Of a stretch of 64,000 nucleotides of DNA, positions 1 to 64,000 are shown piece after piece. The stretch covers positions 186,001 through 250,000 of the forward strand of contig NZ_SULJ01000003.1 of assembly GCF_007115105.1 (NCBI RefSeq), written 5' to 3'. This DNA is from Clostridium sp. HBUAS56010. GTDB lineage: Bacteria > Bacillota > Clostridia > Lachnospirales > Lachnospiraceae. Numbering within the stretch: the stretch's first letter is position 1; every line of letters starts with the position of its first letter. The position numbers were made by a program, and so were the translations under genes. The notes under the pieces are model-generated. The model searched no databases, was not told where the DNA came from, and saw only the letters and a program-made list of their open reading frames with translations.

Positions 1-140
1 CGTTCCTTTTCCTTTAAAGATGCACCTTTAAGGGTCACAGTCACGGCAAGGCTGAATACAACAAAAGTAATACCGATGAGAGCCATGCGGTTGCCCCATT
101 TATCTTTTCTTTTTCTTCTAGTTTTACCTATCCTATTCAT
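1..140 (-). CDS. divIC: DivIC/FtsB-type septum formation initiator, N-terminal part only
   Basis: The frame starts at an ATG whose complement is at 138-140 and runs off the left edge of the window, giving about 46 residues. What is visible is a very basic cytoplasmic head (KTRRKRKDK) followed by one hydrophobic segment (roughly residues 20-36), the layout of FtsB/DivIC division proteins, whose coiled coil would follow outside the window. The family is a bitopic membrane protein of the divisome. It lies 17 bp after yabQ on the same strand, and hup, S4 gene, yabP, yabQ, divIC is the usual order in Clostridia, which supports the call more than the short sequence does. Confidence 0.75.
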   Translation of the reverse strand, partial: MNRIGKTRRKRKDKWGNRMALIGITFVVFSLAVTVTLKGASLKEKE

Positions 141-157
141 AAATTCACCAGTCGTCC

Positions 158-514
158 CTATTGCCGCCGTTTATGGCGAAAAAACCTACGCAGTTTCATT
201 TTAAGATATTTCCAAAACTTTTTCAAGAACTTTAGGAAAAACCTGCTGATCATCCTGTCATACAGAAACATTCCAAGAAATATTCCTGCAATCACATAAC
301 CTCTTAATCCGCCGTCATTCTGCTCATATAGAAGGGAAAATACCGACAAGGCGGCATATACCCAGAAGATCATATCCTCAATTCCTGTAAAGACATAGGA
401 GTGGGGAATGAAGATACGGAAAGCGCGCAACAGGTCATATGTCATCATAAGCCCTGCACCCGTCAAAAAGCTGTAGAGCAGAAGTTTTACTTCATATATA
501 ATATGAACGCTCAT
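158..514 (-). CDS. yabQ: spore cortex biosynthesis protein YabQ
   Basis: 118-residue membrane protein with about three hydrophobic segments (near residues 10-27, 45-65 and 72-90) and a strongly basic C-terminal tail containing FRHKRRQ. The LLLYSFLTGAGLMMTYDLLRAF start is typical of YabQ. In Bacillus YabQ sits in the outer forespore membrane and is needed for cortex formation. It is 17 bp downstream of yabP, which is its normal partner, and 17 bp upstream of divIC. The start has a GAGGGAG ribosome site about 5 bp upstream. Expression is expected in the mother cell (sigma-E) from family knowledge; I did not identify a sigma-E promoter. Confidence 0.85.
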   Translation of the reverse strand: MSVHIIYEVKLLLYSFLTGAGLMMTYDLLRAFRIFIPHSYVFTGIEDMIFWVYAALSVFSLLYEQNDGGLRGYVIAGIFLGMFLYDRMISRFFLKFLKKFWKYLKMKLRRFFRHKRRQ

Positions 515-531
515 ATGACTCCCTCTGATTC

Positions 532-816
532 TTATTTAAACAGTCTGGACAAAAGAGATTCCCCGGATCTGCGGAGTGCCTCATTGGAGGAATAATTCAA
601 ACTTTCAATGGTGCCGTTTAAATCCACTTCCCCTTTTTCCAATGTCAGCCGGCTGACATGAAGGTCTTTGCCCTTTAAAGTCAAAAGCCCCATATCCGTA
701 TCCAGAACTACCTGATTTTCATCAAAAGACACCACTTCCCGTATTCCTGTTAACGTACCGGAGGCACGATTTTCTATTGTCAGCCTGTGAGGGCGGATAT
801 TTACTTTCTCTTCCAT
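532..816 (-). CDS. yabP: sporulation protein YabP
   Basis: 94 residues, the normal size of the YabP/YqfC family. The sequence shows the family features NRASGTLTGIREVVSFDE and LLTLKGKDLHVSRLTLEKGEV. YabP is a small soluble protein that acts with YabQ in spore coat/cortex assembly in the mother cell. The gene follows the S4-domain gene after 88 bp and precedes yabQ by 17 bp. Its AGGAGG ribosome site lies in the 3' arm of a perfect 13-bp hairpin (see the entry at 825-859), so translation or read-through may be controlled there. Confidence 0.85.
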   Translation of the reverse strand: MEEKVNIRPHRLTIENRASGTLTGIREVVSFDENQVVLDTDMGLLTLKGKDLHVSRLTLEKGEVDLNGTIESLNYSSNEALRRSGESLLSRLFK

Positions 817-824
817 AAGAAAAA

Positions 825-859
825 CCTCCTAATATACCTGTCTTAAGTATATTAGGAGG
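825..859 (-). promoter_or_regulatory. perfect hairpin sequestering the yabP ribosome binding site, followed by a U-run
   Basis: Bases 825-837 and 847-859 are exact reverse complements (13 bp) with a 9-base loop. On the transcribed (minus) strand the 3' arm ends in AGGAGG, which is the only good ribosome site for yabP, and the 5' arm contains CCTCCT. The hairpin is followed by TTTTTC, so it can be read as an intrinsic terminator/attenuator as well as a ribosome-site lock. It lies between the vegetative hup/S4 genes and the sporulation genes yabP/yabQ, a place where expression would need to be uncoupled. Confidence 0.65.
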
Positions 860-904
860 AATGCTCCAATATTCCTGAAATTTATCATGCGTAAAGACTA
901 AGAG

Positions 905-1144
905 TTAAAGATACCGGTACAGTTCCTTCGCCTCATCTTTTTTCACCGTTTCTGCTACATCAAGAACCTCTACCTTAACCGAACTGGTCCCAAAATGTAT
1001 CTGAATCACGTCACCCTGTTTGATGTTCAGAGAAGCTTTTGCAGGCTTTTCATTCACAAGCACACGACCAGCATCACAGGCCTCATTGGCTACAGTCCTT
1101 CTTTTAATAAGGCGGGAAACTTTAAGAAACTTGTCTAATCTCAT
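905..1144 (-). CDS. small S4-domain RNA-binding protein (YabO/RlbP-type, Hsp15-like)
   Basis: 79 residues consisting almost entirely of one S4 RNA-binding domain: MRLDKFLKVSRLIKRRTVA, then the DAGRVLVNEKPAKASLNIKQGD core. Proteins of this size and sequence bind rRNA, and the Bacillus/Clostridia form is linked to 50S subunits and stalled-ribosome rescue (RqcP/Hsp15-like). The last residues (KDEAKELYRYL) are typical of the Gram-positive group. It begins 3 bp after the HU stop codon and is certainly co-transcribed with hup. A specific role as RqcP is inference from family and position. Confidence 0.85.
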   Translation of the reverse strand: MRLDKFLKVSRLIKRRTVANEACDAGRVLVNEKPAKASLNIKQGDVIQIHFGTSSVKVEVLDVAETVKKDEAKELYRYL

Positions 1145-1147
1145 GGA

Positions 1148-1423
1148 TTATGCGTTAACCATATCCTTTAAAGCTTTTCCAGCTTTGAATTTTGGTGTTT
1201 TGGATGCAGGGATGTTCATAACTTCACCGCTCTTTGGATTTCTGCCTTCTCTTGCAGCTCTTTCAGATACCTCAAATGTACCAAAACCAACTAACTGGAT
1301 TTTCTCGCCGTTCACTAACTCTTCAGATATAACATCTGTCAAAGCTTTTACTGCCTTCTCCGCATCTTTTTTTGACAGCTCTGCTTTCTCTGCTACTGCT
1401 GCGATTAACTCTGCTTTGTTCAT
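1148..1423 (-). CDS. hup: HU-family histone-like DNA-binding protein
   Basis: 91 residues beginning [17 protein letters not shown], with the HU signature [18 protein letters not shown] and the DNA-wrapping arm containing NPKSGEV and [16 protein letters not shown] dimer would bend and compact chromosomal DNA. The open frame extends nine codons further upstream, but the ATG at 1423 has a TCAGGAGGAAGAT ribosome site at correct spacing and gives the canonical HU start, so I chose it. A consensus promoter (1490-1518) lies upstream. It leads the hup-S4-yabP-yabQ-divIC cluster. Confidence 0.95.
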
Positions 1424-1489
1424 TGATATCTTCCTCCTGAAATGTAGCACTTTGCTACTATTTTTCGCATTAACACGATTACTATATCA

Positions 1490-1518
1490 TTTATAGCTGT
1501 TTCTCCTGTTTTTGTCAA
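1490..1518 (-). promoter_or_regulatory. SigA-type promoter of hup
   Basis: On the minus strand a TTGACA box (1513-1518) and a TATAAA box (1490-1495) are separated by exactly 17 bp. The predicted start is near 1483, giving a leader of about 60 bases before the hup ATG. The rest of the 318-bp gap between hup and the divergent gene at 1742 (T-rich tracts around 1500-1560 and 1620-1640) shows nothing else I can identify. Confidence 0.7.
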
Positions 1519-1741
1519 GGTTTTTTCCTCTTTTTACAGGCTTTTTAACCCTTTTTTATCACATCGGGGAGAGCCTTTCTTCCTTCCGACGAAATCACCT
1601 TTTTCTCGTCAAAAAACAAGACATTTTTATTAGAAATTTTTCCCAATTCTGAAGATTTTCTGACATTTGCTTTTTGCCCCTGTTAAAACAGAACGGTTTC
1701 TTATATAATAAGTTATAATTTAATTGAAACCGGAGGCTCTT

Positions 1742-2722
1742 ATGAAAGAATTCAATATCTGGAAAAAAATGGCAGCATGCCTGCTGTTTTTAAACATTGT
1801 TTTTTCTGCATTTCACATGCAGACCGTATCACCCGGTCAGGCAGAAGCGGACTTATCTGCAAAAGCCATGGGCTTTGGTCCGTCCATTGCCATGGGACCT
1901 GGAGCAAAAGTATTTGGCGGCGGCAGCTTATCCCTCCTTGCCGATTATGATAACAGACAGATGCTTTCCATGGTTCTCCAGGACAAGCAGGGCAATGTGG
2001 TTGTTATCGACGGGGGCTGGGATATTGATGCAGAACATCTAACCGATGTTATACATCAAAAAGGCGGCAAGGTTGCTGCCTGGTATATTACTCACCCTCA
2101 TTCCGATCATGTGGGCGCGCTGGTTCAGATTTTAAATAACCCGGACAATAAGATTACCATTGATCACGTTTACTACAATCTGGCAGACCAGTCCTGGTAT
2201 GAAAAGGTGGAACCTTCCAGGGCAAATCTGGTAACCCAGTTACGGGACGCACTCGCCACTCTTCCTGCCGACCGTCTCCACGTTGTAAAAAAGGGAGATG
2301 AAATCAAGACTGGGCTCATCACCGCCAAGGTGTTAAATGATCCTTATCTTCTCGACGTCACTTCTGTAAACAACAGCTCGGTTGCCTATAAGTTTTTCCT
2401 TAACAACGTCAGTGTTCTGGTTCTTGGAGACATGGGACCTGAGGCAGGGGAGATCTTACTGGCACAGACAAGTGCTGCGGATTTAAAAAGTGATATTGTG
2501 CAGATGTCCCATCATGGACAGTACGGCGTCAACCGAAATGTCTATGAAGCCATTGCACCGAAGATCGCACTATGGCCTTGTCCTCTCTGGCTCTGGAACA
2601 ACGACGGCGGTGCCGGCATTGGAAGCGGCGACTGGAAGACCCTTGAAACCAGACAATGGATGGACGAGCTGGGGGTTAAAGCAAACTATTCCATCAAAGA
2701 CGGAGACCAGATCATCTACTAA
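1742..2722 (+). CDS. exported metallo-beta-lactamase-fold hydrolase (ComEC C-terminal-like)
   Basis: 326 residues. Residues about 8-25 form a hydrophobic signal or anchor, so the domain should lie outside the cytoplasm. The MBL core follows: VVVIDGGWD, the metal-binding motif THPHSDHVGA, LVLGDMG with a metal-ligand aspartate, and QMSHHGQ. This arrangement matches the ComEC-C/competence-like MBL family, which acts on phosphodiesters or similar esters; the substrate is unknown. The frame is open from a TTG at 1724, but CGGAGG lies inside that extension and fits the ATG at 1742. It is a lone plus-strand gene in a minus-strand block, with a strong hairpin terminator just after it. Confidence 0.8.
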   Translation: MKEFNIWKKMAACLLFLNIVFSAFHMQTVSPGQAEADLSAKAMGFGPSIAMGPGAKVFGGGSLSLLADYDNRQMLSMVLQDKQGNVVVIDGGWDIDAEHLTDVIHQKGGKVAAWYITHPHSDHVGALVQILNNPDNKITIDHVYYNLADQSWYEKVEPSRANLVTQLRDALATLPADRLHVVKKGDEIKTGLITAKVLNDPYLLDVTSVNNSSVAYKFFLNNVSVLVLGDMGPEAGEILLAQTSAADLKSDIVQMSHHGQYGVNRNVYEAIAPKIALWPCPLWLWNNDGGAGIGSGDWKTLETRQWMDELGVKANYSIKDGDQIIY

Positions 2723-2739
2723 TTTTAAAAACTTTACAA

Positions 2740-2766
2740 AAAGGCAGCCGCCGTGCGGCTGCCTTT
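2740..2766. terminator. bidirectional intrinsic terminator
   Basis: 12-bp perfect GC-rich stem (2740-2751 with 2755-2766) and a 3-base loop. Read on the minus strand it is followed by TTTTT, ending the spoVT/small-ORF transcript; on the plus strand it ends the MBL-fold gene. Confidence 0.9.
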
Positions 2767-2768
2767 CC

Positions 2769-2936
2769 TTAATTCCCTCCAGGTCCATCTCTTCTCGGCC
2801 GTTCTGATTCTGGCAGCGGTTCTACATAGAATCCGTCTTCATATGGCTCTGTGTCAATCTCTGGTATATCGCCATCACCGTAATCATCTTCCGGCAACAC
2901 AACTTCCAGATCGTTCATGTCTTTTTCATCTTTCAT
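2769..2936 (-). CDS. small acidic protein of unknown function downstream of spoVT
   Basis: A 55-codon frame starts at the ATG complementing 2934-2936 and stops at 2769-2771. It has a strong ribosome site, TCAGGAGGTGAAAG, about 6 bp before the start. The product begins MKDEKDMNDLEVVLPEDD and is very acidic in its first 40 residues (many D/E, almost no K/R after residue 6), rich in Y, P and G, and ends with a short basic PRR segment. No hydrophobic segment, cysteine pair or known motif is visible. It follows spoVT by 33 bp and is closed by the terminator at 2740-2766, so it should be transcribed with spoVT. I do not recognise the family. Confidence 0.65.
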   Translation of the reverse strand: MKDEKDMNDLEVVLPEDDYGDGDIPEIDTEPYEDGFYVEPLPESERPRRDGPGGN

Positions 2937-2969
2937 TTCTTTCACCTCCTGATTATGTCCGTGGAATTA

Positions 2970-3518
2970 TCAGCCTTCCATCTGGCGTCCTAAGAATCCT
3001 GCTGCCGTTGTGGCAAGCTTTGTTTCCATATCGCCAAAACGCACTCTTGCTTCTCTGCTCAATAAAACTACAGCTCCTATGGCATCTCCTTCACAGATAA
3101 TTGGAGCAATTACCTGAGCCGTAATACCTTCTAATGTTTCTCCCGTCAATGCCACAAAACCTTTCTCATCCTTACCAGCAATGACAACGCTGCGCTCATT
3201 GATTACGGTTTCTAACTGTTTGCTGATGGTTTTTTGAAGCAGTTCTTTTTTGGAACCGCCGGCTACTGCAATAATCTGGTCTCTGTCGCTGATGCAGACA
3301 GTAAGCCCTGTAGTCTGAGACATTGCTTCTGCATACTGGGATGCGAAAGCAGTCAGTTCAACCATGGGAGAATATTTCTTTAAGATAATCTCTCCTTCTC
3401 TGTCTGTAAATATCTCAAGCGGAGTTCCTTCTCGTAAACGGAGTGTCCTTCTGATTTCTTTTGGTATAACTACCCGGCCCAGATCATCAATTCTTCTTAC
3501 TATACCAGTTGCTTTCAT
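2970..3518 (-). CDS. spoVT: stage V sporulation protein T, AbrB-type transcription regulator
   Basis: 182 residues. The N-terminal swapped-hairpin AbrB domain (MKATGIVRRIDDLGRVVIPK, up to about residue 52) binds DNA, and the C-terminal half (about 60-180) is a GAF-like domain, with TGLTVCISDRDQIIAVAGG and VIAPIICEGDAIGAVVLLS. SpoVT tunes sigma-G-dependent genes in the forespore. The length matches the family (about 178). It lies between mfd upstream and a small acidic gene downstream, and mfd-spoVT neighbourhood is common in Bacilli and Clostridia. A TTGGGA-N17-TATAAT element is upstream at 3584-3612. Confidence 0.93.
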   Translation of the reverse strand: MKATGIVRRIDDLGRVVIPKEIRRTLRLREGTPLEIFTDREGEIILKKYSPMVELTAFASQYAEAMSQTTGLTVCISDRDQIIAVAGGSKKELLQKTISKQLETVINERSVVIAGKDEKGFVALTGETLEGITAQVIAPIICEGDAIGAVVLLSREARVRFGDMETKLATTAAGFLGRQMEG

Positions 3519-3583
3519 AATTAATATTCCTCCATCTTGTGCGTTTTAATATCACTGATATTATTTTGCTACGAATACGAAAG

Positions 3584-3612
3584 ATTATACTTAAGTCTGC
3601 CATTTTTCCCAA
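3584..3612 (-). promoter_or_regulatory. candidate spoVT promoter
   Basis: Minus-strand TTGGGA (3607-3612) and TATAAT (3584-3589) are 17 bp apart. The -10 is perfect and the -35 matches at four of six positions, so it resembles a SigA promoter; a sigma-G site was expected from family knowledge but I could not identify one with confidence. Confidence 0.45.
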
Positions 3613-3617
3613 AATTT

Positions 3618-3660
3618 AAAATCAGGACCAACCCTTAAAAAGAGTTAAGCCCTGATTTTT
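3618..3660 (-). terminator. intrinsic terminator downstream of mfd
   Basis: 9-bp perfect arms (3618-3626 with 3651-3659), a 24-base loop that itself can partly pair, and an A/T-rich tail on the minus strand (TTTTAAATTTT). It separates mfd from the spoVT promoter. Confidence 0.7.
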
Positions 3661-3703
3661 ATTGTTAATCTTCATTTTAAACACTTATTATCGAGTTTTT
3701 TTA

Positions 3704-6700
3704 TCATCTATCAGATAATTCTGCTATCTGTTTTAGAATTACTTCTGCCTGATCCATCATGGCATCTGTGGTTGCATTCTTTTTTCGATCCAGGTAGGTA
3801 AACCTTGGTTCTTCTCCCATGATAAATTTCAGATCTCCACGGTACTGTTCCACAATTGCCGGGATTCCCTCTACTTTCAGCTTTGCATTTTTATACATGG
3901 TAAGACGGATTTCCTGGCGGTTGATATTCACCTCTATCACATAGGCACTGTGAGCCAGGGCTTTTAAGCCTGCAACCTTTAACAGGTTATCAACCGGTTT
4001 TGGTATATCCCCAAAACGGTCCATAAGTTCATCCTGCATATCCATGTATTCGTCTTCATTCTCAATACTGGAAATACGCTTGTATATGTCAAGCTTCTGA
4101 TATTCGTTCTTAATATAGGAAGTGGGAATGTAAGCATCCACATCGCAGTCCACCACAGTCTGGTAGGTCTCTTCTTCCTTGCGTTCTCCTTTTAACTCTA
4201 AAACCGCCTGATTTAAGAGCTTGCAGTAAAGATCATATCCAACCGCCTCCATATGACCATGCTGTTCCGCTCCTAATACATTGCCGGCACCCCGGATCTC
4301 TAAATCCCGCATGGCGATCTTAATACCGGAACCAAGCTCTGTAAATTCCCGGATCGCCTGAAGGCGTTTTTCCGCTTCTTCCTTTAGCATTTTATCACGT
4401 TTATACATTAAAAACGCATAAGATATGCGGCTGGAACGTCCCACACGCCCACGGAGCTGATAAAGCTGGGACAGTCCCATGCGGTCCGCATCCTGTATGA
4501 TCATCGTGTTGGCGTTGGGGATATCAAGACCAGTCTCAATAATGGTGGTACAAACCAGCACATCAATTTCTCCATTTACAAAATCAAACATAATTCTTTC
4601 CAGCTCATGTTCCCGCATCTGTCCATGCGCAAAGGTAACATTGGCTTCCGGCACCAGTTTTGCAATATGGTTTGCCACTTCATCAATGTTGTTGACACGG
4701 TTATATACATAATAAACCTGTCCTCCCCTGGAAAGTTCCCGGTGAATGGCTTCCCGGACCATCTCATCGTTATGCTCCATGACATAGGTCTGAATGGGCA
4801 TACGGTCCACAGGAGGCTCCTCCAGAACACTCATATCACGGATACCCACCAGACTCATATGAAGCGTTCTTGGAATGGGAGTGGCGGTCAGTGTAAGTAC
4901 GTCCACATCATCTTTTAACTGTTTGATCTTTTCCTTGTGTGTTACGCCAAACCGCTGTTCTTCGTCAATAATAAGAAGTCCCAGATCTTTAAATTTAATA
5001 TCCTTGGAGAGAACCCGGTGAGTACCAATAACAATATCCACCAGACCACGGCTTAAATCTTCCACCGTTTTTTTCACCTGGCTGGGAGTACGGAACCTGG
5101 ACATTAAATCTACCCGGACAGGAAAATCTTTGACTCTCTGGGCAAAGGTATGGTAGTGCTGCTGCGCCAGTATGGTGGTGGGAACCAGATAGACCACCTG
5201 TTTTCCATCCTGCACTGCCTTAAAAGCGGCACGAAGGGCGATCTCGGTCTTTCCGTAACCAACATCTCCGCAGATTAAACGGTCCATGATTTTTTTGCTT
5301 TCCATATCCTTTTTCGTTGACTCAATGGCATCCCACTGGTCTTCTGTTTCCTCATATGGAAACATCTCTTCAAACTCTCTTTGCCAGACCGTATCGGGTC
5401 CATACTCAAATCCATGAGTCTGCTGCCTTGCCGCATACAGCATAACCAGATCTTTTGCAATCTCTTTCACCGCACCTTTGACCCGGGTCTTTGTCTTGTT
5501 CCACTGATCTCCGCCAAGACGGTTTAATTTGAGTTTTTTGACTTCTGCACCAGCATACTTCTGAATTCCGTCCAGTCTGGTTGCAGGAAGATAAAGATTG
5601 CCGTTGTCCGCATACTCCACTTTTAAATAATCTTTAATAACCCCGTCCTGTTCAATCTTTTCAATTCCCCGGTAAACACCAAGTCCATGATCTTCATGCA
5701 CCACATAGTCGCCAATGGACAGTTCCGCAAAGTTATGGATTTTAGTTCCTTCATAGGCTGCCTTTTTCCGTTTGCGTTTCTTTTTCTCCCCTCCAAACAT
5801 ATCCCCTTCTGTAATAACAATGAATTTAATCAGAGGATATTCAAATCCACGGTGGAGTTTTCCATAGGTAACAAGAATCTCGCCTGGTTTTACATCCCGC
5901 TCTTCCTCATCCGCAGGACAATATGCCCGTAAATCATATTCCCGCAAATCTCCTGCCAGACGGCTGGCTCTTGTTCGGGATGCTGACAGAAGGATAATGC
6001 GATACCCTTCCTTTTTCCACCTGGTCAGATCTTTGATCAGCAGTTCAAATCCATTTTGGTAAGCGCTTACATTCTTTACCTGAAAACTATAACGGTTTTT
6101 CACTGCAAAACCGGAAAGCTTCTGTTCCAGACCGGTTAAATAAACGGTTGTTCTGGTCTGAACTGCTGCCAGCATTTCCTTTGCAGGAAAAAGAAGTCCG
6201 GTCTGCCCCGGAAGAAGATACCCGTTATCCAGACGATGTATCATACTTTCCCTAAATTCCATTTCTACGGTTTCGCCCTTTTCCTTTAGGCGCTCCGGTT
6301 CGTCAATGAATAAAACGGTATGGTCCTTTTTAAAGTAGTCTAAAAAAGAAACGCTGTCCGGACAGAAATAATGAATGTATCCGTCAAGCCCCTGCTGCTT
6401 GTACCCTTCCTTCAATCCTTCTAAAAGCTCATTGATAATGGAACGAATTCTGGCGGCTTCTTCAATCTTTGACTGGCCTCTCAAATCCTTTTCATATTTT
6501 TTTACTTCTTTTTGGATGGAATCCATACCTTCTTCCAGCCGTTCTTTGGTCAGCACCATCTCCGATGCCGGATAAATATTAATTTCTTCCAGTTGTTCGA
6601 TGGAACGCTGACTCTCAAGGTCAAAGGTACGGATGGAATCCACCTCATCATCCCAGAGTTCTATACGGACAGGAAGTTCCTCTGTCAGCGGAAACACATC

Positions 6701-7237
6701 AATAATTCCGCCCCGGATGGAAAACTGTCCCATACCATCTACCTGCGCCATCCGCTCATAGCCCAGCTCTGCCAGATGCTTTTTCCACTTTTCAATATCA
6801 ATGGTCTGGCCGCTTTTTACGGGCAATACCTGCTCCTTTAATGCCGAAAGCGGAAGCAGATGGTCCATAAGTCCGTCGATGGTGGTTATCACCCAGCCGG
6901 AAGTCTGTTCCATCAGATGCCGGAACACGGTCATTCGCTGTTTGGTTAACAGATTTCCATGAATATCTGCATTAAAAAAGAGAAGATCCCTGGCGGGATA
7001 AAGCCATACATCGGAATCAAAGAAACTTAAATCTTCATAGATTTCCCTGGCCCTGGTATCGTCATAAGTCACCACCAGCTTTAAATCTGCACTTTTTGCC
7101 GCTTCATACATCAGATGAACTTTCTGGGAATCCATGCAGCCGCTGGCCGCCATTGGTCCGGCCTTTTTTTCTATGTCCTTTGCAAGATCTTCAAAATCTT
7201 TCAGCTCCCACAATGGTTTTTCAAATAGTCCGCTCAT
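3704..7237 (-). CDS. mfd: transcription-repair coupling factor Mfd
   Basis: 1177 residues, normal for the family. In order: UvrB-homology N-terminal region (about 1-320), the RNA-polymerase-interacting CarD/RID-like domain around 500-570 ([18 protein letters not shown]), then the SF2 translocase with Walker [25 protein letters not shown], and the TRG region with [17 protein letters not shown], and the C-terminal TRCF domain. It displaces stalled RNA polymerase and recruits UvrA for nucleotide excision repair. It starts 9 bp after the pth stop, so the two genes are co-transcribed. No unusual feature was seen. Confidence 0.97.
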
Positions 7238-7246
7238 GAGGTCTCC

Positions 7247-7813
7247 TTATTTCTTTTTATTGAAATGATTCATCGCCTGATCGGCTCCATCTGTAATCAG
7301 CATAACAGCGGCTGTTGCAGCATCATGGTAAGCTTCTTCCATAACCGCTTCCTGATCTTTGGGAAAACGGCCAAGGACATAATCTGCCAGATCCATCTCT
7401 TTGGGTTTTTCTCCCACACCTACCCGGATCCTTATAAATTCCTGGGTCCCCAGATGGCTGATAATATTTTTAAGCCCATTATGTCCGCCGGCACTTCCTT
7501 TGGTCCGAATTCTGAGCTGTCCCTCTTCCAGATTAATATCATCACAAATGACGATAACATGATCTGGTTCCACCTTATAATAATCTGCCATGGCTCCAAT
7601 ACTTTCGCCGCTTAAATTCATATAAGTCTGTGGTTTGGACAGAATTACCTTTTCTGTTCCCACCATTCCCATACCGCAGAATGCCCTGTGCTTTTTATCT
7701 GTTACACTGATTCCAAGTTTGTCCGCCAGAACATCAATGGCTTCAAAGCCTACATTGTGTCTGGTCTTTTCATATTCCCTGGTCGGGTTTCCTAATCCTG
7801 CGATGATAAACAT
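7247..7813 (-). CDS. pth: peptidyl-tRNA hydrolase
   Basis: 188 residues. It shows the family signatures GLGNPTREYEKTRHNVGF (including the catalytic-site Asn and His), SKPQTYMNLSGESI and GSAGGHNGLKNI. The enzyme cleaves peptidyl-tRNA released by premature drop-off, recycling tRNA in the cytoplasm. It is the first gene of the pth-mfd pair; the divergent FAD-oxidoreductase gene starts about 290 bp away, and that gap carries a hairpin at 7889-7921 and a promoter for the divergent gene. Confidence 0.97.
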   Translation of the reverse strand: MFIIAGLGNPTREYEKTRHNVGFEAIDVLADKLGISVTDKKHRAFCGMGMVGTEKVILSKPQTYMNLSGESIGAMADYYKVEPDHVIVICDDINLEEGQLRIRTKGSAGGHNGLKNIISHLGTQEFIRIRVGVGEKPKEMDLADYVLGRFPKDQEAVMEEAYHDAATAAVMLITDGADQAMNHFNKKK

Positions 7814-7888
7814 GAAGATTCTCCTTATTATTGTCTATATTAACTGTATTTACAATTCATGACTGTTCTGGCTTTAAAACGCCCGAAA

Positions 7889-7921
7889 AGCGTTAGATTT
7901 CCCTTACCGGGGTCTAACGCT
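7889..7921. terminator. hairpin in the pth / oxidoreductase intergenic gap
   Basis: Perfect 9-bp arms (7889-7897 with 7913-7921) with a 15-base loop. On the minus strand it is followed by TTTTCGGGCGTTTT, on the plus strand by GTTTCTATTATTTT. No gene lies directly upstream on either strand, so it is either a leader attenuator in front of pth or a relic terminator. Confidence 0.45.
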
Positions 7922-8003
7922 GTTTCTATTATTTTATCAGTTCCGCCAAAAGATGTAAAGGGAAAGGATTTTATTTTATATTATGAAGTTTTTATGCCAG
8001 CCC

Positions 8004-8033
8004 TTGCCACCAATCTTCCCATTATGATAAAAT
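8004..8033 (+). promoter_or_regulatory. candidate promoter of the FAD oxidoreductase gene
   Basis: TTGCCA (8004-8009) and TAAAAT (8028-8033) are 18 bp apart, about 70 bp before the chosen start codon. Each box matches SigA consensus at five of six positions. Confidence 0.45.
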
Positions 8034-8101
8034 AATATCGTTGCGCCTGTCTCCCCAATGACGCAGCGGCTGACTATCGGGTGAAAAAAGGAGTGATGTT
8101 C

Positions 8102-9517
8102 ATGAAAGATTCGAATGGAAAATACGATGTGATCATCATTGGTGCAGGCCCTTCCGGCATTTTCTGCGCCTATGAGCTCATTGAGAAGAAACCAGAACTC
8201 AAGATTCTTATGATTGAAAAGGGACGCCGCATTGAAAACCGGACCTGTCCCAAGCGAACCACCAAAGTCTGTGTGGGATGCAAGCCGTGTTCCATTACAA
8301 CCGGATTTGCAGGAGCCGGAGCATTTTCTGACGGAAAGCTTTCCCTGTCTCCGGATGTAGGCGGGAATCTGCCTGAGATCTTAGGATACGACAAGACGGT
8401 GGAATTGTTAAAGGAATCTGATAACATCTACCTGAAATTTGGTGCAGATGAGAATGTCTATGGTGTGGATAAACAAAAGGAAATCGAAGAGATCCGCCGG
8501 AAAGCCATCAATGCAAATTTAAAACTGATTGAATGTCCCATCCGTCACTTAGGTACGGAGGAAGGTTATAAAATCTATACCCGGCTTCAGGAACACCTGC
8601 TGGCAATGGGGGTTGAGATGAAGTTTAACACGATGGTTAAGGATATCCTGATTGAAGGAAACCGGGCAACTGGTGTGATGACGGATCACGATGAGACATT
8701 CCTTGCCGGAGAAATCGTTTCTGCCATCGGGCGGGAAGGTTCCGACTGGTTCAGCCATATCTGTAACAATCATGGCATAGAAACCATGGTTGGAACCGTT
8801 GATATCGGAGTCCGGGTTGAGGTCCGGGATGAGGTGATGGAGTTTTTAAACAAGAATTTATATGAAGCAAAACTTGTTTACTATACTCCGACCTTTGATG
8901 ATAAAGTGCGTACATTCTGCACCAATCCTTCCGGAGAAGTTGCTACAGAATATTATGAGAACGGGCTTGCTGTTGTAAACGGTCATGCTTACAAATCAAA
9001 AGAATATAAAACAAACAATACAAACTTTGCCATTCTGGTGTCCAAGAATTTTACCAAACCGTTTAAAACTCCAATTGAATACGGAAAGCATATCGCACAG
9101 TTGAGTAACATGCTTTGTGATGGAAGAATCCTTGTGCAGACCTTTGGGGATTTCCAAAGAGGACGGCGTACCACAGAGGAACGGCTATGCAGAAATAACC
9201 TGATCCCCACATTAAAAGATGCGGTTCCTGGTGATCTGTCTTTGGTATTTCCTCACCGGATCATGGTTGACATAAAAGAAATGCTGCTGGCTCTGGATAA
9301 AGTCACACCAGGGATTGCCAGCGATGAAACACTCCTGTATGGTGTTGAGGTAAAGTTTTACTCAAATAAAGTTGTAGTAAATCAGGACTTTGAAACCAGT
9401 GTGGAGGGATTACGGGCTATTGGTGACGGGGCTTCTGTAACCCGTGGGCTCCAGCAGGCTTCTGCCAATGGGATTAGTGTGGCAAGGAGTATTCTTTTCT
9501 CTCTTTCTACTAAATAA
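8102..9517 (+). CDS. FAD-dependent dehydrogenase of the YtfN-like/uncharacterised NAD(P)/FAD family
   Basis: 471 residues. The N-terminus has the dinucleotide-binding motif YDVIIIGAGPSGIFCAYEL, and a four-cysteine patch follows (residues about 55-72: CPKRTTKVCVGCKPC). Near the C-terminus is the second FAD contact, GLRAIGDGASVTRGLQQA, close to the stop. This is the architecture of the conserved 'uncharacterised FAD-dependent dehydrogenase' family found across anaerobes; the substrate is not known. The start at ATG 8102 was preferred to the GTG at 8081 because AAAAGGAG sits at proper spacing for 8102. It stands alone on the plus strand, ended by the hairpin at 9551-9594. Confidence 0.8.
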   Translation: MKDSNGKYDVIIIGAGPSGIFCAYELIEKKPELKILMIEKGRRIENRTCPKRTTKVCVGCKPCSITTGFAGAGAFSDGKLSLSPDVGGNLPEILGYDKTVELLKESDNIYLKFGADENVYGVDKQKEIEEIRRKAINANLKLIECPIRHLGTEEGYKIYTRLQEHLLAMGVEMKFNTMVKDILIEGNRATGVMTDHDETFLAGEIVSAIGREGSDWFSHICNNHGIETMVGTVDIGVRVEVRDEVMEFLNKNLYEAKLVYYTPTFDDKVRTFCTNPSGEVATEYYENGLAVVNGHAYKSKEYKTNNTNFAILVSKNFTKPFKTPIEYGKHIAQLSNMLCDGRILVQTFGDFQRGRRTTEERLCRNNLIPTLKDAVPGDLSLVFPHRIMVDIKEMLLALDKVTPGIASDETLLYGVEVKFYSNKVVVNQDFETSVEGLRAIGDGASVTRGLQQASANGISVARSILFSLSTK

Positions 9518-9550
9518 ACAATAGTGTATATACTCTGGGCTAAAAAAATA

Positions 9551-9594
9551 AGTGTAATTGTCAGGGCACCGCATTACACCATGACAATTACACT
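9551..9594. terminator. bidirectional terminator
   Basis: 13-bp perfect arms (9551-9563 with 9582-9594) and an 18-base loop between convergent genes. The minus-strand side continues into ATTTTTTT and so serves the HAD/xpt transcript best. Confidence 0.85.
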
Positions 9595-9633
9595 CTTATT
9601 ATCTAAAAATAATCAGACAAACCCTTTTTCAAC

Positions 9634-10431
9634 CTATATTAACCCTAACTCCTCCATGGCATATGCCACTCCGTCATCTTCCACGTTCTTTGTAAAAAAT
9701 GTAGCATAAGGTTCCAGTTCCACGCTGTGATGTCCCATGAGGACACAATTTTTTGCAAACTGAAACATGGATAAATCATTGGTGCTGTCTCCAAACACAT
9801 AAACATCTTCCAGATCAATTCCATAATGCTTCATCACCAGTTTAATTCCTGTCGCCTTTGAAAATCCTGCTGGTACACATTCATAGAAGTCACCACCACG
9901 GTCTATGATATCGAAGTCTTCTCCCAATGCCTTTGAAAATCCTTCCATATCGCTGTTTTCATCCCGGAAAACACAGAACTTATCAAATTCATAACAGTCC
10001 TCATCCCAGCCATAAGAAGAGACTAAGCCATTATCCCGCATTCTGGCCTTCATCTTCTCCACTTTTGGCATCCAAGAGGTTTCCTTCCGGAAATAACATC
10101 CCTGGGTCCCCTCTAAAATCCCATCTAACTTATGCTCTGCAATAATCCTCTTGATCCGCTGTCCCTTTTCATGGGGAATCACAGAAGAGTACAAGATCTG
10201 ATCTCCGGCTACCACACGCGTTCCGCATCCGCAGCAGTATCCATCCACTTCAATCAGTTCTTCTATGGGACCGATCAGGCTGTAAGCCCGTCCAGTATTA
10301 ATAAATACCAGATGACCTTTTTTGCGAGCCTGGAAAATTGCTTCTTTTGCGCTATCGGGTACATTCCCGTTAATTTCAGAAAGCAATGTGCCATCTATAT
10401 CAAAAAACAGCGCCTTATGTCTATTTCTCAT
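9634..10431 (-). CDS. HAD-superfamily (Cof-type) phosphatase
   Basis: 265 residues with the HAD motifs in order: motif I FFDIDGTLLS (nucleophile Asp near residue 11), motif II INTGR, motif III lysine near GFSKATGIK, and motif IV VFGDSTNDLSM. The C2B-type cap between motifs II and III marks the Cof subfamily, which dephosphorylates sugar phosphates, nucleotides or flavin precursors; the substrate cannot be read from sequence. Its start overlaps the xpt stop by 4 bp (ATGA), so it is translationally coupled to xpt, which makes a nucleotide-related substrate a reasonable but unproven guess. Confidence 0.88.
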   Translation of the reverse strand: MRNRHKALFFDIDGTLLSEINGNVPDSAKEAIFQARKKGHLVFINTGRAYSLIGPIEELIEVDGYCCGCGTRVVAGDQILYSSVIPHEKGQRIKRIIAEHKLDGILEGTQGCYFRKETSWMPKVEKMKARMRDNGLVSSYGWDEDCYEFDKFCVFRDENSDMEGFSKALGEDFDIIDRGGDFYECVPAGFSKATGIKLVMKHYGIDLEDVYVFGDSTNDLSMFQFAKNCVLMGHHSVELEPYATFFTKNVEDDGVAYAMEELGLI

Positions 10432-11012
10432 TGGTCACCTCGAAAGCAAATTGTACCTGTCGTTTCATCCATCTGCTCCACAATAGCAAGAGACTCTACC
10501 TTGATGCCTTCGGCTCTGAGACGGTCTCCTCCCGGCTGGAAGCCTTTTTCAATGACAATGCCGGCACCAACCAACTGTGCCCCGGACTCCTTTACAATGG
10601 CTGCAAGCCCTTCTAACGCCTTACCATTGGCAAGGAAATCATCAATTAAAAGAACTTTATCTTCTGCCCCAAGGAATTCCCTGGACACCATTACATCATA
10701 AGTCCTTCCGTGGGTGAAAGATTCCACCTGAGTCGTATAAACATCTCCTGCGATGTTCTTTGTCTTAGATTTTTTTGCAAATACCACCGGCACATCAAAG
10801 TACTGGGCAACGATACAGGCGATTCCGATTCCGGAGGCCTCAATGGTTAAGATCTTGTTGACTTCACAGCCAGCAAAGCGTTTCTTAAACTCTTTTCCAA
10901 TCTCAACAAACAGCTTGATATCCATCTGGTGATTCAAAAAACTGTCTACTTTTAATACATCACCGGACTTGATCTTGCCATCCCTCCGTATTCTGTCCTT
11001 TAAAAGCTGCAT
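10428..11012 (-). CDS. xpt: xanthine phosphoribosyltransferase
   Basis: 194 residues, the family length, with the PRPP-binding signature VLLIDDFLANGKALEGL and the Xpt-type N-terminus MQLLKDRIRRDGKI and SFLNHQMD. It converts xanthine plus PRPP to XMP in purine salvage. It begins 25 bp after the lipoprotein foldase gene and overlaps the HAD phosphatase downstream. The short gap leaves no room for the purine riboswitch that often precedes xpt in Firmicutes, so its regulation here must differ. Confidence 0.95.
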   Translation of the reverse strand: MQLLKDRIRRDGKIKSGDVLKVDSFLNHQMDIKLFVEIGKEFKKRFAGCEVNKILTIEASGIGIACIVAQYFDVPVVFAKKSKTKNIAGDVYTTQVESFTHGRTYDVMVSREFLGAEDKVLLIDDFLANGKALEGLAAIVKESGAQLVGAGIVIEKGFQPGGDRLRAEGIKVESLAIVEQMDETTGTICFRGDQ

Positions 11013-11037
11013 AAAGGTTCCCCCTGTCGTAAAATTA

Positions 11038-12144
11038 TTATTTGATTACCGCATTTTCAGTCAGGAAATCCATGACTTTCTGATTCATAATAAAATCATC
11101 TACCGCATATTTTGTCTCTGCTTCTATTAATTTTTCAGCACTTTCATAACCCAACTGATCGGCAACCTCTTTCCGGTCATCGTCTGTTACCTTAATCTCT
11201 TCTTTGTCTGCGATTGCAGAAACTACAAGTCTCTGTTTTACAATCTCTTCTGCCTGAGCCTTCATGGTGTTTTTAAAGTCTTCTTCGTTCATTCCGGTAA
11301 AAGCACCAACAAATGTCGCAAAATCCAGACCATAGTTGGCTGCCTGGTTGGTGTATGTGGCAATAAGATTCTCATAGTTGGCATCAATGGCTTTCTGATC
11401 CGGTTCAATCTTGGCATCATTGGCAATGGCTGTGTAGATATCATTCTTCACTTTCTGATCCGCCTGGTCACCTTTGCTCTTTAAAAGATCCTGTTTTTTA
11501 CTCTCTTTGTACTCTTCAACCGTCTTAAAGCTTGTGTTTTCTTTAACAAATTCATCATTAAGTTCTGGTTTCTGCTTCTCTTTTACCCCATTAACCGTTA
11601 CATCAAATACAACTGCTTTTCCTGCCAGGTCTGCGTTTTGGTATCTCTCTGGGAAAGTAAGATTAAGGGAAACTTTCTCCCCTTTCTTTGCTCCGATCAG
11701 TCCATCCTCAAATCCATCAATAAACTGGTTGGAACCAATGGTTAAATCAGCTCCCTTAGCGGTTCCTCCATCAAATGCCACGCCGTCTTTGGTTCCTACA
11801 TAGTCGATGTTGACTACATCGCCGTCTTTTACTTCCCGGTCAACATCAACAGTCTTTAACTTGGCAGCTAAATCATTATCAATTGCCTGACTGATCTCTT
11901 CGTCCGTCACTTCAATGGGTTCTTTTGTTACTTCAATTCCTTTATATTCCCCAAGTGTCACCTTGCCATTGTCAATATCGCTTAAATCTTTTACTTCTGC
12001 AGTCTCTGGAGCAGCAGCTTCCGTTGCCTCTGTCGCAGTTGCAGTTCCCTCTTTTGTCTCCTTTGTGTCTTTCTTTCCACAGCCGGAAACAAGAGTGGCA
12101 GCAACCAGACCCAACATACAAACTTTAAAAATTTTCTTCATCAT
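11038..12144 (-). CDS. trigger-factor-like peptidyl-prolyl isomerase lipoprotein
   Basis: 368 residues from the ATG at 12144. Residues 1-22 form a lipoprotein signal ending in the lipobox LVSGC, followed by a T/E/A-rich linker (about 25-50). The body matches trigger factor without its ribosome-binding domain: an FKBP-type PPIase core (KDGDVVNIDYVGTKDGVAFDG, then GAKKGEKVSLNLTFPERY) and the alpha-helical C-terminal chaperone region (NDEFVKENTSFKTVEEY onwards). This would be an extracytoplasmic, membrane-anchored folding factor, not the ribosomal Tig. The frame extends 37 codons upstream, but those lack a ribosome site while AAAGGATGG precedes 12144; the next codon (12141) is also ATG. Confidence 0.88.
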   Translation of the reverse strand: MMKKIFKVCMLGLVAATLVSGCGKKDTKETKEGTATATEATEAAAPETAEVKDLSDIDNGKVTLGEYKGIEVTKEPIEVTDEEISQAIDNDLAAKLKTVDVDREVKDGDVVNIDYVGTKDGVAFDGGTAKGADLTIGSNQFIDGFEDGLIGAKKGEKVSLNLTFPERYQNADLAGKAVVFDVTVNGVKEKQKPELNDEFVKENTSFKTVEEYKESKKQDLLKSKGDQADQKVKNDIYTAIANDAKIEPDQKAIDANYENLIATYTNQAANYGLDFATFVGAFTGMNEEDFKNTMKAQAEEIVKQRLVVSAIADKEEIKVTDDDRKEVADQLGYESAEKLIEAETKYAVDDFIMNQKVMDFLTENAVIK

Positions 12145-12261
12145 ACCATCCTTTTTCTTTCTATTATAATGATTAACGGGAAAACACTTCTTGTCAGTTA
12201 TATCATATCGGACTGGCGAAAAAAAGCATTTTCCCGAAATTAACAAATATTTCAAACTATC

Positions 12262-13656
12262 TTACTTATAAAATGCACGAAATGCCTTATATGTATTGTA
12301 TACATCCAGCTTAGCTGATAATTCAAAGGGGGAGTGCATGGAAAGAATGGGCACGCCCAGATCTACTACATCCACATCCATGGCAGCCACATATTTGGCA
12401 ATGGTGCCGCCGCCGCCCTGATCCACAGCTCCCAGCTCTCCGATCTGCCAGTATACGCCTTCTTCTTCCATCATGGCAATGACCTTTGCCATCAGTTCTG
12501 CACTGGCATCATTGGAACCGCCTTTTCCCCTTACTCCTGTATATTTGGTGAGAACACAGCCCTTATTCATAAAACAGGAATTGCGTTCCTCGTAAACCTG
12601 GGAAAAGGTAGGGTCATAGGCTGCATTCACATCAGAGGACAGGCAGATGGAATTGCGCAGAACAGTTCGTACCGCAACGCCTGAGAGCTCAGCCAGATCT
12701 TCAATATAGTGAAGTACAAAATCTGAATTCAATCCGGTATTGCCATCAGAACCAATCTCTTCCTTGTCTGCAAGAACGGTAACCGTAGTATACTGAGGCA
12801 TAACCGCATCAATCTCAGCCATGAGGGCTGTATAGGCACAGACTCTGTCATCTTGTCCATAAGCACCAATCATGCTTCGGTCAAGTCCCACATCACAGGC
12901 TTTCTGAGCCGGAACAAGTTCAATCTCTGCCCTTAAAAAATCTGCCTCCGTAACTCCATACCGGTCATGAAGCACGTTTAATGCCAGAAGCTTTACCGGA
13001 TCTTTTAATTCCGCCTCATCTACAAAAGGAATGGAGCCGATTACAACATTCAGTTCTTCTCCCTTTAATCCATCTCTTAACTTTCTCTCATTCTGGTCGG
13101 CTGCCAGATGGGGAAGCAGGTCTGTAACACATAATACCGGTTCGCCCTCTTTTTCTCCGATATTCACTTCCACCACTTCTCCGTTCTTCTTTACGAAAAC
13201 ACCGTGCATGGCTAACGGAGTGGTTCCCCACTGGTATTTGCGGATTCCACCGTAATAATGGGTCTTAAAATAGGCCAGATCATTCTTTTCATATACTGGA
13301 TTAGGTTTTAAATCAAGCCTTGGAGAATCAATATGGGCTCCATTAATCCGGACGCCCTTTTCCAGACTTTCCTTTCCAAATGTGGTGGCAATAATGGCTT
13401 TATTCCGATTTACATAATATACCTTATCCCCTGGCTTGTAATTCTTTCCTGCTGCAAATGGAATATAACCCTGCATCTCCAGCATGGCCACTGCTTCTCT
13501 TACACATTCCCGCTCGGTCTTACCATTGTCCAGGAATTTCTTATATCCTTCACAGAACATCTCCGCTTCCTGCATCTGTTCTGGCGCTTCTTTTCCAATG
13601 TGGGGAAAACGGAAGGTCAACTCTTCCTGTAATAACTGTCCTTTTGTTTTGTCCAT
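12262..13656 (-). CDS. M18-family aspartyl aminopeptidase
   Basis: 464 residues from the ATG at 13656, which has GGAGG 9 bp upstream; the frame is open to 13719 but without a ribosome site. Family motifs are visible: INGAHIDSPRLDLKPNP (zinc ligand His and Asp), the catalytic ADKEEIGSDGNTG region, and SMHSPFELSAKLDVYNTYKA near the end with the last zinc ligand His. The enzyme forms a large dodecameric zinc metallopeptidase in the cytoplasm that removes N-terminal acidic residues from peptides. It lies between the membrane GDPD gene (63 bp upstream) and the foldase lipoprotein. Confidence 0.93.
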   Translation of the reverse strand: MDKTKGQLLQEELTFRFPHIGKEAPEQMQEAEMFCEGYKKFLDNGKTERECVREAVAMLEMQGYIPFAAGKNYKPGDKVYYVNRNKAIIATTFGKESLEKGVRINGAHIDSPRLDLKPNPVYEKNDLAYFKTHYYGGIRKYQWGTTPLAMHGVFVKKNGEVVEVNIGEKEGEPVLCVTDLLPHLAADQNERKLRDGLKGEELNVVIGSIPFVDEAELKDPVKLLALNVLHDRYGVTEADFLRAEIELVPAQKACDVGLDRSMIGAYGQDDRVCAYTALMAEIDAVMPQYTTVTVLADKEEIGSDGNTGLNSDFVLHYIEDLAELSGVAVRTVLRNSICLSSDVNAAYDPTFSQVYEERNSCFMNKGCVLTKYTGVRGKGGSNDASAELMAKVIAMMEEEGVYWQIGELGAVDQGGGGTIAKYVAAMDVDVVDLGVPILSMHSPFELSAKLDVYNTYKAFRAFYK

Positions 13657-13719
13657 TCTTAATGCCTCCATTCTTAATCCTGCCGGGTCAAAATAAAACC
13701 CGGCATGTATTATCACCAT

Positions 13720-15519
13720 CTATTTTAATACCAGCCTTAAATATTCCAGAAGATTCTCCGTTGACTCTTCCCGGTACACGATCTGTCTGGTAAGCACCGG
13801 ATAGTCTGTAATAATGTTGTCAACAGAAAGCATCTTCATCCGCTCCATTTCACTTTTGCTGTTCACTGTCCACGCATGTATGGCCTTTCCTCTTAAATGT
13901 GCCGCTTCTACCAGCTTCTCATTTACAAAACTGGAACGCAGGCTGACGAAATCAATATCGTCACTGGAATAATAATTACCATAGGCCGCTGAAATAATAT
14001 ACCCGGTGCGTATCTTCCTATCAAAGTTCTTAATCCTGGTTAAATAGGAGAACCGGGTGGAAGTGACCACGCACTGCTCATTCATCTGGTACTGGTCAAT
14101 CAAAACTGCAACCTTTTCAGGAAGAAGGCTTCTGCTTCCTGCATTCTTAATCTCAATGTTAATATTGATCTTACCCTTGCAGAATGTCATTACCTCTTCC
14201 AGAGACGGAATCTTCTCTCCTGCGTATTCATGGGAGAACCAGCTTCCCACATCAAGCTTTTGCAGTTCCTCAAAGGAATAAGAGCCAATTGTCCGGTTCA
14301 CTCCGGCAACTCGTTTCAGGGTGGAATCATGACCCAGAACCACCACACCGTCTTCTGTCTCCTGTACATCAATCTCCACATAGTCCGCCAGATCATCCAC
14401 CGCCTTTTTAATGGCTGCCATGGTGTTCTCCGGTGCTTCTCTGGAACTGCCCCTGTGAGCGGTGATCTGAACGGGACTTAAAAGTCCTTCTGTAATGACA
14501 GAGCCATTGTGAACCACCTGGAATAAGATAAAGAGACTGAACAAGGCAGCGGCTCCAATGGAAACTCCCGCCAGCCGCCGGTTGGCAAACCTGGTTCCCG
14601 AATCCAGAATATTCCCGGACCTTTTCAGCCGTTTGCTGGTAAATTGAAAATACTGGACACTTAAAGCCCCATAATTCCCAACCGTAAGCAGTATACTGCA
14701 GAAAAAGAGAAGTACCAGTTCAATTCTGCCGCATGCCGCCGGCAACAGGGCAAGAGCAAGCCGGTTGTCAGTAAAAAGTGTGATGGAAAGTGCTGCTATC
14801 AACACGCAGAACGAATACGCCAGCTTAAAAAACGCCATAAAGGCCAGATAATAAACTGCCATCACAGCCGTGACCTTGGGGATTCTATGCCTGATCAGCC
14901 ACCAGCTTCTTAAATAGCCGTCCCGAAAATTCTTTTGTTCCACCATACAGGCATGAAACGTATAAAGCCCGGGCACCACTATCAGAAGCAGCAAAAGTAC
15001 AAACAAAGCCAGACAGACCTTTCCCGGTGTCTGCCCTAAAACTTCCGACATGACAAAATTCAAAGGTTTTATACGGGAAAAAAAACGATAGATCAGGTAC
15101 AGATTGGCAAACGTACTGTTTGCCAATATCAGAAGTCCCAGACGCCAGTTTTTCCTGCGGATTTCATCAAGAAGTTTCAAAAAACCTCCAGCCAGTATCT
15201 CCCAGGGCGTTAACTTCCTGGTATAATAAATGCCCTGATAAAAAGTAAGCAGACAGCCCGCTTCAAATGTCAGGATCAAAACTCCAAGAAATGCCAGAAA
15301 AAACAGAATCAGCACGGTCCAGGGTCTCAGCAGAAAATTACCGATATTGGCACCTGTCAGATAACTGTAGCCGGCCATATGAAGGGCAGATAATAACCCT
15401 TTATCCAAAGCAAATACATACAGCGGTGTTGTTACCAGACGAAACAGAAGTGCAAATAAAAGCCCATTCTTCCGGTTATATTTAAGTATCTTTAAAGTGT
15501 CTTTTGTTAATGTGCTCAT
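13720..15519 (-). CDS. membrane-anchored glycerophosphodiester phosphodiesterase
   Basis: 599 residues from the ATG at 15519 (AGAAGG upstream). The first roughly 340 residues form a multi-pass membrane domain with about eight hydrophobic segments; the last roughly 240 residues are a GDPD catalytic domain starting ITAHRGSSREAPENT, with the ligand set VEIDVQETEDG and LGHDSTLKR, and ININIEIKN. GDPD enzymes hydrolyse glycerophosphodiesters or lipoteichoic-acid-type polymers to glycerol-3-phosphate. The topology suggests an active site outside the membrane. The product could feed the glp genes in this window, but the two loci are 35 kb apart. Confidence 0.88.
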   Translation of the reverse strand: MSTLTKDTLKILKYNRKNGLLFALLFRLVTTPLYVFALDKGLLSALHMAGYSYLTGANIGNFLLRPWTVLILFFLAFLGVLILTFEAGCLLTFYQGIYYTRKLTPWEILAGGFLKLLDEIRRKNWRLGLLILANSTFANLYLIYRFFSRIKPLNFVMSEVLGQTPGKVCLALFVLLLLLIVVPGLYTFHACMVEQKNFRDGYLRSWWLIRHRIPKVTAVMAVYYLAFMAFFKLAYSFCVLIAALSITLFTDNRLALALLPAACGRIELVLLFFCSILLTVGNYGALSVQYFQFTSKRLKRSGNILDSGTRFANRRLAGVSIGAAALFSLFILFQVVHNGSVITEGLLSPVQITAHRGSSREAPENTMAAIKKAVDDLADYVEIDVQETEDGVVVLGHDSTLKRVAGVNRTIGSYSFEELQKLDVGSWFSHEYAGEKIPSLEEVMTFCKGKININIEIKNAGSRSLLPEKVAVLIDQYQMNEQCVVTSTRFSYLTRIKNFDRKIRTGYIISAAYGNYYSSDDIDFVSLRSSFVNEKLVEAAHLRGKAIHAWTVNSKSEMERMKMLSVDNIITDYPVLTRQIVYREESTENLLEYLRLVLK

Positions 15520-15532
15520 AGGATAACCTTCT

Positions 15533-16189
15533 TTATTCTTCTTCATCCTCCTTCTGCTTTGCCTCACTCAGCTCCAGAATCGCCTCATTTAGAGAAAACA
15601 TCTTCGCATCCAGCATATTCACCACATCAGCACATGCCTTTAACTCCTGCTGCAGATACGCCGGCGCGTTGCCTTCAAATTTATAATAGATCTTATGCTC
15701 CAGGCTTGCCCAGAAGTCCATGGCAACCGTTCTGATCTGGATCTCCACCTTGGTGTCTACCGGTCCATCAGTCAGATAGATGGGAATGGTTACCACCATG
15801 TGATAGCTTTTATAACCGTTTGGCTTGGGATTCTCGATATAATCCTTTACATAAAGTACCGTTACATCACTTTGCCTGGCTATCATCTGGGCAATCTCAT
15901 AAATATCAGATGTAAAGGAACAGATAATCCGTATCCCTGCAATGTCACTTAACTTCTCCACCATATTCTCTATCGTTACGTCAAAACCGTAACGCTTTAA
16001 TTTTTTAACAATGCTGTCCGGCGTCTTCAGCCTGGACTTAACATGTTCAATGGGATTATAGTTGTAAATATGGACAAATTCATTATTAAGAATCTCAATC
16101 TTTGTACTGATCTCTTTTAATGCTGAATCATACAAAAACATCACGGATTTCCATTGGTCAACCTGGTTAAATGAACTGGGAAAATTCAT
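15533..16189 (-). CDS. relQ: small alarmone synthetase, RelQ/YjbM-type (p)ppGpp synthetase
   Basis: 218 residues containing only the RelA/SpoT synthetase domain: IVKKLKRYG, the DIAGIRIICSF motif, NPKPNGYKSYHM and VEIQIRTVAMDFWASLEHKIYYK. No HD hydrolase or TGS/ACT domain is present, which defines the small alarmone synthetases that make (p)ppGpp from GTP/GDP and ATP in response to stress. The acidic C-terminal tail (KQKEDEEE) is unremarkable. A GGGGGAATGAGG ribosome region precedes the start. It is 13 bp upstream of the GDPD gene, so probably co-transcribed with it. Confidence 0.93.
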   Translation of the reverse strand: MNFPSSFNQVDQWKSVMFLYDSALKEISTKIEILNNEFVHIYNYNPIEHVKSRLKTPDSIVKKLKRYGFDVTIENMVEKLSDIAGIRIICSFTSDIYEIAQMIARQSDVTVLYVKDYIENPKPNGYKSYHMVVTIPIYLTDGPVDTKVEIQIRTVAMDFWASLEHKIYYKFEGNAPAYLQQELKACADVVNMLDAKMFSLNEAILELSEAKQKEDEEE

Positions 16190-16319
16190 TCCTCATTCCC
16201 CCTCTCCTTCACCCGTATACGGGTCAGTATGGGCAGGAGCACCCGTCACCGAACAGCCCCCGCCCACATTGGCATTATACCACAAATACCCGATGTTTTA
16301 TATGTTTTTTCCTCAGTTT

Positions 16320-17252
16320 CTAAAATTTTAATCCTTTTAATAAAGAAGATAAACCAGTGGAAGCAGTCCCGCTTTCCTGATAATCATAAATTTCTTCTTT
16401 CAGTTCATCTTCCTCTTCTATTGCCTTCATACTCAAACTGATCTTATGATCTGCAGTGGACAAAATCTTAACCCGGACCTTCTGCCCTTCCTTTAACACT
16501 GCACCCGGATGCTTGATTCTCTGGCTGCTGATCTGGGAAATATGCAAAAGCCCTGTCAGACCATTTTCAAGATTAACAAAAGCACCGTAATCTTTGATGG
16601 TTTCAACCGTTCCAGCCATGATGGCGCCTGTCTCGCATTTGGCAATCTCCTTGTTCTGCTCTTCTTTTTGTTTTAACTGGGCAGGTTCCTTACCGGAAAG
16701 GATCAGCTTGTGATTCTCTTCTTCGGCAGTGATTACCGTTACATCAATGGTCTTACCCAGATATTCGTTTAAGTCCTCCACATAATGGGCTGCCAGCCTG
16801 GAAGCAGGAATAAATCCCCGTACGCCCTCCAGATAAGCTACGGCACCGCCCTTTACAATCTCTGTGATCTTCACCGGAACAACCGTTCGTTCCTTTAATA
16901 AGGTGTCGAATTTCTCCCATGCCTTCTGATCGCCTAGAAGTTTTGCAGATAAGAGCACATTCCCCTCTCCATCATCGGCTTCCAAGACAATGGCTGTAAT
17001 CTCTTCCCCTGCCTTTACCTCCTCAACAAGATGGTAATCCGGATCAGCGTTCATATCCTCTTTACGGATCATTCCCTGGGCAAAGTACTTCAAATCCAGC
17101 AAAATCATGTCATCGGTTACATTCACAACGGTCCCGGTCAGTACATCACCTTTTTTCACCCGCCGGTAAGACGCTTCCAGTTCTTCCTTGTAATCGTCCA
17201 TGCTCTCTACTTTTTCTTCTAATAATTCTGTTTCTCTCTGCTCCTGGCTCAT
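16320..17252 (-). CDS. S1-domain RNA-binding protein (short RpsA-like)
   Basis: 310 residues from the ATG at 17252, chosen because GGAGGAAG lies inside the five-codon upstream extension. Three S1-type OB folds can be made out: about residues 33-105 (KGDVLTGTVVNVTDDMILLDL), a middle degenerate one (about 115-185), and the best at about 205-280 (AGTVETIKDYGAFVNLENG, LLHISQIS). Firmicute proteins of this type are annotated as S1-like but are not necessarily ribosomal; an mRNA-binding role is the family expectation. Monocistronic, transcribed away from the PHP/LysR pair. Confidence 0.85.
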   Translation of the reverse strand: MSQEQRETELLEEKVESMDDYKEELEASYRRVKKGDVLTGTVVNVTDDMILLDLKYFAQGMIRKEDMNADPDYHLVEEVKAGEEITAIVLEADDGEGNVLLSAKLLGDQKAWEKFDTLLKERTVVPVKITEIVKGGAVAYLEGVRGFIPASRLAAHYVEDLNEYLGKTIDVTVITAEEENHKLILSGKEPAQLKQKEEQNKEIAKCETGAIMAGTVETIKDYGAFVNLENGLTGLLHISQISSQRIKHPGAVLKEGQKVRVKILSTADHKISLSMKAIEEEDELKEEIYDYQESGTASTGLSSLLKGLKF

Positions 17253-17429
17253 GCAAACTTCCTCCATTCATAAAATCTTGTTTTTTGTATAAAATCTAAC
17301 TATATATTTAACACATCCAGCCCCATATTGCTATAGTTTTCCGGTGAAAAGTATGATATATTTGATTTATATGGAAATGATCCCCGGAATATATTTTTAG
17401 CCGGGCTGCAATTGAGAAAGGATAAGAAA

Positions 17430-18155
17430 ATGAATGACATAATGGATCTGCATACCCATACCATTGCCAGTGGACATGCGTACAACACCTTATACGAAAT
17501 GGCAAAATCAGCTTCTGAAAAAGGACTCGCCCTGTTCGGATCCACGGATCACGCTCCTAAGATGCCAGGAACCTGCCACGAGTTTTATTTTATAAACTTT
17601 AAGGTCATTCCAAGGAAGCTTTTCGGCGTTCAGATTCTCATGGGTTCAGAACTGAACATTACCGATTATAAGGGAAGCGTAGACTTGAGAAAAGGTCTTC
17701 TGGAGCGTCTGGATTATGGAGTTGCAAGCATTCATGAACCTTGCTATAAAAACGGAACCATGGCTCAGAATACCAGTGCCTATGTGGGGGCAATTGAGAA
17801 TCCTCTGATCCATATTATCGGACATCCCGATGACGCCCGTTTTCCCATTGATTACGATACTCTTGCAGCCGCAGCCGCTGAGAACCATACTCTTTTAGAA
17901 GTCAATGCAAGCTCCCTCCACCCCTTCAGCGGCAGAAAAAACGCAAGAGACAACTACCTCATCATGCTGGAGCGGTGCAGACATTATAAAACCCATATTG
18001 TCATAAACAGCGATGCTCATGTGGAGGCTGATGTGGGGAATCACAAAAGAGCCTGGGATCTGATTGAGGAAGTTGATTTTCCAAGAGAACTGATTGTAAA
18101 TGGTTCCATAGACCATATCCTCCCCTTTATTCCAAAGCTGGAGGCTTATTTATGA
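17430..18155 (+). CDS. PHP-domain phosphoesterase, YcdX-like
   Basis: 241 residues. PHP metal-binding motifs are in order: MDLHTHTIASGHAYNT near the start, STDHAP, GSELNI, SIHEP, IIGHPDDARF and INSDAHVEADVG. Members closest to this layout (YcdX) are trinuclear-zinc phosphatases; the natural substrate is uncertain. The ATG at 17430 has GAAAGGAT upstream. Its last codons overlap the LysR gene start by 4 bp, and the LysR ribosome site lies inside its 3' end, so the two are translationally coupled. Confidence 0.85.
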   Translation: MNDIMDLHTHTIASGHAYNTLYEMAKSASEKGLALFGSTDHAPKMPGTCHEFYFINFKVIPRKLFGVQILMGSELNITDYKGSVDLRKGLLERLDYGVASIHEPCYKNGTMAQNTSAYVGAIENPLIHIIGHPDDARFPIDYDTLAAAAAENHTLLEVNASSLHPFSGRKNARDNYLIMLERCRHYKTHIVINSDAHVEADVGNHKRAWDLIEEVDFPRELIVNGSIDHILPFIPKLEAYL

Positions 18156-19090
18156 TCAACTTTTTAAACCTTGAATATTTCCTTGCTGTTGCGGAGGAGT
18201 TAAATATCACCCGCGCCGCCAGACGGCTTTATATATCCCAGCAGTCTTTAAGCAACCACATTTCCAACATGGAAAAGGAGTTTGGGGTTCAGCTTTTTAA
18301 CCGTACCATGCCTCTTACTCTGACTTATGCAGGACGTTCCTTAAAACAGAGAGCAAAAGAGCTTCTGGATTTAAAGGATGAGACATACCGGGAACTGGCA
18401 GATATTAAAGATTTTACAACAGGACAGCTTTCCATTGGAGTTTCCCATACCAGGGGACGCTTCCTTCTTCCAGCCATTTTACCTGCCTACCGGGAAAAGT
18501 TTCCCAATATAGAACTTCATCTGGTAGAAGGCAATTCGTCGGAACTGAGTTCTGCCCTGATTCACGGAGAGATTGATCTGCTGATTGACCTTCTTCCATT
18601 TAAAGCAGAGAATGTAGAGACGGTTCCTATCTGTGAAGAAGAGATTCTGCTTGTGATTCCAGATCAGATTCTGGATACCTATTTTCCAGGAAAACAGGAA
18701 GAGATTAAAAAACAGTTAGAACATTCTCCGGACATCCAGCTTTTAAAAGACTGCCCCTACCTTCTGATCCATAAGGGGAACCGGGTAAGAACCATTGCTG
18801 ATGAGATTTTTGAGGATGCCCAGTTAAGTCCTGCGATTCTGCTGGAGACAGAGAACATTGAGACCGTACTGGCACTGGCTGCAAAAGGTATGGGAATCAC
18901 GTTTTATCCCAGAATGTTTGTTCCAGACGGAACGGATGCGGTTAACGGTACTGCCAGAAAATACGGGCTGAATTATTATTCTTTAAATTACAGCCGCAGC
19001 CACGGTGTTCTGGCATTCGGCTGCCACAAGGGCAGATACTTATCCCAGGCAACAAAAGAGTTCATAAGAATTGCCAAAGAAAACATCTGA
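18152..19090 (+). CDS. LysR-family transcription regulator
   Basis: 312 residues. The N-terminal winged helix-turn-helix is canonical (FLNLEYFLAVAEELNITRAA, then SQQSLSNHISNMEKEFG) and the C-terminal part (about 90-300) is the periplasmic-binding-protein-like effector domain. The coinducer is unknown. Its coupling to the PHP phosphoesterase gene is odd because LysR genes are usually divergent from their target; here it sits in the same transcription unit and is followed by the perR promoter. Targets cannot be assigned. Confidence 0.93.
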   Translation: MINFLNLEYFLAVAEELNITRAARRLYISQQSLSNHISNMEKEFGVQLFNRTMPLTLTYAGRSLKQRAKELLDLKDETYRELADIKDFTTGQLSIGVSHTRGRFLLPAILPAYREKFPNIELHLVEGNSSELSSALIHGEIDLLIDLLPFKAENVETVPICEEEILLVIPDQILDTYFPGKQEEIKKQLEHSPDIQLLKDCPYLLIHKGNRVRTIADEIFEDAQLSPAILLETENIETVLALAAKGMGITFYPRMFVPDGTDAVNGTARKYGLNYYSLNYSRSHGVLAFGCHKGRYLSQATKEFIRIAKENI

Positions 19091-19107
19091 CAGTTTTTAA
19101 CAATACA

Positions 19108-19155
19108 TTGACAAAGCGGATGGAATCTACTATTATTAAATAGTAACAATTACTA
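19108..19155 (+). promoter_or_regulatory. perR promoter with candidate PerR operator
   Basis: TTGACA (19108-19113) and TATTAT (19131-19136) are 17 bp apart. Right after the -10 is the perfect inverted repeat TAGTAA-CAA-TTACTA (19141-19155). The same 6-3-6 repeat with one base changed lies after the next promoter at 19620-19634, in front of the rubrerythrin genes, which argues that it is the PerR binding site and that perR is autoregulated. Confidence 0.75.
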
Positions 19156-19186
19156 ATATAATTATCGTTATAGAAAGGGAGCGGCC

Positions 19187-19579
19187 ATGAAAACATTAAA
19201 GTATAGCCGTCAAAGGGAATCCATTAAAGCTTGTCTGATGGCAAGACACGATCATCCGACTGCCGACGCTCTATACACCTCTATCCGCGAAGAATACCCC
19301 AATATCAGCCTCGGAACCGTATACCGGAACTTAAATCTTCTTGTTGAGCTTGGGGAGATCAAGAAGCTGACATGCGGAGACGGTGCCGACCACTTTGATG
19401 CTGACACATCACCACACTACCATTTTGTATGCAAGACATGCGGGCAGGTCTGTGATCTGCGGTTACCCCCTATGGAAGAGATTAACCAACTGGCCCAGAA
19501 ACATGCGGAGGGACAGATCGAAAGCCACACCATCTATTTCCATGGAACCTGTGAACACTGTTTGAGAAATAATTCTTAA
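19187..19579 (+). CDS. perR: Fur-family peroxide regulator PerR
   Basis: 130 residues with the Fur fold: winged helix (SRQRESIKACLMARHDHPTADAL, LGTVYRNLNLL), the metal site HFDADTSPHYHFVC with the aspartate-rich pattern of PerR in place of Fur's, and structural zinc cysteines CKTCG and CEHC. PerR represses peroxide-defence genes until its iron site is oxidised. It precedes two rubrerythrin genes and shares an operator motif with them, so a PerR role is much likelier than Fur or Zur. Confidence 0.88.
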   Translation: MKTLKYSRQRESIKACLMARHDHPTADALYTSIREEYPNISLGTVYRNLNLLVELGEIKKLTCGDGADHFDADTSPHYHFVCKTCGQVCDLRLPPMEEINQLAQKHAEGQIESHTIYFHGTCEHCLRNNS

Positions 19580-19585
19580 TTAGAC

Positions 19586-19634
19586 TTGACACAAGACAAA
19601 AAATATGCTAAATTAATATCAGTAATTATTACTG
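19586..19634 (+). promoter_or_regulatory. rubrerythrin operon promoter with candidate PerR operator
   Basis: TTGACA (19586-19591) is followed after 17 bp by TAAATT (19609-19614). A perfect inverted repeat CAGTAA-TTA-TTACTG occupies 19620-19634, the same position relative to the -10 as the repeat upstream of perR. A PerR-type switch on the rubrerythrins is the simplest reading. Confidence 0.7.
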
Positions 19635-19687
19635 TTATCAATTACTACACGCAGAAAATTAAATTTATAATAAAGGAGACATGAATC

Positions 19688-20230
19688 ATGAAAAAATGGG
19701 TTTGTACTGTATGCGGTTACGTTCACGAGGGAGAGGCAGCTCCTGAATTCTGCCCAATCTGTAAAGCTGGATCTGAGAAGTTCAAGTTACAGGAAGGCGA
19801 GATGACATGGGCATGCGAACATGAAATCGGCGTTGCTCAGGGTTCTCCAGAGGATATTATGAAGGATTTAAGGGCAAACTTTGAAGGAGAGTGTTCCGAA
19901 GTTGGAATGTATCTTGCAATGTCAAGAGCTGCTCACAGAGAAGGCTATCCTGAGATTGGTTTATACTACGAAAAAGCTGCTTTTGAAGAAGCAGAACATG
20001 CTTCCAAGTTTGCAGAGTTACTTGGCGAGTGCGTAACCTCTAGCACAAAGAAAAACCTTGAGATGAGAGTTGATGCGGAAAATGGCGCAACTGCTGGTAA
20101 GTTTGATCTTGCAAAACGTGCAAAGGCTTTAAACTTAGATGCAATCCATGATACTGTTCATGAGATGGCAAAAGATGAGGCTCGCCACGGAAGAGCATTT
20201 AAGGGCTTATTAGAGAGATATTTTGGTTAA
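19688..20230 (+). CDS. reverse rubrerythrin (rubredoxin domain first)
   Basis: 180 residues. The rubredoxin-type Fe site is at the N-terminus (CTVCGY at 6-9 and CPIC at 22-25); the ferritin-like diiron four-helix domain follows (about 45-178) with the paired ligands [15 protein letters not shown] and the last helix DEARHGRAF. This order is inverted relative to classical rubrerythrin. Such proteins reduce hydrogen peroxide to water in anaerobes. The start was taken at 19688 with AAAGGAG about 9 bp upstream; another ATG at 19681 is too near the ribosome site. Forms an operon with the classical rubrerythrin 43 bp downstream. Confidence 0.93.
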
Positions 20231-20272
20231 TTAAAGTTTACTATTTAACAGGAGTCTATAGGAGGGTTCAAT

Positions 20273-20809
20273 ATGTCAAAATATGCGGGAACAAAAACAG
20301 AACAGAACTTAAAGGATGCCTTTGCAGGGGAATCCATGGCAAGAAACAAGTATACCTTTTTCGCCTCAGCGGCAAAAAAGGCTGGCTACGAACAGATGGC
20401 TGCCTTATACTTAGAGACTGCTGACCAGGAAAAGGAACATGCCAAGATGTGGTTTAAAGAACTTCATGGTATTGGAACCATGGAGGAAAACCTTGCAGCG
20501 GCTGCTGAAGGGGAGAATTACGAATGGACTGACATGTATAAACGCATGGCTGAGGAAGCCAGAGAAGAGGGATTTGAAGAGCTGGCATTCAAATTTGAAT
20601 TTGTGGGTAAGGTGGAAGCTGCCCATGAAAAGCGCTACTTAAAGCTTCTTGACAGTCTGAAAAATGACAAGACGTTTAAAGGAGATGCTCCTCTTGGCTG
20701 GAAGTGCCGCAACTGTGGATATATCCATGAAGGACCAGACGCTCCTGAGATCTGTCCTACCTGCGCTCACCCGAAAGCTTATTTTGAAAGAAAAGTTGAA
20801 AACTACTAA
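20273..20809 (+). CDS. rbr: classical rubrerythrin (C-terminal rubredoxin domain)
   Basis: 178 residues. The ferritin-like diiron domain is N-terminal ([38 protein letters not shown]) and the rubredoxin domain is C-terminal ([12 protein letters not shown] and CPTC). It acts as an NAD(P)H-rubredoxin-linked peroxidase in the cytoplasm. TAGGAGG precedes the start. Pairs with the reverse rubrerythrin gene upstream; the shared transcript ends at a strong hairpin. Confidence 0.95.
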
Positions 20810-20811
20810 TT

Positions 20812-20850
20812 AAAAAAGTCGGTTTGGATCATTCCAAGCCGACTTTTTTT
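20812..20850. terminator. bidirectional terminator after rubrerythrin
   Basis: 13-bp arms (20816-20828 with 20833-20845, one G-T pair) and a 4-base loop, with an A-run before and a T-run after, so it works in both directions between the convergent genes. Confidence 0.92.
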
Positions 20851-21424
20851 ATTCTTTATTTTTCAGGAAATGAATATGACGCATTCTGGGCAATTGTGGA
20901 AAATCCCTTAGGAAACGGTGCCCGATTCTGCTGCAGATCACCTTTATAAATGCCGCTCCTCCCTGGGTAAGCACATATACAATACGCACCCGTCTTCCGG
21001 TACCTGTGGCAAAAGCAACGTACCTGGATCTTACATTCCGGGGCGGCGTCCTCATAGCACCCTGACGAAGTTCTTCCATAGGGATTCTTCTCCTTTTAAA
21101 AAGGCTTCGTATTATGAGTGTATCTTTTTCCAGGATAACTTTATAACATAACATTTGCAGAGAAATCAAAAGAAGGGAGATAGAAATACAATACATAAAA
21201 ACAGGAATGTCTCCCGGATCAATGCCCTCCATCACATAAAGCTCAGGAGAAAAAATACAAAATCCTAACGCAATCATGCCAAGAATCAGCATAAACCAGG
21301 AGATACCTCTAAAAAAAGCACTTATGACTAACACTGGGTTTCCATCTTTATCCTTATTGTAACCATTGGAAATATCTTTTTTCAAGGTCTCCTGAATTTT
21401 TCTCATAAGATATTGCTGCAACAT
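20849..21424 (-). CDS. two-pass membrane protein with bacterial-PH-like C-terminal domain
   Basis: 191 residues. Two strong membrane segments lie at about 30-58 and 73-97; the following region (VILEKDTLIIRSLFKRRRIPMEEL, then beta-rich sequence to the end) has the look of the bacterial PH-domain proteins (YdbT/YokE type), which is only a structural guess. The C-terminal half is very basic. The start has GGGAGG 9 bp upstream. It lies just downstream of the BMC two-component genes in the same direction but has its own upstream gap with a 6-6-6 palindrome. Function unknown. Confidence 0.6.
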   Translation of the reverse strand: MLQQYLMRKIQETLKKDISNGYNKDKDGNPVLVISAFFRGISWFMLILGMIALGFCIFSPELYVMEGIDPGDIPVFMYCISISLLLISLQMLCYKVILEKDTLIIRSLFKRRRIPMEELRQGAMRTPPRNVRSRYVAFATGTGRRVRIVYVLTQGGAAFIKVICSRIGHRFLRDFPQLPRMRHIHFLKNKE

Positions 21425-21450
21425 GATTGAATTCCTCCCGAATCATTCTA

Positions 21451-21468
21451 ATGAACCTGTTTGTTCAT
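21451..21468. promoter_or_regulatory. 6-6-6 inverted repeat, possible operator
   Basis: ATGAAC-CTGTTT-GTTCAT is a perfect inverted repeat located about 27 bp before the start of the membrane-protein gene at 21424. It could be a regulator site or a small hairpin; no partner copy was found in the window. Confidence 0.3.
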
Positions 21469-21516
21469 AATTTAACATAAGAATCATCAGAAGGCAATTC
21501 CTTTTTATATTCTCCA

Positions 21517-22530
21517 TCACAAAGAACGCTTTTTTCGCGTCTCCATTCTATATTGCTTCACGGTTATTTTTTCATACTTTTTGAATACTTTGCTGAAATA
21601 ACTGCTTTCATTATATCCCAGCCGATATGCCACATCAGCAATGCTGTCTTCTGTAAAATAAAAATATCCCTTTGCCAGATGAAGCTTTTTCATGTGAATG
21701 TATTCTGTGACACTGACATTAAGCTGCTCCCGGAAGATACGGCTTAAATATCCCTGGCTTATGGCACAGTTTTCTATAATCGTATTAAGGGTAATATCTT
21801 CTTTAATATGGTTTTCTATATAAAGAAATATATTCTCCAATAGGGGATAACGGTTAATGCTGTTTTGCTGAAACAGATAATCCATTACCCGGAAAAGCCA
21901 CAGTTCCGAGGTTTTCCGATCAGAAATTAAGGCTTCATTGATGGGGAACAGCTCTCCGATCTGTATGTTTTCATCGTAAACCATTCTGGTATCCAAAAGA
22001 TTCTGACCAATATAAGTAAAGAGCTTTATGAGCCTTGCAGAATCCTCTCCTGCCAGTTCATAAATCTGGTCAATGATTCCGGACAGACTCCGGTAGAACT
22101 CTCCAAAATCTTTCTGTCTAAGGAATATTGCCAGTTCCTCCTGATGAGTCATAACCGTATCTTCATGGTTGGTCTTATAATTTTCCAGTACCTTCTTTAA
22201 GTGGGCCCACGTGACAGGCTTTTCTAAAACATCTTTCACTTCATCTCTTGCCATGCTTCGTATAAATACATGGGAGGAAAAGGCGGAAAGCATATAAATG
22301 GTTATCTCCGGATTTGACTGATGAATCATCCTGCTGGCTTCCAGTCCTGTCATACCCGGCATCAGCATATCCATAAATACAATGTCTATGGCGTCTTCTC
22401 TGCATGCTTTGACAGCACTGTCTCCACTGCCTACCACCTGAACAATCTGGAAGGACTCGTCTCTGGATATTAAAATCTTCAAGGCTTCCTGCATTAAAAT
22501 ATCATCATCCGCAATCAGAACCCTGTACAT
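21517..22530 (-). CDS. AraC-type response regulator of the BMC locus
   Basis: 337 residues. A receiver domain occupies about 1-120 with intact acidic pocket (D8-D10), phosphoacceptor D54 in VFMDMLMPGMTG and K104 in LEKPV. A helical linker follows, then an AraC/XylS double helix-turn-helix at about 240-335 (ITLNTIIENCAISQGYLSRIF and SIADVAYRLGYNESSYFSKVFKKY). The gene lies 2 bp after the PocR-domain sensor and is probably co-transcribed with it and with the BMC operon. The likely role is activating the microcompartment genes when the diol is sensed. Its phosphorylation site looks functional although the partner kinase lacks its usual histidine. Confidence 0.9.
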   Translation of the reverse strand: MYRVLIADDDILMQEALKILISRDESFQIVQVVGSGDSAVKACREDAIDIVFMDMLMPGMTGLEASRMIHQSNPEITIYMLSAFSSHVFIRSMARDEVKDVLEKPVTWAHLKKVLENYKTNHEDTVMTHQEELAIFLRQKDFGEFYRSLSGIIDQIYELAGEDSARLIKLFTYIGQNLLDTRMVYDENIQIGELFPINEALISDRKTSELWLFRVMDYLFQQNSINRYPLLENIFLYIENHIKEDITLNTIIENCAISQGYLSRIFREQLNVSVTEYIHMKKLHLAKGYFYFTEDSIADVAYRLGYNESSYFSKVFKKYEKITVKQYRMETRKKRSL

Positions 22531-22532
22531 GA

Positions 22533-23864
22533 TTATTCCGTCCTTTCTTCATAATGTTCAGGCCAGATCAGAATGTTTTTACATCCTTTATTCCTGATAT
22601 TCTCTGAAATAATCCTATATTCTTCCCCGAAAAGCTTTTTCATCTTCTCTCTTGCATAGTCTTTCCCAAGTTTGATGTAATATCCTTCATGCTTGTCTTT
22701 AAACGCCTCATACTTTGCCTCTAATTCTACCTCTAAAAGACCGGGACCGTCATCACTGATCTCCATAATCAGGTTGTTATTCCTGATGGCTCCGCCTATG
22801 GATATCTTCCCACCCTGTTTTTTTAACATGACCCCATTATAAAGGGCATCCTGGATAAACGGCAATAAAATGCCGGAGGGCATCTTTCTCATGTGCATCT
22901 CTCTTGGCACCTGAATGGAATACTGCAGCCTGTCTCCCAGCTTCTTTTTCTGAATCAAAAGATACTTTTCTGCATGATCCAGTTCTTTGGTTACAGGGAC
23001 AAAGGTTCCCTTTTCCATACATTTATATTTTGTATATTCAATAAAAGAACCCAAAAAGTCTTGAAATTGTTCCGTATCCTCCATAATGGAAAGGTTCATA
23101 AGAGATGTCATCACATCCATGATCTCACAGGGGTTGAAATTCATCTTCAATTCCTGCAATTCCATGTTCTTTTTGGCGATCTCTTTTACAAGAACCTGAT
23201 TGGTTCCCTGGATTCTTTTGATCTTTCTCTTTAAAACATCTTCATGAAGGTGTTTGCTGACTTCATTCTCGCTTAACTGGTTGATAACAAGAAATACCAG
23301 ATTGGCGATGTCTAAAAACTTCTCATAAGAATAAACCGGAATCTCTTTTCGGAATTCCTCACACTGTTCCCTTACCTCTTCAGACTCATCGGAACGCATC
23401 ACCGATTCCAGACGACTTACGGATTCCGGCGCATCCAGACACCGAACCTGTCCGCCGATGAAGCCGCCAAGATAATGCCCTCTGACAATGATGGGAATCG
23501 CCATCTCCAAAAGACCGCAGGGACAAAAATACACATTGGTTTTTTTTGTTACGGCTGCCTGTATGGAGCCAAAGGCATCAGAGGACTTGCACCGCTCAAT
23601 TGCTTCTTCGCTTTTTCGCACCTGACTGCAAAAACTGGAAAAATAGGTTGAATCGGTGATAGGTTCGCCTCTAAAATCCACCGTTACAAACGCAACTCCC
23701 GTTGCTTTTGAAAGACTCTTCTGAATGTTCTCCAGCTTTTCTTTCCCGAATAAGTGGATAATATCCAGTTTCGTCATATTGCCTTCTTCATCTGTACTGA
23801 AATAATCATCCGGGGTATCTGACTGCATTTCAGCTAAATGGAGCAGTTCCTGATATTCTTCCAT
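22533..23864 (-). CDS. PocR-domain sensor, degenerate LytS-type histidine kinase
   Basis: 443 residues, no membrane segment. The PocR sensory domain (about 33-200) carries its cysteine pattern C79, C92, C114, C116 (the last two in FCPCGLLEM), which in PocR-type regulators senses small diols such as 1,2-propanediol. A coiled-coil linker (205-240) leads to a LytS/YesM-type kinase region. In that family the phosphorylated His lies in NPHFL; here the DNA reads NPCEIMD, with Cys at 246. The N-box is weak (FIQDALYNG) but the G-box ISDDGPG is kept. It may be a ligand-gated pseudokinase, or may work with another histidine. It sits between the alcohol dehydrogenase gene and its response regulator. Confidence 0.85.
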   Translation of the reverse strand: MEEYQELLHLAEMQSDTPDDYFSTDEEGNMTKLDIIHLFGKEKLENIQKSLSKATGVAFVTVDFRGEPITDSTYFSSFCSQVRKSEEAIERCKSSDAFGSIQAAVTKKTNVYFCPCGLLEMAIPIIVRGHYLGGFIGGQVRCLDAPESVSRLESVMRSDESEEVREQCEEFRKEIPVYSYEKFLDIANLVFLVINQLSENEVSKHLHEDVLKRKIKRIQGTNQVLVKEIAKKNMELQELKMNFNPCEIMDVMTSLMNLSIMEDTEQFQDFLGSFIEYTKYKCMEKGTFVPVTKELDHAEKYLLIQKKKLGDRLQYSIQVPREMHMRKMPSGILLPFIQDALYNGVMLKKQGGKISIGGAIRNNNLIMEISDDGPGLLEVELEAKYEAFKDKHEGYYIKLGKDYAREKMKKLFGEEYRIISENIRNKGCKNILIWPEHYEERTE

Positions 23865-23944
23865 CTTTGTAACCTCTCTTTGCTACTATGATCTGTTTGC
23901 CATCTTCCTGTAAATGATTGGTTTCTATATCAGAATAACACAAG

Positions 23945-23978
23945 AAGACCGGGCTGTCATATAAAACAGCTCGGCCTT
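23945..23978 (-). terminator. hairpin between the BMC enzyme genes and the two-component genes
   Basis: Arms 23945-23957 and 23966-23978 pair over about 12 bp with two G-T pairs. On the minus strand it is followed by CTTGTG rather than a U-run, so it is more likely a partial terminator or transcript-stability element that lowers expression of the regulators relative to the enzymes. Confidence 0.5.
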
Positions 23979-23987
23979 ATGTTATTT

Positions 23988-25130
23988 TTATCCCTGACTG
24001 CCATTTTCCTGTCCTTCGTAGATATCAAGGAGAATCTTTTTAATCTCCTGACCTCCGATTTTAGTAGGAGTAGTGGCAAAGCAGGCATCCATAAGGGCAT
24101 TATCTCCCATATTTTGAAGCTGACTTTCATATTCCGTCCGGTCAATTCCCAGTTCTTTGATGGAGGACGGCATATTCATACAGCGCATCAGAGCTGTAAT
24201 CAACCCTTTCAGTGCCTTTACGGCAACCCCTGGGGTTTCCTTTGGCTCTGCAAGCTGAACTTTTAAGGCAAGTGCAGCATACTTTTTAAGGACTTCCTGA
24301 TCTTTACTATTATATTCAATCACCTGATTTAATAGTATAGCATTTGCAAGGCCATGTGGAACATGGAAAGTTCCTCCAAGTTGATGAGCAATGCTGTGGT
24401 TCACACCCAGACCAGCCGTATTAAATGCGATTCCAGCCAAAGTGGAAGCTTCCTGCATCATGGTTCTGGCCTTTAGATTTTTTCCATCCATGTAACAGCC
24501 CAGAAGAGATTTTAACAGAAGTTCTACGGATTTCTCTGCCATTGCATCGGAAAATACATTGGCGCCGGTGGCAACATAAGCCTCTAATGCGTGAGTCAGC
24601 ACATCCATTCCTGTATTTGCCGTTACCACCTGGGGAACAGTCACCGTCAGCACCGGATCTAAAATTGCCACATCCGCCAGAATATCTTCTGAGGCAATCA
24701 GATGCTTACTCTTATTTTCCGGATCTGTGATAACAGACGCAGAAGTCACTTCTGAACCGGTTCCGCTGGTTGTTGGAACTGCTACAAAAAGAGGTTTGGG
24801 AGCCAGTTGTTTTGCCATGGAAAAGTAAATAATTCCTTTTGCAGTATCAATGGCAGATCCGCCTCCAAAGCCAATGATTACGTCGGGCTTCACCCGGCAC
24901 ATCATGGAAATCCCCGATCCAACCACCGCAATGGTGGGATCAGGGATGGCTTTGTCAAACAGCTCTACAACATTGCCAGAAGAAAGAATATCCGTTAAAT
25001 ACTTAACAGCTCCATTTTCAGCAAGGAATTTATCACAGACAATCATGATGCGTCTGTTTTTCAGACTCTTCAAATATTCCTTTGCCTGCTTCCCTTCCTG
25101 TATTCTGGTTTTCATGTATACATTTGACAT
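23988..25130 (-). CDS. pduQ: iron-type alcohol dehydrogenase, PduQ/EutG-like
   Basis: 380 residues of the group III (Fe) alcohol dehydrogenase family: GGGSAIDTAKG for NAD(P)H binding, PTTSGTGSEVTSASVI, and metal ligands within NHSIAHQLGG and FHVPHGLANAIL. In diol BMCs this enzyme reduces part of the aldehyde (propionaldehyde to 1-propanol) and so regenerates NAD+ inside the shell for the acylating aldehyde dehydrogenase. The short N-terminus (MSNVYMKTRIQEG) has no clear encapsulation helix. It is 42 bp after the aldehyde dehydrogenase gene and is the last enzyme gene of the operon. Confidence 0.9.
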   Translation of the reverse strand: MSNVYMKTRIQEGKQAKEYLKSLKNRRIMIVCDKFLAENGAVKYLTDILSSGNVVELFDKAIPDPTIAVVGSGISMMCRVKPDVIIGFGGGSAIDTAKGIIYFSMAKQLAPKPLFVAVPTTSGTGSEVTSASVITDPENKSKHLIASEDILADVAILDPVLTVTVPQVVTANTGMDVLTHALEAYVATGANVFSDAMAEKSVELLLKSLLGCYMDGKNLKARTMMQEASTLAGIAFNTAGLGVNHSIAHQLGGTFHVPHGLANAILLNQVIEYNSKDQEVLKKYAALALKVQLAEPKETPGVAVKALKGLITALMRCMNMPSSIKELGIDRTEYESQLQNMGDNALMDACFATTPTKIGGQEIKKILLDIYEGQENGSQG

Positions 25131-25172
25131 TTGCGTTTCTCCTTCTTATTCCGTTCATACCGGAGGTTCGTC

Positions 25173-26588
25173 TTATCGAATGCTGAATGCATCAGAGAGA
25201 ACGCATTTGCGCTTCCTGCAGAAGGATCTTGCAGAAGTAAGGCCTTCTCCGGTAGGTCCTGCAATGGTAAATGTGGTATGACCTTCTCCGCCTGCACCGA
25301 TTCCTGCATAAGATGGTGCATTTTTTACAAAGATGGTGGTTTCCAGCATTTTTGCCATCTTGCTTAATTTCTCCACGTTCTGGGAGTGCATCATAGCAGT
25401 ATGACGGTTTCCATGCTCTGCTTCCAGTGCATATTCAATTGCAGTATCTACATCTGATACACGAACGATTGGAAGAATTGGCATCATCATCTCTTCCTGA
25501 ACAAACAGGTCATCCTTTGGCACTTCCATAATAATAACACGAACAGAATCCGGTACTTTTACGCCCAGTTTCTCCATGATATATACGGCACTTTTTCCAA
25601 CGAAGGAAGTCTTTGGTCCGCCTTTTTCTGTGGTTACCATCGCTTTTAAATCCTCGATCTGCTGTTTGTCAGTGATCAGGTAAGCTCCGTTTTCCTTCAT
25701 GTACTGGATTAAGTGATCACAGATGGAATCCACTGCAAATACTTCCTTTTCTGCGATACAGGGAACGTTATTATCAAAACTGCTGCCATCAACAATATCT
25801 TTTGCGGCTTTCTTAATATCTGCGGTTTCATCAACTACAACCGGAGGATTTCCTGCTCCTGCTCCAATTGCTTTCTTTCCGGATGAAAGAACTTTCTTTA
25901 CGATAGAAGGACCGCCGGTAGCAACCAGAAGACGTACCTTTGGATTGCTGATCATTTTTTCTGTATTCTCCAGAGATGGCTCTTCCACCATAGAGATTAA
26001 ATCAGAAGGTGCACCTGCTTCTTTTAAGGCTTTGTTTAACATCTTAACAAGAAGTCTGGAAACCTTTTTTGCTCTTGGGTGAGGGCTGAAAATAACGGTA
26101 TTGCCCCCTGCAATCATAGAAATAGAGTTATTGATGATTGTCTCGGTTGGGTTCGTGGTTGGTGTAATCGCACCAATCACTCCAAATGGGCAATACTCTG
26201 TAAGAGTCAGACCATTATCACCGGTTACTGCTTCGGAAACCAGATCCTCTGTTCCAGGAGTCTTTTCAGCAGCAAGACGGTTCTTAATGAGTTTATGTTC
26301 ATAATGGCCGATCTCAGTTTCTTCCACTGCCAGTCTGGAGATCAGCTCCAAATTTTCTTTGTTCAAAATGGTTTTACGCATTACATCTACATATTTCTGA
26401 CGATCAGCAATTCCGGTAAATAACAGCTTTTTCTGTGCTTTTTCAGAAGCCTCAATTGCTTCATCCATGGTTGTAAAGAGACCATATCTTTCTACATTCT
26501 GTTCCGGTGTGCTGATAAGTTTTTCTGACTGAATTTCCCGTAAAACCTGTTCTACCATCTGCTCAATTGCTTTTAAATCCATATCCAA
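25173..26588 (-). CDS. pduP: CoA-acylating aldehyde dehydrogenase with encapsulation helix, PduP-like
   Basis: 471 residues. Residues 1-22 (DLKAIEQMVEQVLREIQ) form an amphipathic helix typical of cargo encapsulation peptides, then a variable linker to the EutE/PduP-type catalytic body. Catalytic Cys is C277 in FDNNVPCIAEK; the C-terminus has the family motif RSFCRKRKCVLSDAF. It oxidises aldehyde to acyl-CoA with NAD+ inside the microcompartment. The start may be TTG at 26588 (AAGGTAG at good spacing) or ATG at 26582. It lies between pduL and the alcohol dehydrogenase gene. A second, shorter paralogue without the helix is encoded at 28842-30155. Confidence 0.9.
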   Translation of the reverse strand: MDMDLKAIEQMVEQVLREIQSEKLISTPEQNVERYGLFTTMDEAIEASEKAQKKLLFTGIADRQKYVDVMRKTILNKENLELISRLAVEETEIGHYEHKLIKNRLAAEKTPGTEDLVSEAVTGDNGLTLTEYCPFGVIGAITPTTNPTETIINNSISMIAGGNTVIFSPHPRAKKVSRLLVKMLNKALKEAGAPSDLISMVEEPSLENTEKMISNPKVRLLVATGGPSIVKKVLSSGKKAIGAGAGNPPVVVDETADIKKAAKDIVDGSSFDNNVPCIAEKEVFAVDSICDHLIQYMKENGAYLITDKQQIEDLKAMVTTEKGGPKTSFVGKSAVYIMEKLGVKVPDSVRVIIMEVPKDDLFVQEEMMMPILPIVRVSDVDTAIEYALEAEHGNRHTAMMHSQNVEKLSKMAKMLETTIFVKNAPSYAGIGAGGEGHTTFTIAGPTGEGLTSARSFCRKRKCVLSDAFSIR

Positions 26589-26634
26589 GTGTCTCTACCT
26601 TCTTTCCCTTATTGTGAGTCTGTTTTGGCAATCC

Positions 26635-27276
26635 TTACTGCTCTTTTCTGATAATTACATAGTCGCCATTGCCTAGTGAAAGGGCATTCGCCTCATCCAC
26701 GTCAACGTGCATTTCCAGAGCAAACTGATCCGATACACGAACCAGAACATCTCCGAATACACCACGCCTTTCGCCAAATGTCTCTACTTCCACCATGTCT
26801 TTGTCTTTCAAGCCCATGGCTTGTGCCTGACCTGGTGTCATATGTATGTGGCGTAAAGCAACAATGGCTCCTTCTGAAAGAGAAACGGTTCCTGCCGGAC
26901 CGACTAAATCCAGTCCGGGAGTACCTGTTAAATCTCCGGATTCCTTTATGAAAGGCCGGATTCCAAGACGGAAACTGTCGGTTTTTGAAACCTCAACCTG
27001 ACTTTGTTTTCTCACTGGTCCAAGAATCCGCACCCGTTCAAATTCTCCCTTAGGGCCTCGTATGGTCACTGTCTCATTGCTGGCAAACTGGCCAGGCTGT
27101 TTTAAATCTGCCTTTTTTGTCAGTTCGTAGTCTTTTCCGTAAAGTATGTCTAAATCCTGTCTGGATACATGGACATGCCGGTTCGATACCCCTATGGGAA
27201 CTTTATGTGTATCATAATCTTTGATCTTCTCGATTACCCGCTTGGTCACAAGCTTAATTAATTCTTCTTTATCCAT
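26635..27276 (-). CDS. pduL: PduL-type phosphate acyltransferase
   Basis: 213 residues. The first 20 residues (MDKEELIKLVTKRVIEKI) look like an encapsulation helix. The two PduL beta-barrel domains follow, with VPIGVSNRHVHVSRQDLDIL (zinc-binding His pair), KKADLKQPGQFASNETV and GAIVALRHIHMTPGQA with the second metal-binding His set. PduL converts acyl-CoA plus phosphate to acyl-phosphate and frees CoA within the compartment, unrelated to Pta. The acyl-phosphate would go to the kinase at 38398-39591. It lies 46 bp upstream of the PduP-like gene and 39 bp after a shell gene. Confidence 0.95.
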   Translation of the reverse strand: MDKEELIKLVTKRVIEKIKDYDTHKVPIGVSNRHVHVSRQDLDILYGKDYELTKKADLKQPGQFASNETVTIRGPKGEFERVRILGPVRKQSQVEVSKTDSFRLGIRPFIKESGDLTGTPGLDLVGPAGTVSLSEGAIVALRHIHMTPGQAQAMGLKDKDMVEVETFGERRGVFGDVLVRVSDQFALEMHVDVDEANALSLGNGDYVIIRKEQ

Positions 27277-27315
27277 GATTCCCTTTTCCTTTTGAACTGA
27301 TTTTTTACCTGTTTA

Positions 27316-27591
27316 TTATAATTTTGGTAAAATCTTTTCTACATCGGTATGAGGTCTTGGAATCACATGCTGGGATACCACTTCCCCTACATTGGCTGCT
27401 GCGGCTGCTCCTGCATCAACAGATGCTTTTACTGCGCCTACATCACCGCGAACCATAATTGTAACAAGACCAGAACCAATCTTCTCGTAGCCGATCATGG
27501 TTACATTGGCTGCTTTTGTCATAGCATCTGCTGCTTCAATTGCTCCTACCAGACCTTTTGTTTCTACCATTCCTAATGCTTCATTTGACAT
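27316..27591 (-). CDS. BMC-H hexameric shell protein, PduA/EutM-like (copy 1)
   Basis: 91 residues, one BMC domain: [20 protein letters not shown], the pore loop region [20 protein letters not shown] and the conserved ending [15 protein letters not shown]. It forms the hexagonal tiles of the shell facets. About four fifths of its residues match the BMC-H protein at 31818-32096, so these are recent paralogues kept at two ends of the operon. TCAGGAGG precedes the start. Confidence 0.97.
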
Positions 27592-27628
27592 TGATTTTTC
27601 CTCCTGAAATTATGTTTACATTATTATT

Positions 27629-28816
27629 CTATGAAAAGGCTAACTGTTTTAATATCCATGCCTTATCTGTTTCTTCCCAGCCAAATCCCTGGTCGCTTCT
27701 TCCGAAATGGCCATAGGCTGCCGTCTTTAAATATTGGGGTCTGCGAAGCTTTAATTCGGATATGCAATCGGAAACCCCGAAAGAAAATACATTTTTTACA
27801 AGTGTCTCCATCTGACTGTCCGGAATGGTTCCGGTTTCAAATGTATTAACTGTAATTGCCTCCGGCTCTATTCCGCCGATGACATAGGCAAGAGCCACTT
27901 CACATCGCTTTGCCAGACCTGCCGCCACAATATTCTTTGCCACATACCGTGCCATATAAGCAGCAGAGCGATCCACTTTCGTGGGGTCCTTACCGGAGAA
28001 GGCTCCTCCTCCATGTTTCGCAATGGTTCCGTAGGTATCTACCATAATCTTTCTTCCTGTGACACCCGTATCTCCTGCCGGACCGCCAATCACAAACCGC
28101 CCGGTGGGATTAATATGAATTCTTGTCTTTGGTGTCATAAGATCGGAATCAATGATCGGCTCAATGACCGTACACCGGATAAATGCTTCCAGCACCTCTT
28201 TGGAAACCGCTTCACTGTGCTGAACAGATACCACAATGCTGTGAATTCCAACAGGTTCTCCTGCCTGGTTATACCGGACTGTAACCTGGGTTTTTCCATC
28301 GGGATATAGAAAGGAGCCGCCCTGGGTCTGTCTGATATGATCCAGTCTCTCTGCCAGGCGGTTTGCCAGATAGCAGGGCAGGGGCATAAGACTTTCAGTC
28401 TCATTCACTGCATAGCCATACATAACACCCTGATCTCCGCCTCCAAGCACTTCTTTTTCTCCGTCTTTTCCCTTTGTCACTCCCTGAGAGATGTCTGGAG
28501 ACTGATTATGTATATTGGTAAAGATCATGCAGGTGTCGGCATCAAAGCCTTTTCCATGCTCTACATATCCGATATTCCGAATAATTTCCCTTGCTTTTTT
28601 TATGACGTCAATCTGTGCTTTTGAGGTAACTTCTCCTGCCAGCATCAGCGTGTTCGTAGACGCCATAACCTCTACCGCCACCCTGGAAGCAGGGTCCTCT
28701 GCCAGATAAGCATCAAGAATCCCATCAGCGATCTGGTCGCAGACTTTATCGGGATGCCCTTTGGTTACGGATTCTGAGGTTACGAAATAGGTTCTGCTAT
28801 TGCACCCTTCCAACAT
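27629..28816 (-). CDS. metK: S-adenosylmethionine synthetase within the BMC operon
   Basis: 395 residues, full length. Motifs: FVTSESVTKGHPDKVCDQIAD (ATP/Met site), GGGDQGVMYGYA (usual form GAGDQG) and GGGAFSGKDPTKVDRSAAY (phosphate loop). It makes SAM from methionine and ATP. Its location, 26 bp after the second aldehyde dehydrogenase gene and 37 bp before a shell gene, ties it to the glycyl-radical system, whose activase consumes SAM. The N-terminal extension MLEGCNSR is short and not an obvious encapsulation helix. Whether it works inside the shell, or whether a housekeeping metK exists elsewhere, cannot be told from this window. Confidence 0.95.
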   Translation of the reverse strand: MLEGCNSRTYFVTSESVTKGHPDKVCDQIADGILDAYLAEDPASRVAVEVMASTNTLMLAGEVTSKAQIDVIKKAREIIRNIGYVEHGKGFDADTCMIFTNIHNQSPDISQGVTKGKDGEKEVLGGGDQGVMYGYAVNETESLMPLPCYLANRLAERLDHIRQTQGGSFLYPDGKTQVTVRYNQAGEPVGIHSIVVSVQHSEAVSKEVLEAFIRCTVIEPIIDSDLMTPKTRIHINPTGRFVIGGPAGDTGVTGRKIMVDTYGTIAKHGGGAFSGKDPTKVDRSAAYMARYVAKNIVAAGLAKRCEVALAYVIGGIEPEAITVNTFETGTIPDSQMETLVKNVFSFGVSDCISELKLRRPQYLKTAAYGHFGRSDQGFGWEETDKAWILKQLAFS

Positions 28817-28841
28817 AGTTTACAACCTGCTTTCTCAAAGA

Positions 28842-30155
28842 TTAACGGAGGGCAAAGCCATCAGTCAGCGTACACCTTCTTCTTCTGGTGAAATGCCTTG
28901 CTGTGGCGGTTCCCTCTCCCGTCGCTGTTGCAACGGTAAAGCTGGTATGCCCTTCCAAATCAAATCCCACTCCAAGCAGAGACGGACCATTTTTAACGAA
29001 TACAGAGGTCTGCATCTTCTGTGCCGCCCGGTTTAAGTGTTCAATGGACTGGGAGTGGACCGTAGCTGTATGTTTGAATCCCTGTTCTACTTCTAATGCG
29101 GTTTCTAATGCCTCGTCAAAATCAGAAACAATAACCAGAGGCACTAAAGGCATTAACAGTTCAAGGGTTACAAAAGGATGGGTCTTCTTTGTTTCCACTA
29201 CAATCAGCTTCACAGGAGAGGAACAGGAGATTCCTGCGCTGGCAAGGATCTTATCAGCACTTTTTCCTTCCAGTTTTTTGTGAATGGTCAGGTCCTGTGT
29301 TACTGCGACCTGGAGAAGCTTCTGGATTTCCGCTTCATCCTTTACATAATAAACCCCTTTCTTTAAAAGCTGATAAATCATTTCTTCTGCCGCCGGCTTT
29401 GTCACCACAATACATTTTTCAGAAGTACACATTAAATTATTGTCAAATGCGGCTCCACGGACAATATCATACGCTGCCTGTTTTAAATCTGCAGTTTCAT
29501 CTACGATGGCAACCGGATTGGCGGGACCTGCTCCGATTACCCGTTTTCCGGAAGACATTGCCTGAGAAAGAGAATCCGCTCCTCCGGTACAGACAACAAG
29601 GTCTACGTCCGGATGACTCATAATCTCTTTTGTGTATCCCATCAGGCTCTCATGGAGCGTTACCACAAGATCGGGAATCTGACAGGTGTTTAATACGGCA
29701 TTGCTGATTACTGCTGTCACAAGCTGGGATACTCTTAACGCCCTTGGATGAGGGCAGTGCACCACACCGTTTCCTGCTGCCAGCATTCCGATGGTATTGT
29801 TAATGAGCGTTGCACAGGGGTTTGTGGAGGGCTGAACCGCACAGACAACTCCTACGGGAGCCAGTTCATATAAGGTCATGCCGTGATCTCCTGTATTGAC
29901 CTCTGTAATCAGATCCTCAACACCCGGAGTCTTTTCGATTGCCAGACGAATCTTCTCGGTCTTGTCGGCTTCATTACCCATACAGGTCTCTGCTACCGTC
30001 AGCACCGCCAGTTCCTCCGCCAGAGGACGAAGAGCTGCCCTTACTGCTTCGATTACCTGCCGCCGTTCATTTAACGTCAGAGCGGCATACTTTGCAGATG
30101 CGTTTTTCGCTGCTGCTACTGCATCTGTTACACTGGAGTAAATACTGCTAATCAT
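28842..30155 (-). CDS. second CoA-acylating aldehyde dehydrogenase, EutE/PduP family
   Basis: 437 residues. Same family as the protein at 25173-26588: NTGDHGMTLYELAPVGVVCAV, catalytic C243 in FDNNLMCTSEK, and the C-terminal motif RHFTRRRRCTLTDGFALR. It lacks the N-terminal helix and linker, starting directly at MISSIYSSVTDAVAAAKNA, itself an alanine-rich helix. Two such enzymes in one diol BMC are unusual. They may act on different aldehydes, form a mixed complex, or one may be outside the shell. ALDH-1 and ALDH-2 are clearly diverged, not a recent duplication. AAGGAGG precedes the start. Confidence 0.9.
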   Translation of the reverse strand: MISSIYSSVTDAVAAAKNASAKYAALTLNERRQVIEAVRAALRPLAEELAVLTVAETCMGNEADKTEKIRLAIEKTPGVEDLITEVNTGDHGMTLYELAPVGVVCAVQPSTNPCATLINNTIGMLAAGNGVVHCPHPRALRVSQLVTAVISNAVLNTCQIPDLVVTLHESLMGYTKEIMSHPDVDLVVCTGGADSLSQAMSSGKRVIGAGPANPVAIVDETADLKQAAYDIVRGAAFDNNLMCTSEKCIVVTKPAAEEMIYQLLKKGVYYVKDEAEIQKLLQVAVTQDLTIHKKLEGKSADKILASAGISCSSPVKLIVVETKKTHPFVTLELLMPLVPLVIVSDFDEALETALEVEQGFKHTATVHSQSIEHLNRAAQKMQTSVFVKNGPSLLGVGFDLEGHTSFTVATATGEGTATARHFTRRRRCTLTDGFALR

Positions 30156-30199
30156 GCTATTTCTTACCTCCTTTCCTGTTAAGCTGATGGGGAAAGCAT

Positions 30200-30463
30200 T
30201 TAACCGACCAAGTTATCGACGATTCCGATAATTGCCATGTCAATAACCGCTTCCCGCTTCCTTTTATCTACGCGGACAGAGGAGCCCTGGCCGATTAAAA
30301 CCGTTTCGCCTACTCCTGCTCCCACATAGTCTACTGCTACTTCTTCCGAATCTATGAAATTGCCCTGGGAATCAATTCTGCGAACGATCATCAGTTTGTA
30401 ACCCGTCAGGGTTTCATCTTTTCTGGTCGCTACAACAGTACCTGTAATCTTTGCCAGCCTCAT
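30200..30463 (-). CDS. BMC-P pentameric vertex protein, EutN/PduN/CcmL family
   Basis: 87 residues, matching the family: MRLAKITGTVVATRKDETLTGYKLMIV, VAVDYVGAGVGETVLIGQGSS and VDMAIIGIVD-type ending (here VIDMAIIGIVDNLVG). Pentamers cap the vertices of the polyhedral shell. It is the only BMC-P gene in the window, so the shell should have a single vertex type. Lies 31 bp after the tailed BMC-H gene and 44 bp before the second aldehyde dehydrogenase gene. Confidence 0.97.
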   Translation of the reverse strand: MRLAKITGTVVATRKDETLTGYKLMIVRRIDSQGNFIDSEEVAVDYVGAGVGETVLIGQGSSVRVDKRKREAVIDMAIIGIVDNLVG

Positions 30464-30494
30464 TTTTCTTCCCTTTCCTTTCCGCGATCAAGTT

Positions 30495-31067
30495 CTATTT
30501 CTTACGGCTGCCTGGTTTTCTTGGCTGCTGGGAAGGCTGCTCTTTTACTGGTTCCGCTTTTACAGGCTCTGGCTTTACTGCCTCTTCCTTAGACGGTTCC
30601 TCTTTCACAGATTCCTCTTTCACAGGTTCTATTTTTACAGCTTCTGCTTTTACGGCTTCTGCTTTTACGGCTTCCTCTTTTACAGCTTCTTCTTTTAAAA
30701 GCACTTCTTTTACAGCTTCTGGCTTCTTATCTGTCTGCTCCTGCTGATCACTGGAAGCGGATGGCTGCGGAGGAATTTCTGCTTTTAAATTTTTGGAAGC
30801 ACCGAAGATCTGATCCACGGAGTCTGCCGGCCGGGCAATCACTTTAAAGGACACCAGTTTCTGGTTTTCCAGTCCAGTCTGCTTTCCTGCGCTTACAGCC
30901 GCATTGACCGCTCCCACATCTCCGGCGACTTTGACGGTCATATAGCCCTGACCCTTTGTGTTTTCAATCTCAAGAATTGTGACATTTGCCGATTTCACCA
31001 TGGCATCTGCCACTAGTACTGCCGTTGATAGTCCCTGGATTTCAACCAATCCTAATGCCTGTTTCAT
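30495..31067 (-). CDS. BMC-H shell protein with long charged repeat tail
   Basis: 190 residues. Residues 1-90 are a BMC domain (QALGLVEIQGLSTAVLVADAM, VKVAGDVGAVNAAVSAG, FKVIARP). A Q/S/D linker (95-116) follows, then about a dozen five-residue units of the form EAVKE/AEPVK (117-175) and a basic end QPRKPGSRKK. Tails on BMC-H proteins (EutK, PduK) often carry binding domains; this one instead is low-complexity and probably disordered. It may recruit cargo, nucleic acid or the cell envelope, or link compartments. The repeats are also visible in the DNA (30543-30719). Confidence 0.92.
   Translation of the reverse strand: MKQALGLVEIQGLSTAVLVADAMVKSANVTILEIENTKGQGYMTVKVAGDVGAVNAAVSAGKQTGLENQKLVSFKVIARPADSVDQIFGASKNLKAEIPPQPSASSDQQEQTDKKPEAVKEVLLKEEAVKEEAVKAEAVKAEAVKIEPVKEESVKEEPSKEEAVKPEPVKAEPVKEQPSQQPRKPGSRKK
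30543..30719 (-). repeat. 15-bp-unit coding repeat in the shell-protein tail
   Basis: The region encodes tandem pentapeptides (pattern x-A/P-V-K-E/A) and on the plus strand reads as repeated blocks such as GCTTTTACGGCTTCT. Neighbouring units differ mostly at third positions and at the variable residue, so the array could expand or contract by slippage or recombination between strains. Confidence 0.85.
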
Positions 31068-31089
31068 TGTATCACCTCACAACTTTTGT

Positions 31090-31797
31090 TTACTGTAAGA
31101 CAATGTTTAATAACCTTGCCTTGTCTTTCGCCAGATCTGTAATAATATCCCCTTTTTGCAAAGGGAGTACCCCGTCTGACGCATATGTTTCTACATTGGA
31201 TGCTGTTATAACTCTTTTTCCCCCGGTACCGCAAACAGTGTGTTTCTGTTCCGGAACAGCGGATGTCAAAGATCCAATCTCGATTCCATACTGTAAAATG
31301 CTTCTGTAATAGGATAATATCTGCTCCTGATAAGCGGGCTGTTCTTTTCCGGAAAACGGAGTGAGTCCAGACTGCAGAAACAGTATCCGGCTCCCCGCCC
31401 GAAAGCATGCACCAATCCAGGATGTCTCAAAGGTATCATGAAGGCACAGAGCAGTTTTTACTGTTATCTCTGTAGGAACAACTGGAAAAACAGTCACCGC
31501 ACCTTCTAAATCTACCGGAATTCCCTGGGAATGATAGCGGATCTCTTTACAAGAGGAAATACTGGAAAGTCTGGACTGCCGTCCCTCTTCCTGCCATTCA
31601 TCTGGAATGACAGGACAGACACGGTATTCTCCGGACTCTTTGATTTCTTCTAAAAATTCCACATACCTTTCGTCCCAGGCTGAGGTGCAGATCATATACA
31701 ACAGCTTTTTTTCCTTTATGCCCTCTTCTTCCAGTTTCTTTAAGATCCGAAGCACCAATTCTTTTAGCTGCTCTTCACTGATGTTCAATTCGTCCAC
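31090..31797 (-). CDS. BMC-associated flavoprotein-like protein
   Basis: About 235 residues. Residues 5-27 (ISEEQLKELVLRILKKLEEE) form an amphipathic helix like an encapsulation peptide. The middle has no strong motif, with a Rossmann-like start KKLLYMICTSAWDERY and VTVFPVVPTEITVKTAL. The end VITASNVETYASDGVLPLQKGDIITDLAKDKARLLNI matches the conserved tail of an ethanolamine/BMC-operon family annotated as flavoprotein-like with unknown role. The start is uncertain: GTG at 31797, or TTG at 31788 with GAGGTGG at better spacing. It sits between two shell-protein genes. Function not known. Confidence 0.7.
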   Translation of the reverse strand: MDELNISEEQLKELVLRILKKLEEEGIKEKKLLYMICTSAWDERYVEFLEEIKESGEYRVCPVIPDEWQEEGRQSRLSSISSCKEIRYHSQGIPVDLEGAVTVFPVVPTEITVKTALCLHDTFETSWIGACFRAGSRILFLQSGLTPFSGKEQPAYQEQILSYYRSILQYGIEIGSLTSAVPEQKHTVCGTGGKRVITASNVETYASDGVLPLQKGDIITDLAKDKARLLNIVLQ

Positions 31798-31817
31798 CTC
31801 ATTTTAAGAATTCCTGA

Positions 31818-32096
31818 TTACAGAATATTTGGAAGAACCTTTTCAACGTCAGAATGAGGACGTGGAATTACATGGGTAGATACCAGTTCGCCTACTGCTG
31901 CTGCAGAAGAAGCTCCTGCATCAGTAGCTGCCTTTACTGCACCTACGTCTCCTCTTACCATAACAGTTACAAGTCCTGATCCGATCTTTTCATATCCAAC
32001 CAGTGTTACATTTGCTGATTTTACCATGGCATCTGCTGCCTCAATTGCTCCGATTAAACCTTTTGTCTCTACCATACCTAATGCGTCTGCGCTCAT
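31818..32096 (-). CDS. BMC-H hexameric shell protein, PduA/EutM-like (copy 2)
   Basis: 92 residues, a single BMC domain with [37 protein letters not shown] and the end [18 protein letters not shown]. Very similar to the copy at 27316-27591; differences cluster around residues 57-70 ([17 protein letters not shown] against [17 protein letters not shown]). TAAGGAGG precedes the start. It is 47 bp after the BMC-T gene, and the two together probably make most of the facet area. Confidence 0.97.
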
Positions 32097-32143
32097 AGTT
32101 AAGCCTCCTTATTTTTCCTTACGTTTCTCTTTTGGTTTCTTAT

Positions 32144-32944
32144 TTAAATATAGGGCTGCTGAGAGGATTTTGCTTCGTCTCCCATTGCTCCAAGAAGCTT
32201 CTTACCTGCTTCTATGGCTGCACGCACTGCCTGCCTTACTGCACCGGAATCTCCGGTAAAGGTAAGAATTGTCTCATTGGAATAGCTGGTTCCAGCCGCT
32301 GGAGAGCTGTAACTTACCACTTCAACATTTGCTGCTTTTACTGCAACATCTGCCAGAACCGTTCCAATGGCTGCAGGTCCTGCACAGGTCATTCCAAATG
32401 CCTTTCCCATAGGTGCTCCAAATGCTTTTTCCAGACAGTAGCTGGCTCTTGCAGTATACTGGAACTCCAGATGGCCCGCATCATTGGAATAAACATCTCC
32501 AAAATATTTTGGCAGTACCTGAAGTGCAATCTCAACAGCTCTTCTGGCATCGGATACATCTTCTGCACCGATATAGATTAAACTTCCGTGTCCTGCTCCG
32601 CCTTTTGTATCTCTTGGAAGTTCTACGGAAAGGACTTCTGTATTGGTTGCTTTTACAGCTTCATCCACTGCCCAGATCTGAGGACCTGCGCCAGTTCTGC
32701 CGCCTATGATACCGATGGAACGGTATTTTCCAAGCTTCATGGCATCTGCAAGCATTGGGTCCACACTGGCAATGACAAGACCTATGGTATCACCAACTGT
32801 GGTTCCCACATACTCCGTCATTCCAATTCCTGCTGCTGCCGGACGTGCTGTTTCTGTTTTTTTAGTCTCTTGTCTGGTTTCTGGTTTGATTCCCAGTTCG
32901 TCAGAGACCTGTTTCATTACTTTTTCAATTAACTGCTGATCCAT
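32144..32944 (-). CDS. pduB: BMC-T tandem-domain shell protein, PduB-like
   Basis: 266 residues. Two fused BMC domains (about 55-155 and 160-255): PTxAD-like SVDPMLADAMKLGKYRSIGIIGG, HGSLIYIGAEDVSDARRAVE, then VADVAVKAANVEVVSYSSPAAG and ETILTFTGDSGAVRQAVRAA. An N-terminal helix (MDQQLIEKVMKQVSDELGI) and linker precede them, as in PduB, where this extension links shell and enzyme core. Trimers are thought to have larger, gated pores for diols or cofactors. The gene follows the activase by 25 bp. Confidence 0.93.
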   Translation of the reverse strand: MDQQLIEKVMKQVSDELGIKPETRQETKKTETARPAAAGIGMTEYVGTTVGDTIGLVIASVDPMLADAMKLGKYRSIGIIGGRTGAGPQIWAVDEAVKATNTEVLSVELPRDTKGGAGHGSLIYIGAEDVSDARRAVEIALQVLPKYFGDVYSNDAGHLEFQYTARASYCLEKAFGAPMGKAFGMTCAGPAAIGTVLADVAVKAANVEVVSYSSPAAGTSYSNETILTFTGDSGAVRQAVRAAIEAGKKLLGAMGDEAKSSQQPYI

Positions 32945-32969
32945 TGTTTTCCTCCATTCTCAAATCATA

Positions 32970-33887
32970 CTATCCACCGATTACACACCGAAAACCGAAG
33001 TTTTCCACAATTGCCTTACATTCTGAAAGATCTTCCGGATTCAGCGGTTTTACATGTTTCAGCTCGTAATCTTTTCCTAATAATTCATACTTATTTTCTC
33101 CAAATGAATGATAGGGGAGAAGATGTATGGTTCTTATACCGGTCAGTGTTTTTGCAAATTCTGCAATGGCGCCGATCGCCTCCGTGGAATAATTAAAACC
33201 AGGAATTACCGGAACCCGGATTACCGTATTCGATATCTGGGTGATGCGGGGAGCATTCTTTATAACTCCTTCATTGACAGCCCCCGTAAACCGCCTATGC
33301 TGTTCCGGGTCCATATGTTTCACATCTAAAAGAACCGTATCCACATATGGTATAACTGCTTCAACTGCCTCAGCACTTCCAATTCCAGTTGTCTCAATGG
33401 CTGTGTTCCAGCCCTGGCTCTTGCTGGCTTTTAAAAGTTCTGAAGCAAACTCATACTGCACCAGCGGCTCCCCTCCGGAAAGGGTGATTCCCCCTCCGGA
33501 ACGGCGGTAAGTGGTTGCATCCTTTTTCAGTTCCCGCACAACCTGCTGGATAGACATGGTTTTTCCTTTTGAAACCAGGGCACCTGTAGGACATGTATTG
33601 GCACATTCTCCGCATCCAGTGCACAAATCTCTGTCAATCCAGTTTTCATTCTCCGGGCTGATGGCTCCCGCCTTACATGCCTTTATGCAGCGTCCGCAAT
33701 GAATACATTCATCTTTCTTATACATCATGACTGGCTTTATACTCTGGGATTCCGGATTGCTGCACCACTGACAGGAGAGAGGACAACCCTTTAAAAATAC
33801 GATTGTACGGATTCCCGGACCATCGTGCAGGGAAAACCGCTGGATATCAAATACGGTTCCCGTCAGATTATAATTAATCGAATCCAT
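32970..33887 (-). CDS. glycyl-radical enzyme activase (radical SAM)
   Basis: 305 residues. The radical-SAM cluster motif CPLSCQWC uses C35, C39 and C42, preceded by RFSLHDGPGIRTIVFLKG. Two ferredoxin-type clusters follow (C61, C64, C67, C71 and C89, C92, C95, C99), the insertion found in activases of glycerol/diol dehydratase and choline lyase but absent from PFL activase. GGGITLSGGEPL is the SAM-binding strand. It makes a glycyl radical on the dehydratase encoded 32 bp upstream, using SAM and a reductant (flavodoxin or ferredoxin). Confidence 0.95.
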   Translation of the reverse strand: MDSINYNLTGTVFDIQRFSLHDGPGIRTIVFLKGCPLSCQWCSNPESQSIKPVMMYKKDECIHCGRCIKACKAGAISPENENWIDRDLCTGCGECANTCPTGALVSKGKTMSIQQVVRELKKDATTYRRSGGGITLSGGEPLVQYEFASELLKASKSQGWNTAIETTGIGSAEAVEAVIPYVDTVLLDVKHMDPEQHRRFTGAVNEGVIKNAPRITQISNTVIRVPVIPGFNYSTEAIGAIAEFAKTLTGIRTIHLLPYHSFGENKYELLGKDYELKHVKPLNPEDLSECKAIVENFGFRCVIGG

Positions 33888-33919
33888 GCCGACTCCCTTC
33901 TTTTCTATGCCGGAACCCT

Positions 33920-36439
33920 TTACATGGTCTGCTCGGTACGGCTGATAATGTCATCCTGAACTTCTTTTGCAAGAACCGTAAACTGTGCGCTGTATCCTGC
34001 TACACGGACTACCAGATCTTTATGCTGATCCGGATCAGCCTGTGCGGCTAACAGTGTTTCACGATCAATAACGTTAAACTGAACGTGCATTCCTTTGTGG
34101 TCAAAATAGGAACGTACAATTGAAGCAAAATGCTTCAGACCATCATCTCCTGCCAATGCAGAGGGAAGGAATTTCTGGTTATATAAGGTTCCGTTTGAAT
34201 AATTGGCATGATCCAGTTTTGAAACTGACATGGCAGCGGCAGTCGGGCCATTGGTATCTTTTCCCTGTCTTGGTGATACACCGTCTGCTAAAGGTTTCTT
34301 AGCCAGTCTTCCGTCTGGAAGTGCTCCAACATCCTTACCGAATAATACATTGGCAGATACCGGATAACATCCCGCCTGGAACTGACCGCCTCTTGGGTTT
34401 TTATATTTTTCCACTTCATAGGAATAAATCTGTCCGCAGCGTCTTGCGATCATATCCACTTCATCTTCGTCATTTCCATACCATGGGGTATTCTCAAGAA
34501 TTCTCTTGATTTGGGCATAGTCTTCCTTATTACCGGAAGTCTGCTGTACCGGCTTGCTTAACTGTGCCTGTAAATCTGCAAGATTAATGGAACCGTTGTT
34601 GCTTAAAATTCGTTTTACTGCTTCATAAATTTTTGCTTCGTCTGTGATCTCTGCTGATGCTGCATTCTCGCAGTCATATCCGAAGTTATGATCAAGAGCT
34701 TCCTTTAACTGTGCCATTGTAATCTCTTTGTTTTCAAAGACATGTTTCTTAATGGCGCACAGGGAATCTCCCGCATCTGCTACACCAAATGCCTGAGGAC
34801 CGGTAAAGTTATAGATGGCTCCGCCTTCCTGAACACTCTTGCCGCGGCCAATACAATCATCAACCAGTGCGGATAAGAATGGAAGGGGTGCACGCTCTGC
34901 ATGAGCATAATCCACGCAGTTATCTGCTTCTGCAAGATGGTATACAAAATACTCCATCTGTTTTTTATATGCTTCAAAAAGCTGCTCTAAGTTAGTAAAG
35001 GAAGTAATCTCTCCAGTTACAGGACCTAACTGCTTCTCTCCAACTCTTCCGTTATTCAGAGTAATCTCTAACACTTTTGCAATGTTAAAGAATGCGGCAT
35101 CATGCCAGCCCTCTGTTTTATTCGGACACTGTGGTTCTACACAGCCGATGATACAATAATTTCTGGCATCTGCTAAGGATACTCCTCTGTTGCAGAGTGC
35201 CGGAACAATCACTTCATCGTTATACATAGCCGGAACTCCAAGGCCTAAACGAGTCAGCTCACAGGCACGGTAAAGGAATTCGTCCGGTGTATTCTGGTGA
35301 ACACGGATCGAGAAAGAAGGTGCAGGAAGTTTTACATGAGCAACTGCTTCCATACACATATAAGACATCTCATTGGTGGCATCAAGACCATCTTCTGTCT
35401 GACCGCCTACGATCAGGTTCTGGAATACTGCATATCCTGCAAATGCCTGAGCGGACACTTCATCTCTTGTCTTATTGACATCATTTAATTTTACCCATAC
35501 ACAGTCAACCAGTTCCTGTGCGAACTCATGGGAAATTCCCTGATCCATTGTAAGATATGGATTCATATACTGATCAAAACGTCCTGGTGAAATAGAATGA
35601 CCATTGGCCTCAATCTGAAGAAGGATCTGTACAAACCAGAAGGACTGGCATGCTTCATAGAAATTGGTTGCACCCTGTTCCGGAACCCGGTCACAGTTGG
35701 ATGCGATCTGAAGCAGCTCTGCTTTTCTCTTTGCATCGGGACAAACCGCTGCCATCTCTCTGGCTTTGGCTGCGTAACGATGTGCAAACTGAATTGCAGC
35801 CGTATATGTAATAATGAGAGCTTCATAGAAATTTTTCTTTTTAATATAATCAGGATCTCCGGTATTTAACTTTGCCATAGCTTCCATTACCTGACGGATA
35901 ATTCCTGTAAATCCGATCTTTAATACTTTGCCGTAATCTGCACATACATGACCAACACCGCCATAGAAGTAGTTTCCTACTGTAAATACGCCATAGTCGA
36001 TACAGTCCTTTGTTTCCTGGGACATATAGGATTCTGCCAGGGCACTGGTTGTCTTTCCATCCCAGTACTTAAATGCTTCTCTTAATTCTGTTTTAGTCTC
36101 CTGTGGAATCTGGAATGGATCTGCCATTCTGGTTCCCATGGTATCAAACTCTTTTTCTACCCATTCATAGGAAAACTCAGGGCAGATCTCGGTGGAACGG
36201 AGATTCTTTGTAATGGCACCTACAATTAACTCATCATCATGAATGGTAATAGGAAGGTTCCTGAAAATCTTATCCGCTGCCTTTGCTCTCCTCATAATTG
36301 GAGAAAGACCCTCTGTTTCTTTATAAGATTCTGTTACCAGAACGGCACGTTCTGACTCTACATATGGAACCGCGTTAACGATAGCACTCTTTAATTTTTT
36401 TACACGCTCCGTTGGCTCTGTAAACCCTTTTGCAAGCAT
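33920..36439 (-). CDS. B12-independent glycyl-radical diol (1,2-propanediol/glycerol) dehydratase
   Basis: 839 residues. Catalytic C433 and E435 lie in GCVEP; H164, H281, S282 and D447 occupy the positions that bind substrate in Clostridium butyricum glycerol dehydratase; the radical glycine is G815 in RVAGYSAQF. The overall sequence is close to that enzyme, but residues about 588-640 are an insertion with a helix EAKIYEAVKRILSNNG and a Q/S/T linker, which resembles an internal encapsulation sequence and explains the extra length (839 against about 787). It dehydrates a vicinal diol to the aldehyde. Propanediol is preferred by context (PocR sensor, PduP/L/Q); glycerol to 3-hydroxypropionaldehyde remains possible. 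It is the first gene of the BMC operon. Confidence 0.92.
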   Translation of the reverse strand: MLAKGFTEPTERVKKLKSAIVNAVPYVESERAVLVTESYKETEGLSPIMRRAKAADKIFRNLPITIHDDELIVGAITKNLRSTEICPEFSYEWVEKEFDTMGTRMADPFQIPQETKTELREAFKYWDGKTTSALAESYMSQETKDCIDYGVFTVGNYFYGGVGHVCADYGKVLKIGFTGIIRQVMEAMAKLNTGDPDYIKKKNFYEALIITYTAAIQFAHRYAAKAREMAAVCPDAKRKAELLQIASNCDRVPEQGATNFYEACQSFWFVQILLQIEANGHSISPGRFDQYMNPYLTMDQGISHEFAQELVDCVWVKLNDVNKTRDEVSAQAFAGYAVFQNLIVGGQTEDGLDATNEMSYMCMEAVAHVKLPAPSFSIRVHQNTPDEFLYRACELTRLGLGVPAMYNDEVIVPALCNRGVSLADARNYCIIGCVEPQCPNKTEGWHDAAFFNIAKVLEITLNNGRVGEKQLGPVTGEITSFTNLEQLFEAYKKQMEYFVYHLAEADNCVDYAHAERAPLPFLSALVDDCIGRGKSVQEGGAIYNFTGPQAFGVADAGDSLCAIKKHVFENKEITMAQLKEALDHNFGYDCENAASAEITDEAKIYEAVKRILSNNGSINLADLQAQLSKPVQQTSGNKEDYAQIKRILENTPWYGNDEDEVDMIARRCGQIYSYEVEKYKNPRGGQFQAGCYPVSANVLFGKDVGALPDGRLAKKPLADGVSPRQGKDTNGPTAAAMSVSKLDHANYSNGTLYNQKFLPSALAGDDGLKHFASIVRSYFDHKGMHVQFNVIDRETLLAAQADPDQHKDLVVRVAGYSAQFTVLAKEVQDDIISRTEQTM

Positions 36440-36887
36440 AAAATATCCTCCTTCTACATAATAAGTTTTTGGATGATTCCTCTGTCCACATCATATCGCA
36501 TCCATACGAAAATAATGAAACATTTTTAAAGCATAAATAATGTACAATCCAGACTTCTTCTGTTTTTCCCCTGCCAACCGTGCTTTTAAAACCCTTTTCA
36601 CACTGGTTTTTATGATGTCAGAATTCACGAATCCGTTATACTCTGTCTTACCGGAGTGTCAAAGCAGGATGTATGGACTGGAACAATGGGTTTTCAGACC
36701 TTCCCCAGACATATGCCTCCGCTTCATGTAATCTACAGACTGGTTTTATGTATTATCAAGACCTGCCCTTTATCTGCCGTTTGTATTGGATCGTCCCTTT
36801 TTTCGGATTGGACTGTCATTGAAGCCAGAGGAGTTCCCCTTTATAATAATGTTAAACCTATGAAAGTCCTTACCAGGAGGTATTTGT
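36440..36887. promoter_or_regulatory. divergent control region of the BMC operon and the PduO-C-like gene
   Basis: 448 bp without a supportable gene. For the plus-strand gene, TTGAAG (36819-36824) and TATAAT (36842-36847) are 17 bp apart, and CCAGGAGG precedes its ATG. For the BMC operon on the minus strand a TATGAT box lies near 36491-36496 but I see no good -35, as expected where an AraC-type activator is needed. The middle (36540-36800) shows short open frames without ribosome sites and no recognisable riboswitch; binding sites of the response regulator are probably here. Confidence 0.5.
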
Positions 36888-37346
36888 ATGAATGATTCCC
36901 AAATGACGGGAGATATTGCAGCGGCTGTAATACAGGCTTTAAAGGGAGAGAGAATGACCTTAAAAGAAGCTTTGCTTTTAATCGAACGGGGGGAAGAGAT
37001 GGCAAGATCCATTGCAGTTCCCATGGTCTTTACTGTCGTGGACGAAGGTGGGAACATGGTTGCCATGCACCGTATGGATGATTCCCTTCTTGCAGGAATC
37101 GCAGTTTCCAATGCAAAAGCCTATACATCAGTTGCCCTTCGTATGTCAACCGAAGAAGCTGCTAAATCCGTTCTTCCCGGACAGCCTCTTTATGGGCTTC
37201 AAGAAACCCACCCAGGGAAGTTCTGTGTCTTTGGAGGCGGAGTCCCCATTACCTTCAACGGCCGTCTGATCGGCGGACTGGGTGTTTCAGGAGGAACAAC
37301 AGAGCAGGATATTACCGTAGCAAAATACGCCGCCGGCATCTCTTAA
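36888..37346 (+). CDS. PduO-C/GlcG/HbpS-family protein with encapsulation-like N-terminus
   Basis: 152 residues. The C-terminal about 125 residues are a haem-degrading/HbpS-like (DUF336) domain: LTLKEALLLIERGEEMARS, FTVVDEGGNMVAMHRMDDS, KAYTSVALRM and the glycine-rich GGGVPITFNGRLIGGLGVSGG. Residues 4-18 (SQMTGDIAAAVIQALKG) resemble a BMC encapsulation helix joined by a short linker. In Pdu systems the related PduO C-terminal domain binds haem or corrinoid; here there is no B12 enzyme, so its job is unclear. It is divergent from the dehydratase gene and has its own promoter and terminator. Confidence 0.85.
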   Translation: MNDSQMTGDIAAAVIQALKGERMTLKEALLLIERGEEMARSIAVPMVFTVVDEGGNMVAMHRMDDSLLAGIAVSNAKAYTSVALRMSTEEAAKSVLPGQPLYGLQETHPGKFCVFGGGVPITFNGRLIGGLGVSGGTTEQDITVAKYAAGIS

Positions 37347-37380
37347 ACGCCACGAACGCAGGATGCGTAATCAATCAGAC

Positions 37381-37428
37381 AAAAACAAGCATGAGACAAC
37401 CCTTTTCAGGTATCTCATGCTTGTTTTT
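37381..37428. terminator. bidirectional terminator
   Basis: 16-bp perfect arms (37381-37396 with 37413-37428) with A5 before and T5 after the stem, between the convergent PduO-C-like and membrane-protein genes. Confidence 0.95.
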
Positions 37429-37445
37429 AATTGGTATAAAGATTG

Positions 37446-38330
37446 TCAGGGAAGAAAGAATCCATTCCCAAACAATATATTTACAAGAAATGTGAAGATA
37501 AATATGGTACATGCCGGCGGATCCACATGGGTATCGCAATGGCTGTTAAGAGTCTTCACAATAAAATCACCAAATAATGCAGTCAGAATTCCAAAGACAA
37601 CTCCCATAAGCGGATTGCCGGAAATCACCGCTGCCAATGCCGAAATCAGGGCAATGTGATGGGTTGAAGGAACTGCAAACCCGGTCTGGGTAAACATCAG
37701 AGAAAATGCCGCAATTCCAAAACAGAGAACAGGGAAATTCCCAATAGCAGCTTCTGACGCTCCGGCCGCTGCCATTGTCTGGTACACAAATCCGGTTGCT
37801 GTCCCGATTCCGCCGCCAAGAAGCACATTGCAGAATAATCCCTTTCCAAGCGTTATGTATTCTCTCTTTTCTCCCGATTCTGTTTTTCCAATCAGACCGC
37901 TGCTTCCAAATGCAAACCGTGCAATCAATCCAGATATAACAACGGTGATTCCAGGAAGATCGGTATTCAGACGTAAAACACTGCCTGCTCCATAGTGAAT
38001 CACAAACCCAAGGACACCAAACACACCGCCCACGACCAAGGTCATGGGATCATTCAATCCAAACAGAGGAGACAAGATGTCCGTGCCGCTTTTAAGAAGC
38101 TTCTTTTTTCCTGCGTAAGCCGCCGCTGCCACGCCGCCTGCAAAAGCAACATGAGGACCAAGGTAGGAACCAAAGGCAACATAACCGATGGTTACGTCTC
38201 CTCCCCCCGCCATCGCCACTACCGCTCCTGCTATGGCAAGCAGTCCCGTCAGTATAAATGCCGGCAGCGCTCCTAAGTATGCTCCAATGATTCCTCCCCC
38301 AAATGCCCCGATGAAAGCAAAAATATCCAT
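37446..38330 (-). CDS. glycine-rich multi-pass membrane protein of the BMC locus
   Basis: 294 residues with about eight to ten hydrophobic helices rich in Gly, Ala and Ile; the start is FAFIGAFGGGIIGAYLGALP. Two conserved-looking histidine motifs stand out: PSTHHIALISALAA and SHCDTHVDPPACT, plus polar loops at 70-85 and 145-165. The first part (1-60) and the part around 220-260 look like a distant internal duplication. I do not recognise the family. Its position 68 bp after the kinase gene and next to a diol BMC suggests a channel or transporter for diol, aldehyde or acid, but that is inference. Confidence 0.6.
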   Translation of the reverse strand: MDIFAFIGAFGGGIIGAYLGALPAFILTGLLAIAGAVVAMAGGGDVTIGYVAFGSYLGPHVAFAGGVAAAAYAGKKKLLKSGTDILSPLFGLNDPMTLVVGGVFGVLGFVIHYGAGSVLRLNTDLPGITVVISGLIARFAFGSSGLIGKTESGEKREYITLGKGLFCNVLLGGGIGTATGFVYQTMAAAGASEAAIGNFPVLCFGIAAFSLMFTQTGFAVPSTHHIALISALAAVISGNPLMGVVFGILTALFGDFIVKTLNSHCDTHVDPPACTIFIFTFLVNILFGNGFFLP

Positions 38331-38397
38331 GTCTTTCCTTCTCCTTTTGCTCTTTTATTTTAAGCCCTTTTAACCCCACTCAGGCTTATAAACTGTT

Positions 38398-39591
38398 TTA
38401 TGAAACGATGGAAATTGTCTCTCTGGCAATGGCTAATTCTTCATTTGTTGGAATCACTAAAACGGCTACTTTAGAATCCTCAGTGGAAATTAACTGTTCG
38501 CTTCCTCTTTTTGCATTTGCTTCCTCATTTACTCCAATTCCTAAAAATGCAAGCTGGTCACAGACTTTCTTTCTCATGGCTCCATCGTTTTCCCCTACCC
38601 CTGCGGTGAAGGCAATGGCGTCAATTCCACCCATGGCTGCTGCATAAGCACCAATGTATTTTACAACACGGTATGTAAAGGCATCCAGGGCAATCTGTGC
38701 TCTGTGGTTTCCCTCTTCTGCTGCCTTCATAATATCACGAAAATCGCTGGATACTCCGGATACTCCAAGAGCGCCGGATTTTCTGTTGAGCACATCAAGC
38801 ATCTCATCAATGGTTAAGTTCTCTTTATTCATCAGATACTGCATGGCGCCAGGATCTACGTCTCCGCTTCTGGTTCCCATTAAAAGCCCTTCTAAAGGAG
38901 TAAATCCCATACTGGTATCTACAGACTTTCCATTCTTAACGGCTGAGATACTGGAACCGTTGCCCAGATGGCATACCACAATCTTCATGGACTCATAATC
39001 TTTCTTCAGATATTCTGCCACTCTCTTAGAAACGTAGCTGTGGCTGGTTCCATGGAATCCGTATCTTCTGATCTTATACTTCTCATAATACTCATAAGGA
39101 AGACCATAGAGGTAGGACATCTCTGGCATGGTCTGGTGAAATGCCGTATCAAAGACTGCCACCATAGGAGTCTCCGACATCAGCTCCTGACACGCTCTTA
39201 TGCCGGTTAAACTGGCTGGATTATGAAGAGGTGCCAGAGCACAGCATTCTTCAATTGCCTTTAATGCTTCCTCTGTAATAAGGGCAGAAGAGGTGAAAAT
39301 CTCTCCTCCATGGGCAACACGGTGTCCAACTGATCCGACTTCATCTAAACTTTTTATAACACCCGACTGTTCATCGGTGAGCAATCTCTGCATGATTTTA
39401 ACTGCTTCTTTGTGTGTGGGCATAGGTGCAACGGTTACACTCTTCTCTCCGCCCTTTTTCTGGTAAGTGACCTTGCTCTCATCAATTCCAATCCGCTCGC
39501 AAAGTCCAATTGCCAGCACTTCCTCTGATTCCGGGTTGATTAACTGGAATTTAAGGGAAGAGCTTCCGCAGTTAATTACCAATGTGTACAT
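38398..39591 (-). CDS. ackA: acetate kinase family (acetate/propionate kinase)
   Basis: 397 residues from the ATG at 39591 (AGGAGGAACAATT upstream; the longer frame to 39615 has none). Signatures: [51 protein letters not shown] and [13 protein letters not shown]. It phosphorylates ADP from acyl-phosphate. There is no pta next to it, and PduL is in the adjacent BMC operon, so it may serve as the propionate kinase (PduW role) for that pathway as well as general acetate kinase. It has its own upstream gap of 157 bp to argR. Confidence 0.93.
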
Positions 39592-39748
39592 AATTGTTCC
39601 TCCTGCTTCGTTCATCTACCTGATTATACCTTTCAGACAGGAACATTATATCATCAGGACAACCTGCTTTAAGTGCATTATACAGACAGGAAAGCAGTAA
39701 AATACATACCAGTTTTTTTCTGGCTCTTACCTTTTAAGACAAATACGG

Positions 39749-40213
39749 TTATAATGGAATATCCTGGAACTGGCGGACAAGCTGATCTGTCATTCCTTCT
39801 TTTGAAATTACAAATATCGTATCATTTCCGGCAATGGTTCCTATGATTTCCCGCCAGTCCAGTTCATCAATAACGGCACAGATTGATGCTGCCATTCCTG
39901 GCTGGGTGGTAATTACGATGATGGTTCCAGAGCATTCCACACTCACAACTGCCATGGAAAAAAGGACAAACAGACGATGACTGATCTGATGCTTTGGTAT
40001 TACCCTGCTCTTTTCATATCCCTGTCCATCCGGACGTTTTACCAGACTCATTTCACGGATATCTCTTGACAGGGTTGCCTGGGTCACATGAATTCCCTGT
40101 GCCCTCAGACGTTTTCTCAAAGTCTCCTGGGTTCGGATGGAATCATCCTCTAACAGCCTTAAGATGATTCTCTGACGTCCCCGTTTTATGTTCTCTCTTT
40201 CTGACTCGTTCAC
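39749..40213 (-). CDS. argR: arginine repressor ArgR/AhrC-type
   Basis: 154 residues. Winged-helix N-terminus with QETLRKRLRAQGIHVTQATLSRDI and the hexamerisation/arginine-binding C-terminus (VVSVECSGTIIVITTQPGMA, IIGTIAGNDTIFVI). The linked genes arcA, arcB and arcC suggest it acts as the arginine-dependent activator (ArcR/AhrC role) of the deiminase pathway rather than as the biosynthetic repressor. It follows the tandem-AraC regulator by 15 bp and is probably co-transcribed with arcA-arcB-arcC. Confidence 0.9.
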   Translation of the reverse strand: MNESERENIKRGRQRIILRLLEDDSIRTQETLRKRLRAQGIHVTQATLSRDIREMSLVKRPDGQGYEKSRVIPKHQISHRLFVLFSMAVVSVECSGTIIVITTQPGMAASICAVIDELDWREIIGTIAGNDTIFVISKEGMTDQLVRQFQDIPL

Positions 40214-40228
40214 GCTTTTCCTTTCCCT

Positions 40229-41473
40229 TTAATTCAAAAGTTCTGTCTTTCCCACTCGAAATTGATTGGGAAGTACATGCCTGAGTGCTAAGAAATTTCT
40301 CCGGAACGTCCGGACTGTGCCATATCCTACTTCAATTGCAATATCTTCAATTGGCATATCTGTAAGAATCAGCAGTTCACTTGCCTTATTAATTCTTAAC
40401 CGATGAAGAAATTCGTAAAAGTTACATTCTGTCTGAGCGAGGAAATGCCGATTCATTTCCTCTATGGTGATTCCGAATTTTTTGGCACACTGAGAGGCTG
40501 TAAGATCCTCCCTGTAATTCTTCTTTAAGTACTCCACCAGTCGGTATTCCAGTTTTTTTTCTTCTATATTAATGATTTTAAGTACCTTCTGATACGTTTT
40601 ACGGTAATCGCTGATTCTGTTTTCCATACGGCTTAAAAATACTTTTGAAATATGGGCAGAATCCACGAATCCCAAAATGTCCGCTATTTCCTCTAAGGTC
40701 AGATCTGTATACAACAGATAATTAAGACTTTTTGCAATCCTCATCTCATTGAGCAGTTGAGGAAAGGAAAGGCCTGTGACTTTGTCTATGTAATCCCTTA
40801 CAGAAGAACAGCTCATATAAAACTGCCTGGAAACGGTTCCAAGGGTTAACTTCTCACTTAAATGCAAATAAATATAACGTAATATTAAAACACGGTTATC
40901 ACTGTCAACCTGCCCCAGATCCCGGTCTTTTCCTTCTTCCACAGATCTGCAAAAGGCAATCATCAGCGAAGACAGCCGCATGACAACACTCATTTCCTGA
41001 TAGGATTTTCTTTTCCCACAGAGAAGAACGGATTCTACCCCCACTTCCTCTCTAATCCGTTTAAACAGGTACTCCACCTCTTCCCTGATCTCCTCTGTGA
41101 GGAAGGCAACAGGTGATTCTTCCAGTCTTTTTAATACGGATACAGGATCATAGATACTGGAGGATGTCTTTAAAATATCTGCTACCACATCATAGTTATA
41201 CCGTATTACCTCAAACGTCAGCGGTTCCTTAACCTGGATCATCTGCGTGCAGACCCAGGGCAGAATGGAAAGCATCACTCCTGCCTTTAACTGGAAGCAC
41301 TCCCGGTCAATCATCAGAGTTCCTTTTCCCTTCTTCACAAGAAGGAATCTGGAACCCTGATGATACAGGGGAACCGTGTTTTCTGATGCCGTTTCATAAT
41401 CAAACGTGCATATGCTTTTCATATCAATTCTGGAGCAAAACTGGGATTGCAGTTTTTGATACTCCTTCATCAT
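40229..41473 (-). CDS. transcription regulator with two AraC-type DNA-binding domains
   Basis: 414 residues from ATG 41473 (GGAAGG upstream; 41470 is also ATG). The first about 190 residues resemble a cupin/sensor part (RFLLVKKGKGTLMIDRE). A first AraC domain lies at about 200-300 (LTLGTVSRQFYMSCSSVRDYI and LTLEEIADILGFVDSAHISKVF), and a second at about 318-412 (LTASQCAKKFGITIEEMNRHF and MPIEDIAIEVGYGTVRTFRRNF). Two complete AraC domains in one chain are rare. It is placed between arcC and argR, so it probably controls arginine catabolism; the ligand is unknown. Confidence 0.8.
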   Translation of the reverse strand: MMKEYQKLQSQFCSRIDMKSICTFDYETASENTVPLYHQGSRFLLVKKGKGTLMIDRECFQLKAGVMLSILPWVCTQMIQVKEPLTFEVIRYNYDVVADILKTSSSIYDPVSVLKRLEESPVAFLTEEIREEVEYLFKRIREEVGVESVLLCGKRKSYQEMSVVMRLSSLMIAFCRSVEEGKDRDLGQVDSDNRVLILRYIYLHLSEKLTLGTVSRQFYMSCSSVRDYIDKVTGLSFPQLLNEMRIAKSLNYLLYTDLTLEEIADILGFVDSAHISKVFLSRMENRISDYRKTYQKVLKIINIEEKKLEYRLVEYLKKNYREDLTASQCAKKFGITIEEMNRHFLAQTECNFYEFLHRLRINKASELLILTDMPIEDIAIEVGYGTVRTFRRNFLALRHVLPNQFRVGKTELLN

Positions 41474-41507
41474 AATCAAATCCTTCCAGACCAATTTCTA
41501 TACACGG

Positions 41508-42446
41508 TTATTGGTTTACAATTCTGGTTCCAGTCTTTCCTTTCAAAGCATCTCCGACTTTTTCCAGAGAACAGATCAGTGAAGTTCCATCTTTTTTGGA
41601 TTTAATAAATTCCATGGCTGCCAAGACTTTGGGAAGCATACTTCCTGCTGCAAAATGTCCTTCCGACACATACTGCTGTGCCTGATTTAATGTAATCTCT
41701 TCCAGATCCTTCTGATCCGGCTTTCCAAAACGGAGACACACCCGGTCCACAGCCGTAAGAATGACAAACGCATCTGCATCTACCAGCTCTGCCAGTTTCT
41801 CCGCTGCAAGATCCTTATCCACCACTGCCGGAACTCCATGATAGGAACCATCCGGATCTTTGACCACTGGAATTCCGCCGCCACCGCCGGCAATTACCAC
41901 ATGGTTGGCATTGATTAAGGTATTAAGAGAGATTCTTTCATAGATGCTGACTGGCTTTGGGGATGCCACAACCCTTCGGTAACCCCTGCCGGAATCTTCC
42001 ACATAGGTGTAACCGGTTTCCTTCATCAGCAGGTCTGCTTCGTCCTTGCTGTAATATCCGCCAATGGGTTTGGTGGGATTTTGAAATCCCGGATCGCCGG
42101 CATCTACAATTACCTGTGTCAGCATGGTGATTACCACTGTATCGCTGATTCCATGTTTCACAAGAGCCTGATCAATCGCCTGCTGTAGATGGTATCCGAT
42201 ATATCCCTGACTCATGGCAGTGCATTCTGGCAGTTCCATATTCGGAACAATCCCTGCTTCACTTCCCTTTTCAAAGGCAAGATTGATCATTCCCACCTGG
42301 GGTCCGTTTCCATGGCAGACCACCACCTGATAACCTTCTTTTACCAGACCTGCCACTGCTTCTGCTGTGATTCTGACCCGTTCTAACTGTTCCTTAGAGG
42401 TATTACCCAGGGCATTTCCCCCAAGTGCAATTACAATTCGTTTCAC
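41508..42446 (-). CDS. arcC: carbamate kinase
   Basis: 312 residues from a GTG at 42446 with AAAGGCGG upstream; the frame extends further upstream but overlaps the arcB coding end. The N-terminus then reads KRIVIALGGNALGN, the family start. Other motifs: VCHGNGPQVGMINLAFE, AGGGGGIPVV and EGHFAAGSMLPKVLAAMEFI. It transfers phosphate from carbamoyl phosphate to ADP, the energy-yielding last step of arginine fermentation. It follows arcB by 13 bp. Confidence 0.95.
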   Translation of the reverse strand: MKRIVIALGGNALGNTSKEQLERVRITAEAVAGLVKEGYQVVVCHGNGPQVGMINLAFEKGSEAGIVPNMELPECTAMSQGYIGYHLQQAIDQALVKHGISDTVVITMLTQVIVDAGDPGFQNPTKPIGGYYSKDEADLLMKETGYTYVEDSGRGYRRVVASPKPVSIYERISLNTLINANHVVIAGGGGGIPVVKDPDGSYHGVPAVVDKDLAAEKLAELVDADAFVILTAVDRVCLRFGKPDQKDLEEITLNQAQQYVSEGHFAAGSMLPKVLAAMEFIKSKKDGTSLICSLEKVGDALKGKTGTRIVNQ

Positions 42447-42459
42447 CTTATCCGCCTTT

Positions 42460-43452
42460 CTAGCAAAGAGTTGCATACATGACTGCCTTAATGGTGTGCA
42501 TGCGGTTTTCTGCTTCATCAAATACTTTAGAATATTTCCCTTCAAATACCTGATTGGTCACTTCCATCTCCGTAAGACCGTATTTTTGAAAAATATCCTC
42601 TCCCACCGTTGTTTCCCGGTCGTGGAAGGAGGGGAGACAGTGCATAAAGATTGCCTGCTTTCCTGCATTCTCCATCACTTTGTCATTGACCTGATACGGA
42701 CTCAGAAGTTTGATCCGGCTCTCCCATACCTCATCTGGCTCTCCCATTGATACCCAGATATCGGTATAAATCACATCGGCTCCCTTTGTTCCTTCTGAAA
42801 CGTCTTCGGTAAGAGTAAGGGTGCAGCCGTTTTCTGCTGCAATTGTTTTGCAGATCTGAACCAGCTCTTCTTCCGGCCACAACTCTTTTGGTGCACAGGC
42901 GGTAAAGTTCAATCCCATTTTCGCACACGCCACCATAAGAGAGTTTCCCATATTATTTCTTGCATCGCCCATGAAGGTGAAATTAATTCCTTTCAGATAT
43001 CCAAAATGTTCTTCCATGGTCAGAAGGTCTGCAAGCATCTGGGTTGGATGAAACTGATCCGTCAGACCATTCCAGACTGGTACTCCGGAATAATCAGCCA
43101 GTTTTGTCACAAGTTCCTGGCTGAATCCACGGTACTCAATGCCGTCATACATTCTTCCAAGAACCCGGGCGGTATCTGCAATACTCTCTTTCTTGCCCAT
43201 CTGGGAACTTCCGGGATCTAAATATGTAACACCCATTCCAAGGTCTCTGCCTGCCACCTCAAAGGAACATCTGGTTCTTGTAGAAGTCTTCTCAAACAGA
43301 AGAACAACATTTTTTCCCTGCAAATACTGGTGGGGGGTGTGCGTTCTTTTTAAATCTTTAAAGTTTTTTGAAAGATCAAGAAGATAACGGATTTCCTCTG
43401 GTGAAAAATCTAATATTTTTAAAAAGCTTCGTCCTCTTAAATTAACTGCCAT
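42460..43452 (-). CDS. arcB: ornithine carbamoyltransferase, catabolic
   Basis: 330 residues from the ATG at 43452 (AAAGGAATG region gives proper spacing; the ATG three codons earlier touches the ribosome site). Carbamoyl-phosphate site [30 protein letters not shown], and the ornithine-site [13 protein letters not shown]. In this cluster it runs in the direction citrulline plus phosphate to ornithine plus carbamoyl phosphate. Lies between arcA and arcC. Biosynthetic ArgF is the only alternative and context speaks against it. Confidence 0.95.
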
Positions 43453-43479
43453 GGTGTTCATTCCTTTCTTATCAACGGT

Positions 43480-44712
43480 TTACAGATTTTCTCTTTCTAA
43501 AGGCATACTCATGCAGCGTGGGCCTCCCCTGCCTCTGGAAAGTTCCGCACTTGGTATCTCAATCACATGAAGGCCTTTGTCTTTCAGCAATTGATTGGTT
43601 TTTGTATTTCTTTCGTAGGTGATAATACTTCCAGGTGCAATACATAAGGTGTTGGAACCATCGTTCCACTGTTCCCTCTCGGCGGCAATCATATCTTCTC
43701 CACCACATTTAATCAGTTCTACGCGGTTAAGTCCCAGACTTTCTTCCAGAATCGTCTCCAGATCAGAATAAAGGACTTCCACACGGATCTCTCTGTCTCC
43801 CTGACCTTTTACAATTTTGTATACCCTCAGAGGCCCAAGAATTCCAGGGTGGACGGTAAATTTATCATAATCAATCTGCGTGAATACTGTATCCAGATGC
43901 ATAAATGCACGACTATTTGGAATATCAAATCCTAATATAGTTGTAATGGTACTGTTTTTATTGGAAAAAATGTTCTTTGCCAGCAGCTCTAAGGCATCCG
44001 GCTCCGTCCGCTGGGAGATTCCCACTGCCAGAACCTTGTCACTGATATTTAAAATATCTCCTCCTTCAATATGAAAAGCATGATAACGGTCATAATACTG
44101 ATCGACGTTTCCCTTAAAGTCCGGATGATACTTAAATAGATATTCTCCGTAGATGGTTTCCCTGTTTCGTGTTACGGAATACATATGGTTTAAGCTGACC
44201 CCTTCCCCAATACAGGCAAAAGGATCTCGGGTAAAGTAAAGGTTGGGCATAGGATCCACCACCAGTTTAGACGGATCACTCATCAGATCCACTAAAGAAT
44301 CATTCTTATTGTAATCCAGCTCCTTTAAGACAATCCCCTCCATAGTCTTTAAAACCAGTTCTTTGGTATTTCCCTGATACTGCATCATATAATCATAGAT
44401 TTTCTTTTTGTACAAATCGGTGCAGATACCAGCTTCCTCAATCCACTGCCTGATAAACTTCTCTTTGATGTCATGACTTAAATCCAGTACCTGGGCAACC
44501 ATATCTTCCAGATAGAAGACTTCCACCCCATGATCTTTCAATGCTTTTGCAAATGCGTCATGCTCCTTTTGCGCCGCCTCCAGAAATGGAATGTCATCAA
44601 AGAGAAGTCTCTCTAATGTATCTGGTGTTAAGTTTAATAGTTCCCTTCCGGGTCTGTGCAGCAATACTTTCCTTAAACGCCCAATTTCACTTTTCACATG
44701 AATTCCCTGCAT
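43480..44712 (-). CDS. arcA: arginine deiminase
   Basis: 410 residues from ATG 44712 with AGGAGGG upstream. Motifs: MPNLYFTRDPFACIGEGV, HIEGGDILN, QWNDGSNTLCIAPG and the catalytic-Cys end RGRGGPRCMSMPL. It hydrolyses arginine to citrulline and ammonia. First gene of the arcA-arcB-arcC-regulators transcript, giving ATP and acid resistance. A TTGTTA-N16-TATAAA promoter is about 120 bp upstream. Confidence 0.97.
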   Translation of the reverse strand: MQGIHVKSEIGRLRKVLLHRPGRELLNLTPDTLERLLFDDIPFLEAAQKEHDAFAKALKDHGVEVFYLEDMVAQVLDLSHDIKEKFIRQWIEEAGICTDLYKKKIYDYMMQYQGNTKELVLKTMEGIVLKELDYNKNDSLVDLMSDPSKLVVDPMPNLYFTRDPFACIGEGVSLNHMYSVTRNRETIYGEYLFKYHPDFKGNVDQYYDRYHAFHIEGGDILNISDKVLAVGISQRTEPDALELLAKNIFSNKNSTITTILGFDIPNSRAFMHLDTVFTQIDYDKFTVHPGILGPLRVYKIVKGQGDREIRVEVLYSDLETILEESLGLNRVELIKCGGEDMIAAEREQWNDGSNTLCIAPGSIITYERNTKTNQLLKDKGLHVIEIPSAELSRGRGGPRCMSMPLERENL

Positions 44713-44832
44713 ATTCAATACCCTCCTTTTTATTTTTTCTTTTGTACTTGCAACAGATTTTCCTTTTTGGCATCTCTGTTACGCAAAGACTACCATTTAA
44801 AAATCGAGTTTGGAATAAACTTTTTTATTATT

Positions 44833-44860
44833 TTTATACATAACTTTTAACTTTTAACAA
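44833..44860 (-). promoter_or_regulatory. candidate arcA promoter
   Basis: Minus-strand TTGTTA (44855-44860) and TATAAA (44833-44838) are 16 bp apart. The surrounding 44815-44885 is very A/T-rich and holds a tandem TAACTTT repeat and the run TATATACATTTTGCA, which are plausible ArgR/AraC-type sites but too degenerate to assign. Confidence 0.45.
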
Positions 44861-44899
44861 AACTCATACTAAACTATATACATTTTGCACAAAACAGTG

Positions 44900-44928
44900 T
44901 TGACCATTTTCCTTAAGTGGGGTATACT
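44900..44928 (+). promoter_or_regulatory. promoter of the plus-strand LuxR-type gene
   Basis: TTGACC (44900-44905) and TATACT (44923-44928) are 17 bp apart, 30 bp before the gene, and divergent from the arcA promoter 40 bp away. Confidence 0.65.
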
Positions 44929-44957
44929 GAGATCAAATCTTAAGGAAGGAAAGGAGC

Positions 44958-45854
44958 TTGATACCTTTGCTTTTTCTCTACAATATTGTTCTGACTATTC
45001 TATATTCCGGCGCCTGCCTTCTATCCCTTTGTGATCTTCTAAAAGAAAGGAAAAGACAGGGGAGTTACCTGGTGCTTCTGCTTGCCTGTCTGCTGGTCAG
45101 CCAGACTGCCGCCTTTGGAGCGGATTTTCTTCCTGGCTTTTCCCAGTTGTATCAGACTGCCTACCGCACTGTACCAGTCTTTCATACCTTTATCTCCCTT
45201 ACTGTTTCTATGTGCCTGCTTGCCATCACCAGTGATTTCATGGGAGAAACCAGTATCAAAAAAAGAGAACTTGTAATCCTGTTCTTTTTATGTGTTCTTT
45301 TGCTTTTTCTTCCTGGAAAGCACGTCACTCCCCTACGCCTGTTTCTCTACCGCTCTGCGCCTATGCTCTATCTGTTTTACAGGACTGCTGTGGTGGCTTT
45401 CTTTCTATATAAAGAGAATTCCAAACCTGTTCTTTGTGCGTGCCCGCTTCTATTTTCCGTTGTCGGCATTGCTGAGAATGGTCTTCATGCCTACCGGAAC
45501 ATTTCCTATGATGTTTTTTTTGCTCTCTGCTGCCTGTGTTACATGATTTATTTCATAAAAAAAGAAACAGCCCCGCAGCACTGCGAGACTGAATCTTCTT
45601 ATTCCAGAGATTTAACCAAAACAGAAAAAGACGGAATCTTCTACCGTTTCTGTGATACCTATTCCCTTACTCCCAGAGAACAGGAGATCCTTACACATCT
45701 GTTTCAGCAGGGCGATGCAGAGATTATCGCAACCACACTTACAATTTCTGCCCGTACAGTAAACACCCATATCCATCACATCCATCAAAAAACAGGAACT
45801 TCCTCCAGACAGGAGCTTTTCGCTCTTTATGAAAGTTTTTTGCATTCCTCCTGA
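44958..45854 (+). CDS. membrane-bound LuxR-type transcription regulator (first)
   Basis: About 298 residues. Roughly seven hydrophobic segments in residues 1-210 (LLFLYNIVLTILYSGACLL onwards) are followed by a LuxR/FixJ helix-turn-helix at about 235-295 (YSLTPREQEILTHLF, ISARTVNTHIHHIHQKTG). There is no receiver domain. The start is non-ATG: TTG at 44958 (AAGGAAGG upstream) or TTG at 44967 (AAAGGAG upstream). Divergent from arcA, so an arginine or acid/energy-responsive activator of the deiminase genes is a fair guess. Its last 28 bp overlap the opposite-strand LuxR gene. Confidence 0.75.
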   Translation: MIPLLFLYNIVLTILYSGACLLSLCDLLKERKRQGSYLVLLLACLLVSQTAAFGADFLPGFSQLYQTAYRTVPVFHTFISLTVSMCLLAITSDFMGETSIKKRELVILFFLCVLLLFLPGKHVTPLRLFLYRSAPMLYLFYRTAVVAFFLYKENSKPVLCACPLLFSVVGIAENGLHAYRNISYDVFFALCCLCYMIYFIKKETAPQHCETESSYSRDLTKTEKDGIFYRFCDTYSLTPREQEILTHLFQQGDAEIIATTLTISARTVNTHIHHIHQKTGTSSRQELFALYESFLHSS

Positions 45855-46825
45855 TTGTCATGGAATGATTTGTATTTTTCAATTAATTCCGACCGGTTTT
45901 TGGAATCTGTCTTATCATAAATCCCATGGGCATGAAACTTCACCGTTCCAACGGACAGCCCCAGTTCCTCCCCCATCTCCTGATATGTTTTATCCCGGAT
46001 CAGCAGATAGAACACATCCCTTTGCCGGTTGCTTAATCCATATTCAGACGGGAATGGGTCCTTTATGATCTCTGCTGAATCTGGTTTTGTCCGCACTAAA
46101 ACCGGTTCCGGTTCCGGCACTTCCTCCGGCTTTTGTGCAATCAGGCACCGAAAGCCTTCTATAATACCTATCACTGCCAAAAATACAAAAAATATATCTT
46201 CACTCACATTATGTTCCTGAAAGATCTTAAAGCCAAGGGTATTGATCACATACTGAAAATGAAAAATCACCAGACTGTCCTCCAGGAAGATTAATCCTGC
46301 AAAAACAATTCCCAGGATCAGATACCTTCTGCACATCAGGTATTTCTCCCTGTTCCCGTCTTCCTTTGACCTTCTGATGGAAAACAGATAAAAAATATGG
46401 AATCCTGCCAGATAAATCTGCCGTACGGTGTAGAAAATCCAGTGCTGCTTTACCGATGCGTTTAAATCACCGACATAAACCGTAACACAAGCCAGAGGAA
46501 CAAGAGACAGCAGATAAAACATCCCCGGCTTTCTGCCCATTAACTCGGTTACAAGGTACAGATACAGGGCACTTATGGCTATTCCGCAGACTGCTTTTCC
46601 ACCAAAATACGTCAGGACATTATAGGCGCCTGAAAAGAAGGACATATCAGAGAGAAACTCAGACATAAATATGATAACGGAATTTAAGCAAAAGAAAAAC
46701 AGAAGCACGCCGGACAGAAGCTGCCGGACATGCCTTGTTTTACAATATGCTGTTATATTTATGGTGCAGGCACTTACAAATACCGTGATTAATAAAATAT
46801 CAAACACAAATAATATAGTTTTCAT
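45827..46825 (-). CDS. membrane-bound LuxR-type transcription regulator (second)
   Basis: 332 residues with the same plan as the preceding gene: about seven membrane segments in residues 1-225 (TILFVFDILLITVFVSACTI onwards), an E/P-rich linker, then a LuxR helix-turn-helix (YGLSNRQRDVFYLLI, ELGLSVGTVKFHAHGIYDKT). Sequence identity to the first is low, but the shared architecture and adjacent position suggest they are a functional pair or old duplicates. It is downstream of the antiporter gene and has its own promoter (46870-46899). Confidence 0.8.
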   Translation of the reverse strand: MKTILFVFDILLITVFVSACTINITAYCKTRHVRQLLSGVLLFFFCLNSVIIFMSEFLSDMSFFSGAYNVLTYFGGKAVCGIAISALYLYLVTELMGRKPGMFYLLSLVPLACVTVYVGDLNASVKQHWIFYTVRQIYLAGFHIFYLFSIRRSKEDGNREKYLMCRRYLILGIVFAGLIFLEDSLVIFHFQYVINTLGFKIFQEHNVSEDIFFVFLAVIGIIEGFRCLIAQKPEEVPEPEPVLVRTKPDSAEIIKDPFPSEYGLSNRQRDVFYLLIRDKTYQEMGEELGLSVGTVKFHAHGIYDKTDSKNRSELIEKYKSFHDNQEECKKLS

Positions 46826-46869
46826 TTACACCCCTAAGAATCCGTGCCGTTACTATTATCCTTTTATTG

Positions 46870-46899
46870 ATAATATCATTGCAGGTGAATGCTTGTCAA
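46870..46899 (-). promoter_or_regulatory. promoter of the second LuxR-type gene
   Basis: Minus-strand TTGACA (46894-46899) and TATTAT (46870-46875) are 18 bp apart, about 45 bp upstream of the start codon and immediately after the antiporter stop. Confidence 0.6.
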
Positions 46900-46922
46900 T
46901 TTCTTCCCGAAACAAGTAGAAA

Positions 46923-48344
46923 TCAGACCGCAATTTTACCGGTTGCCAGCATGAACACAGATAGAACTGCAAAAAGGATAATGAAACCAATGACAACAAG
47001 TTCCTTTTTGGAAAACACCTTTGTTACCCCATATTCTTTCCTTGCTTTTACATAAAGAAAGATTCCAACCACATACACCAGCATGCACATGAGAAAATAA
47101 CCAATTCCAGATGCCCAGATCGCCCAGCCGTAAAATCCGGTTCCCAGTATGCCAATGAGAAGCTGCCAGATCTCTCCCTTTTCCTTACGTCGTTCACAGG
47201 AAAGCTTGACCTGATAAATACATACCATAATCCAGGTGACAAATATGGCTGCGGTACATAATGAATATGCAAAATTATACGCTTTATTCGTAAACAACAG
47301 AGTGAAAATAAAAATCTGGGACAAAATCGTCATAAATACCAAAGAAAAGGTTGGTACATTCTGATTATTTACCTCTCCGAACTTCTTAGGAAGAAGATTC
47401 TGGTTCGCCATCAAAAGAGTGGTCTCCACAGGAAGCATGGTCCAGGACAGCCAGCAGCCGGTGACCGAGATTATCATTGCAATATTAATGAAAGACGCGC
47501 CCCAGGGTCCCACAATGGAAGACAGTAAATATGCCATGGCAGGCTGTTTTAACTGACTGATTTCCACCCGCTCCATCAGTCCATAGGGAAGAAGAGACAG
47601 GAGAAGATAAATGCACAAAAGGCCAATTAATCCCAGAACTGTTGCCTTTCCTGCTGTTTTCTTACTCTGCGCCCGGTCCGACATCATGGCAGCCCCCTCG
47701 ATGCCTACAAATACCCACATCAGCACCATCATACTTGCCTTTACCTGCACCAGCACTTCTTTCAAAGAGAAATTACCAGATATGGTTCCCCAGAAATCCG
47801 CAGTAAAAAGTCTTCCCTTAAATGCAATTAATGCTGCTACCGTAAAGATAAAAAGGGGAACCAGTTTGCAGACCGTGATTATGGTATTGAGGATTGCAGC
47901 ACTTTCCAATCCCCGGTTTACCACAAAACACATCAGCCATAGAATCAGGCTGGCAATCAGAATGGAGAGAAGGTTGCTTCCATCTCCTAACGCAGGGAAA
48001 AAGTAACTTAGTGCACTCATCATAATGGTGGCAAACGCAATGTTGCCAAGCCAGGCAGAAAGCCAGTATCCCCAGCCGCTGATGAAGCCCCCGAAAGGTC
48101 CAAAGGTCTCTGTCGCATAACTGAATATTCCGCTCAGCTCGGGGCGTTTGCGGATGATATTGGTAAGAGCCAGACAGAGCATTAAAACTCCCATTCCCGT
48201 GATGATCCAGGCTGCAATGGCTGCTCCCGGACTGGTTCCTGCTGCCATATCCGACGCAATACCAAAGATTCCGCTGCCAATGGATGAGCTGATCACCAAT
48301 GCCGTTAAAGCCATAAGCCCCAGCTTTTTTGTCTTATTTTCCAT
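46923..48344 (-). CDS. arcD: APC-family amino acid antiporter, arginine/ornithine type
   Basis: 473 residues from ATG 48344 (GGGAGG upstream; the ten-codon extension has no ribosome site). Twelve membrane segments; the APC motif SSSIGSGIFGIASDMA in helix 1, and ELSGIFSYATETFGPFGGFISGWGYWL in the helix 2-3 region split over the family pattern. Arginine/ornithine exchangers of deiminase clusters are from this family, which drives uptake of arginine against ornithine. Substrate is assigned from the neighbourhood; lysine/cadaverine or histidine/histamine exchange would look alike. Confidence 0.85.
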   Translation of the reverse strand: MENKTKKLGLMALTALVISSSIGSGIFGIASDMAAGTSPGAAIAAWIITGMGVLMLCLALTNIIRKRPELSGIFSYATETFGPFGGFISGWGYWLSAWLGNIAFATIMMSALSYFFPALGDGSNLLSILIASLILWLMCFVVNRGLESAAILNTIITVCKLVPLFIFTVAALIAFKGRLFTADFWGTISGNFSLKEVLVQVKASMMVLMWVFVGIEGAAMMSDRAQSKKTAGKATVLGLIGLLCIYLLLSLLPYGLMERVEISQLKQPAMAYLLSSIVGPWGASFINIAMIISVTGCWLSWTMLPVETTLLMANQNLLPKKFGEVNNQNVPTFSLVFMTILSQIFIFTLLFTNKAYNFAYSLCTAAIFVTWIMVCIYQVKLSCERRKEKGEIWQLLIGILGTGFYGWAIWASGIGYFLMCMLVYVVGIFLYVKARKEYGVTKVFSKKELVVIGFIILFAVLSVFMLATGKIAV

Positions 48345-48721
48345 ATGTAACCTCCCATGTATTAATAACTTCATGGTATCGGATTATGGAATTTCATGTC
48401 TGACAAAAGCCAGGGGTTATCTTGTATCAATGTAGTTGTTTTATTTGGATTTTTCTTCTTAGTTCCTGTGATAGTGGGGTAAATGAGGAGAACGGAGGGC
48501 ATATAGGACAGGATAAATCTACAAGAGATTTCTGCTGTTTTGTCCCTTGCTTATTTGCTTCATCTCTATTCAGATGTATCCAATTGGCATTTTAACAGAC
48601 CCAATAGAGTTTGACAGTGTGCTTAACTGACTGATAAAATTATAAATATCATCTACATTCAGAACTGGATAATTGAAGTGAACCTCAAGATTGGATAATA
48701 ATTACTTGTAAAGGAGAATCT
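48345..48721 (+). promoter_or_regulatory. 377-bp intergenic gap with the lipoprotein gene promoter
   Basis: TTGACA (48611-48616) and TAAAAT (48635-48640) are 18 bp apart on the plus strand, giving a leader of about 75 bases to the gene at 48722. The remaining 48370-48600 has no open frame with a ribosome site and only a weak 6-bp hairpin (48516-48532); I see nothing else in it. Confidence 0.55.
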
Positions 48722-49768
48722 ATGAAAACGCGTTTACCACTGCTTTGTATGATTCTGTGCTTTCTTATGCTCTTATTAACCGGATGCAGACTGACCCATT
48801 ATACCCGGAAAGAAGCAAGAAGATATCTGAAAGAACAGTTTCCGGGAGAAGATTTTCAAATAAGCTTTTTTTACAAAACCCGTCCTTCCCAACGTGGGAC
48901 AGGAAGAGGATATCGGGATCGGGTATGGAATGTCCGCATGAAAGATAAAACCAAACTTTCCTTTGAAGTTGTCAGTAATGAAGCCTATGGTAGAGAATCC
49001 GTCGATCATTGGCTTACCACAAATTACGACCATGTGTATGGAAAATACTACTTTGAACAATACCAGAAGAACGAAAGCACTTCCTTCTTCTTTGATAAAG
49101 AGGGCAGCTCGGCGTGGTTAAAAACCAAGTATTTGAACCGTACAGAACTAAATGAAGCGATTTCTGAGGCCTGGAACATTAACGAATATATAAAATCCCA
49201 GAATCATTTTTTGGAACCTACATACGAATTTAAAATTATTTCCCCATTAGACCAGGTTTACGAGGAAAATGATACTACTTATTGGACTCATGAATTTACA
49301 TCGAAAGAAGAACTTTTAGAAGCAGTTACTTGCTCATATGCGCTGTATTGTGCAAAATATCGGTTAAACATAAACGAATTTAAAGATCAGGAACTAAGGG
49401 ATTGGATTGCTTCAGACAATAGATCAGATATCGTTCAGATTGTACGCGAGGATGGAACCTATGAAATATATGACGATTTGATATTTAAATCTTCTGGAAT
49501 ATCCTTTGGGACTCTATATGAAGTACTTTCCAGAAATGGATTTCACACGGAAGGAACTCCAGAGAGATTTTCAGTTGTTGGTATCCATAACGATGAGTAC
49601 GAATTCTCATACTCCTATCATAATTGTTATTCCGGTAAGTCAGATAAAACAGGATACTATTACAAGAAAAACGGAGAAATAATCCCCATGAAAGATAACC
49701 TGCAATGCTGGATTAAAAAATCACTTTTTGAAGAAATCAGCGGCATGTCCTATGCGTTTGGCCATTAG
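48722..49768 (+). CDS. lipoprotein of unknown function
   Basis: 348 residues. Signal with lipobox: hydrophobic MILCFLMLLLTGC, lipidated Cys at 22. The mature part is rich in aromatic and charged residues, without cysteines in pairs and without a motif I know. A segment YRDRVWNVRMKDKTKLSFEV looks like a beta-strand pair as in DUF-type Firmicute lipoproteins that read short exported stretches. AAAGGAG precedes the start; composition is more A/T-rich than its neighbours, which hints at lineage-specific or acquired DNA. It stands alone between convergent or divergent neighbours. No function assigned. Confidence 0.7.
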   Translation: MKTRLPLLCMILCFLMLLLTGCRLTHYTRKEARRYLKEQFPGEDFQISFFYKTRPSQRGTGRGYRDRVWNVRMKDKTKLSFEVVSNEAYGRESVDHWLTTNYDHVYGKYYFEQYQKNESTSFFFDKEGSSAWLKTKYLNRTELNEAISEAWNINEYIKSQNHFLEPTYEFKIISPLDQVYEENDTTYWTHEFTSKEELLEAVTCSYALYCAKYRLNINEFKDQELRDWIASDNRSDIVQIVREDGTYEIYDDLIFKSSGISFGTLYEVLSRNGFHTEGTPERFSVVGIHNDEYEFSYSYHNCYSGKSDKTGYYYKKNGEIIPMKDNLQCWIKKSLFEEISGMSYAFGH

Positions 49769-49789
49769 AAACGGTTCGATTTCATTATA

Positions 49790-49880
49790 AATCCTCCAAT
49801 CAGAACATCTGCCATTCATCACGAATCGTTTGACTGCCTCAAACAATTATGATTTCCGTAAATATTCTGATTGGAGGATT
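49790..49880. repeat. 16-bp perfect inverted repeat enclosing 59 bp with a second hairpin
   Basis: 49790-49805 and 49865-49880 are exact reverse complements (AATCCTCCAATCAGAA). The interior can form a GTTTGA-N5-TCAAAC hairpin. It lies between convergent genes. It could be a long bidirectional terminator, though U-runs are short, or a small miniature element; no second copy was seen in the window. Confidence 0.6.
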
Positions 49881-49899
49881 GAAAAAACAAACGCTTATC

Positions 49900-50799
49900 T
49901 TAAACCACTTTATTCACAATAGACCCGATTCCTTCGATCTGGCATTCTACTTCGTCTCCGGCTTTAAGAAATTTAGGAGGTTCAAATCCCAGCCCCACTC
50001 CTTTTGGAGTGCCGGTGGATATAATTGTTCCTGCACGGAGAGTCATTCCTTTTGACAGCTCACTGATGATGTGATCAATGTGAAAAATCATCAGCTTCGT
50101 GTTGCTGTCCTGTCTCAGTTCTCCGTTGACCTTTGACTGGATGCGAAGCTCCGGCGGATAGGAAACGGAATCCGCAGTGAGAATGCAGGGACCCATGGGA
50201 GTAAAACCGTCAAGACTCTTCCCAAAGTACCACTGCTTATGTTTATTCTGCACGTTGCGTGCACTGACATCGTTGATAATGGTATAGCCAAAGATATAAT
50301 CTCTTGCCTTATCTGCCGGAACGTCTCTGGCATCCTTTCCGATAATAACAGCTAACTCCACTTCATAGTCCAGACTGTCTACCATATCCTCATGGCTCTG
50401 TATGTCTCCGTATGGTCCCACCGATTCATTCACGCGCTTGGAAAAATAGACTGCCTCGGCACGTTTGCCATCAAATTCCTCTTTTTTAAAACGTGCAGAT
50501 TCCTCAGCATGTTCCATGTAATTGATCCCCAGACAGATAATATCCTGTTCCGGCCGGGAAATCGGAGCCAAAAGACTGACTTCCTTCATCATCGCAGCTC
50601 CTAAGATGTTATTGTTGTAGGGGTCAAGCCCGGAAGCATGCTCCAGTAAATCAAGTTCTGACTGGCTGAGTCCTTTTACAACTTCCAGCATCTCCTTGTA
50701 CTCCATACCAAAAGCCCTGAGCGGAAACACCCACATCTCATCTTTGCTCACGACCCCGATATCTTTTCTCCGGTCAACCTCGTATGTAACTAATTTCAT
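49900..50799 (-). CDS. fumarylacetoacetate hydrolase-family protein
   Basis: 299 residues. The FAH C-terminal domain is clear: DIICLGINYMEHAEESA, the metal ligands in LDYEVELAVIIGKDARD, GYTIINDVSARN, KSLDGFTPMGPCI and IISTGTPKGVGLGFEPP. Members cleave or decarboxylate 2-keto-acid compounds (acylpyruvate hydrolase, oxaloacetate decarboxylase, catechol-pathway hydrolases). It is 12 bp after glpP and the last gene of the glp transcript, not a usual member of it, so the substrate here is not evident. Confidence 0.85.
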   Translation of the reverse strand: MKLVTYEVDRRKDIGVVSKDEMWVFPLRAFGMEYKEMLEVVKGLSQSELDLLEHASGLDPYNNNILGAAMMKEVSLLAPISRPEQDIICLGINYMEHAEESARFKKEEFDGKRAEAVYFSKRVNESVGPYGDIQSHEDMVDSLDYEVELAVIIGKDARDVPADKARDYIFGYTIINDVSARNVQNKHKQWYFGKSLDGFTPMGPCILTADSVSYPPELRIQSKVNGELRQDSNTKLMIFHIDHIISELSKGMTLRAGTIISTGTPKGVGLGFEPPKFLKAGDEVECQIEGIGSIVNKVV

Positions 50800-50811
50800 A
50801 GCATCCTCCTT

Positions 50812-51372
50812 TTACATGAACCATAACTCTTCCCTGGTAGTGGAGATTGCATCTGCACCTGCACAAAAGGCAGCCATAATATCCTTTTTATCAGATATCA
50901 GTCCGCCTGCAATGATAGGAATACTGGTATAAGCCCGGATCTCCTTTAACACCTTAGGCATGACACCGGGCATCACTTCTACAAGATCAGGGTGAAAGCT
51001 GTCCAACTGCTTCTTCATGGTACTCATGGCAAGGGAATCAATAATAAAGGTTCTCTGTACACCAATCAGCCCAAGCTCCATGGCACGCTTTACAAGCATA
51101 GGCTTTGTACTGATAATTCCGTCTGCCTGAGTATTCTGCTTCAAAAAGTCTACGGCGATCTCCTTAGAACTGAGTCCCTGTGCCAGATCCGCATGAACGA
51201 TTGCATATTTCCCGTGCTCTTTTATCTGCTGGACAATACTGCCGATGTTTAAGATATTCCCATACAGAATAAATACCATCTGGCATTCTGATTCGAAACA
51301 CCTTTTCAGCCCACGTTCCTCTTTTACCGCTGCAATTACCGGAGATGCCTCTAACAGTTCTATGGCTTTCAT
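50812..51372 (-). CDS. glpP: glycerol-3-phosphate-responsive antiterminator GlpP
   Basis: 186 residues from ATG 51372 (GGAGG 7 bp upstream). Family signatures: SPVIAAVKEERGL, KYAIVHADLAQGLSSKEIAV, TKPMLVKRAMELGL and DLVEVMPGVMPKVLKEI, AGGLISDKKDI. GlpP is a TIM-barrel mRNA-binding protein that, with glycerol-3-phosphate, prevents termination in glp leaders. Two terminator-bearing leaders that share sequence, at 54653-54712 (glpA) and 56349-56406 (glpK), are its likely targets. Confidence 0.93.
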   Translation of the reverse strand: MKAIELLEASPVIAAVKEERGLKRCFESECQMVFILYGNILNIGSIVQQIKEHGKYAIVHADLAQGLSSKEIAVDFLKQNTQADGIISTKPMLVKRAMELGLIGVQRTFIIDSLAMSTMKKQLDSFHPDLVEVMPGVMPKVLKEIRAYTSIPIIAGGLISDKKDIMAAFCAGADAISTTREELWFM

Positions 51373-51536
51373 CAATATTCCTCCACACCTAAAAACTATG
51401 GATCTTGTTCTACTTTATCAATCCTTTTGCGAAGCGTCAAGGAATTTTTACCCATTGGCTTTTTTCTTTCAAAAGAAAAGCAGATATGATTCTTTCACAA
51501 GTATAACATTGTGTAATGGAAAATACCAGATAGTTT

Positions 51537-51899
51537 TCACAAGGCATTTACATTTTTCGTTGCAACAATGGAAATGCCGGTTCCGGCACAATCTGGAAGA
51601 ATTATGTCTCCAATGGAAACAGGTGCCGTTACAGAAACCTTTTTAATCTCTGCCATGCAGTCAAATATCCGGTCTTTTGGCACAGACTGACTGGTTTTTA
51701 CGGATACCATGTGCAGATCTCCGCCTGTGACCCTGACAGAAGAGGTGATCATGCGGGTAGGGCTTAATACTTCCTTTTTTCCATATTCCAATCCTCTGCT
51801 GCAGGAATTTCCGGTCACACTGATGTCCGTTTCACCGATGGATACGGTCAACAGACAGCCAATAGGACAGCAGATACAGGTCAGTTCTTTTTGCTCCAT
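51537..51899 (-). CDS. DUF1667 cysteine-rich protein of the glp operon
   Basis: 120 residues. It begins ELTCICCPIGCLLTV with a CxxCxxxC cluster and has one more conserved Cys (SCSRGLEYG), a pattern expected to bind an iron-sulphur cluster or zinc. The family nearly always follows the glpA-like and NAD/FAD oxidoreductase genes, as here (1 bp gap), and may be the electron-transfer third subunit comparable to GlpC or part of an anaerobic G3P dehydrogenase complex; that is inference. Confidence 0.85.
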   Translation of the reverse strand: MEQKELTCICCPIGCLLTVSIGETDISVTGNSCSRGLEYGKKEVLSPTRMITSSVRVTGGDLHMVSVKTSQSVPKDRIFDCMAEIKKVSVTAPVSIGDIILPDCAGTGISIVATKNVNAL

Positions 51900-51900
51900 A

Positions 51901-53163
51901 CTATTCCACCTCCGTACAAATCACGATTTCTTTCAGTTCTGCAAAGCCATTTAATTCCTCCCGTTTCAGCCGGATGGTTTCCATCTCTCCTGGGGCAAGC
52001 ACCCTTTTTTTCCGGTGAAGAACCCGTTTTCCGTCATAGTAAACACTAATATACCGGTTTTTATATACATCAGCCACCCGAAAACGGACCGGAACTTCTT
52101 CTCCCATATTTTCTTTATCCAGTTTCTGGGGAACCGTATAGCGGACCCCATGATCCGCCCTGATTGAAACCATGGACGAAGGGCGTTTCTCCATCTTTTC
52201 AATATAAGCTGCCGCACTGGCTCCTGCCATGGCAGCTTCTTCCGATACATAGTCCACCAGATCATGGACATGTAATACATTTCCACAGGCAAAGATACCG
52301 GTCTGACTGGTCTCCAGACAGTTATCCACGACCGGTCCGGATGTTACTGGGTTTATGCACACTCCGGCTCCTTTTGAAAGCTCATTTTCCGGAATCAGCC
52401 CCACTGACAGAAGCAGCGTGTCGCAGGCAATGTATTCTTCCGTTCCCTTTATGGGGATTCGGTTTTCATCCACCTTTGCAAGGGTAACACCGCACACCCG
52501 GTCCTTTCCATGTATCGTTACGATGGTGTGGCTTAATTTTAAAGGAATGTGGAAATCATCAAGGCACTGGACAATATTTCTCTTCAATCCTCCGGAATAG
52601 GGCATCAGTTCTGCAACGACTTTGACTTTGGCTCCTTCTAAGGTCATGCGCCGCGCCATAATCAGTCCAATATCTCCGGAACCCAGTATCACAACTTCTT
52701 TCCCTACCTTTTTCCCTTCCATATTGACAAAACGCTGGGCAGTCCCAGCGGAATAGATTCCAGCCGGACGGTATCCGGGAATATTTAAAGCTCCCCGGGG
52801 GCGTTCCCTGCATCCCATGGCAAGTATGATTGCCTGGGCTTTGATAACCGAAAGACCACGTTCTCTGTTTACTATGGTGATCTCCTTTTGGGGACTGATA
52901 TCAAGAACCATGGTATTCAATCGAAAAGGAATGTTTGCTGACTCCACCATTTGTACATAGCGGGCGGCGTATTCCGGACCAGTAAGCTCTTCCTTAAAGG
53001 TATGAAGTCCGAATCCATTGTGAATGCACTGGTTTAGGATTCCTCCCAGACAGCTCTCCCGTTCCAGAATAAGTAAATCAGAGATTCCTGCTTCTCTGGC
53101 TGCAACGGCTGCTGCCAGACCTGCGGGACCTCCCCCGATAATGACAAGATCATGCTCTTTCAT
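51901..53163 (-). CDS. FAD/NAD(P)-dependent oxidoreductase, GlpB-position partner
   Basis: 420 residues. N-terminal FAD motif HDLVIIGGGPAGLAAAVAA, LGGILNQCIHNGFG with a possible redox Cys, second dinucleotide fold EVVILGSGDIGLIMARR, and GIFACGNVLHVHDLVDYV. Resembles hydrogen-cyanide-synthase/opine-oxidase alpha-like and NADH-linked oxidoreductases that act with GlpA-like subunits in anaerobes. It overlaps glpA by 14 bp. Probably passes G3P electrons to NAD or to the DUF1667 protein. Confidence 0.85.
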   Translation of the reverse strand: MKEHDLVIIGGGPAGLAAAVAAREAGISDLLILERESCLGGILNQCIHNGFGLHTFKEELTGPEYAARYVQMVESANIPFRLNTMVLDISPQKEITIVNRERGLSVIKAQAIILAMGCRERPRGALNIPGYRPAGIYSAGTAQRFVNMEGKKVGKEVVILGSGDIGLIMARRMTLEGAKVKVVAELMPYSGGLKRNIVQCLDDFHIPLKLSHTIVTIHGKDRVCGVTLAKVDENRIPIKGTEEYIACDTLLLSVGLIPENELSKGAGVCINPVTSGPVVDNCLETSQTGIFACGNVLHVHDLVDYVSEEAAMAGASAAAYIEKMEKRPSSMVSIRADHGVRYTVPQKLDKENMGEEVPVRFRVADVYKNRYISVYYDGKRVLHRKKRVLAPGEMETIRLKREELNGFAELKEIVICTEVE

Positions 53164-54607
53164 GTTCTGATTCCTCCTCTTTCATTAACAGATTAGACCC
53201 TGCCCTGTTTTTGCAGACTTCCTCCAGAGGAATCTTCGCTTCTCTGGAAAGAATCTCCATTGTCTTTGGCAGACAAAATCCTGCCTGGCACCGACCCATT
53301 CCTGCACGGACCCTGCGTTTGATTCCGTCCAGGGATACGGCTCCCAGGGTTCTGTTTATGGCATCTGCAATCTCCCCTTCGCTGATTCCTTCACACCGGC
53401 ACACAATGGTTCCATACCGGGGATCCTTTTGAATCAGTTCTGCCCTTTCTTCCAATGTAAGAGTTCTTAAATCCACAATTCCTTTCCGTGTCTCGTGAAA
53501 CTCATGTTTCAGAGACGCTCCTGCTTTCTCAGAAACCAATCCGGCAATATATACACCAATGGCCGGCGCACTGGTCAGACCAGGGGATTCAATTCCTGCG
53601 GCATCAAAAAATCCAGGGGAATCCTCCACTTCTCCAAGGACAAAATCTCCCCCCTCTTCATGGGCACGAAGACCGGAAAAGGAGGTGATAACCTGACGAA
53701 ACGGAAGGTTTTTTACCCCCCAGGAAGCCTTTCTTTGGATCTCTTCCATTTCCTCTGCTGTTGTGCCGGTATCTTCCTTATCTCCAACCTCTGCTGCGGT
53801 GGGACCAGCCAGCAGATTTCCATGAACCGTAGGCGTGACCAAAACTCCTTTCCCCATTTTCCCCGGCAATTGAAAGATTGTATGGGATACATGAGAGCCG
53901 GCTTCCCGGTCGAACAGAAGATAATCCCCTTTTCTTGGAGTGATAGACAGCTTCTTTTCACTGACCATGTTATGAAAACGATCCCCATATACCCCTGCGG
54001 CATTAATGACATAATTGGTGTGAATCACACCGTTGGAAGTATTCACCGCATATCCGGCAGATGTCTTTTCAATTGTCTCCACCTCTGTGTGAAAGAAAAA
54101 TTCCACTCCATTGTCGCAGGCATTCTCTGCTAAAGCGATGGTCAGGCCAAAGGGGCAGACGATTCCTCCCGACGGTGCATAAAGTGCCGCTGTTACTTCC
54201 TCTGTGATATTCGGTTCCAGAACACGGACCTGATCCCCGGATAAGATTTCCAATCCAGCCACACCATTTGTCCTCCCCTTTTCTAACAGGTTATGTAGTG
54301 CCGGAATGTCCTCTTGAGAAAAGCAGAGAACCAATGAACCATTACGCTGAAAGGGAAAGTCCAGCTTTTTTGAAAGATCCTCCATCATCAGATTTCCCTC
54401 CAGATTAAATCTGGCTTTTAAAGAACCAGGTGACGCATCATATCCTGCATGAACAATGGCACTGTTTGCCTTTGAAGTTCCAGAACAGACATCTTCCTCC
54501 CGTTCCACCACACAGACCCTCAGATCGTAACGCGCCAGCTCTCTTGCAATGGCACAGCCAATGACTCCGCCGCCGATTATAACCGCATGATAATTCATTT
54601 TCCTCAT
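53150..54607 (-). CDS. glpA: anaerobic glycerol-3-phosphate dehydrogenase, GlpA-like
   Basis: 485 residues from ATG 54607, with AGGAGG about 5 bp upstream. The open frame continues 28 codons further, but those cover the leader terminator and were rejected. DAO-type FAD domain (HAVIIGGGVIGCAIARELARY, VCSGTSKANSAIVHAGYD), and a C-terminal BFD-like [2Fe-2S] domain (CRCEGISEGEIADAIN, GRCQAGFC). It oxidises glycerol-3-phosphate to dihydroxyacetone phosphate. First gene of glpA-oxidoreductase-DUF1667-glpP-FAH. Confidence 0.92.
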   Translation of the reverse strand: MRKMNYHAVIIGGGVIGCAIARELARYDLRVCVVEREEDVCSGTSKANSAIVHAGYDASPGSLKARFNLEGNLMMEDLSKKLDFPFQRNGSLVLCFSQEDIPALHNLLEKGRTNGVAGLEILSGDQVRVLEPNITEEVTAALYAPSGGIVCPFGLTIALAENACDNGVEFFFHTEVETIEKTSAGYAVNTSNGVIHTNYVINAAGVYGDRFHNMVSEKKLSITPRKGDYLLFDREAGSHVSHTIFQLPGKMGKGVLVTPTVHGNLLAGPTAAEVGDKEDTGTTAEEMEEIQRKASWGVKNLPFRQVITSFSGLRAHEEGGDFVLGEVEDSPGFFDAAGIESPGLTSAPAIGVYIAGLVSEKAGASLKHEFHETRKGIVDLRTLTLEERAELIQKDPRYGTIVCRCEGISEGEIADAINRTLGAVSLDGIKRRVRAGMGRCQAGFCLPKTMEILSREAKIPLEEVCKNRAGSNLLMKEEESEHERA

Positions 54608-54652
54608 CTTCTCCTCCTGATCCTGCCAAACTGCCGCCTTTTCCCACCATAT

Positions 54653-54712
54653 GAAAAAAGAGTAAGGAAAATAAACGGATTCCTCCGTCAATTGTCCTTA
54701 CTCTCTCGTCTC
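54653..54712 (-). promoter_or_regulatory. glpA leader terminator, candidate GlpP antitermination target
   Basis: On the minus strand the leader contains GAGACGAGAGAG, then an arm AGAGTAAGGA pairing with TCCTTACTCT (54695-54704 with 54659-54668), followed by TTTTTT. The loop has an inner ACGGA/TCCGT hairpin and the block CCGTTTATTTTCC. The glpK leader has a matching layout. It is an intrinsic terminator between promoter and gene, best explained by GlpP control. Confidence 0.8.
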
Positions 54713-54742
54713 AAAGGTTTGCTATTTAATTATGATAATTTT

Positions 54743-54772
54743 ATGTTAACATATTTTTTATGTTCCTGTCAA
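54743..54772 (-). promoter_or_regulatory. glpA operon promoter
   Basis: Minus-strand TTGACA (54767-54772) and TAACAT (54743-54748), spacer 18 bp, immediately after the glpK stop; the leader hairpin follows about 30 bp downstream. Confidence 0.6.
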
Positions 54773-54781
54773 TACAAAATG

Positions 54782-56284
54782 TTATCCGTCCTCTTCCTCT
54801 GACCAGCAAAGGGCGCACTTCACTGCCCTTTTCCAGCCTTTGATCAACTTTTTACGCTGATTTTCCTCCATCTGGCTGTCAAATACCCGGGACACTTTCC
54901 AGTTCTTTTTAATCTCTTCCCGGTCCTTCCAGTAGCCCACCGCCAGACCTGCCAGATAGGCGGCGCCAAGTGCGGTGGTTTCTATACATTCCGGTCTTAC
55001 AATCTGAGTATCCAGCAGATCAGACTGGAACTGCATGAGGAAATTATTGGTACATGCTCCTCCGTCCACCCGTAACTCTTTTAAATGGATCTCAGAATCC
55101 TGTTCCATTGCTTCAATTACATCGGATACCTGATATGCCATGGATTCAATGGTGGCACGGATAAACTGTTCCTTGCTCGTTCCCCTTGTAACTCCTACAA
55201 TGGTTCCCCTGGCATACTGATCCCAGTAAGGCGCTCCGAGACCTGCAAAAGCCGGGACAACGTAAACACCTCCGGTATCTTCTGCTGCTTTGCAGTAATC
55301 CTCTGTCTGAACTGCTGTCCGCACCATGCGCATCTCATCCCTGAGCCACTGAACCGCTGCTCCTGCTACAAATACACTTCCTTCCAGTGCGTACTGAACC
55401 TTTTCCTCATCACTTGCCGCTATGGTGGTCAAAAGTCCATGTTTGGAATGAACCGCCTTATCCCCTGTATTCATAAGCAGAAAACAGCCGGTTCCATATG
55501 TATTCTTCACCTCTCCGGCATCAAAACAGCACTGCCCAAACAATGCCGCCTGCTGATCTCCTGCTGCCCCTGCAATGGGAATCTTTCCCCCCAGCACATC
55601 AGACGAGGTATATCCATAAATACAACTGGAAGGCTTCACCTCTGGCAGCATGGATCTTGGAATCCTGAAATAATTTAAAATATCTTCATCCCAGCACCGT
55701 TTGTGGATATCATACAGCATGGTTCTGGAGGCATTGGTATAATCCGTTACATGAATGCAGCCTTTTGTCAGATTCCAGATCAGCCAGGTATCCACCGTTC
55801 CAAAAAGCAGTTCCCCCCGGTCTGCTCTCTCTCTGGCACCCTCAACATGGTCTAAAATCCACTCAATCTTACTTCCCGAAAAATAGGCATCGGGGATCAG
55901 ACCCGTTCTCTCTGTCACAAGATCTTCCAAACCATCTTTTTTCAGTTCTTCAATCCGGTCAGATGTCCTTCTGCACTGCCAGACAATGGCATTGTAAACC
56001 GGTTCCCCCGTCTCCTTATCCCAGACAATGGCAGTCTCCCTCTGGTTGGTAATTCCAATGGCTGCAATGTCGCTGTTATGAGCCCCGATTTTTCCCATGG
56101 CTTCCATTGTCACAGAAAGCTGGGAGGACCAGATCTCCATGGGGTCATGTTCCACCCAGCCTGGTTTTGGAAATATCTGTTTAAACTCTTTTTGTGCTAC
56201 ACTGCAGATGTTCCCCTCCTGGTCAAACAAAATACATCTGGAACTGGTAGTGCCCTGATCCAGGGCGATAATGTAACGTGCCAT
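54782..56284 (-). CDS. glpK: glycerol kinase
   Basis: 500 residues from ATG 56284 (GGAAGGGGAAAAAATT upstream). FGGY motifs: [52 protein letters not shown], and the second signature [20 protein letters not shown]. Phosphorylates glycerol to G3P in the cytoplasm. Own promoter and terminator-bearing leader upstream; glpA follows under a separate promoter. No glycerol facilitator gene is in the window. Confidence 0.97.
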
Positions 56285-56348
56285 AATTTTTTCCCCTTCC
56301 AATCTTCTCCTCGTTTTCTGGCGTTTGTTAATTTTTTCTCAACCGGCA

Positions 56349-56406
56349 AAGAAAGAGCCACGGAAATGAACGGTTCCCCGCACTCATCACCTGGCTCTCT
56401 CATCTC
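56349..56406 (-). promoter_or_regulatory. glpK leader terminator, candidate GlpP antitermination target
   Basis: The minus-strand leader has GAGATGAGAGAG, then AGAGCCA pairing with TGGCTCT (56392-56398 with 56354-56360), followed by TTCTTTG. The loop carries CGGGGAACCGTTCATTTCC, closely matching CGGAGGAATCCGTTTATTT in the glpA leader. Shared blocks at both leaders, in the same order, suggest one RNA-binding regulator. Confidence 0.75.
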
Positions 56407-56432
56407 TTAGGCATTTCATTCTATATTATTTT

Positions 56433-56461
56433 ATAGTACCATGACCGCTTTTTTGTGTCAA
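56433..56461 (-). promoter_or_regulatory. glpK promoter
   Basis: Minus-strand TTGACA (56456-56461) and TACTAT (56433-56438), 17 bp apart, about 30 bp before the leader element. Confidence 0.6.
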
Positions 56462-56488
56462 GTTACAAACATATGATAACACCTCCCT

Positions 56489-59095
56489 CTAATAGAGACT
56501 TTCTCTGATTGTCTTTAATGCCTGGATCACCAGAGTTGGAATAAATGCAAAAATAAAGATGGATATAAATTGTTTCCCTGTGAGATCTGCCACATAAAAA
56601 AAGGTATGAAGTCCCGGAATGAATAAAACGGCTGCCAGCAATACTGCTCCGGCTTCAAACGCCATAATGCTCCAAAGATTGCTTTTTAACCCCAGCTTTA
56701 AGATAGAGTGACTGCTTCTGCAGTTAAACCCATGAAACAATCTGGCAAGGGTCAGAGTAGAAAATGCCATGGTACTGGCTGCTGCCTCACTTCCGGTTAC
56801 AAGCCCGGTTGCATAGGCACTCATGGTACAGACCGCAATTAAGGCACCTTGAAACAGAATCTGCAGCACGAACCGTTTTGTTAAAATCCCCTCTTTCGGG
56901 TCCCTGGGCTTTTGTGCCAGCAAATCCGCTTCTGCCTTTTCCATGCCAATGGCAATGGCAGGAAGGGAATCCGTCAGCAGATTGATGAACAACAGGTGAA
57001 CCGGGGCAAAGGGAACAGGAAGCCCTCGTAAGGATGTATACAAAACACAAAGAATCCCTGCCATGTTTCCAGATAAAAGGAACTTAATGGCATTGCGGAT
57101 ATTGCGGTAAACATTTCTTCCGTTGGAAACTGCCTTAATAATGGTGGCAAAGTTATCATCAGTCAGAATCATGGCGGAAGCATCTTTGGATACCTCGGTT
57201 CCCATCTTCCCCATGGCAACACCAATGTCCGCCTGTTTTAATGCAGGTGCATCGTTGACACCGTCTCCGGTCATGGCTACAATATGCCCTTTTTTCTGCC
57301 AGGAGCGGACAATTCTGATCTTGTGCTCCGGAGACACTCTGGCATATACACTGATTCTCTCCAGTCTCCGGCTTAATTCCTCCTCCGGCATGTCATCAAG
57401 TTCCGGACCGCTGACCGCCAGATCCCCCTCTGCTAAAATCCCAATCTTTTCTGCAATGGAAGAAGCAGTCACCTTATGGTCCCCTGTAATCATAACCGGA
57501 CGGATACCGGCACGACGGGCGCTTAACACCGCATTTCTGGTCTCAGGACGGGGTGGGTCCATCATCGCTGCCATACCTAAAAAAATATACTGGTCTTCGG
57601 ATTGCAGAGTCATGGGTTCCTGCCCTCTCAACTCCCTGCATACAAAGGTTAAGACCCGAAGTCCCTGAGTGGAAAATTCCATGTTCTGCTCTACAATTGC
57701 CTGGCGGTCCCCATCCCGGAGAGGGCGGACTCCTTCACTGGTCCATATGTGGGTAATTCTAGGCAAAAGCACCTCCAAAGCACCTTTGGTAAACAGAATC
57801 TTCTTTTCATCAATCTGGTGAAGGGTACTCATCAGTTTTCTCTGGGAATCAAAGGGAAGCTCTGAAATCCGGGGATAATGAGCCTTAATCGCCTTCTCCT
57901 CTGCACCAGCGCGTTCTGCCATCTGTAGCAGGGCAGCCTCCGTGGGATCTCCCAAAAGTTTTCCGTTCTGGTAGGAAGAATCATTGTTTAAAACTGCATT
58001 GTAAAGAAAATATCTATGTACCGGAATCTCCCCGTTTAGAAGCTCAGGGGGATAAAGGCGGTTGTTAACATAAGTCTGTAATACGGTCATCTTGTTCTGA
58101 GTCAGGGTTCCTGTTTTATCGGAACAGATTACAGATACACAGCCAAGACTTTCCACGGCTTTTAAATCTTTTATAATGGCATTCTCTCTCGCCATCTTCT
58201 GGGTTCCCATTGCCTGAACGATGGTGACAATGGAACTGAGGGCTTCTGGAATTGCTGCAACAGCCAAAGCAACGGCAAACATCAGGGAGTCAAGCACCGG
58301 CATTCTGCGGTAAATGCTCAGTCCAAACACCAGAGCGCAGATTAACAAAATTGCCGCTGCCAGCCTGCTGCCAAACTGGTCTAAGCTGACCTGGAGCGGG
58401 GTCTTCTTTTCTCCGGCATCATTCATCAGGGATGCGATTCTGCCGATCTCCGTATTCATGCCAATTCCAGTAACCAGAACCTTTGCCCTGCCGGCTGCCA
58501 CCAGGGAACCGGAAAAGACCATATTGGTCTGCTCTGCAAGAGGAACTTTTTCCTCTCTTATCTTTCCCGTATGCTTCTCCACATTGACAGATTCCCCTGT
58601 AAGAGAGCTTTCATTGACAAGAAGAGAATAATTCTCAAGAATTCTTCCGTCTGCCGCTACCATATCTCCCGCTTCCAGTAAAAGAATATCCCCTGGCACG
58701 ATCTCTGCCGATAGAATCTCCAGAATCTTTCCTTCCCGAACCACTTTTGCAATGGGAGCCGACAGAGCCATTAAACTGTCCAAAGACTTTTCTGCCTTCT
58801 GATTTTCCACAGTTCCTAATATTGCATTAAGCAAAAGCACAGCAAAGATTACTCCAGTACTCTCAACGTCACCGGAGATCATGGAAATCACTGCCGCAAT
58901 GATCAGAATAATTACAAGCAGGTCTTTAAACTGGTCTAAAAAGACCTGAAAGGCATTCTTACGTTCTGCCTTTAAAAGCGTATTTTGTCCATATTGCTGC
59001 CTGCGCTTTATAACTTCTGCTGAATCCAGCCCAGATCTGCCTGCCTGAAGCTGAGAGAGGGCTTCATCCTCTGATAAACGAAACCATTCTTCCAT
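56489..59095 (-). CDS. P2-type cation-transporting ATPase, probably calcium
   Basis: 868 residues. N-terminal cation-ATPase domain, actuator motif LTGESV (168), phosphorylation site D326 in CSDKTGTLTQNK, nucleotide motifs and hinge MTGDGVNDAPALKQADIG. Membrane helix 4 has AAIPEALSS (P-E-A-L in place of SERCA P-E-G-L) and helix 6 INLLTDSLPAIAIG, both typical of bacterial P2A Ca2+ pumps, with ten segments in total. Exports Ca2+ (or Mn2+) with ATP hydrolysis. AAGGAGC precedes the start. It has no partners; the gap to the siderophore genes has a Fur box, which may also affect this gene. Confidence 0.9.
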   Translation of the reverse strand: MEEWFRLSEDEALSQLQAGRSGLDSAEVIKRRQQYGQNTLLKAERKNAFQVFLDQFKDLLVIILIIAAVISMISGDVESTGVIFAVLLLNAILGTVENQKAEKSLDSLMALSAPIAKVVREGKILEILSAEIVPGDILLLEAGDMVAADGRILENYSLLVNESSLTGESVNVEKHTGKIREEKVPLAEQTNMVFSGSLVAAGRAKVLVTGIGMNTEIGRIASLMNDAGEKKTPLQVSLDQFGSRLAAAILLICALVFGLSIYRRMPVLDSLMFAVALAVAAIPEALSSIVTIVQAMGTQKMARENAIIKDLKAVESLGCVSVICSDKTGTLTQNKMTVLQTYVNNRLYPPELLNGEIPVHRYFLYNAVLNNDSSYQNGKLLGDPTEAALLQMAERAGAEEKAIKAHYPRISELPFDSQRKLMSTLHQIDEKKILFTKGALEVLLPRITHIWTSEGVRPLRDGDRQAIVEQNMEFSTQGLRVLTFVCRELRGQEPMTLQSEDQYIFLGMAAMMDPPRPETRNAVLSARRAGIRPVMITGDHKVTASSIAEKIGILAEGDLAVSGPELDDMPEEELSRRLERISVYARVSPEHKIRIVRSWQKKGHIVAMTGDGVNDAPALKQADIGVAMGKMGTEVSKDASAMILTDDNFATIIKAVSNGRNVYRNIRNAIKFLLSGNMAGILCVLYTSLRGLPVPFAPVHLLFINLLTDSLPAIAIGMEKAEADLLAQKPRDPKEGILTKRFVLQILFQGALIAVCTMSAYATGLVTGSEAAASTMAFSTLTLARLFHGFNCRSSHSILKLGLKSNLWSIMAFEAGAVLLAAVLFIPGLHTFFYVADLTGKQFISIFIFAFIPTLVIQALKTIRESLY

Positions 59096-59150
59096 TCGTG
59101 ACGCTCCTTCCCATTTCTCCTACTATGGTATGAGCCTTCCCCTGACTTTC

Positions 59151-59170
59151 ATGAATGATTTTCATTATCA
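59151..59170. promoter_or_regulatory. Fur box
   Basis: ATGAATGATTTTCATTATC (59151-59169) matches 14 of 19 positions of the classical Fur consensus, and 59156-59170 matches 12 of 14 in the 7-1-7 form with a perfect ATTATCA half. It lies 22 bp upstream of the -35 of the siderophore transporter operon. Confidence 0.7.
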
Positions 59171-59191
59171 GAGCGAATCTTATCCCAGCTA

Positions 59192-59220
59192 TTGACAGGG
59201 ATTATTTCACACGCTATAAT
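59192..59220 (+). promoter_or_regulatory. siderophore transporter promoter
   Basis: A consensus SigA promoter: TTGACA (59192-59197), 17-bp spacer, TATAAT (59215-59220). The predicted leader to the GTG start at 59358 is about 130 bases. Confidence 0.85.
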
Positions 59221-59270
59221 AATGCCGTAGTAACAAATCCATCTCGGAGGATATACCACGTATATTGGAT

Positions 59271-59304
59271 AAGAGAACAGCTTTACGGTTCTCTTTATTT
59301 TTTT
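59271..59304 (+). terminator. attenuator-like hairpin in the siderophore operon leader
   Basis: AAGAGAAC (59271-59278) pairs with GTTCTCTT (59288-59295), 9-base loop, followed by a T-rich run to 59304. It lies about 45 bases after the predicted transcription start and before the first gene. A second small repeat, AGTTAG-N6-CTAACT (59311-59328), follows. Both suggest regulated read-through or a short leader RNA. Confidence 0.7.
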
Positions 59305-59357
59305 CTTCACAGTTAGATAAAACTAACTTATATTAGTCTTACAGGAGGAACAAGGTT

Positions 59358-60311
59358 GTGATTTTTAAGAAACCATTCTTATTTGGAATGTTAGTAGTCT
59401 TATCCATAACTTCCATCTTGGTAGGAGTAAAAGACATTGACTTTTTTCACCTTACCTTAAATGATTTACACGTGATTGCCATCAGCCGTGTTCCCAGACT
59501 GATCAGCATTATTGTGGTGGGTTCCAGTGTCAGCATCACCGGACTGATCATGCAGACCATCACAAAGAACAAATTCGTATCCCCTACCACGGCAGGTACT
59601 ACAGACTGGGCAAGACTGGGAATCCTTACTGCAATGCTGTTTTTCGGCGGAGCCAGCCCTCTTGTGAAAATGTCGGTGGCTTTTGTATTCTGTCTGCTGG
59701 GTTCTTTCCTCTTTATTAAGATTCTTGCTATCATTAAGGTGAAGAACAGCATTCTGATCCCTTTAATTGGTCTGATGTTAGGAAACGTAGTGAATGCAAT
59801 TGCCACATTTTTCGCCTATTACTATGATCTGGTCCAGAACATGACTTCCTGGATGCAGGGCAGTTTTTCCCTGATTTTAAAGGGAAGATATGAACTTTTG
59901 TATGTGGGGATTCCTTTTCTGGTTCTCGGTTATTTATATGCGGACAAATTTACCATTGCAGGAATGGGAAAGGACTTTTCCGGAAATCTGGGACTAAATC
60001 ATGAACGGATCGTAAATCTGGGACTGGCTGTGGTTGCCATGATTACTTCTGTCGTTACCGTAACCGTAGGAGGTCTTCCCTTTCTGGATCTGATCGTTCC
60101 AAACATCATCAGCATGATCCGGGGAGACAATCTAAAAAACAGTCTGCTGGATACCGCACTGTTAGGTACAAACTTTGTTCTTCTATGTGATATTCTCGGA
60201 AGAGTCATTATATTCCCTTTCGAAGTACCAATTGGCATGATGATCAGTGTTACCGGCAGTGCAATCTTTCTTTGGCTGCTGCTCAGGAGGAAGAAACATG
60301 AGAACGAATAA
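59358..60311 (+). CDS. iron-siderophore ABC transporter permease, FecCD family (first)
   Basis: 317 residues starting at GTG 59358 (AGGAGG upstream at 9 bp). About nine membrane segments; FecCD motifs near SRVPRLISIIVVGSSVSITG, GLIMQTITKNKFVSPTTAGTT and GLPFLDLIVPNIIS. Closest in layout to CeuB/YclN-type permeases for catecholate or petrobactin-like siderophores. It pairs with the second permease, whose start overlaps its stop by 14 bp. Confidence 0.93.
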   Translation: MIFKKPFLFGMLVVLSITSILVGVKDIDFFHLTLNDLHVIAISRVPRLISIIVVGSSVSITGLIMQTITKNKFVSPTTAGTTDWARLGILTAMLFFGGASPLVKMSVAFVFCLLGSFLFIKILAIIKVKNSILIPLIGLMLGNVVNAIATFFAYYYDLVQNMTSWMQGSFSLILKGRYELLYVGIPFLVLGYLYADKFTIAGMGKDFSGNLGLNHERIVNLGLAVVAMITSVVTVTVGGLPFLDLIVPNIISMIRGDNLKNSLLDTALLGTNFVLLCDILGRVIIFPFEVPIGMMISVTGSAIFLWLLLRRKKHENE

Positions 60312-61281
60312 CGCCCGGACCATTTCCCATGCCCGTGAGAACAAGATCCTTATCATCTTAATCATTCTGGCAGCCGCTGCCATTGGAATCTTTGTTTTTA
60401 CCGGACTTAATGCCAGTAACTTTGATTTTAACTTTCCCAGAAGAATGAAAAAAATCGCAGCCATGCTCTTAGTCAGTGTATGCGTAGGCTATTCATCCGT
60501 GGTATTTCAGACCATAACAGAGAACCGGATTCTAACCCCCAGTGTCATGGGACTGGATTCCCTTTACCTGTTTATCCAGACATTGATTGCATTCCTCTTC
60601 GGAGCAAAGAAGCTTGTTTTAATGGACAGTTCCCTGCACTTTGTCCTATCCGCAGGACTGATGATGATGGCTTCTCTTTTGATCTTCCGCCTTGTCTTTT
60701 ACGGAGAGGGCCGCAACATCTACACCCTTGTTTTAGTAGGAATGATTACAGGAACCTTTTTCAGGGGAATTTCCTCTTTTCTGGAACTGATGATTGATCC
60801 CAACGAGTTCAGCATTCTCCAGGGAAAATTATTTGCAAGTTTTAAAAATGTCAATGAAAAACTGCTGCTCATCTCTTTTCTCATTATTGCGGCAGCCCTG
60901 ATCTGTTCCAGAAAGGATATTGCAAGATTTGATGTATTAAGTCTTGGAAAGGATACTGCCATCAGTCTTGGGATTCCTTATACCCCCATGGTGCTGCGCA
61001 GCCTTCTTGTCATTTCTGTTATGGTATCCGTATCAACGGTTTTAGTCGGACCTGTTACATTTCTTGGAATTTTACTGGTCAGTCTTTCCAGAGAGATCAT
61101 GAAGACCTACCGACATACTTACTTAATCTCAGGAGCGGTCCTCATTGGATTTGTTTCCCTCCCCATAGGGCAGTTCGTCTCAGAACGGGTCTTTAACGGA
61201 AGCACCACCCTGAGCGTGATCTTAAACTTCATTGGAGGGATCTATTTTATCTTCCTTCTGTTAAAGGAGAGCAAACGATGA
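60298..61281 (+). CDS. iron-siderophore ABC transporter permease, FecCD family (second)
   Basis: 327 residues from ATG 60298 with CAGGAGG at right spacing inside the end of the preceding gene. About nine membrane segments with RMKKIAAMLLVSVCVGYSSVVFQTI, ENRILTPSVMGLDSLYLF and LVGPVTFLGILLVS, similar to CeuC/YclO. Forms the heterodimeric channel of the importer. Overlaps the ATPase gene by 4 bp. Confidence 0.93.
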   Translation: MRTNNARTISHARENKILIILIILAAAAIGIFVFTGLNASNFDFNFPRRMKKIAAMLLVSVCVGYSSVVFQTITENRILTPSVMGLDSLYLFIQTLIAFLFGAKKLVLMDSSLHFVLSAGLMMMASLLIFRLVFYGEGRNIYTLVLVGMITGTFFRGISSFLELMIDPNEFSILQGKLFASFKNVNEKLLLISFLIIAAALICSRKDIARFDVLSLGKDTAISLGIPYTPMVLRSLLVISVMVSVSTVLVGPVTFLGILLVSLSREIMKTYRHTYLISGAVLIGFVSLPIGQFVSERVFNGSTTLSVILNFIGGIYFIFLLLKESKR

Positions 61282-62036
61282 TAGAAATTAAGAATATTAC
61301 AAAGAAATACGGCAATAAAGCCGTGGTGGACAACGTATCCGCTTCTTTAAAAGAAGGGCGTTTTACTGCATTTATCGGCAGCAACGGTGCTGGAAAAAGT
61401 ACCCTTTTGTCCATGATCAGCCGGCTTTTAAAGATGGATTCCGGGGAAGTGATCATTGACGGAACAAAGGTGAATGACTGGAACCAGGAGGAACTGGCAA
61501 AGAGAATCTCCATTCTGCGCCAGACCAACCACATGAATCTGCGCCTGACCGTTCGGGAACTGGTGAGTTTCGGACGCTATCCCTACAGCAAGGGAAAACT
61601 GAATGATGGGGACATGCTTAAAATAGATGAGGCTCTTTCCTATACAAACATCACCCATATCCAGGACCGGTATTTAGACCAGCTCAGCGGGGGACAGCGG
61701 CAGATGGCATACATTGCCATGGTCATTGCCCAGGACACCCGGTACGTCCTTCTTGACGAGCCTCTGAACAACCTGGATATGAAACATTCCGTGCAGATTA
61801 TGAAGATTCTGAAAAAGCTGGTCAATGATCTGGGGAAAACGGTCATTGTTGTCATCCATGATATTAACTTTGTCTCCTGCTATGCAGACGATATCCTGGC
61901 ACTGAGGGATGGAAAACTTTTCATGGCAGGGGAAACAAAAGAGATTATCAAGTCAGAGATTCTTTCTGACATCTATGACATGGATATCCATATCAGCAAT
62001 ATAAACGGCAATGATATTTGTGTTTACTACACTTAA
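61278..62036 (+). CDS. iron-siderophore ABC transporter ATP-binding protein
   Basis: 252 residues. Walker A FIGSNGAGKSTLLSM, Q-loop ILRQTN, signature DQLSGGQRQMAYIAMVIAQD, Walker B YVLLDEPLNNLD, and the switch His IVVIHDINFV. Third gene of the importer; the substrate-binding protein gene follows after 55 bp, in which CCGTC-TAA-GACGG forms a small hairpin that could set the relative level of the binding protein. Confidence 0.95.
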   Translation: MIEIKNITKKYGNKAVVDNVSASLKEGRFTAFIGSNGAGKSTLLSMISRLLKMDSGEVIIDGTKVNDWNQEELAKRISILRQTNHMNLRLTVRELVSFGRYPYSKGKLNDGDMLKIDEALSYTNITHIQDRYLDQLSGGQRQMAYIAMVIAQDTRYVLLDEPLNNLDMKHSVQIMKILKKLVNDLGKTVIVVIHDINFVSCYADDILALRDGKLFMAGETKEIIKSEILSDIYDMDIHISNINGNDICVYYT

Positions 62037-62091
62037 GGTTGCATCCGTCTAAGACGGTCAATATAAACTATTATTTATCCAGGAGGTATCT

Positions 62092-63096
62092 ATGAAAAAA
62101 CTATACTTAACTGCTCTTGTCGCTGTAATGGCAGGCTCTCTGTTAGCAGGCTGTTCCAAAACAGCAACAGAAACGACTGCTGCAACTACCGAGGCAGCAT
62201 CCACAGAAGCGGACAGTTCCGAAGCATCTGCATCCGGTTCTTCCTCTGAATCCCCAGAGACTATATCCGTAAAACATGACTTGGACACCGTTTTAGTTCC
62301 GGTTAATCCTAAAAAAGTTGTGGTTTTAGATTTCAGTGCTCTGGAAACCATTGATTTTATCGGCGCAACTCCTGAACTTGCTCTTCCTAAGAGTAATGTT
62401 CCGAAGCACTTATCAAAATATGAAGGCGAGGCTTACACCGATGCCGGAAATATAAAAGAACCAAATCTGGAAGCCCTCAACGAATTTAAACCTGACTTAA
62501 TCATCATTGGCGGACGTCAGGCAGATTTATATGATGAATTCTCCAAAATCGCTCCTACGGTTTACACTGATTTTGACTACACAAATTACTGGGATGAATT
62601 CGTAAGAGTCAATAAAACAATTGGTGAAATCTTTGGAAAGAAAGATGTTGTTGATGCAAAGATTGAAGAACTAAAAACAAAGGCTGCTGACTTAAAGATA
62701 AAGGCAGAAGCCGCTGACAAAAAAGCCCTGATTATTCTGACCAATGATGGTAAGATCAGTGCTTACGGCCCAGGCTCCCGATTCGGCGTGATTCACAACC
62801 TTTTTGGTGTTGGTGCTGTTGATGACAGCATTGAAGCCAGCACCCACGGAATGGAAATTGGTTTTGAGTATATTGCAGAAAAAAATCCTGACATCCTGTT
62901 TGTTGTTGACCGTACCGTTGTTGTAGGCGGAACCACTACCGCTTCCAAGACACTGGACAATGACCTGGTTAAAGGCACTTCTGCAGGCAAAGACAGCAAA
63001 ATCATTAATCTTGATCCTGGTACATGGTATTTATCCGGATATGGTCTGGAATCTCTTCCAACCATGCTTGATGAAGTAGCTTCTGCATTTAACTAA
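62092..63096 (+). CDS. siderophore-binding lipoprotein
   Basis: 334 residues. Lipobox LLAGC (Cys at 21) after a signal, then a T/A/E/S-rich linker, then a class III periplasmic-binding fold (PF01497-like): NPKKVVVLDFSALETIDFIGA, EPNLEALNEFKPDLIIIGGRQ, LDEVASAFN. It resembles YclQ/CeuE-type petrobactin or catecholate binding proteins. It would feed the two permeases encoded just upstream. AGGAGG precedes the start and a long hairpin ends the operon. Confidence 0.93.
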   Translation: MKKLYLTALVAVMAGSLLAGCSKTATETTAATTEAASTEADSSEASASGSSSESPETISVKHDLDTVLVPVNPKKVVVLDFSALETIDFIGATPELALPKSNVPKHLSKYEGEAYTDAGNIKEPNLEALNEFKPDLIIIGGRQADLYDEFSKIAPTVYTDFDYTNYWDEFVRVNKTIGEIFGKKDVVDAKIEELKTKAADLKIKAEAADKKALIILTNDGKISAYGPGSRFGVIHNLFGVGAVDDSIEASTHGMEIGFEYIAEKNPDILFVVDRTVVVGGTTTASKTLDNDLVKGTSAGKDSKIINLDPGTWYLSGYGLESLPTMLDEVASAFN

Positions 63097-63112
63097 AACA
63101 GACGAAAGTATC

Positions 63113-63154
63113 AAATTGGAAAAAGAGCAGGTGCGCCTGCTCTTTTTCCAATTT
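63113..63154. terminator. strong bidirectional terminator
   Basis: 19-bp perfect arms (63113-63131 with 63136-63154) around a 4-base loop, ending the siderophore operon on plus and the small regulator gene on minus. Confidence 0.97.
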
Positions 63155-63162
63155 TCCTATAC

Positions 63163-63354
63163 TTAAAATGGCTGAAAAAGTTCATCAACGGTTAACTTTA
63201 ACTCTTTCGCCAGACGAAATGCAAGGGTTAATGTAGGATCATACTTATTGTTCTCAATAGCATTCACCGTCTGACGGGAAACACCGCATCTTTTTGCCAG
63301 TTCATCCTGGGACAGACCTGACTGCTTTCTTTTCTCTCGAATTATATTTTCCAT
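63163..63354 (-). CDS. small XRE-family regulator, probably leaderless mRNA
   Basis: 63 residues from ATG 63354: MENIIREKRKQSGLSQDELAKRCGVSRQTVNAIE, i.e. a single Cro/CI-type helix-turn-helix of the YgzD/YozG short family. No ribosome site lies before the ATG. The promoter TATAGT box ends 6 bp before it, so transcription should begin at or next to the ATG. The frame is open upstream into the promoter, which is not coding. Such proteins often pair with a membrane protein gene, which is not seen here. Targets unknown; luxS diverges 180 bp away. Confidence 0.85.
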   Translation of the reverse strand: MENIIREKRKQSGLSQDELAKRCGVSRQTVNAIENNKYDPTLTLAFRLAKELKLTVDELFQPF

Positions 63355-63360
63355 ATTAGC

Positions 63361-63389
63361 ACTATAGCTCAAAGCAGGCAAAGTGTCAA
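63361..63389 (-). promoter_or_regulatory. promoter for leaderless XRE regulator
   Basis: Minus-strand TTGACA (63384-63389), 17-bp spacer, TATAGT (63361-63366). The ATG at 63354 begins 6 bp after the -10, so the expected transcription start coincides with the initiation codon. Confidence 0.8.
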
Positions 63390-63439
63390 TACAATTTGAC
63401 ATTTCACCGAATAAACCAATGGTCATAAAATAATATGAG

Positions 63440-63468
63440 TTGCATAAACAGAAAAATATGATTATAAT
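63440..63468 (+). promoter_or_regulatory. luxS promoter
   Basis: TTGCAT (63440-63445), 17-bp spacer, TATAAT (63463-63468), about 65 bp before the luxS ATG. Confidence 0.65.
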
Positions 63469-63532
63469 TTCACCATAAGCAACTGACAATAAAAACTGTT
63501 CATATTATTATATAAGAAAGGAAAGGACCACT

Positions 63533-64000
63533 ATGGAAAAAATCACAAGCTTTACCATCAATCATTTAAAGCTTCTTCCAGGGATTTATGTCTCAAGAAA
63601 AGACCAGGCTGGAGACGCTTTAATCACTACATTTGACATCCGCATGACACGTCCTAATTTTGAACCGGTGATGAACCCTGCTGAGATGCACACCATCGAA
63701 CACCTGGGAGCAACTTTTTTAAGAAATCATGAAAGCTTTGCTTCCAAGGTTCTCTACTTTGGTCCCATGGGATGCCGGACTGGTTTTTACCTTCTTCTTA
63801 CCGGTGATTACAAGTCCAGGGATATTGTACCGCTTATTACGGAGCTGTATGAATTCATCCGTGATTTTGAGGGAGAAGTTCCAGGCGCTGCTGCAAGAGA
63901 CTGTGGTAATTACCTGGATATGAATCTGGGAATGGCAAAATTCCTTGCCAGAAAATTCCTCGATACTGTTTTATACGGCATTGAAGATGAACATCTTATT
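63533..64000 (+). CDS. luxS: S-ribosylhomocysteine lyase LuxS, truncated by the window edge
   Basis: 156 codons are visible with no stop before the window ends. ATG 63533 has GAAAGGAAAGG upstream. The protein begins MEKITSFTINHLKLLPGIYV and shows the LuxS metal/catalytic motif HTIEHLGATFLRN, YFGPMGCRTGFYLLL with the catalytic Cys, and a tail IEDEHLI at the edge; only a few residues can be missing. It converts S-ribosylhomocysteine to homocysteine and DPD, the AI-2 precursor. This recycles SAM-derived homocysteine; the metK in the BMC operon would be on the supply side of the same cycle. Confidence 0.93.
   Translation, partial: MEKITSFTINHLKLLPGIYVSRKDQAGDALITTFDIRMTRPNFEPVMNPAEMHTIEHLGATFLRNHESFASKVLYFGPMGCRTGFYLLLTGDYKSRDIVPLITELYEFIRDFEGEVPGAAARDCGNYLDMNLGMAKFLARKFLDTVLYGIEDEHLI

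Follow-up and report, generated by a model that had tools for sequence, protein, structure and literature searches.

The genes between positions 21517 and 39615 of the window (the whole 64-kb stretch of DNA that was analysed) are the gene set of a glycyl-radical diol-dehydratase microcompartment. They very probably constitute a GRM3 operon for the anaerobic, B12-independent fermentation of 1,2-propanediol, the likely substrate, and they are a further example of a catalogued organelle type, not a new subtype. Two by-products of the analysis, a membrane protein and a sensor kinase, matter more than the locus itself, which is one more organelle of a known type. Tentatively, and with slightly less than even confidence, we propose that a new family of small-polyol facilitators (1,2-propanediol/glycerol), without sequence relationship to the aquaglyceroporins, replaces them in many diol-microcompartment operons, glycyl-radical and B12-dependent alike, and that the clostridial branch of the glycyl-radical enzyme (GRE) operons is governed by a pseudokinase together with a phosphorylatable regulator.

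Gene Content of the Locus

A Pfam/NCBIfam profile scan of the open reading frames, which took in 20 ORFs, among them every gene in the interval, found 17 genes on the minus strand and one divergent gene. Chance matches are excluded by the domain scores (PF02901, E = 5e-248; PduB equivalog, 403 bits). All the genes named in the earlier note were found in its interval on the minus strand. The glycyl-radical diol dehydratase (33920..36439; profile match, 1r8w alignment and tree) is accompanied by its cognate activase, which has a ferredoxin-like insert (32970..33887; Pfam Radical_SAM and Fer4, TIGR02494). The shell genes encode a PduB-type BMC-T protein (32144..32944; NCBIfam PduB 403 and 383 bits, above the cut-offs), three BMC-H proteins (27316..27591, 30495..31067, and 31818..32096; Pfam BMC), and a BMC-P (EutN/CcmL) vertex protein (30200..30463; Pfam EutN_CcmL). 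The remaining enzymes are an iron-containing alcohol dehydrogenase (23988..25130; Pfam Fe-ADH, NCBIfam), the phosphate propanoyltransferase PduL (26635..27276; Pfam PTAC, 7e-79), two acylating aldehyde dehydrogenases, the S-adenosylmethionine synthetase MetK (27629..28816; three Pfam S-AdoMet_synt domains), and an acetate/propionate kinase (38398..39615; Pfam Acetate_kinase, 2e-161), which is the “kinase alongside” of the earlier note. An internal ATG at 39591, the boundary used in that note, is an alternative start of the last gene. Two genes had been left unnamed there: the divergent HbpS/DUF336 gene (36888..37346, plus strand; PduO C-terminal-like, Pfam HbpS-like 1e-34) and a gene for a 235-aa protein (31090..31797). 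The Rfam and tRNA scans of the 64-kb window gave no matches, and no sigma54-like pattern was found upstream of the GRE gene in the window, L001-L004, or L059.

The PduP-like aldehyde dehydrogenase 2 (25173..26588; NCBIfam PRK15398, 702 bits) has, judged by eye, a putative N-terminal encapsulation helix, and aldehyde dehydrogenase 1 (28842..30155; PRK15398, 563 bits; 5jfl alignment) is without an N-terminal extension. The catalytic Cys, Glu, His, and Thr are all present in both. A figure legend in PMC8217296 describes the second AldDH of GRM1 as dead, a reading that was rejected for the window. In 5 of 30 relatives (L022, L024, L042, L067, and L069), His replaces the catalytic Cys. The tailed shell protein is real: the BMC-H at 30495..31067 ends in a low-complexity Lys/Glu/Val/Ala tail, which contains a 15-bp tandem array (30597-30720), and the corresponding protein is tailed, at varying length, in 13 of the 13 relatives examined. 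The 235-aa protein, whose family was aligned in 30 rows, has no Pfam match and no credible match in Pfam and PDB profile searches; it matches TIGR02536 (eut_hyp) weakly, and one of the 30 rows matches Flavoprotein weakly (E 0.14). Its N-terminus resembles an encapsulation peptide by eye, and it is probably a cargo protein.

A Sensor Kinase without Its Phospho-Acceptor Histidine

The two-component pair comprises an AraC-type response regulator (21517..22530, minus strand; Pfam Response_reg and HTH_AraC) and a LytS-type sensor kinase with a PocR domain (22533..23864, minus strand; Pfam PocR and His_kinase). The sensor is indeed degenerate, as had been noticed earlier: its H-box reads NPC in place of NPH, and in the alignment the H-box His is replaced by Cys246 and the N-box Asn by Asp339. 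This phospho-acceptor histidine is missing in 29 of the 48 kinases compared and is kept in 5 of 34 non-proteobacterial rows. Among the 29 His-less kinases, the N-box Asn is replaced as well in 19, and the partner receivers are intact in 27; the receiver pocket of the window's own regulator is also intact (DD / D / S / K). All six PDU-locus kinases, on the other hand, keep NPHF. The sensor gene is under purifying selection, with dN/dS values (0.044 and 0.053) as low as that of the dehydratase. These observations suggest that the sensor is, with moderate probability, a pseudokinase.

It is doubtful, although a real chance, that the sensor is instead a normal histidine kinase acting on another histidine, or a decaying gene. 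His205, which all 13 near rows share without exception, would be a possible phospho-site; this and the H-box His kept in 5 of the 34 non-proteobacterial rows count against a pseudokinase. The Pfam His_kinase match still reaches 7e-9. However, the joint replacement of the N-box Asn and the retention of NPHF in the PDU-locus kinases speak against a normal kinase, and gene decay is unlikely because of the low dN/dS values. If the sensor is a pseudokinase, the usual histidine phosphorylation seems to be dispensable in one branch of the microcompartment sensors, and the induction models for these operons would change. In the paper listings and passages searched, no description of this degenerate sensor was found.

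A Membrane Protein as a Possible Substitute for the Aquaglyceroporin

The entry of 1,2-propanediol is usually attributed to PduF, an aquaglyceroporin. In the window, an orphan polytopic membrane protein (37446..38330, minus strand; family alignment and genomic context) lies next to the acetate kinase gene. Profile searches brought up neither a Pfam/NCBIfam match nor a credible relative in the PDB, and MIP (PF00230), the family of PduF, is absent from the families matched by any of its 33 alignment rows at E <=10. His224, His225, Asp266, and Asp270 are invariant in these 33 rows. Members of the family are found again in other GRM3 loci, both clostridial and proteobacterial, and in PDU operons of the B12-dependent type; among the copies that stand alone, several lie beside genes unconnected with polyols.

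Among 59 loci with both GRE and PduB, 38 carry the membrane protein, nine an aquaglyceroporin, none both, and 12 neither. This exclusion holds within the locus only: in the class sample, 3 of the 14 genomes with the membrane protein have an aquaglyceroporin elsewhere, outside the locus, and an exclusion across whole genomes was rejected (MIP in 3/14 vs 101/377 genomes). In one locus (L151, a single case), the membrane protein gene comes after that of glycerol kinase (GlpK). On this context, we judge the chances about even that the protein is a facilitator of 1,2-propanediol or small polyols in place of PduF. Against a transport role count the 12 loci with neither protein, the three genomes that also have an aquaglyceroporin, and the solitary copies with non-polyol neighbours. 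Because 38 of the 59 loci carry an unclassified membrane protein instead of PduF, the gene for a transport step in a common fermentation may have escaped notice. The paper listings and passages searched contained no description of a role for this family. An internal two-fold repeat is suggestive only (hhalign probability 22%; score 27.2, where 20 column shuffles, a control that also removes helix periodicity, reached at most 17.3).

The protein adjoins acetate kinase not only in the window but also in L001-L003, L059, and many proteobacterial loci, which speaks for a rival reading in which it exports propionate or propanol, or vents propionaldehyde, and imports no diol. We consider such an exporter unlikely, because neither the alternation with an aquaglyceroporin in homologous loci nor the adjacency to glycerol kinase in L151 would be expected of it.

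The Dehydratase and Its Substrate

The dehydratase has Cys433, Glu435, His164, His281, and Asp447, a Gly-loop with Gly815, and an internal insertion at about residues 588-640. In a gapless alignment of residues 1-587, it is identical to the glycerol dehydratase 1r8w at positions 164, 281, 433, 435, and 447, which we take to be the residues that matter. The HMMER alignment to 1r8w ends at 587 and restarts at 642; in other words, an insertion of about 60 residues, a proposed encapsulation peptide, is present here and absent from 1r8w. An insertion at this position is described for the GRM3/4/5 dehydratases in the available part of PMC6325248. In the tree, the window dehydratase groups with C. 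beijerinckii and Rhodobacter rows among the GRM3 enzymes, apart from the L. phytofermentans/Blautia group (GRM5) and from the CutC of its own genome. The phylogeny proposed in the earlier note and the family scores show no clustering with choline lyase. A choline lyase (GRM1/GRM2) was rejected, with TIGR04394 at 572 bits against a cut-off of 1050 and the tree also against it; CutC, the other GRE of the same genome, scores 1684 bits.

The sequence leaves glycerol possible as a substrate, because the compared active-site residues are common to glycerol dehydratase, and the glycerol dehydratase of C. butyricum ranks second among the solved relatives (1058 bits). Nevertheless, there is only a slim chance of a glycerol-fermenting microcompartment, with 3-hydroxypropionaldehyde as the product of the dehydratase: 1r8w is without the insertion; according to the text available of PMC5311937, the in vitro reconstitution of the R. 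palustris GRM3 was achieved on 1,2-propanediol and not on glycerol, from which the mixture yielded no 3-hydroxypropionyl-CoA; and, in the portion seen of PMC12016505, 1,2-propanediol acts as an inducer of the C. ljungdahlii GRM3.

With 1,2-propanediol as the probable substrate, the pathway may run as follows. The diol would enter most likely through the orphan membrane protein, as through PduF elsewhere. MetK would supply SAM, with which the activase would place the radical on the dehydratase, and the dehydratase would convert 1,2-propanediol to propionaldehyde within the shell. The aldehyde would then be divided between the alcohol dehydrogenase, which would form propanol and regenerate NAD+, and the aldehyde dehydrogenases, which would form propionyl-CoA. 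PduL would convert this to propionyl-phosphate, from which the acetate kinase, probably outside the shell, would make propionate and ATP. The PocR sensor would pass its signal to the AraC-type regulator. Because its phospho-acceptor histidine is lost, it is probably a ligand-responsive pseudokinase, which may control the regulator by contact or gate its phosphorylation by another donor, for which an acyl-phosphate is a candidate.

Comparison with Known Systems

The GRM3 core is complete in the locus (AldDH, PTAC (PduL), ADH, and the BMC-H/T/P shell genes). Of the GRM3 ancillary genes given in the part available of PMC4207490 (Axen 2014), namely acetate kinase, flavoprotein, MetK, a two-component pair, and DUF336, Pfam finds acetate kinase, MetK, the pair, and DUF336; the same text notes that Clostridium cf. 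saccharolyticum and C. beijerinckii have secondary AldDH genes. PduS, EutJ, and a peptidase were not recognised among the 20 scanned ORFs of the interval, where a PF00936 search found no further BMC-domain gene (PduT, GrpU) either. PduS and EutJ are often seen in GRM3, where a EutJ homologue and a peptidase are common, not universal. Four close relatives (L001, L002, L003, and L059) have an identical order of 16 genes from acetate kinase to ADH, followed by the kinase and regulator genes, and ten further relatives (L004-L011, L041, and L058) have a similar order.

The earlier note was correct to place this diol-type glycyl-radical microcompartment close to GRM3 and to see regulation, ATP recovery, and MetK as parts of it. 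Its suggestion of a variant subtype, based on the extra genes, does not stand, since the GRM3 literature and the relatives already show the gene set: as far as the seen parts of PMC4207490 and PMC6384099 and the four relatives go, a largely identical set is common and catalogued. A genuinely new GRM subtype, marked by the duplicate AldDH, MetK, tailed shell protein, degenerate sensor, and membrane protein, is highly improbable and was dropped once the gene set had turned up in the literature and in relatives. Most of these extras are on record for GRM3 or in the C. beijerinckii locus, relatives share the gene order and the tail, and the GRE branches inside GRM3. In favour of a new subtype, PduS and EutJ, both in the C. 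beijerinckii locus according to the accessible text, are unrecognised here, and the regulator pair follows ADH and closes the operon, whereas in C. beijerinckii it is situated between ADH and MetK.

The GRM3 cluster of C. beijerinckii DSM 6423 (CIBE_4883-4904) is induced on rhamnose, with log2 values of 8.75/7.81/5.87 for the membrane protein, in the sections available of PMC6384099. The GRM3 table of that paper has entries for both AldDHs, MetK, the two-component pair, and a “conserved membrane protein of unknown function”. Common to both loci, on that partial view, are the GRE, activase, PduB-type BMC-T, BMC-H genes, BMC-P, two AldDHs, PduL, ADH, MetK, LytS-type kinase, response regulator, the conserved membrane protein, and a protein of unknown function in the same slot (CIBE_4896, the 235-aa protein here). 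On the same view, PduS, EutJ, PduV, and PduO are found only in DSM 6423 and are unrecognised in the window locus; DSM 6423 has four BMC-H genes and the window three; its cluster has no propionate kinase, according to its authors, whereas the window has the acetate kinase; and the positions of the kinase/regulator pair and of the membrane protein differ. In C. beijerinckii strain HUN142 (L074), the sensor keeps the H-box His, unlike the window. The GRM3 of Rhodopseudomonas palustris BisB18, in the text seen of PMC5311937, shares the diol dehydratase with its insertion, activase, acylating AldDH, and PduL; its substrate was demonstrated, whereas that of the window is deduced. The GRM3 of Clostridium ljungdahlii shares the GRE, activase, kinase/regulator pair, PduB, and ADH, and includes an aquaporin, in contrast to the orphan membrane protein of the window (PMC12016505, Table 1, in the part available). 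The GRM5 locus of Lachnoclostridium phytofermentans (L057) shares the diol-type GRE, activase, AldDH, and PduL; however, the PduB query has no match there at 80% coverage, and its GRE, 52% identical, lies on a separate branch. An aldolase has been published for GRM5 loci.

Gene content of the locus

The locus (21517-39615) consists of 17 genes on the minus strand and one divergent gene. The earlier note had placed its end at 39591, and its coordinates are correct; the longest frame of the acetate kinase gene starts at 39615, and 39591 is an ATG inside that gene. Pfam and NCBIfam scans identified shell genes for one PduB-type BMC-T, three BMC-H (one long-tailed), and one BMC-P; a glycyl-radical enzyme (GRE, 839 aa), an activase with a ferredoxin-type insert, two acylating aldehyde dehydrogenases (AldDHs), PduL, iron alcohol dehydrogenase (ADH), MetK, and acetate kinase; a PocR-domain kinase and an AraC-type response regulator; an HbpS/DUF336 protein; and two proteins without a family, of 235 aa and 294 aa (a membrane protein). 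Rfam and tRNA searches across the window yielded no match. By eye, arginine deiminase pathway genes (arcA, arcB, and arcC; 41508-44718) adjoin the locus, together with ArgR-type and AraC-type regulators. Also adjoining this radical-enzyme locus is what appears by eye to be an oxygen-defence cluster (19187-20809), with two rubrerythrin-like genes behind one for a Fur/PerR-type regulator.

The dehydratase

Over residues 1-587, the GRE aligns without gaps to glycerol dehydratase of Clostridium butyricum (1r8w). It has His164, His281, Cys433, Glu435, Asp447, and an RVAGYSA glycyl loop with Gly815, which we take to be the substrate and radical residues. Among solved structures, 9rco is the best match (1304 bits). 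Near 588-640 the window enzyme has about 50 residues that 1r8w lacks; according to passages of two papers (PMC6325248, PMC5311937), GRM3/4/5 dehydratases have such an insertion, described there as an internal encapsulation peptide.

In a tree of 73 rows built by a quick method (the window enzyme, 70 from the 77 loci of the pattern search, and the two other GREs of its own genome, both on very long branches), the enzyme groups with those of Lacrimispora-like clostridia, within a set holding C. beijerinckii and Rhodobacter and separate from the L. phytofermentans/Blautia group. A placement with choline lyase, against which the earlier note had set its diol reading, was not found: the tree position lies within the GRM3-containing set, and the choline reading is excluded for this locus because the enzyme scores 572 bits against the CutC model (TIGR04394), whose cut-off is 1050.

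The second GRE of this genome is CutC (TIGR04394, 1684 bits). It lies about 73 kb from the window GRE, with its activase, in a second BMC locus of the same contig (G000:C23, about 135.7-150.8 kb, 35-50 kb ahead of the first base of the window), which is by inference of the GRM1 type. In another genome (G283, contigs C36 and C37; stated contamination 1%), a B12-dependent PDU locus and a GRM3-like dehydratase (70% identical), with PduB 6 kb from the latter, occur together, which runs counter to a statement in part of PMC5311937 that the two never co-occur.

Second aldehyde dehydrogenase, tailed shell protein, and 235-aa protein

In the window, the second AldDH retains its catalytic residues (Cys, Glu, His, and Thr). 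Five of 30 relatives (L022, L024, L042, L067, and L069; L-numbers denote compared loci of other genomes) have His in place of this Cys, so that the enzyme is probably dead there, yet kept. The BMC-H tail was found in 13/13 relatives examined, with a length of 53 to 166 residues past position 85, and several of these tails end in basic residues; in the window, the Lys/Glu/Ala/Val tail is encoded by a 15-bp tandem array (30597-30720). Long forms of the 235-aa protein (31090-31797) carry a C-terminal motif, KRxIT...GDIxTxLAKDxA, and a short form without it occurs in 7/30 rows.

The sensor kinase and its regulator

We compared the kinase (22533-23864, minus strand) with 47 homologues. Of these 48 rows, 19 retain the H-box His and 29 have another residue in its place (Y 12, C 5, S 4, Q 4, F 2, R 1, and V 1); the His is present in 14/14 proteobacterial rows versus 5/34 others. 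Replacement of the N-box Asn accompanies that of the His in 19 of the 29 rows and is seen in three of the 19 His-keeping rows. The kinase tree, which has several long branches, requires five changes of the H-box trait, four of them forced by well-supported branches. A partner receiver with a full pocket accompanies 27/29 His-less kinases and 17/19 of those with His. The kinases of PDU loci keep the His in 6/6 cases, and among eight comparison loci with other kinases, NPH is found in seven, L118 having no match to the pattern used.

Judged by its sequence, the gene does not look decayed, because dN/dS is low (0.044 and 0.053 against L094 and L096; saturated against L097) and similar to that of the dehydratase (0.043 and 0.045 against L002 and L003). 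An acyl-phosphate is conceivable as the phosphate donor, by analogy with an Acetobacterium PDU regulator, for which part of PMC7593272 describes phosphorylation with acetyl-phosphate for DNA binding.

The membrane protein and the aquaglyceroporins

The membrane protein (37446-38330, minus strand) belongs to a family whose 33-row alignment has 40 invariant columns, including His224, His225, Asp266, Asp270, Pro271, and Pro272. Neither Pfam (best match over the 33 rows, E 0.013) nor solved structures (one match, E 0.93) gave a credible relative. It occurs in 14/391 genomes of the class, the own genome included; PduB matches (E 1e-60 or better) occur in 22/391, and 11 genomes carry both. Eight of the 13 other membrane-protein genomes encode a B12-dependent diol dehydratase (PF02286), in six cases 9-11 kb from the membrane gene, which is co-stranded there with PduB, PduL, and AldDH (L143-L147, L149). 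In the seventh genome (G225), a short contig holds the membrane gene with AldDH, DUF336, and BMC genes, and in the eighth (G352) it is located elsewhere. Because it is found with B12-dependent loci too, the membrane protein tracks the diol pathway, not the enzyme chemistry. In C. beijerinckii HUN142 (L188), the order response regulator-MetK-membrane protein-BMC-H-PduL-AldDH corresponds to CIBE_4890, 4889, 4888, 4887, 4886, and 4884; CIBE_4888, listed at log2 8.75 on rhamnose in part of PMC6384099, is thus very likely this protein, judging from one strain to the other.

In the 59/77 loci with a PduB match of at least 80% coverage (membrane-protein loci L038 and L048 fell out, their PduB match being insufficient), we counted the membrane protein and the aquaglyceroporin family (MIP, PF00230) wherever they lay on the same contig as the dehydratase and no more than 17 kb from it. 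The membrane protein alone was found in 38, MIP alone in nine, both in none, and neither in 12 (one-sided Fisher P = 2e-5, without correction for relatedness). The sources were local scans of fetched flanks of up to 10 kb for all 77 loci, plus searches of whole genomes, 41 for the membrane family and 41 plus the own genome for MIP; the other genomes were covered by their flanks. Among the 38, the L009 gene is fragmented, with stops, and the match in the L015 genome has one stop, possibly its own end.

On the GRE tree, the nine MIP loci belong to four lineages or more: (i) Enterobacter L037, where Serratia L031 and Mixta L061 have the membrane protein in the same post-activase slot; (ii) Azospirillum L071 and Telmatospirillum L017, versus the membrane protein in Oleisolibacter L016 and Roseospira L027 (L185-L187); (iii) the Eubacterium/[C.] aminophilum group (L022, L024, L042, and L069) with L019; and (iv) Photobacterium L047. 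MIP was Pfam-confirmed in L019, L022, L024, L037, and L047, taken from the family search in L017, L069, and L071, and from a local profile in L042. In L022, L024, and L069 a divergent MIP channel, with NPG replacing an NPA motif, lies shortly upstream of the dehydratase gene.

The membrane gene of L151 comes immediately after the glycerol kinase gene glpK (TIGR01311, 764 bits) and occupies the place where glpF is expected; neither that genome (G136) nor the own genome has a MIP match. Against an exchange with MIP stand the 12/59 loci with neither protein and the mixed neighbours of the solitary copies (L148, L152-L154, and L157). Genome-wide exclusion is absent, MIP occurring in 3/14 membrane-protein genomes versus 101/377 others. 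Part of PMC12016505 includes an aquaporin in the C. ljungdahlii GRM3 locus, and the portions of Ravcheev 2019 (PMC6620236) cited here give displaced transporters for ethanolamine and choline and name none for propanediol.

Comparison with known GRM3 loci

The suggestion in the earlier note of a possible variant subtype is not borne out: by literature gene lists and the gene order of relatives, the locus is GRM3. The sections of Axen 2014 (PMC4207490) used here list acetate kinase, peptidase, flavoprotein, EutJ, MetK, a two-component pair, and DUF336 among GRM3 genes, and name C. cf. saccharolyticum and C. beijerinckii as having a second AldDH gene. For C. beijerinckii, a table in PMC6384099 gives two AldDHs, a conserved membrane protein, MetK, the kinase, and the regulator, all induced on rhamnose. 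Among the 77 compared loci, which are a sample, as the pattern search behind them matched 100 stretches, L001, L002, L003, and L059 agree with the window gene for gene from acetate kinase to ADH (16 genes, in the same order), and in these four the same kinase and regulator come after ADH. The locus, from a Lacrimispora-like clostridium, typifies an organelle type that is already catalogued, and leaves two points that can be tested, the membrane protein and the sensor.
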